Source: Crossaster papposus (lineage: Eukaryota > Echinodermata > Asteroidea > Velatida > Solasteridae). Taken from it: DNA of 64,000 bases. Positions 1 to 64,000 of this stretch are shown one piece after another (position 1 is the stretch's first letter; every line of letters starts with the position of its first letter). Below the pieces are notes generated by a model. The model was not told the DNA's origin, searched no databases, and saw only the letters and a list, made by a program, of their open reading frames with translations. Made by a program: the position numbers and the translations under genes. Location of the stretch: positions 248,001-312,000 of the forward strand of contig JBAIAA010000078.1 in the NCBI GenBank assembly GCA_037893245.1. The letters are read 5' to 3'.

Positions 1-390
1 CTAAGAGTAAGAGACACATCAGGTAGTTTGTGTGTTGAAGGTTTGTGCAGGGTTTTCTTTGCACTCACTAGAATTTGTTGTACTACCGGAGAATCAACAG
101 GGTTTGCCTTTATGTTTAAAATGGAATGCAGCCATTTAATTGAAACAGCAGTCGTGGTCATTACACTGTCTGAATGACAATTAGATTTAATGTGGACAAA
201 ATAAACCGCCAAAATCTCATTACTTACAGGGAGAATCAGTGGAAATTTGGATTGTTTTAGCCAAGAGAAAAATTGCCTGCTCTTGTAAAAGTAACCGTTT
301 ACTGTTCCTTCTGATTTTGCTGAAATCACTTCATGGAGAATCTGGTCTTTGATATCTTGAAAACGGTTTATTGAGAACGAATAATCTGCA
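1..390 (-). pseudogene. Tyrosine recombinase N-terminal (core-binding) domain, partial
   Basis: An uninterrupted minus-strand frame runs from about 390 to the window edge. It includes QDIKDQILHEVISAKSEGTV, FFSWLKQSKFPLILPVSNEI and QQILVSAKKTLHKPSTHK. The pattern of a helix, an EGT.NGY segment, a W..W-like helix, a proline-rich turn and then an ILVSAKKTL helix is the SAM-like DNA-binding domain of phage-integrase/DIRS recombinases. The catalytic R-H-R-Y half would lie left of base 1 and cannot be seen. It follows the RNase H fragment as in DIRS elements. It could still be functional in itself, but the RT upstream is broken. Confidence 0.6.
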
Positions 391-444
391 CGAAAAAGGA
401 AAGAAAAGGAAAAAACTGCCTTTTAACATTATGCAACAGCTATA

Positions 445-654
445 TTACGGAAATGTCCAACTACACAGCACCAACCAGCCGACACAAATTTCAAATTCTC
501 GCCATGTGGCACTTTCGATGCTTTCTTCACGAGGCCACAGTTTGTGCGCGATGTGAACATCGTTGCAAGCTACGGCACCTGAACTTGTGGCACTCGCGTC
601 GCAACAGATGATTTTATTCTTTTTGTTGGAAGCGAATATATACCGGGCATTCAA
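445..654 (-). pseudogene. DIRS RNase H fragment
   Basis: The frame contains IICCDASATSSGAVACND followed by a REES.ESATWREFE segment. This is the DAS first catalytic aspartate and the downstream glutamate helix of retroelement RNase H. It lies between the RT (right) and recombinase (left) pieces on the minus strand. The last aspartate and histidine motifs are not in the same frame, so this is a remnant. Confidence 0.55.
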
Positions 655-762
655 GTGTTTTCTATAGCCAAAACTGAATTTCGTTCTTACACGCGTCGTT
701 TATTGAGATGCGAGTACATTCGTCGTCAGCAATAGATATCTCCATTTGACAATTTCTGGGCA

Positions 763-1425
763 TTAACCTTGTAATACTATACCAAGGACTGGAGAAAGTG
801 AAATAATCTGACCAACTAAAGAATGCAAATCTTGAACAATAGTGTTGTGGGAATGTTGTAGAAGCACCTTTGATTGTCGTAACTTTTCTATTCTCCTTTT
901 GAGGATTTGGAGAGTACCATTTTCAGTGTCCCAGGTCATTCCTAGCCATACAATGTGGGCCATCGGTGACCATATGCACTTGCTTAAATTGTAGATAAAG
1001 CCGGCCCTAATCAAATCAGTTCCGATATGAGAAGAGTATCTGTGTCCATTTGTGAGTGAAGATTCGGTGATTGCTTTGGACTCGGGACGACAATGAAACC
1101 ATCGTCCAAGTATAAGGCAATGAGAATACCGCAAGACAGCCAATGATTGACAAGTGGCTTGGGTGTTTTAGTGAAAAAAAAAAGGGGCTGACGAGAGACC
1201 GAAAGGTTATACATTGAACTCAAAATATCTAGGTATACCGTTAACGTACCAGGAAAAACCTAAAAATATCTGATAGTCGGGGGCAATGTTGATATGATGA
1301 TAGCCCGATTTAAGGTCAAAAGTGAACAAAAAAAAGTCTTGTGAAACATACTGATTGCCAATTTTCAAATCGTCTAACTTGAAATGATTATTTTGGACAT
1401 ATTTATTGACTATGCTCACAGGGGG
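763..1425 (-). pseudogene. DIRS-type reverse transcriptase, frameshifted
   Basis: The domain is spread over three overlapping minus-strand frames. About 1419-1207 encodes FTFDLKSGYHHINIAPDY followed by LGFSW..GIPRYFEF. About 1223-1011 encodes FFFTKTPKPLVNHWLS followed by ALYLDDGF, with the catalytic YLDDG at about 1100-1114. About 1143-763 carries on with the region leading to a thumb-like end (WLGMTWDTENGTLQI). The two catalytic aspartates survive, but there are at least two frame changes. Upstream RT motifs are lost beyond a G run at 1421-1434. Confidence 0.65.
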
Positions 1426-1434
1426 GGGGGGGGC

Positions 1435-2507
1435 TGTAATAACCGGGTCCTCGCACTGTTATTACCTAATTAATGCTGGTTCAGGGGACATTTATTCGCC
1501 TCTTCTTTGAAGCCGGTCATTACTTCAAAATAATACCCTCCACGTGATCGAGTCTCAACCAATCAGAAGCCAGCAACTCTCCTAGGTATTTATTAAGTCT
1601 ATTTAACACACCAACATTTCTAGCTAAAATATTACATATATAATCTACATGAGGTTTCTAAGACAGTTTGTTATCAATGTACAACCCAAGAACTTGTTAC
1701 AATCGGTCTCATAAACTGTTATATTATTTATCACGACATCACCTGGGAGATTACTAAGCGTGTTGCTAAAAAACATACAGATAGATTTTTGTAATGTGAA
1801 TTAATGTGTGCGTCGTGATCTATTTGTTGTCGCCGGTGGCTATACCTGACTTACAATTTAGACGTATATGGGCATAAAAGACAATTGTCAGGTCGGGAAC
1901 CAGACTACTTATTACAGTTAAATGTTGGAAAGGTACACAATATATACCTATAAAACCGGCATTGTTTTAATATTCTGAGCACAAACATCTAGAGATGACC
2001 CCCCCCCCCCCCCCCCCCCCCCGGGTTAAAAAGTGGGTACAAGATGTTTTTGTACACCCTTAAAACTAAAATATTGAATCAACATTCATAAATACCTGGG
2101 ACAGTTTAGGCATTCCTATTGGTCGAGAGCCCGTCACGTGGCCGGTATTAAACGGACGATAAAGACATGGCTAGAAGTGTTTAAAACCAGCTGGCAACAA
2201 AACCCTGTCGCATTCTACTCGTCCCCATGGGCTCACTTTATTTCCAACCGTACCTCGTCTTCAATAGTAAGAGCGGGTAGTGTTGGGCGCGTACAGCTCG
2301 ACGCACTGGGAACGAGGTTGCCAATGGCAGTAATAGTCTGGTTCATAGTAAATACGCTTTATTGCATGTATTGTGTAGAGCGACAGAGGCGGAAACATGT
2401 CATTTGACACACACAGAATGGCGAGACACCGACATTTACTTGCGACAATTTTTTCGGGATTTTCGGGGCTTTTTTGGCTGAATTTTACAAAAAAGTATTT
2501 ATGAATG
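1435..2507. other. No gene recognised
   Basis: AT-rich sequence with a C run at about 1999-2022. A small plus-strand open frame at 2138-2407 matches nothing I recognise. The stretch around 2090-2140 and 1500-1570 resembles repetitive non-coding DNA, but no ends could be defined. Confidence 0.5.
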
Positions 2508-2661
2508 GGAATAAATGTGTGTTCGGTCGGTATTAATCACTCTGTTTAATACCGCTTGGAGTCTGGGTGCTGATAATTACCCGATCCTTCGGCGAGGGTA
2601 ATCAGACTCCAAGCGGTATTAAACAGAGTGATTAAAACCTCTCGAACACACATTTATTCCC
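2508..2661. repeat. Hairpin-forming inverted repeat (foldback MITE)
   Basis: The left arm (about 2508-2565) and right arm (about 2603-2661) are reverse complements over nearly 58 bases, with a short mismatched patch in the middle and a loop of about 37 bases. Both ends begin GGGAATAAATGTGTGTTCG. No coding capacity. Confidence 0.75.
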
Positions 2662-3160
2662 TTATTATTAGTTGGAATTTCAAACATTAAACTTATTAAA
2701 TAAACACTTTGTTTTATAAATGGAATCCCAACCTTTAAAGAGTAATACTTATGACACCCTTTGTCGATTCAACACTTTAGTTTAATAATAATAATAATCA
2801 TGTATAGTTTTATCATTAATGGTATTAAAGCGCTTTCACATTATTACCCCAGACATTAGTTGTAGGCGTGTACGAAATAAATATTTTCTTTTCGATTTCT
2901 AACTATAAAGTATATACAAATATTTATAATTCCATTTATAAAACAATTTCATTGTATGATCTCGACAGATTTCCCTTGATATTTGGCACCTATACTGTCA
3001 ATTGTTTTTATGATTGTTCGATAAGCTTCGCCCGGTCTGCCCGCTCCACTTAACTACGGCAAAAATGCGTTTGCCCATAGTCTTGGTTACATCAAGACAT
3101 CCTAATCGCGGTTTGCAGCGCACGTAGGCCGCCGATGCAGGCGCCTTCTAACGTACGTTG
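2662..3160. other. No gene recognised
   Basis: AT-rich spacer with an (AAT)n run near 2786-2798. The small open frame at 2868-3053 has no recognisable domain. Confidence 0.5.
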
Positions 3161-3444
3161 TAGACCACGCCATGACCTTCGAACAGGACGTCTTGGCTAA
3201 CCGACATAATCGCTCGAAAAATTCAAACAGAATGGTGTCACATTTGCATGTGCATGTGACGTTGCGTGTATAATCGCGTGACGTAACATGCATAATCGGC
3301 GACTCATTGGTCAAGTTTATGTTATGTCACGTAATTATGCATGCAAATTACGCGCGTGCAAATGCGACACAATTCTGTTCGGAATTTCTCGAGCGATTAT
3401 GTTGATTAGCCAAGACATTTATTCGAAGGTCATGGCGTGGTCTA
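3161..3444. repeat. Inverted-repeat element (imperfect hairpin)
   Basis: It starts TAGACCACGCCATGACCTTC and ends with its reverse complement. The arms pair with interruptions for about 120 bases each, meeting near 3300. This looks like a foldback MITE; no target duplication was established. Confidence 0.65.
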
Positions 3445-4763
3445 TTTCATAATTTATGTCACTCATGCCACAAATAATTCACGTCATAGATATTGTTATA
3501 GCTCAACAATTTTAATTTTCCAATATTCAATTTTTAGATAAAAGTAAAGTTACGATACTGAAAACAACGCTATTTTGCCTGTGTTGGCGCCACAGACATA
3601 TAAACCGTACCCAGAAAATGGCGTCTTACAGCGCCCTTATGCGACTAGAAATACGATCTATTCTTCATTGGATGTGCACACAAAATAATAGAGAATTCCA
3701 ATTCGCGTTCGCTTTGATCTCTAATGACGAATATTCTCGACCCGGTGTAATGGGTGACCAAACGTTGAAATGGTATCATGATAAAATAATGACTAAAAAT
3801 TGGTTTGGTAAAAGCGTGTAAAAAAAGTGTATCCGAACAAAAAATAAAACACCACTTCCAAAAAAATAAGATTAGACAACTTTCAAGCATATTTCCATGA
3901 CCTCCTTTCGGGCTAGACTGCCACAACGGATGGCGTCTGCTGGTCATATTTTTTTCCAAGGAGACAATTTTTAGATGACTTATTGCCCTCGGGTCATTCT
4001 TGATGAACAAATCAGCAGAACAATTCCAAGGAAATCACCCACATACACAGGTATTGTATGGTCCCAAGTGCCTACAATTATTTCTTTGTCGGAATAGCTA
4101 GGGGCTAAGAAATACTCTTGGAAGTCCAATCAACAAGCTATCTCTTAATTAATTCTCGGCTTCGTGTAACTTGACCCAAAGTGGCTTGGGAAATGGTGCT
4201 GGTTTTTTTCATGGGATATATAGTTTGTTGAATATTAGTAAGATTATAAGGGTTAAGCTTTTGCATGCAGTTTGTTCAAAATCTAAGGACAGGTGCTTGA
4301 CAACGAGCTAATGAAGTGGGTTTTTGTTTAATTAAACATTTGCTTATAGAGTCAAAAGCATTCGCGATTCGTTCTTATTCAGCCGATTAGTACAGTTACT
4401 TGCGGGTCACGCGATGAACTTATACGATTAATGGACATAGATGGTAATAATAAAACAGATACGGTTAGTTCACCACCGGACACGTCAACAGTTTTGGTGG
4501 ACTTCACAGTTTCTCACTATCCGTGGCTTGGATATCCTGCTCGCTACATATTAAACGGATACGGAACCCTGCGAAAAGTCTCTATAGATAAAAAATGCGT
4601 ATAATGTGCGCGTTTTCCCTGCATGGGCGCCACCATTGGTCACGTGAACAGGATTATTATATTTTTTTAAATAGGCTGAAAGATCTGTGACTCAACATCG
4701 TTACCATGGCTACGATCTTGCTGCGCTACGGTTTTCCCAATATGCCTTGCGCTATCTGAACCC
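3445..4763. other. No gene recognised
   Basis: A short open frame at 3618-3821 begins just after a TATAAA-containing stretch (about 3599) but resembles no family known to me. The rest is AT-rich spacer with diverged fragments of a dispersed repeat near 4260-4310, whose relatives occur near 17270, 26948 and 48318. Confidence 0.4.
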
Positions 4764-5010
4764 CTGGGGCCAATTTCACGGAGCTGCTAAGCACAAACAT
4801 TTGCTTAGCATGAAAATTTGTCCTTGGTAAAAACAAGGTTACAGACCAAATTTCCACGTGATCTTTATTGTTTTTGATTTATAATCAGCTGGTTTTTTGC
4901 TTAGCATGAAAAACACTTAGAATTTCGGCTGATAACTTGTTTTTAATGAGCAAGACTTTTTTGTGCTAAGCAAATTTTTGTGCTTAGCAGCTCCGTGAAA
5001 TTGGCCCCAG
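4764..5010. mobile_element. MITE with perfect 34-bp terminal inverted repeats
   Basis: Both ends read CTGGGGCCAATTTCACGGAG and continue into a GCTGCTAAGCACAAA stretch in opposite orientation, without mismatch over 34 bases. The interior is rich in TGCTTAGCA words and does not code. A second copy of the family lies at 63334-63578 and a diverged relative at 39506-39757. Confidence 0.8.
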
Positions 5011-6992
5011 GAATTGTTCAATTTAAATGTGAAATAATTGGCACATTTAGGAATGCAGTTGATGCGTTTAACGCGCGACGCCATTTTGTAATTTCTATTT
5101 TGTAGAATCATAGAAAATCAATACTTTCAAACTTGACATTTCGACATCGCGTTGTTTAGCAAGGATTTATATTAAATATACGTCCCCCTACAACGTAAAA
5201 TACAGGTTTTGGGGCGAAAAAACGAGCCTTCCAGGATCCATTATGGTACAGGTATTAACTATTATTGTGCAGTCTTGAAAAATATGTTTGTACGTGCGTT
5301 GACGTGACGTTCATGAACGCGCGAGCGCATTACATTCAGGCCGTGCAGTTTTCGAATTACGCGCGCAATACGCACTGAATAGATAGTCAGCGTAGTTTAC
5401 GTATTCTTCACGGACAGGGGATTACTGATTAGTGAAGGAACGCACACGCGCCCATACAGGCGAGGCTTTATGCCACTGGCATCTAAACACTAACGTTCCT
5501 ACTGGCAGTTTTCTACTGTAAAATGTCCTCCAATTTTGCTTTAATTAACAGCGGGTTAGAAAATTGTTTGCGAAGTGAACGTCCAACGCGCTCATAGCCG
5601 GCTTAATAATAGCGTCCGTGCGTCACACGGTTGCAACACTTCGTTTTAACCATTAACGGATTACAAATCAACTACTAATATAACATTCTAAAAAGGCGTC
5701 TCTGACGAGACGCATCTTTGAAAAATACTTTCTTTTATTGTTTTCTTTAAAATGACAGCATGCCAAAAAGAACAATTTCACAGGGTTTTATTTTGATTGG
5801 ACATTTTTTGGATAGCTGCAAAAAAGGTACTTCAGCTTTAAGAAAAAGGAACACTCTATATCTGTGCTCGGTAACAGCCTCTTGTAATTACATGATCGTT
5901 TCTCCATCTTAGTGTTGCAAACTATATACAGAGGACACCGAATCGACGCCAATTAAACGGCAACAGATTCCAACTTAGCTTGCTATCAAGCAAACTCCAG
6001 CGCGCGGGCAGCACGATTTCACGCTCTCTGTACGCGCCGATACGCCTGTCGATTCCATGTGTAAATATGCTCTCTTCCCGCACAAACGTGCAAAGGGTTC
6101 TAATGCGGGAATCGAAGTGAGCCATGCGTGTGTTCTTAGCGTTTTTAAGCGTGCGAGGAGGGAAGGGTTATAGGGGCGACCTATCAATTACAAGGCGGTA
6201 AATGTGTGTGCATTTTAGTAGGGTTTTCCTGACACGTGTTTACAAGATACAGTATCTGCCGGGGGATAGGGCAAACATCCGTGGGTGAGCTTGCCAATGG
6301 GCACAGTTTACCCTTCAACGCGGTACGCGGGCTCCATGCGATTTTGACATGTTGATATAAAATGTACTTTACTTAATTCCCCATAAAAATAGCAGCAAAT
6401 TGGGAATTAACAGCGTAATCCTAAGTCACATTTGCCGCGGCGGCCGTGGGGTCTAAAATATCTACGGCCAATAGCAATTATAGAGCCGCCGCAGCATTTA
6501 CACGGTCACATACTGTAGCAGTCACATATGCTAGGGTAGCCGCACGGCGTATTTTGAATTTGTGGGGACAGAAAACCTGCAGGGGCGTTCGGCCGTTGAA
6601 GTGGTGGCGCACGGTCGCCTTAGGGTATCTATGCGGCAGCCGTAGGTTTTTTGACAAAAACCAAGGCAGACGCAAGGTAGCCGTATGTAGGGTACGTACG
6701 TAGGGCCGCCCTTATTTGCATAAAGCCGCAGGTCAAACCCACCTAAGCACGCTTGGTATGTAAATACGTAACACATTCGGTCTCCCCACTTTGAGTCAGT
6801 TGCGTTCACGCTCCTGACCAACTCACTTCGCTTTTTCTGTAGTCGACCATTTGTAAATATTTTTAATTTTGATTTATAATCACGTTTATTTCTGAAGATT
6901 TAATTTACCCGGGAAGCATTTATCTTTTGGTCATTTTGGCAAACAGTTTAGTACCTGCAAAAACTACGTTTCCTGAAATAAAAGGGGAAAGT
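5011..6992. other. No gene recognised
   Basis: Nearly 2 kb without a supportable gene. Small open frames at 5922-6187 and 6446-6821 on both strands overlap each other and look like chance. The part from about 6430 to 6720 is GC-rich and full of GCCG/CGGC words, possibly a decayed short-period tandem repeat. Confidence 0.4.
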
Positions 6993-7602
6993 TATGGTGG
7001 CCCTTGAGGGACATAAAAGTCGTGATTTTTGTTAAAGACTAGTCCCGAAAGTATTCGCAACTATAGTCGTGAGTTTATTCGCGACTGGTCGTGAATATTT
7101 TTGCGACTAGTCGTAAATAAATCGCGACTAGTCGTGAATATTTTGTGATTTTTTTCGCGACTAGTCGTGAAATGATTCGCAAATAGTTGTGAATTTATTC
7201 GCAACTGGTCGTGAATATTTTTGCGACTGGTCGTGAATATTTTTGCGACTATTCGTGAATAATTCATGAGTAGTACTAAATATTTTCGCGACTAGTCCTG
7301 ATTTTTTTCGCGACTATAGTCGTGAAATTATTTGCAACTAGTCGTGAATTTATTCGCGACTGGTCGCGAATATTTTTGCGACTGGTCGCAAATATATTTT
7401 GAGACTGGTCGTGAATATTTTTGCAACTAGTCGTGGATAATTCGCGACTAGTCGTGATTTTTGTTCGCGACTAGTCGTGCCAAAATTGACGACTAGTCGC
7501 AAAACAACTAGTCGTGGAAAAAAATCACGACCATTCGCAAATAAATTCACGAATAGTCGCGAAAATATACACAATTGTTTGTGTCCCTGCAGGGCCACCA
7601 TA
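6993..7602. mobile_element. Foldback-like element with CGACTAGTCG tandem repeats
   Basis: The ends are a roughly 23-bp inverted repeat (TATGGTGGCCCT at the left, AGGGCCACCATA at the right, 20 of 23 matching), with the outermost TA consistent with a TA target duplication. The interior (about 7044-7570) is an irregular array of units of about 19-21 bp, centred on the self-complementary word CGACTAGTCG and joined by TGAATATTTTT or TGAATTTATTCG. No protein is encoded; open frames here are periodic artefacts. Confidence 0.7.
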
Positions 7603-8050
7603 TAAATTATCATTCGTTTAGGAGGTTTTCACCATAGAGCAAGGTGGTGGTTTCATTCATCACAAATTTAAACACCAAAGAGAAATCACAAATAAACGCC
7701 GGGGCCATGATTTGCCGTGTCGATGTACATTGTACATTGTACATGTTCCTCTCGAAAATTTCCTTTGTTTGTACTCTAACTTTTTCCGACGGCTCTCATT
7801 GGTTTTGTACACGAATCTCAATCGAGGTCGTCCTCGATTCTAACCCTAACCCCAATTCACCTTCGTGTCGCCAGGTATGTGTCCTCCATTTACACCATAA
7901 ACAAACGCATGTATACATACGGGTCAATCGCGGCGTGTCTGGACATGTTTTGTAACACAATAGCCCTTATAGGTCTGCACGTATTTGCTTAACCGTCCAT
8001 CACAATATCACGTGATATTGTGTCGGTGATCGCGGAATAAACAACACAAA
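7603..8050. other. No gene recognised
   Basis: Spacer between two tandem-repeat elements. An open frame at 7644-7955 shows no recognisable domain. Confidence 0.45.
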
Positions 8051-8638
8051 GGTCTTGGAACCAAGATATGGAATTCCAAAGACGACAAAACTGCGTCGCG
8101 TCGTGCCGTCGCCCCGACAGCACGACGCGACGGTACGACAGTCCCGTCGCCCCGTGCCGTCGCGTCGTTCCTCATTACTTTTATGCAGTGTCAAAGGCGT
8201 CGCGTCGTGCCGTCGTGGCGTCGCGTCGTGCCGTCGCGCCGTCGCGTCGTGCCGTCGCGTCGTGTTGTATTGTAGTGCCGTTGCGTCGTGCCGTCGCGTC
8301 GTAACGTCGCCCCTCCGCGTCGTACCGTCGCGTCGAGCCGTCGTGCCGTCGCCCCGTGTGGTCGTGCCGTCGCGTCGTGCCGTCGCGTCGTTTCGTTGCC
8401 AGTTATTATATACTTGTATACAAGCCGTCGCGTCGTGCCGTCGTGCCGTCGCCCCGTGCCGTCGTGGCGTCGCGTCGTGCCGTCGTGGCGTCGCATCGTG
8501 CCGTCGCGTCGTGCCGTCGTGGCGTCGCGTCGTGCCGTCTGCCCGGCTCGGCAAAAAGGGCTTGTGTTCAGAGCCAATAGAGGGCGCATTTTACAACAGC
8601 TGCAAGTTTGGTCGTCTTTGGAATTCCATACCAAGACC
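8051..8638. mobile_element. Foldback-like element with GTCGTGCC/GTCGC tandem repeats
   Basis: The inverted ends share GGTCTTGG and TATGGAATTCCAAAGACGAC (8051-8092 against 8608-8638), the left copy carrying an 8-base insertion. Inside, about 8090-8535 is a GC-rich array built from the words GTCGTGCC, GTCGC and GTCGTGGC. All six frames are open for long stretches because the repeat lacks stops, so the overlapping RRDGTTRR-type and SCRRVV-type frames are not genes. Confidence 0.65.
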
Positions 8639-8639
8639 A

Positions 8640-9138
8640 CGTCGTGCCTGTAAATAGAGCGCGCGTCGTGCGTGTGGAGAGCTCCGTCGTGCCTGTGGAG
8701 AGCTCCGTCTTGCGTGTGGAGAGCTCCGTCGTGCGCGCGTGGAGAACTCCGTCGTGCCTGTGAGTAGAGCGTCGTGCGTGTGGAGAGCTCCGTCGTGCCT
8801 GTGGGTAGAGCGTCGTACGTGTGGAGAGCTCCGCCGTGCCTGTTAGTAAAGCGTCGTGTGTTTGGAGAGCTCCGTCGTGCCTGTGAGTAGAGCGTCGTAC
8901 GTGTAGAGAGGTCCGTCGTTCCTGTGAGTAAAACCGTCGTGCCTGGAGAGAGCTCCGTCGTGTGTGTGAGTAAAGCCGTGTACTATTAAGGTCACTAAAA
9001 CAGCGCGGTGAGTGTTGTTTACTAGCGGCGCGTTGTTTAGCGGCGCGAGTGGATGATGGGGGGGGGGGGGAACATTTGATATCAAGGGGCTTGCCTTTAA
9101 TATTGTGACGTCATGACGACCTCGAGAATAAATATGTG
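8640..9138. repeat. Left arm of a 5-kb-spaced inverted repeat: minisatellite plus unique inner domain
   Basis: The outer part (about 8640-8975) is a minisatellite that mixes and often alternates two units of about 20-21 bp, both starting CGTCGTGCSTGT: one ends GAGTARAG, the other GGAGAGCTC. The inner part (about 8976-9138) is unique sequence ending CTCGAGAATAAATATGTRG. The reverse complement of the whole arrangement is at 14151-14887. Confidence 0.8.
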
Positions 9139-9639
9139 GGGCTGTAACTACGAAAGCTGTTTAAGCCATTAGATGCGTATAAATTAGTAGTAATAATAAT
9201 AAATAATAATATAAAGCATTTATAATGCGCCATCTATCTAGACAAAACCTATTCCGAGGCGCAACATAAAACACAAACATGACAAAGGAAAAATAATGAA
9301 CCAAAATAAAATGCAACAATAAATAAAACACAAAGGCAATTCAAGATCAATAATGTGACCCTAAGATCAAAGAGGATATCACAGTACCAACACACACTGC
9401 CCAGCTGCACATGGCAAACAAGCAAAGAGAGGAGAAGACCAGAATTAGCAGTTACAACAACTTAACAGCAATAACTGATTCCTGCCCGACCAAAATGAGA
9501 AAAAAATGGCCGAACATACATGTATTAAGGTATGTGTCAGCAATGCGATACCAGAAATCACATTAAAGACATCAAGTAAAAGCTCAAAATGAGTACATAA
9601 ATCACAATAAAATGTTTTGCAAAAACAATCAAATATTAT

Positions 9640-10030
9640 AAGCAGTTTCAAATGAGTTTTTAACAACTTTTTGAAAACATTGATGGAACTACAACTGCGA
9701 AGTTCGAATGGCAAGGCATTCCAAAGCTTGGGAGCAGCTGCATAAAATCCACGATCACCATACGACGAAACAGTTCTAGGGACAGTCAGAAGAATTTTGT
9801 TAGCAGATCTCAAAGTGCGTTTTGGAATATATGGAGAAAGAAGTTCATTAATATACACTGGTGCCATAGCATTAAGTGATTTCCAAGTGAGCAAAAGTAG
9901 CTTAAATTGAATTCTTTGACGAATTGGTAACCAGTGTAGTTGTTTCAAAATTGGCGAAATATGATCAAATTTACGAGTGCGGGTTAACATGCGTGCTGCA
10001 GCATTTTTATTGCGCTCCCTCCAGGACCAG
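9640..10030 (-). pseudogene. Non-LTR retrotransposon: C-terminal tail fragment
   Basis: The minus-strand frame contains FDHISPILKQLHWLPIRQRI, a LLLLTWKSLNAMAPVYINEL block and GFYAAAPKLWNALPFELRS. This is the conserved tail that follows the reverse transcriptase in Jockey/CR1/L2-like LINEs. The frame to its 5' side is non-LINE sequence. It is probably the 3' end of the same element family as the two pieces at 10387-12285. Confidence 0.7.
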
Positions 10031-10059
10031 CCTGTTCGAGAGCGCATTACATATTTAAG

Positions 10060-10370
10060 AATAAGTGAAAGTAAACAGATGATTAAATCAATTACACAAA
10101 TTAGAAATATAAGTAAAAGCCACACAGCACAAACATCTAAAGCACATACCACATAAATCAAACCAAAAGCCAATACCCCAAACAGTGTTACATATTTTAA
10201 AAATAGGTAAAAAGTAAACAGATAATTAAATCAATTACAACAATTAGCAATGTAAGTAAAAGCCATGTACATAGACATGAAAGTAAAAACCACACAGCAC
10301 AAACATCTAAACCACATACCACACGAATTAAACCAAAAGCCAATACACTGTACCCCAAACAGTGTCAGCC
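10060..10370. repeat. Tandem duplication of about 150 bp
   Basis: Two adjacent imperfect copies share the words AAACAGATRATTAAATCAATT, CACACAGCACAAACATCTAA and AAACCAAAAGCCAATAC. The block separates the LINE tail from the RT fragment and stops at a C run (about 10371-10386). Confidence 0.65.
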
Positions 10371-10386
10371 CCCCCCCCCCCCCCCC

Positions 10387-11637
10387 TGTGAATTCATTTG
10401 TAACAGAATGTCATTATTTAACTTAATAAGTGTTGTTTCAGTACTGTGGTTTTTCCTGTATGCTGACTGGAGAGGGGGGTACAAATCATTTACAGTCAGG
10501 TGGTCATGGACCTGGTTAAAAACCGCCCTCTCTATTAATTTAGAAATAAATGAGAGGTTACAAACAGGACGGTAATTCCCAAGCATTCTTGTGTCGAGGT
10601 TGTCCTTTTTTAAGAGTGGAGTAACAATCGACTCTTTCCAGTCTGTGGGAAACATTCCAGATGTCAGTGAAGTATTGATAATCCTGGTGATAACTGGTAA
10701 CAATACATCCACACAATCCACAACGACAGATGTAGGCATGGGGTCAAGCGAACATGATTTGCGAGCAGAGTTTGTAATGAGTTTCCTCACCTCCATTTCA
10801 GTCAGTGGCAGGAAGCAGTCTAATCCGCTGACAATAGGTGGAGTAATGTCGGCCTGCGGAGCTGTACTAGATGCTTGGCCATCAAGCTTCGCATGAATTT
10901 TGTCGATCTTTGAGACAAAGAAGCGCCCCATCTCATTAGCGAGCTCAGACTTGTGTACAAATGGGGGGAGGGGAGCATCAATATTTTGTTTTAATAACTT
11001 CTTAGTGACCTTGAATAGCTTCCCGGGGTCCGAAGAACTATCCTCAATCAAACCGGAGTAAAACAATCGCCTTGCCTCATTCATTAATTGATTAGTGACA
11101 TTTCTCCGAGTCCTGTAGGTATTCAAGTCAGAAGGATTTCCAGTACGTTTCCATTTCCGTTCAGCTTGCCTCTTCAGTCTTTTCGCAGCCTTGATGTCAC
11201 TATTGTACCATGGCACAAGGGGCCGGACAGTGATCGTTTTGACAAGCTGAGGAGCATGGCGATCCAAGGCAAGGTTTAAAGTCGTATTGTAGCTGTTCAC
11301 CAACTCATTCAGATGCTGTGGGGGGTTGCGGCATATCTCAGTGGCAGCAAGTTCAGTTCTCAACAACTCCCGGTCGATAGCTTTGATTTTCCTGTAAGAT
11401 GTTTCTTTAACAGGAAGAGGTGGTTTAGCGAATGACAAGTCACAAATCACCGAAAAGTGATCTGAAATCAGATGATCTGGTACAGGTGGGCTATTGACGA
11501 TAGCATCCAACTGGCGCGTAACAATTAAATCAAGTGTGTGGCCATGCTGATGAGTTGGTTTATCAACATGCTGTTGAAGACCATAGACTCCAGCAGCTCA
11601 GCAAAACGAAGAGCGTCACGGTCACTATTGACGTCCA
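10387..11637 (-). pseudogene. Non-LTR retrotransposon: endonuclease end and N-terminal half of RT
   Basis: The minus strand encodes the end of an AP-type endonuclease (DLIVTRQLDAIVNS, then PDHLISDHFSVICDL with the catalytic SDH), a basic linker (LVPWYNSDIKAAKRLKRQAE) and the first RT motifs (NYRPVCNLSFISKLIERAVF, then YRKNHSTETTLIKL). The frame stops at QMNSQ in a G run where the FDTVDH motif should follow. A frameshift lies near 11590. The missing RT half is found upstream at 11638-12285, so the blocks are out of order. Confidence 0.75.
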
Positions 11638-12285
11638 CCTAGTTGCCAGTAGTTGTTCATTTATACCATATAATAGAGAATTTCCATTGTCCAATCTCGA
11701 TATTACTAAAGCATGGACTAAAGTAGCTGCTGTATCGTCATCCATACGAATTTGATAAATGTTTCTGATTTGGAAATATGTAGCTTTGCAGACACGTTTG
11801 ATGTGATCCTCCATAGATAGCGTGTTGTCAAAAATAATTCCCAAATTACGAGCACTTGGCGAAGCATGAATGGGTGATGACACTATTTGAATAGAGTTGT
11901 TTGTGGCTCTGGATTGAAGGTATTTTGATGTGACTATGATGAGCTCAGTTTTGTCGTCATTTAATTTCAGTTTATTAGAAGTCATCCAAGATTTTATGTC
12001 CACAATACATGATTCCATGCGTTTGCGAGTAGCTAGTTCATCTTCGTTGTCATACAAATCAAATGGTAAATACAGTTGCGTATCATCCGCATACATGTGC
12101 ACCAGTAAACCATGTTTACGAGCAATATTTGCAATGGGAGCTGAGTAAATAGTGAAAAATTGAGGGCCCAGAACAGAGCCTTGTGGGACACCGAAGAGAA
12201 GCGGGAGGATTGAAGATAAACATCCATTTATGTTGACTGCTTGAGATCTATCACTCAAATACGATCTTATCCATTCAAGTCACTG
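11638..12285 (-). pseudogene. Non-LTR retrotransposon: C-terminal half of RT
   Basis: The frame starts LEWIRSYLSDRSQ and carries GVPQGSVLGP, the catalytic YADD (MYADDTQLYL), a KLNDDKTE motif, RNLGIIFDNTLSMEDHIK and an ending at GINEQLLA. It then joins directly to endonuclease sequence (DVNSDRDALR in another frame) at about 11638. Catalytic residues are intact, but the piece is cut at both ends. It contains exactly the part absent from the neighbouring fragment. Confidence 0.75.
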
Positions 12286-12485
12286 TTTGAACCTGGTGTC
12301 TAACTTCAAACAAGTACTACAAAGCTCGTTTTAAGTTAGCCGCGTTTAAATAACCATTGGAGTTAAACATGTGTTTATAACAAACAATAGCAATTCTTAA
12401 ACATGGTACGGGGGTTGTTTAGTGAGTTTTCTGAGCCATTTAGAAGCCAGATATGTACACAGAAAGGTAGAAAGGTGGACAGGAT

Positions 12486-12689
12486 GGATGCGCTTCAAAT
12501 CTTCTCAATTGCACAAGAGGAGGCCAACTAACAAGAAAATCGTCATGGTCGCCAATACCAACGTGCACCAAGAGTTTTTAGGGACAAGGTGAATTCCTTA
12601 GAAGAGTATGACGAGGAACATTTCATCAGACGTTTCAGAGTTAGCAAAGACACGTTGACGATTTTCTTGGACTTCTCGGATTGTATTTA
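12486..12689 (+). pseudogene. PIF/Harbinger transposase, N-terminal remnant
   Basis: The frame begins MDALQIFSIAQEEAN, meets one stop, and continues RVFRDKVNSLEEYDEEHF followed by RRFRVSKDTLTIFLDF. The basic start, the RVFRD word and the acidic stretch leading into an RFRVSK helix match the beginning of HARBI1-type transposases. The DDE nuclease domain is absent: the frame ends at a TAG (about 12687), next to the tail of the opposed Myb-like gene. This is an internally deleted copy. Confidence 0.6.
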
Positions 12690-12712
12690 GAACACCCAAT
12701 TCTTTGTTGTCC

Positions 12713-12907
12713 TTATAGCAGATCGGCTTTTACGGTCATGGACATTTCTGAAGTGATAGCTTTCCAGGCATCAGCTTTTTTCTGGTTGGCTTTAGTGTCA
12801 CATCGTTTGTCACCAATAATGGAATTAAAGTTCCCCATGGTCTCAACGAGAGCCATCCTTTCGTCAGCAGTGAAATTGTCACTGTGTTGCCTTTTGGTAT
12901 CAGCCAC
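12713..12907 (-). CDS. Myb/SANT-like DNA-binding protein of a Harbinger element (partial)
   Basis: The 64-residue frame contains DNFTADERMALVETMGNF followed by a DTKANQKKADAWKAITSEM block. This is the first part of the Myb/SANT-like domain carried by the second gene of PIF/Harbinger transposons, which helps the transposase bind the element ends. It is divergent from the transposase remnant to its left on the plus strand, as expected if the middle of both genes was deleted. It ends far short of a full protein. The start codon at 12907 is natural for this family (short basic leader). Confidence 0.55.
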   Translation of the reverse strand: MADTKRQHSDNFTADERMALVETMGNFNSIIGDKRCDTKANQKKADAWKAITSEMSMTVKADLL

Positions 12908-13400
12908 ATGGCTGTAGAGTATCTAAGTAAAGACCTGCTGAAGATTTATCTACTGAGGCCTATCGTATGTTCATACTGTTGCGCAATCCTCTATATTACA
13001 ATGTATTTAAAAATAGGGACCACGGTCAATAAGTTTAGACTGTCCAACTTACACGAGGATAACTAAACAACCATTTAAGATATTTTAGTAAGAGTTGTTT
13101 AATTCAGGTGTTTAGGAAGACGCGTGTAACTTGGATTTATCCACGTCTATATACTACACTCGCATAAAGATTAACAGCTTTCGTATTTTTTTTTCAATTC
13201 AAGAGGTCGCTCTTTGTTTGTTTTGGACGCGTACATTGCAGTAAACTTTGAAACCTGCCTACCGAAAAATTGACGCTTTTCTACTAGATAAGTATAGCTG
13301 TAAGTGCAGACACTAGTGATAAAAATACAGAAGAGTAGTCCAAATTAGTGCGGTTGTTGAGAAATTAATCGTTTATACAAAGAGAGAAACCCAGAAACAA
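12908..13400. other. No gene recognised; probable right flank of the Harbinger derivative
   Basis: AT-rich sequence with several GTTGTTTA-like words that also occur left of the transposase remnant (about 12414-12424 and 13066-13075). They may be parts of decayed element ends, but no clean inverted repeat was found. Confidence 0.35.
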
Positions 13401-13531
13401 AAGAATGTATAAATGTATAGCCTAGGCTAGGGCCTAGCCCTATCACTATGATAATGTAATGTATTAAGACGTACCACATCATTATTGTCTTAATACATTA
13501 CATATCATGTATACATTTATACATTCTTTTT
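13401..13531. repeat. Interrupted hairpin
   Basis: AAAGAATGTATAAATGTATA near 13401 and AATGTAATGTATTAAGAC near 13454 both recur as reverse complements at about 13484-13531. The outer and inner stems are separated on the left by a CCTAGGCTAGGGCCTAG-rich insert. Confidence 0.55.
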
Positions 13532-14150
13532 TCTGTGGTGTTACCACATTTTTTCATGTAAATAAATATTAGAACATGCATGTACATGCATGTTGTAATG
13601 TCCTTTTCTTCATGAGATAACGGTGGTAAAATTAAAAAATGGATGAATGAAAACAATCCACACATCATGCCTTCAAGTTCAATGAAGGCTTCAGGAATCC
13701 TGTTCATGCTTCTATTGGTTGTCCTTGAAAACGTCATTATGTTTAAGCCCTCATCAGGCTTAATCATACGGCGTACATGTAGGCCAAGTCTAACATTTCT
13801 TTGATATTTAAAATGTTACTGGTATACTTTGCATCCATCTTAGTTTGATAAGTAGGAAAATTATAAATGTATGTTTTATTGGTTCACTTCCACCATGGAT
13901 TTATGCAACGTTTACTGCAATGTACGCGTCCCAAAAAGAAGAAGAGCGACCTTTTGTGATCATTCCTAAAAAAAGCGCGAACATTTTGGAGCCTACCACT
14001 GGATCAGAGGGGTACTGGGTAACACAGTAAAGCAGAGGGAAGACATAAAAAGGGCAGTAAATTAAACAACAGCTTTTGGGGGGTACCGCTATAGTTGAAT
14101 TGAAAAGAAATCCCTTCAATTTGAATATACTGTACCCACGGCCAAAACAC
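13532..14150. other. No gene recognised
   Basis: Short open frames on both strands (13498-13767, 13845-14119) have no recognisable domain. The stretch lies inside the large inverted-repeat pair. Confidence 0.4.
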
Positions 14151-14887
14151 TACATATTTATTCTCGAGGTCGACATGACGTCACAAATTTAAGGGCATGC
14201 CCCTTGATATAAAATGTTTCCCCTCCATCCACTCGCGCCGCTAAACAACGCGCCGCTAAACAACACTCGCCGCGCCGATAGTACACCATACGACGGCTTT
14301 ACTCACAGGCACGACGTACGGCTTTACTCACACACACGACGGAGCTCACCTCACACGCACGGCGACGCAGCACGCACGACGGAGCTCTCCACAGGCACGA
14401 CGGAGCTCTCCACAGGCACGACGGAGCTTTCCACAGGCACGACGGAGCTCCCCACAGCGCACGACGGAGCTCTCCACAGGCACGACGGAGCTCTCCACAG
14501 GCACGACGGAGCTCTCCACAGGCACGACGGTTTTACTCACAGGCACGACGGTTTTACTCACAGGCACGACAGTTTTACTCACAGGCACGACGGCGCTCTC
14601 CACAGGCACGGCGGTTTTACTCACACACACGATGGAGCTCTCCACACGCACGACGCTCTACTCACAGGCACGACGGAGCTTTCCACACGCACGACGGAGC
14701 TCCCCATACGCACGACTGAGCTCTCCACAGGCACGACGGAGCTCTCAACACGCACGACGCTCTACTCACAGGCACGACGGAGCTCTCCACACGCACGACG
14801 CTCTACTCACAGGCACGACGGAGCCCTCCACACGCACGACGCTCTACTCATTGGCACGACGGAGCTCTCCACACGCACGACGATATA
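14151..14887. repeat. Right arm of the 5-kb-spaced inverted repeat
   Basis: This is the reverse complement of 8640-9138. The inner domain is about 14151-14285 (starting CTACATATTTATTCTCGAG; containing GACGTCAC and CTCGCGCCGCTAAACAAC). The outer minisatellite is about 14286-14887, with units CACGACGGAGCTCTCCACA and CACGACGCTCTACTCACAG. Long open frames in it (HDGALH- and GTTELST-type) are repeat artefacts. Confidence 0.8.
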
Positions 14888-14918
14888 CATATAAGTGTCC
14901 TATATAGAACACCATACA

Positions 14919-16297
14919 TTTTCCCACATACACGATGTTTGCTACGGTATGGTAGAGCACGACTTTTCAATTATTAAACGCAACAGCGCCGTACACATGT
15001 TCGTTCTCAATCGTGGTCAACCGTATATAGCGCACCGTAGTAAAACGCAGGAACGTAGCCAGGAATGTTCAAGGGGAGGAACACTTTTGGTGATTGATAT
15101 GGGAGAGGGGTCTAGGGGGAGGGGTCTAATGAGAGGGGGGTCCCCCTTCTCTTTGCAGGTCACGGCAGCGTAGCTAGCGAGACATGACACATACAAACAT
15201 CATGAGTCATGACGACTAATTCGTCGTTCGTTTCGCTTGTGATGTAGTTATAGACTGTAATAATCAGTGCTGTCATGCACTCAGCTCTTACATTATTTCA
15301 CCGGACCGAGTCTTAAATTTCGCCAAATGGCCGTAAATTTCATCAATTACCAAGTTTTCATTGGATATTGGCTGTGAAATGATACCCTGACCATGCATTG
15401 GTAGGCTCGAACCTTATTACGATTCTGATTTATTTAACCTTAAGGGCTGATGAGAATGCAAGCGGATCGGAAAGGCACTGACGAAATAGCCTGCAAAAAA
15501 ATAGGTTTTTAATATTTGTTAACACTGAAAGGGGGCACTTGCTCCCCTGCTCCCCCTCTGGCTACGTCATCGGTTGAACGTGATGCATCCGTGGAGGAGC
15601 ACGTTTATTTTGGAATGTTAAAACAAATCTTGCTCTACCGTAGTGATCGAAACAATCATGGTCCACCGCAGCGGCATCGTATGAGAGTCGTAACGTTGTC
15701 GTGACATTGTCGTGGTATGGCGTGACGGCATCTTGTTCATGCGTACTCATTCGTACGACTTGAACAACACGCCACCAAGACGCCACCAAGAACGTATTTT
15801 GTATCACGTGACTCTTGTTGATCGTATTGTTTGTTTGTTTGTTTGTTTTTTGGTTTTTTTCCATCGTAGGAAAAGTTATAACACACACGCTGCCATGCCG
15901 AACTTGAGAAAAACGCGCAAAAGGGAGCTCCCACTTGGACAACATCCAAATATTCACCCATTGCGCCTTTTTCGTCATGTGATTAATTAAATCGTACAGG
16001 CGTCTTGTTAAATCGTACTGGCGTCGTACTGCAGGCGTCTTGCGAAATCGTACTGATGCCGTAGTGGTCGTAGTACAATCTTGGCATTTCGTAGTACGCT
16101 TTAATAAATCTTTACGATGTCGTAACTCTATCGTAATAATTCGTAACACCGTCATGGCACTATCGCACTATATACTGCCGTACCACATCTTGACGGCGTC
16201 TTGATTGTGTCTAGCTATAATTCGATTGACCTGAGTGCGAATTGCTACGGTACTATATCAAGATTTGTCCACCATAGCAAACATCGTGTATGTGGAA
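14919..16297. mobile_element. DNA element of about 1.4 kb with 27-bp terminal inverted repeats
   Basis: Both ends carry ACATACACGATGTTTGCTA in opposite orientation (14919-14946 and 16270-16297) with one inserted base. The right subterminal part (about 15690-16200) is rich in CGTCTTG/CGTACTGGCGTC-like words, resembling a decayed tandem repeat. No transposase frame is visible. A second element (15053-15567) is nested inside. Confidence 0.65.
15053..15567. mobile_element. Nested non-autonomous element with ACGTAGCCAG ends
   Basis: It begins ACGTAGCCAG and ends CTGGCTACGT. The next 20-30 bases are G-rich at the left and C-rich at the right in an approximate inverted match. No coding sequence is recognised. 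Confidence 0.55.
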
Positions 16298-16344
16298 AAG
16301 GGGAATTATGTTTGACTCGTCGATGTCATTCAGAACGCATATCA

Positions 16345-16975
16345 AACATGTTATTCGTTCAGCGAATAATTATACACTAAAGTTGCGCGCATTTACCTTG
16401 TCTCCAGTAGTCTTGTCAAACCTCAGTATTGATGAGCAAATTCACCAAGTTGCTTACTGGCACAGTTACCATATTAAAACATTATGGAAAATCAATTATG
16501 AACAATGATAACATTGTGATATTTAGCCCAGCAAACAAAAACGGAAAAAACGAGGTGTCCGCAAATTGGGCTAAAAGTATAGGTGAAGTTCAAGGAAATC
16601 ACTAAAATTATCAGTGAGAAAATATCTTAACGTTGACGTAATTATATATATGCAATAATACATGTACTCTTTTATTTTAGGGGCTTTCCTTGAACTTGAA
16701 GTCTCATGTCAAGCAACCGCTTCATCTACTTTTTAGCCCAATTTACGGACATCTCGTTTTCCCCTGTTTTTGTTTGCTGGGCTGAATATCACATTGTTAT
16801 CATTGTTCATATGATTTTCCATAAGGTTTAAAATATGGTAACTGTGTCACTGAGTATTCTTGGTGAATTTAAAGCTCATCAAAACTGAAGTTTGGCAAGA
16901 CTACTTGGTGTTATAATGAAGACAAGCCAAAAATGCGAGCAACTTTGGGGTATAATTATTAACCATTTTGAATGT
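16345..16975. repeat. Long imperfect inverted repeat (arms about 230 bp)
   Basis: The left arm (about 16345-16577) and right arm (about 16720-16975) are reverse complements with scattered mismatches. Shared words include GAACAATGATAACA, TTTAGCCCAGCAAACAAAAA and AAATTCACCAAG. The spacer is about 140 bases. Transcription through it would give a long double-stranded hairpin. Confidence 0.75.
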
Positions 16976-19273
16976 TACTATGTTCTCATAATTATTCAGT
17001 CACTTATGTACTTTAGAAAATGTCATTGAAATAAGGATATGCAAGTAGAAACACCCAAATCAACTTTTCAAAAAAACAAAAATACAAAATATACCCACAC
17101 ATGAGAACAAATATGTTACACGGCAGGTATTTACGATATTCTAATTAGGCATATTGTAAAAAAACAAAATCCAGAGAGCTCCTAGGCTAACATTAATTAC
17201 TATAGGCCCTAAGGGATCTTCGTGTCAAATAGGCCTATGGTGCTTTTTTTTCCTTCAAAATATGCATCATTCACAGAGCTCAAACTTTACAAGGTTAGTT
17301 ATCAAATACATGTACCTTTCTTAAGTTGAGCACTTTTGCTGCCTCAAACGATACAAATGCATAATATTGTCTATTGTCTCTTAAATTTTTAAAAATCTTT
17401 TTCTAGTATTTCCTTCTATCTTGGGGGTCAAGAATTGGTGTTTGTTATCATCTTCTGAATTTGATCTGTAATAACAAACATGATTGTAACAATCATGTTT
17501 AATAAAACCGGTTTCAATGCGAGTCTGCAAATATATGCGTGTAGTTGGCACTCTTTTCTGTTTATTTTTGTTGTGTTTCGTTGGAGAGAAAAGCCAATTA
17601 TTCATAAACTCCCGGGTCGGCTAACCCAGAAACTGAATCCATGTTTGCTATAAAAAAAAGAGATAATAATCCGGGTCAAAAGTGGTATTTTTCTGGGTCA
17701 AAATGAACCAGCAATTGTCATTTCTGCCCTGAAAAAGAACCGAGAAGATTTGGATTTATATTCTTGGTCAAGGCTTACACAGGGGTTGCTATAGAGTAGG
17801 CCTGTAGTGTATAAGCATCAATATTAAAGGAAAGTCAACGTGATCAGCAGCAAGACATATAGCGGAAAGCTCAGTTTAGTGAAAAGCCTGAAATCAATGC
17901 GCCTGGATGGCAAGCATGCATTTTCACATCATGCACTCATCTATATAACATCATCTGTGATGCATTATAGCTGCGGTGCATTATTCTTCTTCTGCGGCCA
18001 TCCACAACAGACTGAACGTCATACGTACGTAGGGTGCGTTATTACCTCAAACTGCACCCTGCTCCATGTACCACCTTTGTCTGATCGTGGAGCTATACAA
18101 AGTTCCATGGTCTGATATTAACTTTGTTTTTATTGATTCTTTAAAATTGAAAGACAAAAAGGTTGATAATCAATGTCAGCCTGATTACTCCTTCACAAGG
18201 TGACTATAGTATGAACGTCATGGCGGTATCACCTGCCTCAGTGTCGATACCTTGAAGGTCGAGGGAGGTGATTCAACCGGCGACATAAATGGCTTCGCTC
18301 GTACGCTCGTACGCTCGTACCCATCACTTAAACAGGGCGTTTGGAATTGCTCATTATCTGCAGGATACATCGGACGTCGTTTCTTCTAGCCCTCATTGGA
18401 CAGGATTTGTTTGACCGACGTGCGCGCTGAATGCACGTCCATACGACAGTAAAGCTATATACCCACATACTTTGCGTGTCTGTATAACTTGTTTTGGTGA
18501 AGCAGAATATCCATTCCCAGCGTCCCGTTTGGACAATTAGAAACAGAAACAAATTAACAGAATCGTTCTGAAACAATGATAATCACTAAAGGTAACACTT
18601 TTCGTCTTTCAGTAACTCGGACACAAATTAACATGGGTTATGGTGTCTCAAAAATGATGCACATCTTTGTAAACATAAAAGTTCAAAAAATGCTTTTAAA
18701 AGCTAAACACTCGGAAAAACTACAAATGTGGCTTTCAGGTGATTTTGATTTCATCTGATTTGGTTTTGTCAGTCCAGAGATATAGATATACCCAATTAAC
18801 TAAAGCTGCCCAAAATCGATGTTGATACCACTTCCCAGTTTGATTGTTATGTCTAATTCGTACACAAAACACATCTTACTCCTGTACATTTGGACTTCAA
18901 AGGAGATCAGAAAGGTGTAAAAATGTATTAAGTAAAAGCTCAATTGATCTTGAAATTAAATAGGTTCGCCTACATTCTCTACACAGTCACATGATGTTTC
19001 AAATGAGTATCGTTTGTTTGCGCTCAGTTATAGAAGCATTCCTTCCATGAAAGAGGCACACACTCGATTTTGAATTGTGGTGCTTAATCAAAGTACATAT
19101 CTTTGAATTGTCAAATGCAAATAAGTTAAAACAAACGGCATTTGAAATCTAATTTAGTTATCTTGAAGCTCGTGCAAATATACATCAATAGCAAATGCTG
19201 AATATATTATGAGCAAAGTTCTACTTGCATCATTTTAGGGGGACACCCTGTATTAACGATAAAGTTTAATGTG
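16976..19273. other. No gene recognised
   Basis: About 2.3 kb of AT-rich spacer. A fragment near 17270-17370 belongs to a dispersed repeat also seen near 26948 and 48318. CGTACGCTCGTACGCTCG at about 18301 is a short direct repeat. Open frames are short and unrelated to known families. Confidence 0.4.
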
Positions 19274-19281
19274 CCGTGAGA

Positions 19282-19515
19282 CAGGGATGTAGTCGAGTCC
19301 ATCACAAGTCCCTGCAAGTCCCTGTAAGTCCCTGCAAGTCCATCACAAGTCCTTCAGTTCCAATTCAAATCACAAGCTATTCAAATCAGCTTTGACAAAA
19401 GCATTTCTTTGTCATTGTTCATCCAGTTACTTGTGACTGTCTTTATGAAGGGACTTGTGACTGGCTTCACGAAAGGACTTGTGAACGGACTTGCAGGGAC
19501 TCGACTACAACCCTG
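19282..19515. mobile_element. Small foldback-like element with AAGTCC repeats and an 8-bp target duplication
   Basis: Ends are CAGGGATGTAGTCGAGTCC at the left and its near-perfect reverse complement at the right. Just inside, AAGTCC words spaced 10-13 bases (AAGTCCCTGC, AAGTCCATCAC) form short arrays in opposite orientation on each side. The element is flanked on both sides by CCGTGAGA (19274-19281 and 19516-19523), a perfect 8-bp target-site duplication, so this is a bona fide insertion. Confidence 0.8.
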
Positions 19516-19523
19516 CCGTGAGA

Positions 19524-21361
19524 TAAACTAGTATTTGTAGAAAGGTTGAAAGGGGAAATGGACATGTTTGCGTCTGTCCGGAGTCTTGATATGTTCTGAA
19601 AGACAATGCTACAATAATCATCACATGTATAAAACACTACTAATACGTGCAAGATAGCGCCGGGAATACTCAGATCAGCCACATAGTGCGCCTGATCGTC
19701 GCGAGCTAGCTACTAATTGCCTCTTATTCATGGTGTACCCATCTCGTTCCCGATAGGAAGGAACGCAACTTACCAGCAGATGACTGAACAAGTGAATGCT
19801 AACTAATTCCCTCTTCTCTCTCTTGTCCGTCACACTGTGGACACTCAAGTCCTCCTACAAACTAGTTTGTTTATGTAGAACTACATGTAGCACGAACAGT
19901 TTGGGATGTTTTGATGGGATTTTTGCGGGCAATTTTGTTTGGCAAAATGGAACATTGGTATTGGTATTGTTTTATTTCCATACATCACAATAAATAATGT
20001 TAATCAGTTATTTATACAATGCATAAAGGGTGAATGGCGGAAACAAGGCAAAAAGCAAAGGCTTGTGTACAACTATTGTTTCAAGAAAAAAGAAATTTGA
20101 AACAACTGAAACAACTAACTGGCTGAAAGTACAGCTGAAAGTACAACATAGTCGCTTTGTAATAATTTATTATATTGACGCTCATTGTTTGATTTTTTTC
20201 TCTTTTCTTATTTTTAAACTCTCACGGCCAAAAAGGTCGAATTGCGGTTCGATGTACAGTAAAATATACAGTAAAATAAAGGGGGAAATTTACAAATTAT
20301 CACAAGATGTTTAAAAAAGGCTTAAGAATGTAATATTAAATATAAAAATGACATTTGTTAAAAATGTTATCAAACGTGATTACTGTGACAAAATCTATTC
20401 AAAAATTCAATATACCACAATGTATCTCATGTGTTTTTCAATGCTTTCAACGGTCAAGTGCATATTGAGCAATTTGGTAAGGTATGGGATGGTACTGCAT
20501 ACCTTTTAACCCTAATTGTAGCCTCAATGAATTGTCGTTTCTGCCGCGGTGTCATGGTATAGGCCTAGGTATAGTTATTTTAAACCAAGTCTTAAAACGC
20601 TCAGAGAAAACACACGATTTGGCAAAACTTTAAACATATGTCCTTCCTTCTGTAGGCTAAAGTCTCAACATTCAATGTCAACAATGCATGATCGTAATTA
20701 TAACTATATTGCCCATAATTAGTTTAAAGGCTCGTTTTTAGACTGCTTTAATGCATGAAGATTGGTTAGAAGTGAGACCAGATCAGAGTGCCACACAGGT
20801 GCAGCATAATTATTCAAGGACAGGGCGGACATGTTTTAAAAATTGTCACAAAATCTGATCTACGTACACCAAACTTTTTCAAACGACTAAGAATGTGCAG
20901 TTGTCTGCTGCCCTTTTCCTGAACCTGGGTGTTCAATTTTAAGTTATTCTGGATCCATACTCCAAGCAGTTTGGTTTTTGTCACTACTTCAAGCTCTTAT
21001 TCCTCCATGCTTCAAGTACGTTGTCACCAACAATTAATGAGGTGGTTCATGCGTATTTTTTTTCCAATTCTTGTAACCCCGACCACGAGAGGGTGCGCTA
21101 CTCCCCCTGTGGCCTTGCATTTGTGATAGCGCGACACGTTTGTTGCACGGTTGACGTCTTGAACCAAGACTAGTGCTGTGGCAACAAAATGCACGTTTCG
21201 AATAATGCAAAGTTGTGTACGTTAGTTACAGCATTTGCGTACGTTGGTCAGCTGATGGTGGGATGGGACTAGTTATTGTTTTCTTGTAAGCGAGTTGTAC
21301 TGTTCTGTCTTGTGTCTGTTTCATAAGGTTTTCCTTTTCAGTTTTACACGTTAGTATCAAG
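19524..21361. other. Non-coding; right end is the presumed promoter region of the gene at 21362
   Basis: No gene is recognised. At about 21173-21185, GTGCTGTGGCAAC carries one good half (GGCAAC) of an RFX X-box, a motif typical of ciliary genes, about 180 bases before the start codon. The other half is poor, so this is only suggestive. Confidence 0.3.
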
Positions 21362-24300
21362 ATGACTCTTAATTATATGCCTCCATTGGCAACCAAGAAG
21401 AGAGGCGCAGGCCAACAGGAGTCTGGGTGAGAAAAACAAAACCAGTTGTGACGTTAGCAGAATGTTTGTGTTTGTATTCATGGAGGAATACTGTATGTAA
21501 CTTGTAACTAGTAATAGTACTAAGAAAAACAACATTTACGGTACTGGTGGTAGGCCGTTTCTACTACCCGTGAACGTGGCGTTAAAAAGTTGAATACCAA
21601 TTATCAAATATATATTTGATAATTGGTATTCAACTTTTTAACGCCACGTTCACATGTTTAGCGTCATGCCTTTTTTAAAAAAGGAAGGAGGAGGCCCTTT
21701 TAAAAAAAAATTTTTTTTTATAAATGGCCGCCGACACATCTTAATTCGAGTCATGCAGTAAACATGTCACACCCTATCTTCCAATTTAAAATTAAAACAT
21801 GGTTCACCCACGATTACAAATTTAAATTCAAGTGGGTCGATCAAGTATGCACCGTACACGACTACACGTCACACCCTAGCCTTCCTATATTTCCAGAGCA
21901 TGTACACAGTGATGCTAAACTCTACAATACAATCTTAAAATTGTATTATCTTTTAAAAAAAAGAGAAAAAAAAAAAAAAAGGAGGCGGCCCCCAAAAATG
22001 AAGTGGGCGGTGACGCTAAACATGTTTGTTTTTTATTTGGCCTTAAGCATGTTTTTTTTTACTTCAATTTTACCGTTGGACAGAAAAAGCAGGAAATAAG
22101 CTTCCATTTGATATTAACGGCACAACTCTGTAGTCTGTAGTGTAATGCATTGGTCTTAAATTACAATTTTGGGAATTTGCCTTTTCTCGGTTATATTCAA
22201 AATGTCTTTGAAAAGAAATGAAGATTTGTAATTGTAGTGCTTCATCAGATGCTATGGGAAGAGAATGACAAAACCTGTATTAAATTTTATTTAGGGATCA
22301 AATTCAAAACAATCTTTTTCATTCGATAAGACATGAAAATATAGGTGTCGGAGAAACCAAAATGTCTTAAAACTAAAATATTATTTGTTGAAAGAAAAAT
22401 CTCCTCCGAGACAATAAACAGAAAGTTTACGTAAAAAATGTATTTTGCGACATCAGACTCATTTTTGCAGAGCGGGTCACATAATACGTATAAATATTTA
22501 AAAAAAAAGTAAAAAGTCAAAAAGATAAAAGACAAAAAGTACAGTCGTCTTTTTTTAATTAATGCAAAGAATTTGTCTTAATATCAAAATTTTAGAAGTG
22601 ACACTGGTCTTCATTGAGTGCAGTAAATGCACAGTTTAGAGTAAGGCTTGGTCAAAAATTAGCTATGATGCGATTTGTTGTGTATACTTTTTACATACAT
22701 TGGTATTTGGATTGGATTGTATTGAATAGATTAGTTTAAAATAGTCCAACCCAAAAATACTAGTTGGTTCTTTTAGGCCAAATACAAAAAACATGTTTAG
22801 CGTCACCGCCCGCTTCCTTTTTTGGGCCGCCTCCTTTATTTTTTTATTTTTTTTGAAAAAAATTATTAATTTGACCATTTTTGTTGTTTTTTTGGGTTTT
22901 TTGGGGGTTTTTTATACTAAAATTTTAAGATCGTTTTTTTAGACTTTAGCATCACTGTGTACATGCTCTGGAAATATATTCTTTTTCTAAGAGGAAGGCT
23001 AGGGTGTGACGTGTAGTCGTGTACGGAGCATACATGATTGACCCACATGAATTCTGATTTTTAATCGTGGGTGAACCATGTTTTAATTTTAAATTGGAAG
23101 ATTTTGTGTGACATGTTCACTACATGACTCGAATTAAGATGTGTCGGGCGGCCATTTTGAAGAAGAAAAAAAAGGGAAAAAAAGGGCCTCCTCCTTCTTA
23201 AAAAAAAAAAGGCATGACGCTAATTTTTTATTTTTTTATTTGGCCTTAGATCAGTGTTTCTAAAATTCTGCATTTTCCTGCACCGTATATTTCTATATAC
23301 ATGTAGGCCTAAACTTAAAAAGTTTTGTTGGTTAACTTTTAACTGGTCTCTTGCAGTTCGGACACAAAACGCGTGTTTGGAAACTATGAGGACAACCTCC
23401 CAGTAGCTCAGACCCACTACAATACCACTCACAGTAACATACTGGCCGGCCGCAAGTTTTCCCCGACCAAGTCACGGATCTTGTCTCCGACGCGTCAGCA
23501 CAACCCCCACCCATCCCAGGTGGGCTTCCTCTTGCAGGTAATATAAAATAATAATAATAATAATTTGGGAGGCTAATCATCCTTACTCGCAGCTGGTGTG
23601 CTGAATTGCGAAGGACGCGGCTACAACGTGGTCGAGTCCCTGGCACGTAAAGGCGCCTACGGCAGCCGGCCACATCGACTCATATGACTACGGAGCACAG
23701 CCTGAGATCGAAAGTGTTTATTTTTCAGGAGGGAGGAAAACCGGATGACCTGGAAAAAACCCTTGTGGCACAGGAGAGAACCAACGCACAACTCTACTCA
23801 CATATGGTCCGGGCCGGGAATCGAACCCGGGCCACATTGGTGAGAGGCAAGCGCTTTACACACAAGCCACCTAAGCCACCCAGGTAATAGCTAAGACCCC
23901 ATGCCCATAACAAAATGAAAACACATTTTGTACGTCACTTGACGCTCCAAAATAGCTGCTGATCTCAAAAACCTAAGGAATGTACAGTATTTGAAAGAGG
24001 ACAAGCACTGTGAGGCCCAATGATGTGAAAACCTTTGGTTGGAACGAAAAACGTAAACAGCAACAGAATAGGCCCCCTTTTCACGTATTAAAAACATGAT
24101 AAGTGATACTTTGACAGACGTGAAAAGTGGGCTAATCAAGTTTTTTATAACGCTTCCCTTGACGCTGGTGAGCGGCTATGGCGCAGCACGCTAATCCGCC
24201 CAGAATGTGAATTGTCAGCTGTGCTACGCCGTAGAACATACAATTGTGCACTGCATCTACTGGAGTGCAGTGAAGTCACATGACATTTTTTATTTTTGCA

Positions 24301-27300
24301 CGGCCAAGGTATATACATGTACCATTAGCAACCAAAGTACTGTGAGGCCCTAAGACAAGAAAATTAAACAATAGACCACGTTATAACTTGTTGTAATACA
24401 TGAAAAGGGGCAGGGGACCTACCGTAAGGTATTGTACTGTTCCAACAAAAGTTTTTCTGTCTTCGGCCTCAGTACTGTGTACCCATGTTGCAGTATTTGT
24501 GTTCATGTTCATAACCCCCAAAGACAGAAGCACAATAGGCGAGCAATAGATCCCTTTCAGTCCTGGGGCATTCGTCTTTTGTTGAATTTTGTTCTCGGGC
24601 ATTAAAGTGTACACTAAGTACAAGAACAAATACAAGAACAAAGGAAAACACGAACTCTCAAATTTGTATCCTAGTGGAGACATCTTTTTGTTCTCGTGTA
24701 CAAACTGCTTAAAAAGTCGGGCACCTTTTTCAAAATGCTCCTATTTCAACCACAATTAATTTCCTGGGTTGAAATTTCGACCCAATATACCCTATATCAT
24801 ACCCTAACCCAAACACTAACCCTAACCCACATCCTAAACCTAGTTTTTGAGTAATTTGAGGCACACTCCAAAAATCTAATTCGTGAAATTCCCTGTGGCG
24901 ACCTATTCTTCTATAGAAATTTACCCTCCGGCGTCCCTTTGTCTCCATTATACACATTGTGTTCAGGTCTCCAGAGGGTACCGAATTTCAGATCACAATA
25001 GGGTATCTTCAGTTGTTATGGTAAAACACAACTTAATGTGCAGATGCATGCTGGTGTGTGCGTGGCGCATATTGTTCCGAAGTGCTGTGCTAGTACAGAG
25101 CTCGGTTAAAACATTTCGTGAGGGGTGGTTGGAAAAGAGCAAATACATTTTCTACTGATTTTGTATTGAAATAGAAGTTTGTTTTAACTGTAAATTTAGA
25201 AAAATGTGTTAATTTTGTATAAATCAAGCAGAATCTGTGGGCGAGGTATTGTACAACAAATATTGAATGCTTTATCTTGTGATGTAGTAAAACTAGCCTC
25301 CCTCTTTGATCCATGGAGCATTCTATTTAAAGGTAGAATACACCATTGATAATTGCTTGAATTATCAGAAATGGGTGCAATTTGGGGGTTGTATTTTTAT
25401 AGTTAATATCCTTTAACTGACCTGTCAAGAGTTTTACAATCATGGATGCCAAGAAAAATGAAAACAAAACGACAATTGTTTTGAACCGACTTCGGGCAGT
25501 TCTTGTTGTTCTTGGTTTTTTGCGTCGATCGTGAATTTTGTTTATCAAATGTAATTGTTCGGGACAATTAAAGGATATCTAGCGCAATAATTCTGCTGGA
25601 TGCCTAGAATCATTATTTATTTTCAAATTAGTAAGACATTTATTAGTAATTCGGTAGTAAACATTTTCGATATTTGCAAATGTTGTATTCTACCTTTAAT
25701 GCTCCATGGATCAACTCTGGAGGCTAGTTTTAATATCCTATACATGTACTTAAAGAAGTAAATTATTTTAAATGTATTACTCTTTAATTTAAACAGGACT
25801 GTCGTCTGATGCACGAGCCAATCTGTGACGTCAAACCCCAGTCCAAGGCCGTCAGCGCGGATCCCGACAGTGACATGTGGTGGAAGTGGCAGGTTGGTGG
25901 CAGCGATGAGGAAGTAATTAAGAGAACCCCGCCAAAATATAGCTACAACTCCAGCAATCGGGATGAGTACCGGTTACCAGGGAAACCCCAGCTAGGACAG
26001 ACGAGACATTGTAGCAACCCAGGAACGTATGCGGCTAGTGGCATTGGTAAGATCAGCAAAAGATTTATAGGGAAATTATACCTACCGGTAGCAATAAAAC
26101 TATCAAAAAAGTAATGGAAAGAATATTGCATCCTGTCGCCACTTTGTTCTTCATTATATGTGACCCGCTCCAGGAAAAGGTGACATAAGTCGCAAAAACT
26201 ACAAATATAGTTATGTACATTATTAAAAAGTCCAGGATATAAGCTTTGCTTTCATTTGGTACATAGTACAGCTCCATAGCCCCTCCCGTTCCCGTGATAT
26301 GACGTTTTTGCATATTAATGGTTCCATGGAATTCATAATACACAACTGAGAAAACAAGCTTCGAAACACAACAAAACTAAGACAATACATTGGAACCATG
26401 CACTCCTAAAAGGTTTCGTTTTACTTTATTTATCGAATTTCAGCTTTTTGGTAATTAAATCTGAAACTGTGGATATTAAAGATGTCATTTAAGAAAAAAA
26501 ATGAAAATCAGATTTTGACAAAAATATTTACCCTATTAACTTTAACAGGCCATTACTCATAAATGCATAGCGTGAATTACATGTATGTCACCTTTTCCTG
26601 GAGCGGGTCACATATCGTCGAAATGAAGTTCAATCTTCAGTGCAAACAAGTTATAAATTAGACTCGAATCTGGGACTGAGAAACACTTCCAATTTTGTTT
26701 GACTCTTCATAGACTTTGTACTCAACCACTGAAGTGGTGGCGGGATACCACATTCTTTCAAAAGTAACCAACCCAATTATTGTTCAAATTTATACTTGTT
26801 GTAAAGACAATAATGACTCTAAACTCCCTGTGAAATTATTTCTGTTGCCATGCTGCCATCTTGAAGAAATGATAAAGAAGTACAAAGATGCATCTTAAAG
26901 AGGCAATTTTGGAAATTTAAAACAATACATTCTTAATACATGTACAACATTCACAGAGCTAAAACTGTTTTCAGATTAGTTGTCAAGCACTATTATTTAG
27001 ATTTTAAAAACTGTTGCTTTTTCAAACGATAACGCAATTGCACAACCGACAAATACATGTAGTACAATATAAATTTAAACCTAGTCTTATTTTGGGAGGC
27101 TGATTTTTCTATTTGTGCATTTAAATGCAGATAAAGCTAAACAAAATTGAAACATTTGTTTCCATTATCGTGGTTTAATTTAAGATTGCATTCGAAACAT
27201 TACACTGCATGTGGGCTTTATTACACTGTGTACACGACGAGTTATACGACAAAACACAAAATGAGAATGACCATTGTACTCGTGTGTGATGGGTAGTATT

Positions 27301-29418
27301 AACTGGATAAAAATGAGTAAAACTCTAACTCCTTTTTTCCTCTAAAATTTGTTTCAAGGAAGATTGCTTGAGATTTAGCAAAAGTGATTTTGTAGTGAAA
27401 CAGTTTGAGAAGTGAAAGAAAAAAGTTCTAACAATTGTCTATGGGATATGTATCATCTACAGATTATGTGTACTGATCGGCCAAAAGCGAGGCACATGAC
27501 GTTTTCTATTTTTGCTATCTTCCTGTGCACGGCCAAAAGTACATTGCACTATATACCCATAGCAACCAAAGTAGTATACCATTAGCAACCAAAGTACTAT
27601 CACAGTGAGGCCCTAAGACGTGAAAACCTTTTGTTATAACGAAAAACGTGAAAAAAGAACAATGGGCTTCATTATCACTTTCTGTAATACATGAAAATAA
27701 GTATTTTACTTTTCACATTTTCATTCCAACAAAAGGTTTTCATGTCTTGTGATATTTGTGTTCATGTACTACCCCCAAGGACAAAAGCAACACACTCCCA
27801 TGAATGATTCTACATTGTGCTATTATTTACTACTTCCTCTTCACAAAATCTCTCTTTCCCACAGTTCCAGTAACTAACTTGCCATCAGAGAAAGGCCCGC
27901 GCTTATTGGTTGAACACATCTCTTATGACCACCAATACAACAGTAGGACACACCCCAGCCAGCCAATCAGAGGAAAGGTAATTGTTATGTAAAAACCACT
28001 GCACTCTGATTATAGTAAACCTAAATTGGGAAATAATGTTGCATCTTGATGCCATTATTTTTTACCTTAAATCATCCCTATGAAGGTCTAGTCATTGCAA
28101 AGACTTCTAAAATACATGAATCTAGGACTGCATGAGAACATTTTAAATTTTGTCCGATACTTTGAAAATGCACTTGACTCTCCATAGACTTTGTACACAA
28201 CCAAAGAAGTTGTAGCAGGCTACTACATTCTTTCCCTAAATTGAAATGTGGGCCATTCACAATACAATCGGCCACCAAGATGATGTCGTGGGAGTCCAAT
28301 TTTAACAGTGTATTATTGGTAATAAGACGGTCGACGAATTTGCCACGGCAATTGTCCTCGTTGTGCAAAGCGAGATTGGAACTCTATTTTGGCTATTGTT
28401 CATTCAATGGGATTCCTATGATAATCAAACGTTTTGATGGGTTTGGAAAATGTGGACAATATAAAGCAGCATTCGCTACGTAACTTTGTTGAAACTTTTG
28501 CAAATCCGACACAACAGAGAACTACAGTTCTCTAATTTTATCTTCCACTAATTTTATCTCTCTTAACTAGAACTGACAAACCTTGGATGACGTATAAAAT
28601 CAAAAGCGAAAATGCATAACAATCATTTAAGTCATTGGCGTACTCTACGTAACCAAGTTCAAAGGGGAATTAAAATACCGTAGATTCCAAATCTTAATAG
28701 GTTGCAGACAGGTCTTACATGTTCGTACCACCAGTCGTGGATGATCACAGGTCACGCAGTCACACAATTAGTCGTGCAACTGGTCGTGCCACTGACGATT
28801 GGTGGTGCCACCTGATGACTGGTGATGCCACCTGTCGTACGACCTCGAGATCGTTCGTGCGAGCGATCACTGATCGCCACCACTTGTTGCAGGATTACCT
28901 ACAATTGATCTTGCCATCGATCTTCTCCAGTCATTGGTGACGACCATGCATACCACTACCATCAGCTTGACCTACCACCGCTAAATGGAGATCGTACCAA
29001 ACATTGCAGATTGGCCAAATTGCCACCATCCAGAAATTGTACAATCTGGTGTGACTGATGAGGCTTTCGTTGAACTATATGGTTAACTATAGTTTTTGAT
29101 GAAACTTGCTCAATGGTTAACCAAATGCCATCTTTTATCTTCACCCGACAACAGAAACACGGCAGTTTTGTCTGGGACTGTCTTCATCCGGTATCCCCAC
29201 CCAGGCTGGCTATCGGCAGCAGCAGCAGGACAACTCTCCTGACTGCGCCCTGGTCGTCCAACACTCTTGACGATGATGCATTCAGGACTGTTGGAAAACT
29301 GTCCCCGTCCAAGCCCTCCTTGGAGACAGGCATCGTAAAATGCCAAGAGGCCGTGGGGCTGGGCACCCTGGCATCAACGGTGCCGCAGCTGATGGCATTA
29401 CCACCCATCGCATCTTGA
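21362..29418 (+). CDS. Five-exon gene, 290 aa, possible C2orf73/CIMIP6-like ciliary protein
   Basis: Coding exons are 21362-21426, 23357-23537, 25797-26046, 27865-27977 and 29155-29418 (873 bases, 290 residues and TGA). All introns are GT-AG and the phases (2, 0, 1, 0) join without a stop, which is strong support. The protein starts MTLNYMPPLATKKRGAG; exon 2 holds RVFGNYEDNLPVAQTHYN and an S/T-P-rich patch; exon 3 has DSDMWWKWQ; exon 4 SYDHQYNSRTHPSQPIRGK; exon 5 KHGSFVWDCLHPV and a hydrophobic end. There are no membrane segments or signal peptide. The length and the aromatic, proline-rich, low-complexity style recall small axonemal proteins such as C2orf73 (CIMIP6), but that name is a memory-based guess. 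Exon structure is secure; function is not. Introns carry palindromes, a SINE and MITEs. It is convergent with the FRMD8-like gene. Confidence 0.8.
21570..21653. repeat. Perfect 84-bp palindrome
   Basis: The sequence is its own reverse complement from GTGAACGTGGCG at 21570 to CGCCACGTTCAC at 21653, with no spacer and no mismatch. The centre is ATAT at about 21611. It lies in intron 1 of the gene above and touches the inverted-repeat element that follows. Confidence 0.9.
21652..22027 (+). mobile_element. Element with TGTTTAGCGTCA ends, copy 1
   Basis: About 376 bases bounded by ACATGTTTAGCGTCA and TGACGCTAAACATG. Copy 2 lies inverted at 22791-23222. Internal words shared with copy 2 include GTGACATGTT, TTAATTCGAGTCATG and CTAGGGTGTGACGTG (strand-adjusted). 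Non-coding. Confidence 0.7.
22791..23222 (-). mobile_element. Element with TGTTTAGCGTCA ends, copy 2 (inverted)
   Basis: This is the reverse complement of copy 1, somewhat longer because of T-rich expansion near 22840-22920. Together the two copies form an inverted repeat spanning about 1.57 kb within intron 1. Confidence 0.7.
23545..23887 (-). mobile_element. tRNA-derived SINE in intron 2
   Basis: On the minus strand it starts GGGTGGCTTAGGTGGCTTGT (A-box region) and has the B box GGGTTCGATTCCCGG about 45 bases on. It then has an unrelated body and ends in an (ATT)n tail at about 23545-23565. The tRNA-like head, body and microsatellite tail define a SINE rather than a tRNA gene. Exon 2 of the host gene ends 8 bases away. 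Confidence 0.75.
25291..25730. mobile_element. MITE-2 copy (25327-25699) inside an outer inverted repeat
   Basis: The inner element is bounded by TTAAAGGTAGAATACA and its reverse complement, with TTAA at both junctions (25327-25330 and 25696-25699). Outside it, CTAGCCTCC followed by TTGATCCATGGAGC is repeated in inverse orientation (25291-25320 and 25701-25730). It appears to be a TTAA element that landed in the loop of another palindrome. It lies in intron 2. Confidence 0.7.
26157..26614. mobile_element. Tc1/mariner-type MITE with perfect 31-bp TIRs
   Basis: The left end TATGTGACCCGCTCCAGG and right end CCTGGAGCGGGTCACATA are perfect reverse complements over 31 bases. The outermost TA fits a TA target duplication. 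The interior is AT-rich and non-coding. Located in intron 3 of the 290-residue gene. Confidence 0.8.
27601..27750. mobile_element. Short MITE (GTGAGGCCCTAAGACGTG ends)
   Basis: It starts CACAGTGAGGCCCTAAGACG, then AAAACCTTTTGTT, and ends with AACAAAAGGTTTTCATGTCTT. Relatives are at 36230-36370 and, less complete, around 24008-24130 and 24339-24450. Non-coding. Confidence 0.55.
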
Positions 29419-29896
29419 GGAACTTTTGTCGAGAAGATTTATTCTGCCGTCCAAGTAAGACTTGATTGAGGATTAGATTCACAAAATTATCTCCAACTCC
29501 AGCCACATATACACGTACTTCCACCGATTATGTAGAAGATATGTGGAAGAACACTCCACATTATATTTGTTACTATATGTCACAACTAAATCTGATCTCA
29601 GGTTTTTTTCGAGAGATTTTTTGTTATGAAATTGTTTGCTTTGAAAGTCAGACACTTGTTTTTTTTAATGTACATAATTTTAACAATATTTGTATGTACA
29701 GGATTTAAAAAGCCCCTAACAGGAACAAACTTTTCAGACTTTTATCACATATCTAGCCTTATGTTATTTTGCTTAAAAAGACGGTTAGCACCTGAAAAGC
29801 TCTTATTATGAATTTGTTTGCTTTGAAAGTCAGACACTTGTTTTTTTAATGTACATAATTCTGACAATATGTTTATGTACAGGATTTAAAAAGTCA

Positions 29897-30108
29897 TTAA
29901 CCAGTTCGCGCCGGATGACATATATAAATGCAAAAATTTCCCCAAATTCAAAACGGATGCAAATAAACACGCCACGAGCAAGGCCAGAAATGCGTGGGTG
30001 TGCTTCCCGGCACTATCAGCCTGAACCCGCTTCGGATCGAGTTTCGTTAAAAATAATCCTGCCCGTGGGCTCGGCGAGGTTAAAATAATCCCGGCGCGAA
30101 CTGGTTAA
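29897..30108 (+). mobile_element. MITE-1 copy 1 (TTAA-flanked)
   Basis: Bounded by TTAACCAGTTCGCGCCGG and CCGGCGCGAACTGGTTAA. The internal body includes AAACACGCCACGAGCAAGGC and GCTTCCCGGCACTATCAGCC. TTAA at both ends suggests a piggyBac-like TTAA target. It serves as the reference copy for the family; no coding capacity. Confidence 0.85.
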
Positions 30109-30518
30109 CAGGAAAAAACTTTCTAGACTCTTATCACAGTACGGATCGTTAGTATAAATGCCAGTGACACTGACAGACAAATAATAATGAGCCCCTCCCT
30201 TGGATCATCCAATTGTAACCTTGTCAAAACTACAGGTATTTGTTTTCTTTCCCTGTGCTACTTTTGAGTTGCATTCAGTAAAATAGATCTCTATTCTAAA
30301 TTGCTATTTTTCTAGCAATACAAAAGTTATATTCAGTTTTGAATGCGGCATCAACCAATAGCAATGTTGGTTACAAAAATGTATTACACTTTATTTCAGG
30401 TGCACTTTATTTCATTCTTGCCAGAACTACTATGAAATAAGCCTTTGGTCTTTTAAAGACTATAATTAAAACAATTTAAAATGTTCATTATTGAGTGACC
30501 TTTATTGTATTGAATTTA

Positions 30519-30699
30519 TTAACCAGTTCGCGCCGGAGGAAGTACACGCAAAGTTTTCCCCAAATTCAACATATGACGCATAAACACGTCACGAGCAAGG
30601 CCGGAAATGTCTGTCAGCTGCGAGCAAGGCGTGGGTGGTAAAAATAATCCCGCGCCTTAGCTCGGTGATGTTAAAATAATCCCGGCGCAAACGGGTTAA
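30519..30699 (+). mobile_element. MITE-1 copy 2, internally shortened
   Basis: The TTAACCAGTTCGCGCCGG start is intact and the right end is diverged (CGGCGCAAACGGGTTAA). The CTTCCCGGCACTATC segment of copy 1 is deleted. Confidence 0.75.
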
Positions 30700-31716
30700 G
30701 ACTTGTATGATATCATTTCTGTTTGATTTTATATTTCTGTACACAGTCTGGGAGCCAAATTTGACTATAAACTTTTTTTTAGTTCGTTCTACCCCTAAAG
30801 AGGAAAAGGTTTGGCACTTGTACATGGAAGGAGATAACCCCCAAATGTCTATTTTGTAGGAACAAAGTATAGGCTGAGTAAACAATTTTGTATACACCAT
30901 TGTTTCTATTGAAAAACAACGGTCTAAGGATGGTGTTGTTTCCCATCAGACCAATCCACACGTTAACTTTCTCTCGGCTATCAGAACAGGATTTAGAATG
31001 GTAATGATTGGAGAGACAGGTGCTTACACAATCGCAATGTTTAGCTTCACATTTAAATTTCAATGATGTTTTCAGAACATAGCACAATTATTCTATTGTT
31101 GAGAAAATTGACTTTGATGAATTTGTTTTTTACTCGGCCTATACTTTGCTGCTACAAACTAGACATTTGGGGGATGTGTGTAGCAAGGCAGAGGTACTTA
31201 GAGAGATTGGTGAATTAAAGTACCTTGCTGCCACCTTAGATGCTTACACCCGGTCTTAAAATACTCCAGAGGCACCCCCTTCCATGTACAAAGGCCAAAC
31301 CCCTTCCCCTGTGAAAGAAAGGTCAGATTCCAGGAGCTGGCTACCAGACTGACAGAGAAAGATGCATTTAAAATGTTTTTTAAAAGACGTATTTTAGTAC
31401 TGCATTATGTAAAAATTACATGTAACCGCTCAAGTTATAATTGAGATTTGCTGTATAAACTAGTTTATTTGTCTAACTTTCTGTATTAAATTTTTATAAA
31501 TTTTTATGAAATGAGCAAGTTATTATGGGTATTTTGAATAAATAATTGATATTACAAACATAATTCAAATGGAATAACACTCATATTTACTGAGACCATT
31601 TCATATTAAGCTGTCCCGCATTTACATGTATTTCACATTGTTTGAATTCATGAATGATCGTCACCACTGAGAGTAATTACAAAATTGTAGTCAAAACTGA
31701 AAAAGAGCTTCAAACC

Positions 31717-31942
31717 TTAACTCTTTCAGTGCTTCTGCCTTTTTAGTGTTTAAAAAAATGTTATACGTTTAGGAAATGGTAGAATACATCAGCGTGATGG
31801 CGCCATCTCGTGATAATCCGAAGAGTATGGGTCTTTAACATGTACATTGTACAATTAATTATAGCACTTTTTTAGTACAATAGATCTTTCGGAGTACATC
31901 AAATAAATTGTTTATGTACGACCTTGACACTGAAAGGGTTAA
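31717..31942. mobile_element. TTAA-flanked element with CTCTTTCAGTG ends
   Basis: Starts TTAACTCTTTCAGTGC and ends GACACTGAAAGGGTTAA. It is a third TTAA-bounded family, different in sequence from MITE-1 and MITE-2. Non-coding. Confidence 0.6.
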
Positions 31943-33412
31943 ATATAAAGTCTGTCAGTTTGTAATGTCCAAGAGATTCACAGATCAACATTTCAGTGTT
32001 TACAAATTGCAAGCCCATAATTTCAATCTTAGGAAAAATAGTGAATAAAGCTTTCTCCCCCCCCCCCTAAAAAAAGTGGTTTTTTTTCATATTTTGTTTT
32101 AACCGTACGAGAATGTTATTGTTAAGACGATACTTCAAACACAAACTTTCTGAAACAGGTGGATACTTCACGTTTTTGTTCATAATTCCAACACCAGTCT
32201 AGCAACAAGAACACGGTATATCAACGATCAAATAAAATGTAGAATGCAGAATTACTTTTCTTCCAAAGTTGGTCAGCATGGAATAGTATAACTATAAGTA
32301 CTATGTACAATGTATCAACATAGTGGACAAGTTTTGAGGGAAAGACGAAACTAACTTGTGTATCTGTTCACGAGCAGCTGAATGTTTCTTCATTAGAAAT
32401 AACAATGGCAACTCAAAAGAACGCCTGTCCTTGACCTACTTGCCAATAGCCTATAGTTGGTAGAGGTCTGCGGTTTGAATCCATTCATGTTCATTTGTTA
32501 TTAACGTTAATCGTTTTCTTCGCAAATTTTCCTTGTGAATTCTTTTAACCAGAGCAAGACTGAAGAAAAACAGGGTTAGGTAGGAATACCTAGGAGCCTT
32601 GACAATTTACAACAAGAAGTGCTACACAAGATAATTTATATAGTGACTTCGCTCATGGGATTTTAGAAACAAAATTTGCGTTTTAGTTATGATGGTTTGA
32701 GAGCCAGTGAATTAATAACCGGAGACAATCTTAACTCTCCTTTCATTATTCAACAAAATAGACTACTCAGTTTGCTTCTAGAATTTTTTTCACCCATAAT
32801 TTATTTTGCACAATATTGAAGTATTCCAATTGCTGTACAAAAGTTGCATACCAGTACCATAATTCAAAAGATATCTGATGATTATGTTATTAAACAATTA
32901 ATATTTAATGTTTGACACATCAACATACCTTTTAGTACTAACATACACAAATGCAACTGAGCCCTTACAGTCTATTGCTTACCGTTGCATAGACTACAAT
33001 GCGTACATCTGTGAAATTGTAAATAAAAAAAACCTATTAACCTCATTATACCTCGAATATCAAGAAACCCATACATTTTGCCCACACCCTATAAGTCGAA
33101 CCCTGATAACGAGAGCATTGTTAATACAACATCCTGTTTATAACAAGGACAACAATTAGGTCCCGAGTCTTAGTTTTTGGCTTTATTTTCCATGACTGAT
33201 AATACAAGGTACAATGTACCTGTTATAACAAGATACTGTAATTTGTACACAAGTACCTTGTTATAAAGGTGTTATATGACTGTATTAATTACATCAGGAA
33301 CTACAGATAATAGTTTCTTGAGTCTTTAGTACTGGTAAATAGTCAATGACTGTAGTGGATAAATCAAACAAGTGCAGAAAGGAATTAATCAAAATTGGAC
33401 AAACTTTTGCTT

Positions 33413-33800
33413 TTAAAGGTAGGATACATCATTTGCAGATATCAAAAATATTTAATACCGAATTATATAGAAATAACTTACTTATTTGAAAGTAAATACT
33501 GATTCTAGGCATCCAGCAAAATGATTGTGCTAGATATCCTGTAGTTATTCAGAAAAATTGAATTTTATAAAGAAAAATTCGCGATCGCCAGACGGCGATC
33601 GCGAAAAAAACAAAGATAACATAAGAATAACCACTCGACACCGGTTGAAAAAACCCCGCTGTTTTTCGTGCATTTCTTGGCATCCATGATTGCAAATCTT
33701 CGGACAGGTCAGTTACACGATATTTACTATAAAATACAACCCCCAAATCTACTTATTCATGATAATTCAATCAATAACCAATGGTGTATCCTACCTTTAA
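33413..33800 (-). mobile_element. MITE-2 copy
   Basis: Bounded by TTAAAGGTAGGATACA and TGTATCCTACCTTTAA. A central CGCGATCGCC/GGCGATCGCG hairpin lies at about 33580-33605. Inverted relative to the copies at 25327 and 59954. Confidence 0.75.
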
Positions 33801-34272
33801 GTCTACAATATCCTAACTGTTTTGCTGCAAACTTACTTCTATGTACAATGATTTTTGTTCTAAGCTGCATCTGACCCTATAAGGAATATTTATAAGCAAA
33901 CAAAATACAAGAGAATTGCACAAAATGTCTAACTTCAAACGGCAATGTTAATCTAAATGTGTTGCAAACAGAAAGCCAGTAATTGTTAACGCTTAGAGAT
34001 TCTAAACATTATCCTGCAATCTATTTCAAAACCAACTCCAATCTTATTTTTCGTAACATCAATGCACACTCTATAAAGAAAATAAAATTGTGTGAATCTA
34101 TGTAAAATATTTATGAAACACCTCAGACAAAACAGATCCAAGTCTATTGTAAGCAGTCTGACCCTTTAAATAGTTTCAAACCAAGTTGAGGTCTATAAAT
34201 TGATTTTGGGTTTGATTATGTTTTGATTTCTGATCATCACTGAAACTTCATACATCAATCCAAACATACAGG

Positions 34273-34890
34273 TTAAAGGTAGTACACACCATTTGGTTTT
34301 GCTGTAATTTTCGAAAATGAATGGGTTAGGGGACATATATTTTATAGTAAATATTGTGATGCTGAGCTTTTTAGAGTTTTGTGTTCATAGAAGCTGGAAA
34401 GACCAAGAAAGAAGTGCTGTTCTTGCAGTCTGGTTCCTTGACTTCCTTAGGACAAATTCAATAAATTAGGGGGCAGTATTTTAAAATAACCAGCTTTTTA
34501 CGATTGCCAGCCGGCAATCATTAAAATTGATACAAAATGCCACATCATGTGAAACCAGATCACATCAGGTGCCGTGATTTCACAGGATGGTTGAGAATGT
34601 TATTCACTTAACCAGTTCGCGCCGGATGACGTATATAAACGCAAAAATTTCCCAAAATTCAAAACGGATGACGTATAAACACGCCAAGTTCAAGTTCGGA
34701 AATGTATGTCAGCAGCGCGCAAGGCCGGAAATGCGTGGGTGTGCTTCCCGGCACTATCAGCCTGAACACGCTTCGGATCGAGTTTCGTTAAAAATAATCC
34801 CGCCCGTCGGCTCGGCGTTGTTAAAATAATCCCGACGCGAACTGGTTAAGTAAAGTATTTCCTAATAATTTGGTAGTTTTGTTGTTACGT
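34273..34890 (+). mobile_element. MITE-2 subfamily copy, split by MITE-1 copy 3
   Basis: Starts TTAAAGGTAGTACACACC. Its body matches the copy at 51953-52310 (shared words TTCTTGCAGTCTGGTTCCTTG and TTTCACAGGATG). It is interrupted at 34608-34849 by MITE-1 and resumes with AAGTATTTCCTAATAATT. The right terminus is eroded. Confidence 0.65.
34608..34849 (+). mobile_element. MITE-1 copy 3, inserted in a MITE-2 relative
   Basis: Full-length, TTAACCAGTTCGCGCCGG to CCGACGCGAACTGGTTAA. It has an internal near-duplication of the AAAACGGATGACGTATAAAC segment. The related element at 51953 lacks this insertion, which identifies MITE-1 as the younger element. Confidence 0.8.
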
Positions 34891-36071
34891 TTGCAAGTCG
34901 GTCAACCACTGACGAAATTTGATATAAAAATTACATTTTCTTTTAACCGACAGCAAACCAGGGCTGCGTTCTACTTTACGCGAACTGTTTGAGCAAACGT
35001 TGGCGCCAGTTGAAGTGAAACAATGTTAAAAAGAAATACGTTTCAAAATGGCGGCGGCCAGTGACATCATTTGGTTGGCTGCTGCACCAATTTTGTCTAT
35101 AAACTCACAATTCGTTTTTAATTACATAATTTGGTTTGGTCTGAAGATATACTTAAAGAAGTCATTCACCATTCACAAAGACAAATAGCTCACCATTTCA
35201 TTCACACAATGACTTGATAATAAAAAATATGCATTTATATTATTGCTCAGTTATTATAGTCAAATTCATTTACAAATAATGCATACTTTTGAAGCTGCTA
35301 ATGTAAAGATTAAAATTAGTATATTTTTTTCAAAATATTCCAGAAATTTAAAGTGTAAGGCAAAATGGGAAACAATTAACATCAACTTTTTTTCTTAGAC
35401 ACAGTCAACCATTACAAAAAAAATATGATAAAAGACGGATTCCTTTGCTATCTACATGTATTTTAGAATTAGGCAAAATACCCTGATATGAAGCCGTGTA
35501 TTTATGCTAAAAGTGACTCCTTTGGGTTCAGTTGCATATAAAGGTAGTCTGGAACAAATGTATGTTTAAAATATGTGAGTCGTTTCGGTAAGAAATAATA
35601 CAAGCCATAGTGGGGAAAAATGGAAGAAAAATAATATGAGATTTTTTCTTTCGATTTGATATGTTTACAACACACGTGTAAAAGAAATTAAAAGAAGGCT
35701 CTCATAAGAAAGCATACATGTATTAAAATAAGGTGTAACGTCATCCGAACAGACAATTAATATACCAATAAAGTTTTACTTTTTTCACCCTTTCAGTGGT
35801 TTAATCTCCAGCAAAATGCATCACTGAATGTAGAGTTGTCGATATGTACATATAAAACATTTGTTATTCTTATACATGATTGTACATCTACACAGGACGG
35901 TCTTCTCAAAAGAGGCCCTATTATATTGTTTTGTTACACGACTAATTACAAAATGTACAAATTGTACAAACACACAGTAATTACATTTTGGTATATATTT
36001 GCAGAGTAGTTTTTCTTCTCTTAATAATAAAAGGCATACAGTGTTTACATTGGAAGAGCTGTAGGCAGGTT

Positions 36072-39000
36072 TCATCTGTGGTCAGAAGAGCGGAAGAAGT
36101 TGGTCAGGGAAAATGGCCGTCGGGCTCCCTTGGTTTTCCGACTGATGAGGTCACCTTGAGAGGGAAAACAACAAAGAGTGCCGGGTATAACAAATTATGT
36201 CAACTTGGTTTGCAAGGGTTGCATGGCCTCACTGTGAGGTCGAAAGACGTGAAAACCTTTTGTTGGAACAAAAAACGTGAGAAGTAAACAACAGGGTCCC
36301 ATTATCACTTTTTGTAATATGTGAAAAGGGGACAAAAGGTATTCACGTCTTGGGGCCTCGCACTCACAGTGCCTCGTGGTCTAGAGCATTTAATTCATGG
36401 TCTGCGGGTGATTTTGTAGGTCGTAGGTTAATGTGCGGTGCTTATATATGGCTTTATCACTAACGGTCTCCACACGCTTAACATTATTACCCTGGTCATT
36501 GGGCCCATGAAACATTCCAAATACTATCTCAGCTCCCTGGGGAGTATACAGCTCTATGCTGCCATTTTGGCGCAAAGCAGCTAAATTCAACCAAAATAAC
36601 CATCTCTGCCCTCACAGGTACCGGAGCAATGAGTGACAAAGTGCCTTGCCCAAGGGCACACGCACCATAGTCCCTGGCCGGACTCGAACCCACAACCTGT
36701 AGCTTTACCTACAGATTACAAAGTCAATGCTCCAGACCACGAGACCATGGCACTCCACTGAGGTTCCACCCGAGCTCAGGGTTATGGCGCGTGTGCCCTT
36801 GGGCACTCATTGCTTCTCCCCACTTGGGAGAAGTTGGGTACGTGAGAGCACTGATGGTTATTGTGGTTGATTTAGCTGCCTTGCGCCACAATGGCTGCAT
36901 CGAGCTGTATACTCCCCAGGGAGCTGAGATGGTATTTTGAAGGTTTCACTGCCGATTGAGCAGGGGTAATAATGCTGTAGCATCACAAGTCTCAGTATTG
37001 TTGGTGACGTGCGATTTATAAATACACATAATTATTAACCAGTTCGCACATGGATTATTTTGACATTGACCGAACCCAGGCACAGGATTTTTGTTCACGA
37101 ACGCCGATCCAAAATGAGCTCAGGCCGGCATCTGTGGGTAGCGCACCCCGATTTCCGGCCTCGCTCGCTGCAACACGCTCGCTCCGACCAACTGGTTAAT
37201 ATTATTGTATTTATTCCTTGATGAACTGTAAACCAGGCAGCATGTTTCTTTTAAGGCACAATTCGCCATCTATCAGAATAATTTCCATTATGAAATATAC
37301 ATTACTGAAATACAAATTAGATTTGTTGCCTTCCCGTCGTGTATTTACGCTGAATATTCAGTTGTCCTAAGGGATTCTTCCGAAAAAAATAAATGACTAC
37401 AAAACAATCATGATGACGTTGCTTCCTTAACCCTTGCTTTGCTAAACGCTCCAAAACACTACAATATTCGAAAATTTTGCTAAAAGTCAATTGCCCATAA
37501 ACAGGGCAAAAGTTGTTTAATTGTTTAAAGGTAGGATGTTTGCAGATATCAAACATTTTACTACCGAATCATTGAAAAATTTTTTTTTTTTTAAATGTAA
37601 ATAATGATTCTAGTCATCCAGCAAAATGATTGCGCTAGATATCCCGTCATTGCTTCTAAAAATTGAATTTTAGAAAGCAAACGTTAGCACAAAAATGTTG
37701 AGAAATAGCGCTTAGGTTTAGCAAATTTGTCTGCTATACATATAGTTAGCACAAGTTTTTCTGCTACCTGTAACTGTTAACCAGTTCGCGCCGGAGAACG
37801 TAAATATACATTCAAAACCGATGACGGATGACGGATAAACACGCCACGAGCAAGGCCGGAAATGTCTGTCAGCAGCAAGCAAGGCCGGAAATGCGTGGGT
37901 CTGCTTCCCGGTGCCATCGGCCTGAACCCGCCTCGGATCGAGTTTTGTTTAAAATAATCCCGCGCCTCGGCTTGGTGATGTGAAAATAATCCCGCTGCGA
38001 ACTGGTTAAGCAGCGCCTTAAAATTGGCCCCAATTCGCATTGGAGGACAGAAAGACACGCAAAGTTTTTCCAGAAATTAAAATGGAGGACGAATAAACAT
38101 TTCACAAGCAAGGCCGGAAATATCTGTCAGCAACTGGCTCACAGAGAGCCAGGTCAAAAATATTAGGGTGTGCTACCCACAGATGTTGTCCTGAACCCAT
38201 TTTGAATTGAGGTTTGTAAAAAACAATCCCGTGCCTGGGCCCGGCAATGCCAAAATAATCCCGGCGTGAACTGGTCTAGTCTAGTTCATCTCAATGTTTT
38301 TTTCTCACCCTTTTCTGAGAATGTAGCAAGACACAGACGATCCATCTTATTACTGAAGGCCGTCTGTGGTTCCTTCAATGGAAGAATTCCAAAAGCTGCC
38401 AAATAATCAGAACAAAAAGGAAAATTAATTCATTTTCACATCCTAATAAATCACTTTCTTCCTTTTTTGAAACTACATGTACATGTACGTATTGAAAATA
38501 AAAAACTGGGTAGTTGGTGTAATCATACTATGAATAAGAAAAACGGTTGAAACAATTGTTTTTCAGTCTGCTTACTCCCCAATCATATTTGTTCATCCAG
38601 TTTCATCACATTACACAAGTCCTTAAACTACCAAGTTTTTTTATTTTATTTTTTTATAGAATAGGAAATTGGGTTTGCCAGGAAATTGGTAACTGGTTTA
38701 TTATTTTGACCAACCGTACAGTTACTGCATAATTAGGCAAATAAAAAAATATATTGATACCAAAATGTGTTTTTTACCTGGTGCCGATGCCTCCATAGCG
38801 ACTCTGAAACAAAAGAAAACCAAACGTAAATAAAACTATTATTTGTACTAGTTTCTTGGTTTTTTTTAGGTTTGTTTTTGTTGGGGGGGGGGGGGGGGGT
38901 TAGGTGCAGACATTGTGCATGTACATGTAAATGGAAAAATATTGTGTCTTGAATACTGTAGTTTTATTGGTCTAGAAAATATGGACTTGTGATGGACTTG

Positions 39001-41363
39001 TGATGGACTTGTGATGGACTTGTGATGGACTTGTGATGGACTTGTGATGGACTTGTGATGGACTTGTGATGGACTTGTGATGGACTTGTGATGGACTTGT
39101 GATGGACTTGTGATGGACTTGTGATGGACTTGTGATGGACTTGTGATGGACTTGTGATGGACTTGTGATGGACTCAACTCGGTAAGCACTGATTCATAAT
39201 GTCGAGCTTGTTATTGTATTCAAGATTCAGTTTTGTTTAATGGTATTGATGATGACAAAGTGTGCATACAAGGGAAATGTGAGGAATATGTATATTATCT
39301 TGGGTTTTGGTTTTCCATTGTAAAGGTCGGTTTACACTTGGCATGAAAGCAAACATGATAAAAGTAAATTTATAACGCCACGGCACATTTTCATGCTGCA
39401 AATTCGCAATAAATGTTGAACAAATTTCAACTTTTCAACCCTGGCTAACTTTCACAGCGAATGGTTTGTAACATCAATTTCACATTGCATCGTATGAACA
39501 GGGCCTAATTTCATAGCGCTGCCTAAACCGTAAGCAGAATGCTTACTGTAGCAAAAACCCATGCTGCTGCATAAGCACCATGCTTGAGCTTGCACGCCCT
39601 TGATGATTTCGATTGTTAGGTCACTGATTTAAGTAACTTTTTCCTCTGTGGTTAAGCATGCTTTTTCTGTGCTTACTCTAAACAGTCTCTATGAAACGAC
39701 GGAGGCTGTATTAAGCACAAAATCACTGGTTAAACAGCGCTATGAAATTGGGCTGTGGCCTTCAAAATCATACAATTTTGCAGATTGAAAGCCGGTTCTT
39801 ACTCGAATGCGTGAATGAAAATGCAAATTTTTGACGTCCCGGCTCATTTACGCACTGCAAACACATTTCAACTCCGGCTAACTTTCACAACGAATGCTTT
39901 TGACATCAATTTCGCATTCACATGAGGTATGAACAGTAATAAAATGATGTACTGTACATTAAGGATGAACTTTTGTTAGTTTTGGAGGTTTGTTCGTAAA
40001 CTTGTATGCATGAAGACAATTTCATGTAGGGTACAGGGTACACCATGCCATACAAATACAATGCATCTCATACCAACACAAAAGAAAATACCTGTGTTAT
40101 GAACCAATTTGTAGTGTGCAAAATTTAAAGAACGGTGCTTGATAACAAATAACCTTATGAGGTGTTATATATTCCGAGAAAACACTATTCTAAGATTTTG
40201 ATTCCAATTCAAAATTTGCAGAGTCACAATTTGAATTGCGACCACAATCTGCGTTCAGAGCGCGTGCTCATCCAGCCGATTGTAGCTACCGGTACTCGTG
40301 TGTGCCACCCACTGAACCAACCAGCAATTGCGCCCACATGCTCTTGTTCAAACGCTTGCACGCACATCATTCGTGAAATACAAACTAACTACTTAAGGAA
40401 ATGCTTCTCTGAAACTTGAGGCAAAACGACCTGAGATTGCTTCGTAATAGACTTTGCGAAGACTTTACTGCAGCAGTGAATGCACTTTAATAATGCTCAT
40501 ACAAGATGCGGTGAGCAGTAATTATAGTGTTTTTTTATAGTGTTTATTTATATGCATGACTTTGACAGTCTGAAACATTGAAAGTTCATTTCGGTCTCGA
40601 TACGATTCGCTCACAACGTCGATCTGATCTGGGTTTTGGCATGACTGTGTAACACCTGTCTGATTTGAGATAAGCTGTAAATTGTCAATACACCGATCCA
40701 GTAGGCCACCCCTTTGAAATTGCAAACCATTTTGTCCGACATAAATTCTTTACTTTAGTATTTTTCACAACACACTTTTTGCCAATTGTACATGTACTTT
40801 TATTTCACTTGTACACTTCGATTCCATTATCCACCTGGCTTTTATCACCATAGTCATGGTTAAGCAGTGTTGTTATGTACCCTGAATAAGAGGGAAAGGT
40901 AGTTTTTGGCCATTTTCTAAGCCAAAGACATTACATACTTGTAATTTATTTACACTTGGATGTAACACTGTGCACGCGCCGGCTAGGCAAGCGTCACATT
41001 GCTAGGTAGTTACTATGGTGGGCGTGGCAGACTGGATCAGTGTATTAAGCCGTTGTAACCATCTCACTAATTTCGTGTGCTAACTCCTTTGGACAGATTC
41101 AGTGGATAATTGAGCATGTTACAAGCACATACATGTACTCATATCCGCCTCATGCGTGTTAAAACAAAATTTTCCAACGAAGAGGTTAGCACACTGGATA
41201 ATAAGTGAGACTGTTATACAGTCAAGCAGGATTCATGTTAGTACACTGAGATTTTTGGGGCATGCAAGGAATCCATCAACAGGTGCAATGAACAGGTGCA
41301 ATGAACAGATGCAATGAACAGATGCAATGAACAGATGCAATGAACAGATGCAATGAACAGATG

Positions 41364-41417
<54 letters not shown>

Positions 41418-44400
41418 TGACAACCACTGAATCCCATATACCTGCTGAATGAAATGCAGGCATCCACCATGTCCACTCTGTTTTCCTGATTCTCTGAATT
41501 GCTACGTACATGTACACGATCGAGACAAGACAAAATGCCCATAAAAAGTCATTGGACAGAGCACGGTTGAGAAAAAGTGTTTAAAGGGAAGAGATTGTTA
41601 AATTGCCTACCATGCAGGACTGTTAGGCAATCAAAACAATTATTTTTAAAAGATACATATAATTTAAAGCAGTGTTCCCATTGGACTTTTTGGGTTAACG
41701 TACCGTAACTTTTCTGCAGAATGACAACATTAGACCTGTGTCTAACACTGCCTTTCTGTCTAAAGTAATCGAAAAAGCTGCTCTTCGTCATGTTTCCAAG
41801 CATTTGGAGGATAATAATCTGCATCAGCCATTCCAGTCAGCATACAAATCCAATAACAGCACTGAGACGGCCTTGTTGAGAGTCAAGAGTGATATGATGC
41901 ACGCTCTTGATAATCGGCAGGCTGTTCTCTTGGTGTTGTTGGATTTGTCTGCTGCCTTTGATACAATTGATCATTCTATACTTTTAAACAGAATGTCAAA
42001 TATATTTGGTATTACTGGAAGTGTTCGCGACTGGTTTCATTCGTACCTCACTGGCCGGACTTGCAAAGTAAAAATCGCGAATGAATACTCAGAGCCTCAA
42101 CCACTTGATTTTGGCTTGCCGCAGGGCTCTGTCATCGGTCCACAGTCCTTTTTATTCTATACGCATCCACTCGCCGACATCATTAAGCTATACCAATGTC
42201 AAATTTCATTTCTACGCTGACAACACCCAGGTGTATATTACCTGTGATCCTAGAGACCCAAATGATGTGAAACATGCTTTGTCGACATTGACCACTTGTA
42301 TTCTTGAAATCAAAACATGGATGACGCATAATATGCTGCAATTAAATGACACTAAAACTGAATTCTTTGTTGCTGTCACTCCAAGATTATCACATACGTT
42401 GCAGGACATCTCTCTCAAGATTGGTAATATTGTCATCAGGCCATCCACCTCCGTCAGAAATCTTGGTGTGGAATTTAACCAAAATATGAACATGTCCACC
42501 CATGTGACTTCGATTTGTCGTTCACTAAACTTCCATATCCGCAATTTATCTCAAATTAGAATGTCTATTGACCAGACTACTTGCCATCACGCCGTTCGTG
42601 CTCTTGTTACATCGCGTTTGGATTATGCTAACTCTCTCCTTCATGGTATAAATGTTTCTGATATCAAACGTCTTCAGCGTCTCCAAAATCGTGCAGCCAA
42701 ACTTGTTTTCCAGGCTAAAAAGTATGATCTTGCGTCGCCATTTCTCAAACAACTCCATTGGTTGCCTGTCCACTCGCGTATTGTGTTTAAGATTTTAACT
42801 GTTGTATACAAATGTTTCACCAATCAGGCACCAACGTATCTTTCAGACCTCATCATTCCCTATCAATCGAAGAAATCCGGACTTCGCTTAGGCGATGATG
42901 ATAGACTAGTTACGGTGCCTAAAACCAACACTCTGTCTGGTGACAAGGGTTTTTACGCTGCTGGTCCTAAGCTATGGAATAACTTGCCAAAGTGCATCCG
43001 TCACGCCACATCATTAACAAAGTTCAAGAAAGATCTTAAGACTTTTCTATTTTAATTGGTTTAGTTTTTGTCCCTTGTATTTTGTTAAGCGCTCTGATAC
43101 CAGTTTCTTCTGTGTTTGAGCGCTATATAAATGCTCACATTATTATTATTATTAAATCCAATGGGAATGCACGGTGATGTGAAACTACCAGGCCGAAATT
43201 GGTCGCCGAAATTGGTTGCCGAAATTGGTCGCCGAAAGTGGTCGTTCGACCGCGGAAAGTTATCAGCGCCAGCAATGTGTGACATTCTACCAGCTTTGCA
43301 AGGCCAATAAACATTGCGTCGTCACAGTAAAACAAAGTCCCAGTGGGAACTCATTGTAGAATTACGCAAAAGCATGTTGAGGCCGCAGAAGAAAAAGCCC
43401 TATGGAAGCACGGCTTTAGAATGTACGTAATTTATTGCACGTGGATTAGCAATAAACCTGAAATATTCCTTGTTATAGCAATGTACATATAATTGGTAAA
43501 ATGCAGCGAAATTTTGGAATTAAAAGTAAATGTACACTGTACACTGTACACTGTACACTGTACACTGTACACTGTATTTACAAGTTGATAGATATAAGCA
43601 GCACCTATTATTACACAATTAGAAAGCACAATCTGTTCAGTTTTTTTGTGACAGGAAAAGCTGTTAAAAGTTAAATGCCAAAATGCAGTAAAAAACAGTT
43701 TAAAAAAAGAAGATTTCAGAAAAGGAAGTGAAGAAACAAGATCGAAAGTTTAATATCTAGAGCTACTCCTTGACAGAATCATATGGAACAAGAAAGGTTG
43801 GCAAAGAATTGTTTAAATTACAAAAAGAAAATTACTTTAGAAATGGCAGTTGCCGAGCACAAAAGGTTGCCAAGCATGAACATGTTTTAGTCACAAAAAC
43901 ACAACAACCAACCTAAAATATTAGAACAGGAGCTTTTACAGCCAATCACCAGACATTTTTAATGGTAAATTATGCAAATTGGCCCCCCAAAAAAGGGGAA
44001 AAAAGAGTAAATTGCATGCTTCTGTCGCAATGTGACCAAATTAGTATAACGGATGGGAAGTCTTTATGGAAGGAAATGATACCAAGTTAGGGTCTGGAGC
44101 TAAAACTACTGGACCCAGTCGGGATTTCTTGGTTATGGTAACATTTTTCTTCTAAAAAGATTCTCCATTCATTGGTATAGGTAGTTTTGGCCTCGGGGTA
44201 GTGGAAGTACATGTATATGCTTGTCTGATTTTTTGTGGGCCATCCTTTAGGCTCCCAAAATAGGCAAAGCGTGCTTTCGCTGCACTATTAGGCCAAATTG
44301 GTATAACGGATGTAGAGTCTTTCTGGAAGTAAAAGATACCAAGATCTGGAGCTAAAACTACTAGACCAAATCAGGATTTCTTGGTATCATTTTTCTTCTA

Positions 44401-47400
44401 GAAGGATTCTCAATCCATTGGTATAGGTAGTTTTGCCTTTGGGTGGTGAAGGTGTTCGTTGTGTTCGTTTGTTCTGGGCCACCCTGTATAACAAGCAGCC
44501 CTGTTGAGTTAGGCTTAGTGTATTCATCAAAAGTTACTGCAATGTTTACCTTAGTAAACCATTCATAACAGTCTTCTTTTGGTGCTTTCCCTCCATGTCT
44601 TGTTTGTTCAGTTCCTCTACGCTGGCCTCAATCATCGCGTTCATCATCACGGCCTATAGGAAGAATGAATCAAGTTTCTCATGAGATTTGGTCACCCTTT
44701 GTTTTCTCGAAGGAACCCTTCTCTCAGAAGGTTGCAGAATCCCAAAAGCAGAATAAAACAGATTTGTTCAAGGTGTTAAAACAAAACCTACAATCTGACA
44801 CTTGGTTGAAGAAATAAATCAATTTATATAAGAGCGACTGGGTATAAAACAGATTTTAAAGAAAGCATTGTGTCGAGTTCCAAGTATTGGGCATTGTTTA
44901 CATGCAGTCATGCATAATTGAGTCCTGTATTATGCTTGACATCATACGCACTGCTTCATGAGTATGTCATTAGCACTGTCTTAATTAACCCATTACAAAC
45001 CCATTAAATTATCAGGAATGGGTGGATTTGGGGGGTTGTATTTTATAGTCTTTTAACTGATCTTTTAACTGACCTTTTAACTGAACTGAAGTTTTATAAT
45101 CATGGATGCTGAGAAAAGCAAGAAAAACGGCGTTCGGCAGTTGTTCTTATGGTGTAATCGCTGTCGTAATTGCCGTCTGGCGATCGTGATTTTTTTATTA
45201 AAAAAACATTTTTTTCTGAAAACAATTACAGAATATCTAGTGCAATCATTTTGCTAGATGCCTACAATCGTTATTTACTTTCAAATAAGTAAGATATTTT
45301 TTTAATAATTCGGTAGTAAAAAGATGTGATATCTGCAAATGGTGTATCCTACTTTTAAAGGATTGAGGCAATCTCCACTGAACAAATTCACCGACATAAT
45401 GGATAATTAGAGAATTGAGGATGAATCAATCCTTTACTAGGGCTGTGCATTTACGGTTAATTTGGGAACTGGGTACCCGATTAAAAAAAACATTAACCCC
45501 TGGGGAGCGTCTATGCTATGGCCGCAGCATGCTAATCTGTCCGAAATGCTGTCAAGTGTGCTGTGCCGTAGAACACGGCCCATGTGACGGGTGCACGCTA
45601 AGGTCCATTGTGCAGTGCAGCTGCTGGACAAAGGCTGCTGTGCAGTCATGCATATAATCCGGTGACTGATGAATTAATACCCGTGCCAAGGAGTTAAAAG
45701 AAACCCGGCCTCAAAATTCCAATCTCGGAAGTTGCTGTTCAGCTACCCCATCGGTGAAAGTTACTACCCTTTTAAAAGGTGCATACTATGCATTGTAATA
45801 TGTACAGATTGTTATGGGTGCTCGATCAACTGACATCTAAAGTTGGATATTTAAGTATCTAATTCTGATGCACAGCCCTTTTTTTTACAGGATTTAGGAT
45901 GGTTCCTAGCCAAAAGGGCTTAAATGGTTAGGGTTAACCGCTGATGAGGGTTCGTGGTAAATGATGACCAACCTGTTTGGAGAATATCTGCAGTACTTTG
46001 CTGCAACGTTTGCCACCTTCTTGGGAGTCAAACTCCAACCACAGGCAGGGCATGCAGTCGACGCTGTCCCTGGCCGGCTCAGTGTACTCCCACGACAACT
46101 CATTGTACGTCAGGCCCAGAATGATATCCTGATAGAATTCAAGAAACCCAGTTGTTTATCAAGTTATTACAAGTCTTCTGGAGTCCAATGATTTTACCCA
46201 AGGTACATTTGCAAGTCATCACAAAGTCATCAGTTTTTCCGGTATTCAAAACAAGTGACAGATAAACCCGTCACGAGCAAGGCCGGAACTGTCTGTCAGC
46301 GACCCGCTCGAAACAAGCAAGGCAGGATATATCAGAGTGTGATACCCACAGAAGCCAGCCTTAACACGTCTCGAATCGAGTTTCGTGAAAAACAATCCCG
46401 CGTCTGAGCCCAGTCAATGTCAAAAAAAAACCGGCGTGAAATGGTTAATCTGTCTTGTTTTACCTTTCTCCAATTATGTTCTGCTTTCAAACATCTTTGA
46501 AACCTATTTCATCCCATTTTTATTAGGTCATCATTCATTCACTGTAACACAACTGTAGGATTTTTAATGTCATTTTCCCAAGAATCAGTTTTACCACTTA
46601 AATTAAGTTGCTGGTCTATATTTCCCTTACTGAACTCAGTACCCCTTAACCAGTTCGCGCAGGATGATATATATAAACGCAAAGATTTCCCAAAATTCAA
46701 AACGGATGACGCATAAACACGCCAAGTTCAAGTTCGGAAATGTATGTCAGCAGCGCGCAAGGCCGGAAATGCGTGGGTGTGCTTCCCGGCACTATCAGCC
46801 TGAACACGCTTCTGATCGAGTTTCGTTAAATCCCGCCCGTCGGCTCGGCGTTGTTAAAATAATCCCGGCGCGAAAGCCGGGATTATTTTAACAATATTTT
46901 TAACAAAACTCATTCCGAGGCGGGTTCCGGCCGATAGTGCCGGGAAGCCCACCCACGCATTTCCGGCCTTGCTCGCTGCTGACAGACATTTCCGGCCTTG
47001 CACGTGGCTTGTTTATGTGTCATCCGTTTTGAATCTGGGGAAAACTTTGCGTTTATATACATCATCTGGCATGAACTGGTTAAATGTTGTATACCATTGA
47101 AAAGCTTAACCCCAACTACATTTTGTTTTACCTCTGTCTTGGATACTGCATTTTTATTAGTTTAAAATTGTCAATGGTACCCGTGCAATTTTCATATACA
47201 CATTATAGCTATTGACGTTAGTAAACTGTAGTGGAGCAGCGATTGAGCAGATGATCAGCTGTTTAGAGCGTGCGTAAAGTTGAGTTCATTTCATTTGCAA
47301 TGTAAAATAAATGTTTACTTGAACGTTTCATATCTTCAGTCCTCATAGTGTCTGCTGAGCTTCAAGACAAAGGTACATAACAAAACAATTGTAGTCAACA

Positions 47401-50400
47401 ATTGTCTAGTATCGTAGTCCACGACTTACCTGTTTGGCAATGTCTGTAATAAAGATTGATTCCTTGTTGATGCCGACATGTACTGGTCTGTCCTTAGTAT
47501 CGCGTAGGCTCATACCTGAAGAAACTTTCTCAATTTGTCCGCTAAAGAACACACACCTGTAGAGTAAACATAATAATTAGTTCAGAAAGCCTGGCTAAAT
47601 GAATCGTTACAATCTCATATTAGGTTGTCTCATCGGTGCTGTCTAAAGCTGCGTTCGCATTGGACTTTTTTTGGTAAAACCTACAGAGAGCTTAACCAAA
47701 TTAAATCCAATGCGGACAGGCGGTAACATTGTCAAATTGTCCATTTTACCCTCCGCAACCGTAAGATCTACAGGCCCAAGCTTCTAGCGGAGGATTTAAC
47801 ACCGTGAACCTTGACAATCACGTACGGTAACATTTGACAATATTAAGTCCAATGCGAACGCGGCTTAAGAGCTTATGAAAAAATGCACAAGTGTGCTCAG
47901 GTGGGACTCGAACCAATGACCTCCTTTGTCCTATAAGATTGTAGAGTTCCTCTAGAAACTGTACCTTCTTCTCATTGTCTTCTCTCTGCAGGTTTCTTCC
48001 GGTTTTTGAGGGATCATTAGTTTTATTTATCCAGAACAAATTAATAATACTAGTGCAGATATTTATTTTAACCACTTCATCACCGAAAATGCCATTATTA
48101 AAAAAATATAAAAAAATCATCTCGTCTGTGTTTTTATTATTAATTATATTACTGTCTTTTATTTGTTGGTTCAGTTCCCGACACATGTGTAGCTGATATG
48201 CTTATGACGAGAATGTGTCCCGAATGGCAATTTCAGATGCATCTCATCGTTATAATCAGCAATTATTTGAATTACTATCAAAATCCTACAATAGTGTTTG
48301 CCCGGAATATATAGCATTCACAGAAATAAAAACTTCATCAAGTTAGTTGTCAAGCACCTGTCCTAAGATTTTGAGCACTTTTTCTGCTTCCAACGATAAA
48401 ATGTAACAAATGGCACCTTAACAATGTCGGCACCTTAACAATGTCGGCACAACAATGTCTATTATCTCTATGTATAAAATAACCATGTTTTAGGTGTCTT
48501 TTTTATTGTCTGTACTGTGTTTTTGGAACAAACATCCTATATCAGGCCTCAACCTCTACAGCGGCCACCAGCGGCCATTGCCGCGATGCCCCGGCGAATT
48601 GCCGTGGAGCCCCTAAAAAAAACACGTACCTTACGGCCACTTGGCCGTCGTGCCCTTTTTCATTTATCCATTATATTATGTAGTCGAAGGTGTTATTAAA
48701 AATAATGTTAACGTTGTGACCCATTACGAAGATCAATTGTTTCGACGTACGTAGCGTACGCTCTCCCGCACACTAGTTTTCATAAATGCTGCTTGCGCCA
48801 TGCATCGCGCATGTACTTGCATCGGAGAACGTGGCATGGCAACCATATCAAACGTAGTTGAGTTGTTTACTACTAAAAACACGGTACCAGACTACTCGTG
48901 TATAGACTGGCCAAAAATAATTTGCGATTAACGCAAAACAATATGGCGGACCAAGTCTGCGCAGGCGCGGCGTGCTAAGCTCGTCGCACCGAACATGTAG
49001 GGCACTAGCAGAGCGCCCTCTGTTGTTCGGTGCGACGAGCTGTGCACGCCTGCGCAGACTTGTTCCGCCATGATGTTTTGCGTTTATCGCGAATTTTTGT
49101 AATGTTTTTGTTACGCAGATTTTGAGACAAATTACACCAAACGGAACCACGAAAAAATCCTAATTTTAGCGAAATATCCATGCGCTATAATAAATTAACC
49201 TGCATGCCGAGTTTGAGACCGAATGATTTTCATGAAATAATTTTTTTTAAATCCCGTTTTTGTTTTGCACTGGGGCTAGGCATAAACATGTACGTTTACA
49301 TAGGCGAATGATTTGGCGTTAGGGGGATTCGTTTTCAATTTTCATAATCATATTTATTTCTAAGAATATCGTTTTTTAAGAATTTTATATTCAACTTCAA
49401 GGTTGAATTTTCTGAAACAGCGGATTTTGTTGAGCCTTGAGGTTTGGTTGGTGGGGGGGGGGGGTTGACTCGGAGAGTTGGGGGGGGGGGGGGGTTGACT
49501 CGTAGAGTTGGGGGGGGGTTGACTCGGAGAGTTGGGGCGGTGGTGATCCGGGGATGAACAAATAACAGTTTGAAAATGGCCTTGGTGCCCTTTAAGTTGG
49601 CCTTGGTGCCCCTTTCTTTTTTGGAGCCTTTGAGGCCAAGTGGCCTTGACCCTCTGAAGCTTAAGGTTGAGGCCTGCTATATTAATGACCAATTTCTTAA
49701 GCACAGTTAAAGTACTAATTACCCGTAAAATGGAAGTTTCCAGCAGAAGTTGAGGAATTCTTGGTGGCATTCTCCTTTATTCTTGACGCTTCCAGAGATC
49801 CGATCCCAGTGCATCATTACTCTCTGTTCCAACATCGCAAACCCTGCAAATGAGAGAACAACTTTCATTATTAAACCTAAGCCCCCTCGTGTGATCTACT
49901 AGAGACTTTGGGAAGAATACATGTACATGTAGTATCCTGCCGCCACTTTTTTGTTTATGTACAAAGTCTATGGATGAGAGTCAAGTTAATTTTCTAACAA
50001 AATAAAAAATTGTTTCTCTGTCCCGGTCTTGGACTCCCAGATTCATATCTTTTCGACATTTTTGTAATGACTGACCATCATTGAGGTAACATATGATGGA
50101 AAAAGTGGTGTCAGGATTCAACATTCTACGTCATCTTTGCAAATTCCAACACCGTGGTAAACTCTACACATAAAACGATTGGATGCTGATTACGGCTTAA
50201 CCAGTTCGCGCCGGGATTATTTTAACATCACCGAGCCTAGGGGCAGGATTATTTTTAACGAAACTCGATCCGAAGCAGGTTCAGGCCGAAGCAGGTTCAG
50301 GCCGATAGTGCCGGGAAGCACACCCACGCATTTCCGGCCTTGCTCGCTGACAGACATTTCCGAACTTGAACTTGGCGTGTTTATGCATCATCCGTTTTGA

Positions 50401-53400
50401 ATTTGGGGAAATCTTTGCGTTTATATACGTCATCCGGCGCGAACTGGTAAACTACAGTGATGTATGCATTCCAACAAAACATGCATATTTTTGATGGGTT
50501 GGCTGGGGTAGTTCGAGTATCATACGTTGGTCAAGAGAGCCATCTCCAAACCAACCTCTGATTTATAAAGACATGCAAATTCGACCGTGCGCGCCAGCCA
50601 ATCGGAGTTCACCATGACGTCATTTTGGTGCAGAAATCTGGACAAAGCTGCTGATTGGCTAATTTGGCTGCCGTGTTTTTGTAACATAGCAACGGGTATC
50701 GGAAGACAAGATATCGCGATATGTTTGCATAATTAATCACCGAATCTGCTTGCATCTCGTAGATGCTCGTCCAACGAGCGATTATTCCACAGACTAGGGG
50801 TAGAAAAAGTTATAAGACACTAAAGAATTAAAATATAATTAAAACCTTAACACTTTTACCAAGTTATCCAATTCTTTAAATTTTGTTGCATCCAAAAAGA
50901 GCCTTGTTTTGCGGCCAACAAAAAAGGCAACAGGGGCTTTAAATCAAAAATGAAAAAAAAATTACACAAGACTATAGAGGTTTCAAATCAAATACCAACA
51001 ATCTGAACTCGCCACTCATACCAAAGCCGTGTGCATTTTAAATATTTATTCCAAGGGGTTAAAATATGTTGGGCTTCAGAAAGGTCAACAAAATAAATGT
51101 AAACTATTCGCAAACTATCTGTTTCAAAATTCTTTAACGGGACAGTAAACTTATTAGCCGTTTCCCTCTGAAATATATCAATTGTTGACATAACTCGTTG
51201 TAACTTTTCTCTTTTTAATCTATTCGAGTTTATTAAAGGTCACTGGAGTGAAAGTCCGACATTCCAACGCAGCCCTAAAATAGCAACACCCCTTTCACAG
51301 AAAGTTCGACGGTACACTGTAGTTTAAATCTAATTGAAGGCACAATGATTGCCCACTGAACAGGGAATTGAATCTAATAATCTAACCTGCTGATTCCTTC
51401 ATTGGTGTTATTTGCAACGCTGATTTTTAAAAGATTACAATGTAATCGCAAAGATATTACTGCAGGAGCAAAGACATTAACAGTTCACGTTTGCTTGCTT
51501 TGGTGTACTCTCCTAAAAGCATTGCTGCTGTCCTGGAGAGGGTGGCACGTAAAGGCGCCTCTGGCAGCCGGCCACATCGACCCAATTTAGCCAGGAACAC
51601 CGGGGCGAACCCCTTCTCTTAGCGATAAGTGTTACTGGGTTCTTTTACGTGCATTATAATGATTATTATTATACAATACACGGGACCTACAGCTTTACGT
51701 CTTATCCGAAAGACGAAGCAATAGTGGTTTCAGTGCCTTGCTTAAGAACACAGGTGTCGAGGCCGAGATTCGAACTCACGCTCTGCGGAACAGAAGACCG
51801 GGTTCTTAACCGCTCGGCCACGACACTCCACATTCTTTATTAAAGGGCCTTGTTAAATCGAGTCACTTTCAAAACCGGAACTTGTTACAAAAAAACATGC
51901 AAGGCTGAGCTGTTTGTAAAAGTAGAGAGTGCATTTAGTGGTATTTTGGCTTTTAAAGGTACCGGTAGTATACATCATCTGTTTTGGGTTAGGGGATTCA
52001 TATTTTATAGTAAATATTGTGACGCTGACCTGTTTAAAGTTGTGTTTATAGAAGCTGAAAACCCCCCCAAAAAGAGCTGTTCTTGCAGTCTGGTTCCTTG
52101 ACTTCCTTCAGACGGATTCAATAAATTGGGGGCAGTGTTTAAAAATAGTCAGGTACAATTCCACTTTTCTTAAAACAAAATCACATCGGGTGTCGAGATT
52201 TCACAGGATGCTTGAGACTGTTATTGACTTACAGTCAAGTAAGGTATTTCATAATAATTCATCTCCATCCCAAAACATAAATAGCCATATCTCATTTTCT
52301 ACTACCTTTAGTATTTTTTAACCATCTTGATCCTCCTTTGTACATGCACGATGGAAGGTACATGTGTAATGAATCACTACATGGAGAAAAAACAAAACAA
52401 ATAATGTTCACGATTCTTAGTAGATACATTTATATTTTTGAGTATCTGACAGAGTTGTATTCGATTCTTTGCGAGTCAAATTTTACAAGTCCAGTCACAA
52501 GTCCAGTCACAAGTCCAGTCACAAGTCCAGTCACAAGTCCAGTCACAAGTCCAGTCACAAGTCCAGTCACAAGTCCAGTCACAAGTCCAGTCACAAGTCC
52601 AGTCACAAGTCCAGTCACAAGTCCAGTCACAAGTCCAGTCACAAGTCCAGTCACAAGTCCAGTCACAAGTCCAGTCACAAGTCCAGTCACAAGTCCAGTC
52701 ACAAGTCCAGTCACAAAGCTAGTCACAAGTACCGGTAACTAGTTGAACCATGACAATTTAGGAATGTTTTTGTTCATTTGAATAGCTAGTGCCTTCAAGA
52801 CTTGAAACTGAAGGACTTGTGATGGACTTGCAGGGACTCAAATACAACTCTGTGTCTGACCAGCGGTACACACTTTCTTCTGGCCTTCTGTTCCTGTAAG
52901 CAAGGTTCCAATCCCACCCAGGCAATTAAGTTGTTCTGGTTTTTCAGTCACAGCGGATATTCTTCCTGGGATATCATTTGGAAGACTTCTTCCCATTTAG
53001 CCTTTGTTTCACAAGTCAATGTTTGGCCAAGTGATTAAGCCAGTTCTGTATTCCAACTGCGCATGTGCACAACAAGATTCAATTTTTTTTCTTAGGATAA
53101 ACTTGACAAATAAATGCACGAAAGGTTATGGGGGAGATGGTAACTGAATCTGCATCCTGTGCAATTTTTTTGTGCAATCGAAAAGACTATGGAAAAATCT
53201 GTTCAAACAAAAGTTTGGACACACAAGGCACTTTACTATCCAATCGGTGTTTTTTTAGTATTACTAAAACACGATGATCTCTGTAAATCTGCTGGTACCG
53301 GTAGCTGGAATTTCACCGCATTCAATGAAATGGGTTTTTTTCCCAAAAGAAAAATTGTCAAATCTTGTTGTGCACATGTGCAGTTGTAAAACTGAGCTGG

Positions 53401-56400
53401 CTAAATTGCTGTAAGACATTCAAAGGGACTTACAGATTCTGTGTCTGGTTGGTTGGAGAACCGACGGAAGAGGGTGATTCATTGTCGGGCAAAGATCTAA
53501 GCATCGTGAAAGAACAAACATTAATTTCAATTAGTTCAATGTTCATTTTGTACAGACATGTACACGTGAGCCTACTTACTGTAAACTCTATAACATCTAC
53601 ATATCCATGTGTCATTTTAAGATAAATTCTAAGAGTCCAAGGTGGGACATTTTTTTCTGTCCTTGTTAAAATGACCTTTCAACTTTGAAATTTGCCATTC
53701 AATTACATGACTTTGTTTCTTATTTGTTGGGTAGATACAATCTAGTATTCACAATCACTTGGCAGATAAGGGCAATAGTTAGGGGGATCGTGCCTTTCAT
53801 TATACAAGCATGGAACATGGCACACAGTCAGAGTATGTCATTATGAGAAAGACGTTTAGCTGTGGGGCCAACACAGATTTGTCCCTTGAAGATATAGGTA
53901 GCATAATACAAAATAAAAAAATAAATAAAAAATGGCTGCCATTGCTTGTTAATATACCTATATTTCTTCAAAGAAAATATTGTTCTCATGACATACTCCG
54001 ACTGTGTGACAAATTCCATACCGGTATCATTAAAGGCACAATCCCACCTATCTGCCGTACTATTGTAGGATGACTGCATTAACATGATTGTTGCATTTAG
54101 CAGGGTGTTATAGGCAATAAAACAAAATTCACTGTTGCATTTGGTTGCATCCAGCAGGGTAACTGCTTTGTGCCAATGAAAGGTATGTAAAGGATTCATC
54201 ACTGCACAACGCAACATACTGTTGCAGGTTAGTGCGTTTAAACCAGTAGCAGGGTTCTTAATTTAGCCAAGAAAAAAAGGCCTGTTGAGGTTAAGGTTAA
54301 TAGAAGAGGTGCTGGTTAGGCTGGCAACTCTAAATTAAGAACAAAATTGGCAATTCCAATCTTTACAAGTTTTGGTAGTGTTTATCCATTTTTAATGGCA
54401 AAAGTCTGAAGTGTAAAAAAAAATGGCAAAAGTCTGAAGTGTAAAAACAAGGAAAATTGCTGGCCCACAGACAATTGCATACATGGTGGTAGCACTGAAA
54501 GAATATGATGTGATTTTGCATTCAAAGCGGACACGGTCCTTAACAGGATGTGATTTCAACAAAAGATTCCCAAAATCACATCCAATTGCTCCAGATTCAC
54601 ATCCCCACTCTAAATTCATATCCTGGTTTAAGTCGTTAAGATTCAAATTCACATCCACTGGGTTAACACCCACTCAAACCCAGGACTTGAATTTGGACTG
54701 AGGATGTTAATTTGGAGAATTTGGATGTGATTTTGAAAATCTTTTGTTGAAATCACATCCTGCTCCTGGGCGTGTCAACTTTGAATGCAAAATCACATCA
54801 TGCCCTTTCCTTGTGTACAAACTGGATACCTACTTGAGAAATCCAGTGGGATGCATCTCAGGATCGTACTTTCCATATTCAAGATACGCCATGATACCAG
54901 CGAGATACTCGAAGTCATCAGCCTCGCAGGGATATTTACCCTCCAGAACATTACACTTTGCTTCCTCGTAAAGAAGACGCAACATCTTTGGATCTGTAAC
55001 CTGAGGTGGGTAAAAAAAATGAAGGATTTCAAACACAAACTCCTTCTGTCGTCTTGGTACAAGACATTCTCAGTAGGGTTGTTCACGATTGATGATTACT
55101 TTGCACGGTGACTGATCTATGTTCAGAAACCCTTATGTTTTGACACCCGACTACTTAACCTACCGGTATGTTCAAACACACCTACGGTACATGTATCTTT
55201 AGACCTACATGTATCTGCCGACACCCCTATGTTCTGACACCCCATACGATCCGACAGGCCGAGTATAAGATTGTGCTAGCCCGTTTCAACTGCTGAATTG
55301 GGGCAAGGTAAATTTGTAATCTGGTGGTGAAAATGGGTACCTGTGAGGGCAGAGATGGTTGATTAACCAGTTCGCGCCGGATGACGTATATAAACGCAAA
55401 AAAATTCCCAAATTCAAAACGGATGACGCATAAACACGCCAAGTTCAAGTTCGGAAATGTATGTCAGCAGCGAGCAAGGCCGGAAATGCGTGGGTGTGCT
55501 TCCCGGCACTATCAGCCTGAACCCGCTTCGAATCGAGTTTCGTTAAAAATAATCCCGCCCGTGGGCTTGGCGATGTTAAAATAATCCCGGCGCGAACTGG
55601 TTAAGCTGCTTTGCGCCGAAATGGCAATATCGAGCTGTATACTTCCAGGGAGCTGAGATGGTACATGTACGTATTTGGAATGATTCGTGGGCTCAATGAC
55701 CGGGGTAATAATGTGAAGCACTTTGATACTATTGGTGATAAAGCACTATACATGCACCGCATATTATTATTATTACAAATCTTCTGTTCCAAAGCCCGAA
55801 CCTGACTTTGTTGGCAAATGCACGCAATCTGTGGGTGTGTGTGTCTATTACAAGGGCAACGAACTCAAGGAATCTCTGCGCAGTCCACTATAACCTGTGC
55901 GCACTGAAATTTAACGTACAATGAAAGACGTCTTCGCACAACAAATATTCTTTCTTTACTGACGTTTGGCTCTTACATACATGCGGTCGTACACGTATTT
56001 TCAAAATAGAAAAAGAATTAGGGGTTTTCAATTTCTTCAAGAAAAGTACCTGAGTTTCCTTGTCTTGGGGATAGAAGGCATTTCTCTGGTAGTAAATCAT
56101 TGGTTCATCTGAACAACATGGAAATAAATGAATGTAAAAACAAAACAATTCAGGTAACATTTTTAACTCTGCCAAACCCAACAGGATCCAACCAGTTGAC
56201 ATTTCTGTTGGGACCTGTTGGATATATAGCAGGCAAGTCATTTGAAATATTCCAGAATGCATTCAGAATGGCATTCTGTTAAATAATGGCAAGTTGGAGT
56301 CTGTTGGATCCAACAGCATACTATTATTATTATTATTATTATTTTGGTAATGAAACCAAGGATCCTTCAAAAGCGCTCAAGGCACTGTAGCTCGTAAGCC

Positions 56401-57595
56401 AGAAGAAACCCGTAGACAGAGGCTGTGTCAGCCAGGAACACCGGGGCAAACCCCTTCTCTTAGCGATAAGTGTTCTGGGTTCTTTTACGTGCATTATACA
56501 ATTTTATAATGTTATAATGGGAAAGATATATACACACATTATAAATTATACAACACATACACGGGACCTACAACTTTACGTCCCATCCAAAGGACGAAGC
56601 AATGGTGGTTTAATTGCCTTGCTTAAGGACACACGTGTCGACACCGGGACTCGAACTCACGCTGACGCTCTGTGGAACAGAAAACCCAGCTCTTAACCGC
56701 TCGGCCACGACACTCCACGAAATAAGACACAATTGGATCCTGTTGGATATATTTTTAGCAGGCAAGTCGTTTGATATGTTCAGGGTACCTAACAACTTGG
56801 CGAGATGGACTGTGCTGAATTGAGCAGTAAAGATTAACATAATTTAATTTGAAACAGGTTTTATAGCTTTCCAGTTGTCCCCAATTTAACAGGCAGTTTT
56901 GCTCTTCTTTGACAAGATTTATTCAAGTGTGTGTCAAATCTAATATCAATTACTACACATTATAAATATTCATGAACAAATTGAGGCGTGTCATTGGCCA
57001 ATTCCGCCGCGCTTCCAGGAAGTAAAATCGATACGCTGCCATGTGACTTTATCCCGGTGAGTATCCAGCTCGCTGCCGTGCGGTATTCATTTCTGGTAGC
57101 ACCAACAATTCCCTCTGGAACCCGCCTCGTAGACATGTAGTCTGTGGCATGTAATCTTTACGAAACAAGTCTCAGAAACGTTACTAGATTTCCGTCGTTG
57201 ACTGACGAAGAACTTGAATATCTTGTGCGGAATAAAGATGCAAAATCTACGAAGGTCGTTATCAACAAGGCAGTGAATATTTATGAGGTGTAATAAAACA
57301 AAAACAGCACGGTTTATTTCTGGAAAATAGTGGGGATTACTGGTCCCTCGCTGTAGGTAAGCTCAACTACCTCCCTCCGCTTCCCGTCAGGAGGTAGGCG
57401 AGCTGACCTACACCTCGGGACCAGTAATTCCCACTACTACCCCTCAAACCATGCTGTATTAGTATACTACCAATAAAATAGCTGCCGTCATACCATTTGC
57501 TATCTGTTCTTCGGTGGCCGTCGTAAACTTGGCCAACAGATCGTGCCATTTCCGGCACAGTTTAAATGGGATGTGATGGCTTTTGAGTTGTAGTT
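36072..57595 (-). CDS. FRMD8: FERM domain-containing protein 8 (FRMD8/iTAP)-like gene, 5' end not in view
   Basis: Minus-strand exons in coding order: 57595-57494, 56108-56050, 55000-54834, [missing], 49843-49723, 47556-47430, 46128-45973, 44653-44550, 38803-38778, 38395-38309, 36154-36072 (TGA). Joins are GT-AG and phases agree everywhere except across the missing part. Pieces include LQLKSHHIPFKLCRKW, DEPMIYYQRNAFYP, LRLLYEEAKCNVLEGKYPCE (FERM F2), FLNFCWKLPFYG then CVFFSGQIEK (start of F3), LGLTYNELSWEY and LWLEFDS, and a basic tail SRKTKGARRPFSLTNFF. The order and wording match my memory of FRMD8, which binds iRhom cytoplasmic tails and stabilises the iRhom-ADAM17 sheddase at the cell surface. 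About 336 codons are placed; the human protein is about 460. Exon 54834 leaves two bases and exon 49843 needs one, so at least one exon between them was not found. The F1 start is probably beyond 57600 or outside the window. Confidence 0.85.
36230..36370. mobile_element. Short MITE (CACTGTGAGG ends) just upstream of the FRMD8 last exon
   Basis: CTCACTGTGAGGTCGAAAGACG, then AAAACCTTTTGTT, at the left; AAAAGGTATTCACGTCTTGG and CTCACAGTG at the right. Same family as 27601-27750. It lies in the last intron of the FRMD8-like gene. Confidence 0.6.
36410..36758 (-). mobile_element. tRNA-derived SINE (family A), full-length
   Basis: On the minus strand: GGAGTGCCATGGTCTCGTGG (A-box region), then the B box GGTTCGAGTCCGGCC. 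The body contains GTGCCCTTGGGCAAGGCACT, GAGGGCAGAGATGG, AGCTGTATACTCC and TGATAAAGCCATATATAAGC. Copies also lie at 36775-37034 and 55262-55770. Confidence 0.7.
36775..37034 (+). mobile_element. SINE family A, head-truncated copy
   Basis: Contains GTGTGCCCTTGGGCACTCAT, TTGATTTAGCTGCCTTGCGCC and GAGCTGTATACTCCCCAGGG. Its uninterrupted TTGATTTAGCTGC is the empty-site counterpart of the MITE-1 insertion at 55363. It ends where MITE-1 copy 4 begins. Confidence 0.6.
37035..37199 (-). mobile_element. MITE-1 copy 4, diverged
   Basis: TTAACCAGTTCGCACATGG at the left and CCAACTGGTTAA at the right. The interior contains GATTTCCGGCCTCGCTCGCTG (inverted family body). Old or deleted copy. Confidence 0.65.
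37525..37690 (-). mobile_element. MITE-2 fragment
   Basis: Starts TTTAAAGGTAGGATG and continues with TTTGCAGATATCAAA and ATTCTAGTCATCCAGCAAAATG, as in 33413-33800. The other half is missing. Confidence 0.55.
37777..38009 (+). mobile_element. MITE-1 copy 5
   Basis: TTAACCAGTTCGCGCCGG to CGCTGCGAACTGGTTAA. The body has CCGGAAATGCGTGGGT and CCTCGGATCGAG. It contains a short tandem GATGACG repeat near the left end. Confidence 0.8.
38018..38276 (+). mobile_element. MITE-1 copy 6, old
   Basis: Left end eroded (AATTCGCATTGGAGGAC), right end CCCGGCGTGAACTGG with the terminal TTAA lost. The family words GCAAGGCCGGAAAT and AAAATAATCCCGGCG are present. It sits 9 bases from copy 5, just downstream of the exon at 38395-38309. 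Confidence 0.6.
38984..39176. repeat. 11-bp tandem repeat (GTGATGGACTT)n
   Basis: About 17 nearly perfect units of GTGATGGACTT; the minus-strand reading is AAGTCCATCAC. The core AAGTCC..CAC is shared with the elements at 19282-19515 and 52450-52851. No clear terminal inverted repeat, so it may be an orphan array or a half element. It lies in a FRMD8 intron, not coding. Confidence 0.85.
39506..39757. mobile_element. Diverged MITE of the TGCTTAGCA family
   Basis: Starts GGGCCTAATTTCATAGCGCT and ends AGCGCTATGAAATTGGGCT. The interior has many GCTTA/TAAGC words, like 4764-5010. It is flanked on both sides by a second repeated segment (words TCAACT...GGCTAACTTTCACA). Confidence 0.6.
41280..41416. 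repeat. Compound tandem repeat: (CAATGAACAGRTG)n then (AATC)n
   Basis: About six units of a 12-bp word (AGATGCAATGAAC) run directly into about 13 copies of AATC. Simple repeat in a FRMD8 intron. Confidence 0.85.
41721..43157 (+). mobile_element. 5'-truncated LINE (CR1/L2/Jockey-like) with RT and conserved tail
   Basis: It starts inside the RT (NDNIRPVSNTAFLSKVIEKA), followed by SAYKSNNSTETALL, LDLSAAFDTIDHSIL (first catalytic aspartate), GLPQGSVIGP, a frame change near 42190, YADNTQVYI, QLNDTKTEFF and VRNLGVEFNQNM. The tail motifs are FLKQLHWLPVHSRIV and GFYAAGPKLWNNLP, ending LFLF-like at 43055. The 3' end carries GCGCTATATAAATGC and an (ATT)n tail. The YADD box reads YADN, so one catalytic aspartate is lost. 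It sits in the intron between FRMD8 exons 44550 and 38803, in the opposite orientation. It is a dead insertion. Confidence 0.85.
43529..43575. repeat. Microsatellite (GTACACT)n
   Basis: About six to seven perfect 7-bp units. Simple repeat. Confidence 0.85.
43985..44500. repeat. Tandem duplication of about 255 bp
   Basis: Two direct copies share GTATAACGGATG, CTGGAGCTAAAACTACT, GGATTTCTTGGT and CATTGGTATAGGTAGTTTTG. The second copy ends with GGGCCACCCTGTATAA. It ends 50 bases before FRMD8 exon 44653-44550 and does not code. Confidence 0.75.
45004..45358 (+). mobile_element. MITE-2 copy, left end lost
   Basis: Body words ATTATCAGGAATGGGTGGATTTGG and CATGGATGC, right end GGTGTATCCTACTTTTAA. 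A run of CTTTTAACTGA units shows local slippage. Lies between two FRMD8 exons. Confidence 0.65.
46235..46448 (+). mobile_element. MITE-1 copy 7, old
   Basis: The left end is unrecognisable. The body has CACGAGCAAGGCCGGAA and CGAATCGAGTTTCGTG, and the right end is CCGGCGTGAAATGGTTAA. It lies about 100 bases upstream (coding sense) of the FRMD8 exon at 46128. Confidence 0.55.
46646..46874 (+). mobile_element. MITE-1 copy 8, first half of a fused pair
   Basis: Starts TTAACCAGTTCGCGC and follows the family through GCTTCCCGGCACTATC to CCCGGCGCGAA, where the last bases and TTAA are missing. It then passes directly into copy 9 in the opposite orientation. Confidence 0.8.
46875..47083 (-). mobile_element. 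MITE-1 copy 9, second half of a fused pair
   Basis: Begins with AGCCGGGATTATTTTAAC (truncated right terminus read backwards) and ends GCATGAACTGGTTAA. The two copies differ by several substitutions and by a segment present only in one, so this is not a simple recent duplication. Confidence 0.75.
47646..47867. mobile_element. MITE with GCGTTCGCATTGGACTT ends
   Basis: Left GCTGCGTTCGCATTGGACTT, right AAGTCCAATGCGAACGCGG. Non-coding, upstream (coding sense) of FRMD8 exon 47556-47430. One possible end fragment recurs near 41670. Confidence 0.65.
48921..49093. repeat. Nested hairpin (arms about 75 bp)
   Basis: AACGCAAAACA, ATGGCGGA, CAAGTCTGCGCAGGCG and AGCTCGTCGCACCGAACA occur in the left arm and in reverse complement in the right arm, around a short loop with GAGCGCCCTC. 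This is a GC-rich foldback unit inside the 48543-49676 element. Confidence 0.75.
49449..49545. repeat. G-rich tandem repeat
   Basis: Three units of TTGACTCGGAGAGTTGGGGG with long G runs. The minus-strand proline/serine-rich open frame across it is a repeat artefact. Confidence 0.8.
50197..50450 (-). mobile_element. MITE-1 copy 10
   Basis: TTAACCAGTTCGCGCCGGG at the left, and the inverted body to GGCGCGAACTGGTAA at the right (one T lost). It has a direct duplication of GAAGCAGGTTCAGGCC. Within the FRMD8 intron that should also hold the missing exon. Confidence 0.8.
51535..51834 (-). mobile_element. tRNA-derived SINE (family B)
   Basis: On the minus strand: GGAGTGTCGTGGCCGAGCGG (A box), then GAGTTCGAATCTCGG (B box). 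The body has TTAAGCAAGGCACTGAAACC, TCGTCTTTCGG and GTAGGTCCCGTG, and then CACGTAAAAGAACCCAG. Same family as 56316-56717. The head resembles a class II tRNA such as Leu or Ser. Confidence 0.75.
51953..52310 (+). mobile_element. MITE-2 subfamily copy without MITE-1 insertion
   Basis: TTAAAGGTACCGGTAGTATAC at the left and CTACTACCTTTAG at the right. Closely related to the interrupted copy at 34273-34890 and gives its approximate pre-insertion state near 52230 (TGACTTACAGTCAAGTAAGG). Confidence 0.7.
52450..52851. mobile_element. Foldback-like element with a 12-bp array (AAGTCCAGTCAC)n
   Basis: The ends are CAGAGTTGTATTCGA (left) and, in reverse, CAGAGTTGTATTTGAGTCC (right). Between them about 19 nearly perfect AAGTCCAGTCAC units occupy 52494-52716. 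Flanks GTATCTGA (52442-52449) and GTGTCTGA (52852-52859) match at 7 of 8 positions, a probable 8-bp target duplication. The long open frames (repeating SPVT, KSSH or GLVT) come from the 12-bp period. Confidence 0.75.
55262..55770 (+). mobile_element. SINE family A copy split by MITE-1 copy 11
   Basis: The left part has GGTACCTGTGAGGGCAGAG; the right part has GCTGCTTTGCGCCGAAATGG, GAGCTGTATACTTCC and TGATAAAGCACTATACATGC with an (ATT)n tail. Compared with 36410-36758 and 36775-37034, the only large difference is the MITE at 55363-55604. Confidence 0.7.
55363..55604 (+). mobile_element. MITE-1 copy 11, inserted in a SINE
   Basis: Full-length TTAACCAGTTCGCGCCGG to CCGGCGCGAACTGGTTAA. It sits in SINE sequence at ...GTTGA-TTAA...TTAA-GCTGC, where uninterrupted SINE copies read GTTGATTTAGCTGC or similar. 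This supports TTAA target use. Confidence 0.85.
56316..56717 (-). mobile_element. tRNA-derived SINE (family B), full-length
   Basis: On the minus strand: GGAGTGTCGTGGCCGAGCGG, then GTGAGTTCGAGTCCCGG, the shared body, CTGTGTCAGCC..., and an (ATA)n tail at 56316-56345. Longer than the copy at 51535-51834. Confidence 0.75.
57144..57293 (+). pseudogene. Crypton/KIAA1958-like recombinase-protein fragment
   Basis: The frame contains RFPSLTDEELEYLVRNKDAK followed by STKVVINKAVNIYEV and a stop. The pattern LTDEEL..L...KDAKSTK..I..AV resembles the N-terminal region of Crypton-derived proteins with DUF3504-like recombinase domains. No catalytic part follows; instead a hairpin starts 36 bases later. 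The identification rests on one short motif. Confidence 0.4.
57329..57436. repeat. Imperfect hairpin of 108 bp
   Basis: TAGTGGGGATTACTGGTCCC at the left pairs with GGGACCAGTAATTCCCACTA at the right. The inner parts TGTAGGT..AGCT and CTACCTCC also pair. It ends 58 bases from the FRMD8 exon at 57494. Confidence 0.75.
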
Positions 57596-57629
57596 CTGCA
57601 AAAAAAGAAAAAAAAAAAGATGACGTTAA

Positions 57630-59237
57630 AGAGCACCTCTAACAATTTTGTAGTTTGGGTATTTGGTTCATTTTATGACAGAGTATATACCAATCTTTCC
57701 GTTAGTATATAATTTGACTCCATGGGGTTTACTTTAGTGTATCAAAAACAAAGTTCAATTCGGTTTTCCTAACACGATTCTGCTCTATTTTTGAGAAAAC
57801 GACAGCCATGTTTAATGTATGCAAATGAGATTAACATGACCCCGAAACGTCATCGTGTTATTCAGCTAGTATATGCGATCACAAGGCCATGCATGCCACC
57901 GCCACACCGTGCGCGTACCGCGTGCGATTGTGTTGCTTGCGGCCTTCTTTTCTCAATGTTTTTCTCGAAATTAGTTCGTATTTTGTTCGATTTTTTCGAA
58001 ATGCTGAAGTCCTGTGTGGTAGGTAAATGTTTGAGGAATTGTCTTAAACCCTGAAGAAAATTTTCTGAGGTTTCCAAAGAAGAATGTTTAGACACGAAAA
58101 GAGTGGGTCCGATTTGTAAGCCGTGCACGTACATGTACACAAGGTCGGATTTTTAGGTTGTCCAAGTGGTCGCTTCTCTGCAGTGGTTCATGTTTTTCCA
58201 ACACTTTTGCAATGACTTGTATTCACCGAGATAACTATTAAAGTGGCATCATGATACAATGTATATTCATCTAAATTATGTATTACCAGTTTGTGTGTAA
58301 AAACCGATACCGGTTGCCTTTCTGTTCAGCGAGATTTTCCCCACCACGCGCCCCGTCGTCAACGGGGGCCTCGGGTTCGAAGCGGTTGCGCACCGCGAAC
58401 GATCGGTGCCAGGCTTACTACTAGTTTAGTGATACATCGTCGCGATCGGACTATTATGGACCTGGAGGGAAAAAAACTCCAGGTCTCCTTGCCGAGTCCA
58501 GTGCATTGCCTTGGGAATCTTCGTCATTGAATTCTTCCGAATACTCGCTCAAATCTTCCAAGGAATTGTATGATTCTGCCATAAGTATATTCCGACGCTA
58601 ACGTCAATAATGTGTTGTAACCAGGCGGACGATCGTGCGTGGGGCCGGTAGCACTAGCAGCATGCAACACGCATGCGATTCGTTTTGTGGTTTGCACGTG
58701 GTGGGTACACGATGCGCTGGTGACATGGGCAAATACGCACGTTGACTCCGCTTAGATTTGTACTTGTATAAAGTTGTAGAGTATAACAAAGCTCGTGTTC
58801 GACTTTCATTCAAAGTGAAAGGAAGGCTTTTGTACCTACAAATCCTCGATGAGAATTATAAATTCGTGAGTACCAAGACAAAGTGGTTTTCTTACTGTTC
58901 CCTGGCTTGTATTCTTGAGTGAATTGGCCTCCCCGTGCACGTCAAAGAATGGAAAGTTGTGTGCAGCTAGGGCCGGGCAACGTACAACATGCGTGTGTTG
59001 TGCGTGCATTTGGGTTTCTCCTCAATTTATTTGTTTTCCCCTCAATGACGCGGGTAAACAAAAGCGTGACCTTTACGTTTTTAAGAATTCGCGTCTTGGC
59101 ATGAACCAAAAAAACGTTCTTTTAGACTATTTTTAGGCGGGCTATAAATCCCATTGATATTGCGTTCGGTTGGGATACTTCCATATTTATTTCAAAATGT
59201 AAAATCAGAGAAAACTCGTTTTACTTAGAGGTGCTCT
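57630..59237. mobile_element. TTAA-flanked DNA element of 1.6 kb
   Basis: Ends AGAGCACCTCTAA (57630-57642) and TTAGAGGTGCTCT (59225-59237), each adjoined outside by TTAA (57626-57629 and 59238-59241). TTAA targets are the hallmark of piggyBac-like transposases. No transposase is encoded; a small acidic reading frame lies at 58454-58582. Probably a deletion derivative. Confidence 0.7.
58454..58582 (-). CDS. Small acidic reading frame inside the TTAA element
   Basis: 42 residues starting MAESYNSLEDLSEYSEEFND, ending with a FFPPG segment before the stop. Acidic, Ser/Glu-rich N-termini of this kind are common at the start of transposase-associated proteins in marine invertebrates. It could be a first exon, with CCAG-GTCCAT as a weak donor site. 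I do not recognise the family and no continuation was found. Confidence 0.3.
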   Translation of the reverse strand: MAESYNSLEDLSEYSEEFNDEDSQGNALDSARRPGVFFPPGP

Positions 59238-59953
59238 TTAAGTTTGGCAAGGTTCCCATTGACAGCCTAACTGAGGAAAAATGTCTAAGACTGACCTAAT
59301 TAAAGGTATGTGTATGTATCACATCAATTTACCCACAAACAAGTTTATATTTTATAGTCCTTGCATGTACATGTACAGGTAGTTCACGCTGTACCGGCAG
59401 CTTGCATCCTGCTTAACATAGCGCAGTACGCAGGACGCGCGCGCCGATGTCCATATTAGTGATTACATATGGGACTGATCACCACAAGCAAGCTATCCGA
59501 GGAACATACCAGTTTCCACAAAATAGGTATAAAGTATAATTGTTTCACAAACTTTGTTAGAAACTGTAATTGTTTACTTGATTTGACGGGTTTTACTGAA
59601 TGATGGAAATGTGTTTTGCTGGTAAACCCACCTACATGTAAATCCGGCGCATGGGCTTGGACATGTTCCTAACCTTTGGCTTATCACTCGTCCAGGTCCA
59701 TAAGCCAGTTTTAAACATGTTTAAAACCAGTCAACCAAACATTTATTCACTTATTGTGTTTAAGTACATTTTTTCTACCGGTAATGGCCGTCAAAATTTA
59801 CTTTAAGCAAACGGAACATACCGGTATTTTATGTACAAAAGTACATTGTACTGTGTTCAGGGGCAGGATGAACCAGTTGCTCCACACCATCATGGCCATG
59901 GTTATGCCACAAATTTGTGGCATGACGTGGGCAACTACATATAGTCAAGGAAC

Positions 59954-60339
59954 TTAAAGGTAGTATACACCATTGGTCATTGCTTGAATTATCATGAATG
60001 AGTAGATTTGGGGGGTTGTATTTATAGTAAATATCGTTTAACTGAGCTGTCCGAAGTTTTAGAATCATGGATGCCGAGAAAAGCACGAAAAACAGCGGTT
60101 TTTTTCAACCGGCATCGAGCAGTTATTCTTATGTTATCTTTGTTTTTTCGCGCTCGCCGTCCGGCGATCGCGAATTTTTCATTATAAAATTCTATTTTTC
60201 GGAAGAATTACAGGATATCTAGCGCAATCATTTTGCTGGAGGCCCAGAATCAACATTTACTTTCAGATGAGTAAGATATTTCTTAATAATTCGGTAGTAA
60301 ATATTTTCGATATCTGCAACAGGTGTATACTACCTTTAA
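59954..60339 (+). mobile_element. MITE-2 copy, full-length
   Basis: TTAAAGGTAGTATACACCA to GGTGTATACTACCTTTAA with TTAA at both ends. Central hairpin CGCTCGCCGTCCGGCGATCG. It is the cleanest copy of the family and can serve as its reference. Confidence 0.8.
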
Positions 60340-61499
60340 TGCAAGTGATCAGTTACGGTATATGTACCAGTATGTACCGGTATGTCGTTTGTGGTCTAGA
60401 CATTTCCTTTCTAAACTACCGGTACTGTACTGTAAATACTGTACCCTGGTATACATGTATTGTACCAATTTGTGCCACAATAACAAAGTATTCAATTTAC
60501 ATCAGGAAATAAAAGAAAACAAAGTGTTACCATGCATCATGTATTTTAGTCAAGAACGTAATTATAGGGCTTTATAGGGGCTGTAAATTTGGTTCAGATT
60601 GTTCCAAAAACATTAAATGATTAATACCTGCTGCGTTAATCTATTTATTCACATATTTGGGTATATTTTTATTTTTGTATTTATATTTTTTTGGCGATTC
60701 TACGGTACATGTACTTACACATCATTGTTAAATAACATTTTCTAAAGCAGTGACCTAATACATCAACAAGAATCAACAAGATTGTAAAATTTTGGACAGG
60801 TCAGTTAAACCTAACTCCCTACTCTCCATGTATTTTTCTTACCCTTAATCCTGGAAAATCTTGCAATTTCTGTATAAAGAAGCCAAACATGGAACAAACA
60901 GCTGCTAAAGATGTGTCTTATTACAACAAGGGTCTGCACACATGACCCTTGATATGCAAACATTTCCTACCGTATTCTTGACACATACCGTAAACTAAAA
61001 TACCGTAGTTTACGGAGAAAGTGCATAGCACATGAGCAGTGTACAAAGTAAAAAATAACCTCATTCCTTCAAAATCCTAATTTGAATCAAAATACCCAAG
61101 TAACCTCAATCCTGCAAAATCATCCAGCATTAGTTTAGGCCTTATGACCTGGATCCTGCATTATCCACCAGTGGCAAAACCCCAAACGCGCGACCTCAAT
61201 CCTGTAAAATCCTCTGATACATCAACTTCCAAGTCAATCTACGGTACCGTACATACACTGTACATACATGTATGAAACAAGATATGAGACGGAGGGAACC
61301 CCACCCCACCACCTTCCCCACCCCACCACCTTCCCCACCCCCCCCCCCCCCCCCCCCCCCCCCCCACTACTTTAATTTGTAGTGGTCATCGTGCTTGCAG
61401 AATGTTGTGGTTTCTTACAAATTCTCTTCGGGTTTTTCAAGGGGTTGTACAATACACATACATGTACATGTACATGTAGTCTAGAGAGTGTACGGGCAT

Positions 61500-61977
61500 A
61501 GGGCTTAGGGGGGGGGGGGGGGGGGGGGGGGCCATGGGGCTTGGGGAGGGGGGGGGGGCATGGGGCTTAGGTGGGGCATGGGGCTTAGGTGGGGCATGGG
61601 GCTTAGGTGGGGCATGGGGCTTAGGGGGGGCATGGGGCTTAGGGGGGGGCATGGGGCTTGGGGGGCATGGGGCTTGGGGGGGAGGGCATGGGGCTTGGGG
61701 GGGGGGGGGGGGGCATGGGGCTTGGGGGGGGGGGCATGGGGCTTGGGGGGGGGGGCATGGGGCTTGGGGGGGGGGGGGCATGGGGCTTGGGGGGGGGGCA
61801 TGGGGCTTGAAGGGGGGGGGGCATGGGGCTTGGGGGGGGGGGGGGGGCATGGGGCTTAGGGGGGGCATGGGGCTTAGGGGGGGCATGGGGCTTAGGGGGG
61901 GGGGGGGGGCATGGGGCTTAGGGGGGGGGGGGGGGGGCATGGGGCTTAGGGGGGGGGGCATGGGGCTTAGGGGGCCC
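61500..61977 (+). repeat. Very G-rich tandem array (GGGGCATGGGGCTTAGG-type)
   Basis: More than 20 units built on GGGGCATGGGGCTT, followed by TAGG, TGG or a G run of variable length up to about 22. The plus strand is strongly G-quadruplex-prone. The open frames (GLGGAW and PHAPPPSPMP types) are translation of the repeat. Lengths of G runs may be unreliable in the assembly. Confidence 0.85.
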
Positions 61978-62800
61978 CCGGTGAAGTCCTTCGGTGTCTT
62001 ATCTTCAACAATGTTATGTTGGGGCAGTCCCTATTAGTGTACAATGTTATGCGGTGTATACACGTGTACGTGGCGATACACAATTGTTGGCCGGTCCAAA
62101 CTATTGTTGGTCGGTCCAAACAATACATACATGTACACGTGTACACGTAGTTTGGGAATTCCCAACTAACCATAATTGGGATCAATCCTAACTAATAGTT
62201 GGGGCATGTACTGGTACATGTACATTGTATCACGCATGTAAGTCAACACTCAGAGTAGCTAATTGCTACCGGTACATGTACATGTGCATGGTCATTTGCA
62301 AAATTTATTAGGAGTATGAATGATTTATTTAGCCAATTACATGTAACTACAGTGCAATGTGCATGCCTAGGAGTGTCCTGAATGTACGGTACATGTACCG
62401 TACATGTACGCTCGCATTAATTCCCTGTCTGATTAGTATTTTGTCTTCTTATTTTTACAATATTACATGTACAGTCTACATTTATTTTATTTAATAAAAG
62501 CAAACAGTCCTTTTAAATGAAATTCGTAAATTTTGATTCATTCAGTCTCTAAAAATTAGCCGTTTCCCCCAGTGAACACGTATGAACAAAAAAAAATGTA
62601 TTTAAAGAAAACTACAAAACACAGCTTGTCTTCATTATAATTATGTGATACGGATTATGTACATGTACTGTATGTTTACCCTACTGTAGGTTGTGGGTAC
62701 AGGTACTTTTGAGGAGCTATTGAATTTGTTACCAGAAATAATTAAAACAAACTAAAATAAATACAACCATTTGCTTGCATAAGCTTCTCGTACATATACA

Positions 62801-63250
62801 TGTAGTCTCTTTAAAAACAAAAAACAATACCATTTGAACTCTATAAAAGCTAGTTTTGGTTTTGATATTATTGCTTTGCTAGATTTGATGTAGAGTCTCT
62901 TTAAAAACAAAAAACTATTCCCTTTGAACTCTATAAAAGCTAGTTTTGGTTTTGATATTATTGCTTTGGTAGATTTGATGTAGAGTCTCTTTAAAAACAA
63001 AAAAATATTCCCTTTGAACTCTATAAAAGCTAGTTTTGGTTTTGATATTATTGCTTTGGTAGATTTGATGTAGAGTCTTTTTAAAAACAAAAATATATTC
63101 CCTTTGAACTCTATAAAAGCTAGTTTTGGTTTTGATATTATTGCTTTGCTAGATTTGATGTAGAGTCTCTTTAAAAACAAAAACTATTCCCTTTGAACTC
63201 TATAAAAGCTAGTTTTGGTTTTGATATTATTGCTTTGCTTGATTCGATTT
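62801..63250. repeat. 93-bp minisatellite, five units
   Basis: Each unit contains AGTCTCTTTAAAAACAAAAA, CCTTTGAACTCTATAAAAGC and TAGTTTTGGTTTTGATATTA. Units are over 90 percent alike. Because most are a multiple of three long, the minus strand stays open for 142 codons with a 31-residue period; I see no domain and regard this as non-coding. Confidence 0.8.
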
Positions 63251-63281
63251 AGAGACGAGGGCCAACTTGATCGACACACTG

Positions 63282-63312
63282 GCGCCAGCGTCTAATCATT
63301 AGACGCTGGCGC
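63282..63312. repeat. Near-perfect palindrome
   Basis: GCGCCAGCGTCTAAT and ATTAGACGCTGGCGC face each other around a single C: 15-bp arms without mismatch. Confidence 0.85.
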
Positions 63313-63333
63313 ACGGTCTAATCAGGCCACAAC

Positions 63334-63578
63334 TGGGCCCAATTTCATAGAGCTGCTAAGCAAAAAAAATTGCTTAGCACAAAAAGTCTTGCTCATTAAA
63401 AACAGGTTACTAGCCAAAATTATACATGTTTTTCATGCTAAGCAAGAAAACAGCTGATTATCAATCCAGAACAATAAAGATCAGGTAAAAATTTGGTCTG
63501 TAACCTTGTTTTTGCCAAGGACAAATTGTCATGCTAAGCAAATTGTTGTGCTTAGCAGCTCTATGAAATTGGCCCCTG
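63334..63578. mobile_element. MITE of the TGCTTAGCA family
   Basis: Ends TGGGCCCAATTTCATAGAGC and GCTCTATGAAATTGGCCCC in opposite orientation. The body has CTTGCTCATTAAAAACAGG and GGTCTGTAACCTTGTTTTTG, found inverted in 4764-5010. Non-coding. Confidence 0.75.
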
Positions 63579-64000
63579 ATCATGAACAACCCACCGAGAC
63601 TGAACATGACCAAATAGCAGCTGACTGAGACAATGTCATGCTGGGCTGATGATTCAATCATACCCATGCATTACAGCAATGATGATTCTACATGAAGGTC
63701 AATAAGGGACAATGCCCCAAGGAAAGACGCCATGCACTTGCTTTATAAACTTCCCACCCTATAAATTGTTCTTGCACACGTACCGGTACGTGTACATGTA
63801 ACCTGAATCCTGCAAAATAAATGAGTAAAACAACACTTGACTAGAAGGACTTCAAATACAATGTACGTAGTTATGTTGGCAAGGTAAACATGTACATGTA
63901 CATGTATACATGTAGTTTTCTATGGTCTCCTGTGAGAAATTGGGTACAACTGTTAATACTACTACATGTACAATATGTATTTTGGCAATGTTGAATCTTG

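Follow-up and report, generated by a model that had tools for sequence, protein, structure and literature searches.

Two kinds of cut-and-paste transposon with tandem rows of their own end motifs

INTRODUCTION

Sea urchin TU elements have a fold-back form, with short repeats in their arms. Elements that resemble TU and fly FB elements in form, fold-back with short repeats in the arms, are described below, and the likeness meant is one of architecture.

Both MITEs and fold-back arms are already known to carry tandem units, and the case presented here is an unusually clear form of this theme. In two Xenopus MITEs, Xmix with its Xstir repeat and miDNA4, an internal sequence is present in one to many tandem copies, as it is here. 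The Xstir repeats derive from the element itself, as ours appear to do; miDNA4, unlike the present elements, is listed as Tc1/mariner and its repeat is thought to have been captured. In the excerpted descriptions of both, end-specific spacing is absent, unlike in the hAT-type family described below (PMC9659126, PMC12628747). The Drosophila fold-back elements Tetris and Galileo likewise have long inverted arms with tandem units from the arm itself, and extra transposase sites in fold-back arms have already been proposed to increase transposition efficiency. Tetris has units of ∼220 bp and duplications of 8–10 bp, whereas here the units are 8–41 bp and the duplications 6 bp (elements A, B and E) (PMC4079207). 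Galileo belongs to the P superfamily, unlike the elements here.

Two transposon superfamilies are directly relevant. Short repeated motifs in subterminal position serve as binding sites for hAT transposases (Herves, Ac, Tol2, Tag1), and in Ac and Tol2 the motifs differ between ends. Herves and other hAT elements carry a short repeated motif inside their ends, in some with differing left and right arrangement, as do elements C and D of this work (PMC3143072). In C and D, by comparison, the motif is AAGTCC, a putative site, and its rows expand to tens of units. IS3EU elements have TA..TA ends and usually 6-bp duplications (PMC10045372), the termini of fungal members being TAYGG..CCRTA (PMC12730594). 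Elements A, B and E have the same ends and duplication length, and are called IS3EU-type here on these two features, no transposase having been recognised in the longer B copies examined; their array-filled arms and their pieces resembling Ulp1 protease are absent from the IS3EU passages of the same two sources. Satellite repeats similar to IS3EU have been listed in oyster and beetle (PMC8268682, PMC5844308); the link between satellites and IS3EU is as such already in print. A small search of the open-licence literature turned up no description of IS3EU fold-back elements with arrays filling their arms, and none of an array register that depends on the end.

RESULTS

Inverted ends and tandem arrays in the window and the genome

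The window, meaning the whole stretch of DNA that was analysed, is 64 kb of one contig, and the genome searched comprised 1,023,315,904 bases in 1,841 contigs. Tandem Repeats Finder returned 57 rows for the window, and four of the five large window frames scanned had reverse-transcriptase matches. No match was obtained with Rfam over the whole window at the gathering threshold.

An earlier note on this DNA had described four loci with matched inverted ends around a tandem interior, and such ends were found at all four, with tandem arrays in between: 6993–7017/7578–7602 (A), 8067–8092/8605–8630 (B), 19282–19300/19497–19515 (C) and 52449–52477/52825–52853 (D). The coordinates of B were corrected in the process, its true ends being 8067 and 8630 and the outer GGTCTTGG/CCAAGACC stretches being flank that includes the 6-bp duplication CCAAGA. 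The arms at 8640 and 14151, which the note took for a variant, are indeed inverted and carry arrays; they belong to an element of its own, E, with a LINE piece between them.

Searches of the window with three end patterns gave 4, 3 and 2 matches, compared with shuffle means of 0.30, 0.06 and 0.00; of the three matches of the second pattern, two are palindromic partners. Other inverted repeats abound in the window, so that the scores of the inverted arms are only modest relative to 600 random placements within it (p = 0.048–0.083), and the case for the loci therefore rests on genome-wide evidence. The hAT-type end shared by C and D (query CAGRGTTGTAKTCGAGTCCCTGCAAGTCC, up to 3 mismatches allowed) had 2,880 + 2,957 = 5,837 matches in the whole genome, with 0 for the reversed control, and the end of locus B (a 26-base pattern) had 92 + 93, again with 0 for the control. 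A first look with locus A yielded 586 candidates and a search with the arm of locus E 297; 40 were scored in each case, and for E several loci had inverted arms in pairs. That A to E are mobile is shown by their ends, by their spread through the genome and by the target duplications given below. Each of the five loci is a copy of one of two kinds of cut-and-paste transposon, whose own end motifs have been multiplied into tandem rows; by their sequence characters, C and D are assigned to one hAT-type MITE family and A, B and E to three IS3EU-type families.

The hAT-type family of elements C and D

Elements of the hAT superfamily make 8-bp target duplications and have short terminal inverted repeats that start with CAG. 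The termini of C and D, CAGRGTTGTA.. at both ends, fit this pattern. The features of this family in the window are as follows.

19282–19515, minus strand (from core orientation): element C, hAT-type MITE, basal 234-bp form
19274–19281, no strand: left target duplication of C, CCGTGAGA
19516–19523, no strand: right target duplication of C, CCGTGAGA
52450–52851, plus strand: element D, expanded copy of the hAT-type family of C; flanks GTATCTGA/GTGTCTGA
52485–52730, plus strand: array of D, 20.5 × 12 bp, unit ACAAGTCCAGTC
38981–39174, plus strand: array of 17.6 × 11 bp, unit ATGGACTTGTG, the right-end unit of C/D; ends unrecognisable

The core of D is too diverged for the core pattern, so D was assigned by its ends, duplication and unit. 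We infer that the array at 38981–39174 is a relic of the same family.

The family was characterized from a sample of 70 places, those at the head of the 100 listed among the 5,837 matches; all had 0 mismatches, so that the sample is biased to well-kept copies. From these 70 loci 69 pairings were obtained, representing 65 distinct sequences, and six loci had no pair. The 8-bp duplications were exact in 38 of the 69 pairings, had one mismatch in 18 and at least two in 13. A duplication within one mismatch was thus present in 56/69, compared with 101 of 20,000 draws with swapped partners. Exact duplications of other lengths were found in 0/69 (6 bp), 1/69 (7 bp), 0/69 (9 bp) and 0/69 (10 bp).

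The six unpaired ends had been candidates for autonomous copies and were rejected, each being explained instead by a degraded partner, a nested insert or a very long array; no transposase was seen in their longest frames, inspected by eye. Nested insertions were suggested by eye at L034 and L039, and by spacing at L086. The left flank of D was also set aside as a means of finding another copy of the locus or its empty site. It gave 2,104 candidates, and 40 of these were scored; in the 39 rows besides the window itself the match, at 88–93% identity, is confined to the first ∼110 of 300 bases and represents a dispersed repeat.

Array register differs between the two hAT-type ends

The hAT-type unit contains AAGTCC/GGACTT, a motif that is also present just inside the ends, and most basal copies already have the unit motif and its spacing, in 2–6 copies. 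A core was recognised in 63 of the 65 distinct elements and served to orient them, and the arrangement of the motif was counted in these. The commonest length of core-oriented left ends is 98 bp, and that of right ends 102 or 112 bp. Motif gaps in the left ends were multiples of 12 in 215 of 221 cases and never of the 10/11 type (10, 11, 20, 21 or 22 bp), while in the right ends 320 of 323 were of the 10/11 type and none was a multiple of 12. These totals are weighted heavily by strongly expanded copies, a fault of which the count per element is free: both end registers were present by majority in 59 of the 63.

Strongly expanded copies retain the register of the end that expanded, with 10, 22, 23, 28 and 33 motifs on the left and 10, 10, 23 and 47 on the right, and the lengths of expanded ends agree with the end-specific spacing. 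The letters of the left-end units are CAAGTCCAGTCA and CAAGTCCTTTCA, with TTTCGCGAGTCC in one unpaired copy; those of the right-end units are GGACTTGCAG and GGACTTGTGAT. The CAGAGTTGTATTCG subfamily has more frequent left expansion than the other elements (4/15 versus 1/48, p = 0.0097), and right expansion does not differ (0/15 versus 4/48, p = 0.56). A looser count of left expansion (6/15 versus 2/48, p = 0.0015) included a nested insert and has been replaced by the stricter one.

The IS3EU-type families of elements A, B and E

The features of these three families in the window are as follows.

6993–7602, no strand: element A, IS3EU-type non-autonomous, TATGGTGGCCCT..AGGGCCACCATA, 610 bp; flanks GAAAGT/TAAATT, 2 of 6 differing
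7037–7541, no strand: array of A, ∼22-bp units around CGACTAGTCG
8067–8630, no strand: element B, IS3EU-type, TATGGAATTCCAAAGACGAC ends, 564 bp; related to 0.9–7 kb copies, with an internal deletion
8061–8066, no strand: left target duplication of B, CCAAGA
8631–8636, no strand: right target duplication of B, CCAAGA
8198–8543, no strand: array of B, GTCGTGCC-type
8640–14916, no strand: element E, IS3EU-type fold-back, left end lost, LINE piece inside
8640–9137, plus strand: left arm of E; array of ∼21/41-bp units at 8656–8976
14151–14916, minus strand: right arm of E; array at 14293–14882; terminal inverted repeat at 14895–14916
10365–12258, minus strand: LINE reverse-transcriptase piece between the arms of E, in two frames, 10365–11510 and 11563–12258

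All three families start with TATGG and finish with CCATA, matching the IS3EU termini; their end sequences are TATGGTGG, TATGGAATTCC and TATGGTGTTC. In E the long inverted arms extend over 8640–9151 and ∼14136–14888, and CCATA at 14916 forms the right end; its arms hold the arrays, the middle is without them, and the lost left end adjoins B. Fuller copies from elsewhere in the genome bear out the fold-back architecture that had been suggested earlier, with array-filled inverted arms around a core in A (1,073–1,332 bp; L003, L011, L012), B (L099, L102) and E (2,766–3,133 bp; L103–L105). In the window, A and B lack most of the core.

Target duplications of 6 bp were found in each family. For B, the 100 matches listed include many facing pairs of ends, about 0.1 to 7 kb apart, and all seven copies read (the window, L099–L102, L122 and L123; 559–6,968 bp) have exact duplications, all of them different. 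For A, both ends were found in 14 of 28 loci at the thresholds used. The window copy (L001), L002, L004, L006–L010, L017 and L023 lie in a common flanking repeat and have 1–3 mismatches in the duplication, and we read this group as one insertion amplified along with an older host repeat. Outside that repeat, exact 6-bp duplications were present at all three sites (L003, L012, and L011 with its twin L021). A TA-dinucleotide (mariner-like) duplication had been considered for A and was rejected, the independent sites giving 6 bp instead. For E, three whole copies occupy one common site with an exact CGTAAC duplication. Eight further loci were read at both ends: three lack one end; of the five with both, one has an exact CTTATA and one an exact CGTGTG, two with their flanks in common have an exact TAGCGG, and one (L118/L119) has no duplication. 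Exact 6-bp duplications are thus present at 4 of 5 independent sites.

Two B copies at different sites, L099 and L102, are 99.3% identical over 4.7 kb, which suggests that B moved recently. These belong to a set of longer copies with the same termini (L099, 6,080 bp; L102, 6,968 bp; L122, 3,927 bp; L123, 6,472 bp), which were considered as autonomous elements and rejected, no transposase being recognised in L099 by Pfam or in the frames of L102, L122 and L123 by eye. Eight reading frames of L099 compared with Pfam gave only sub-threshold matches: two collinear Ulp1-protease-like pieces (16.3 and 13.4 bits against a cut-off of 20.7; E = 0.0089 and 0.071) and two others. L102 has nearly the same Ulp1-like frames.

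A hexamer common to the A, B and E arrays

GTCGTG/CACGAC is the only hexamer common to the 20 commonest of the window A, B and E arrays, ranking 3 of 230, 5 of 256 and 2 of 227, respectively. Its first occurrence is 28 bp from the element end in A, 34 bp in B and 35 bp in E. Dinucleotide shuffling of the A, B and E units left some hexamer common to all three in 3.6% of shuffles, and mononucleotide shuffling in 0.1%. GTCGTG points inward in B (L099 left 21:2, right 3:15; L101 9:3 and 2:14) and in E (window 11:0 and 0:25; L103 21:0 and 0:15). The left arms of A lean inward (10:3, 15:5, 7:3), as does one right arm (2:6); L011 and L012 have mixed right arms (9:10, 9:9), and in window A the right half is opposite (7:1). 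These observations are suggestive, without being proof, of GTCGTG being a common putative binding site of A, B and E.

An array that changed in place

Between copies with constant ends, array unit and length differ, a point that the earlier note had proposed to check. L011 and L021 are the same A insertion on two contigs: their left flanks are identical at 1000 of 1000 positions and their right flanks at 954 of 974 aligned columns. The elements themselves have 1 mismatch in 1,077 bases and a single gap of exactly one 22-bp unit. An array can therefore change without transposing: whether L011 and L021 are alleles or a recent duplication, a unit was gained or lost while the element stayed unmoved, in this one case.

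DISCUSSION

The ends, duplications and comparison of copies support the proposal of the earlier note that these are mobile elements carrying variable arrays. It had also regarded the loci as unrelated in sequence and suggested a single mobilising system; the first idea is wrong and the second is not supported. C and D have common ends and duplication length, as A, B and E have a common end type and duplication length, and the two types of duplication, 8-bp hAT and 6-bp IS3EU, imply two mobilising systems.

On the evidence of their sequences, the array units are repeats of the elements' own subterminal motifs. The explanation that we consider likely is that these are two types of non-autonomous transposon in which rows of subterminal motifs grow by slippage or unequal exchange. 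AAGTCC and GTCGTG would be the putative binding sites of a transposase supplied in trans, with a few motif copies as the working minimum. A row of motifs would then lend itself to slippage or unequal exchange, and some copies would reach tens of units with ends and transposase unchanged. Growth of the array would be a side effect, perhaps favoured if extra sites aid binding, and transposition would be unnecessary for it.

The arrays might instead be built by transposition itself, for example by slipped gap repair at excision or copying, as the earlier note had offered as an option. Variation of array length among insertions with constant ends is what such a process would give, but the L011/L021 insertion changed by one unit unmoved. 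This is a single case and a contribution from transposition could accompany it; as the source of the arrays, however, we regard transposition as unlikely, and the proposal is not supported. It is also improbable, to a greater degree, that pre-existing satellites were captured by the elements and then spread along with them, as in the miDNA4 model of Xenopus. Dispersed short-unit arrays without ends, such as 38981–39174, would suit capture, yet most basal hAT-type copies already contain the motif in its spacing (2–6 copies), the period depends on which end is expanding, and the motif of A, B and E begins 28–35 bp from the end. That the loci are unrelated satellites flanked by inverted repeats by chance, the outcome that the earlier note attached to ends not found together elsewhere or to missing target duplications, can be dismissed despite the modest arm scores in the window (p = 0.048–0.083), since both the paired ends and exact target duplications recur genome-wide, refuting it for B, C, D and E, and for A, whose window copy lacks a clean duplication, three other sites have one.

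Growth of motif rows by slippage or unequal exchange thus remains our preferred explanation, and a more specific version of it is put forward tentatively, as a possibility that we would not yet favour. One IS3EU-type transposase, recognising GTCGTG, may move several families that have different termini and share arms made of GTCGTG arrays, while the hAT-type family keeps its motif in a fixed register that differs between ends (12 versus 10/11 bp). Array length might then tune the competition for transposase, and the genome would hold thousands of natural variants in site number.

Rows of motifs inside transposon ends are, on the preferred explanation, a source of dispersed short-unit arrays in a large eukaryotic genome. 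Three seemingly unrelated arrays, those of A, B and E, would be united under one minor transposon superfamily. The hAT-type family, with thousands of ends in the genome and with copies whose termini are constant and whose rows vary, may provide a series for testing the number of putative sites against mobility.

Coding capacity of the long family B elements

Two long copies of family B, an IS3EU-type family, lie at separate genome loci (L099, 6,080 bp; L102, 6,968 bp) and are 99.3% identical to each other over 4.7 kb. Both carry split pieces of an Ulp1-like protease, those in L099 being matched by Pfam below the cut-off, and a transposase was recognised neither among the eight frames of L099 searched against Pfam nor among the frames of L102 inspected by eye. 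The 6,472-bp copy at L123 contains an open frame of 399 residues (1235-2431 within the locus) with CCHC zinc knuckles, judged by eye to be gag-like.

Further repeats in the window

A 90-bp unit is repeated five times at 62804-63254 with 95% match, and a search of its flanks for inverted ends gave none above chance. A long G-rich array of GGGGGGGCATGGGGCTTA units occupies 61494-61974. The dispersed repeats were as follows.

Dispersed repeats, window positions
29867, 34608, 37768, 46646, 55363: direct copies, ~240-bp family containing AAAATAATCCCG
46895-47086, 50195-50451: inverted copies, same family
4766-4961: 196-bp repeat, inverted relative to 63381-63576, 89% complementary
4763-4868: further inverted partner at 4906-5011

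Repeats in and beside element copies elsewhere in the genome

At L090, a copy of the hAT-type MITE family C/D (start 1001) is broken by a different stretch (beginning CCCCTGTCACACCGGAGC) bearing CGTAGTGG-type repeats. Close to the copy of family A (IS3EU-type, non-autonomous) at L003, ACCAACTCGGACCC-type repeats stand in a row at 1201-1365. At 2160-2500, next to the A copy at L006, GCCCCAGTCCCACTGAAGCC resembles the start of a second element, and repeats of the CCCCGGAT type come after it; this segment is perhaps one further transposon family carrying short tandem units.
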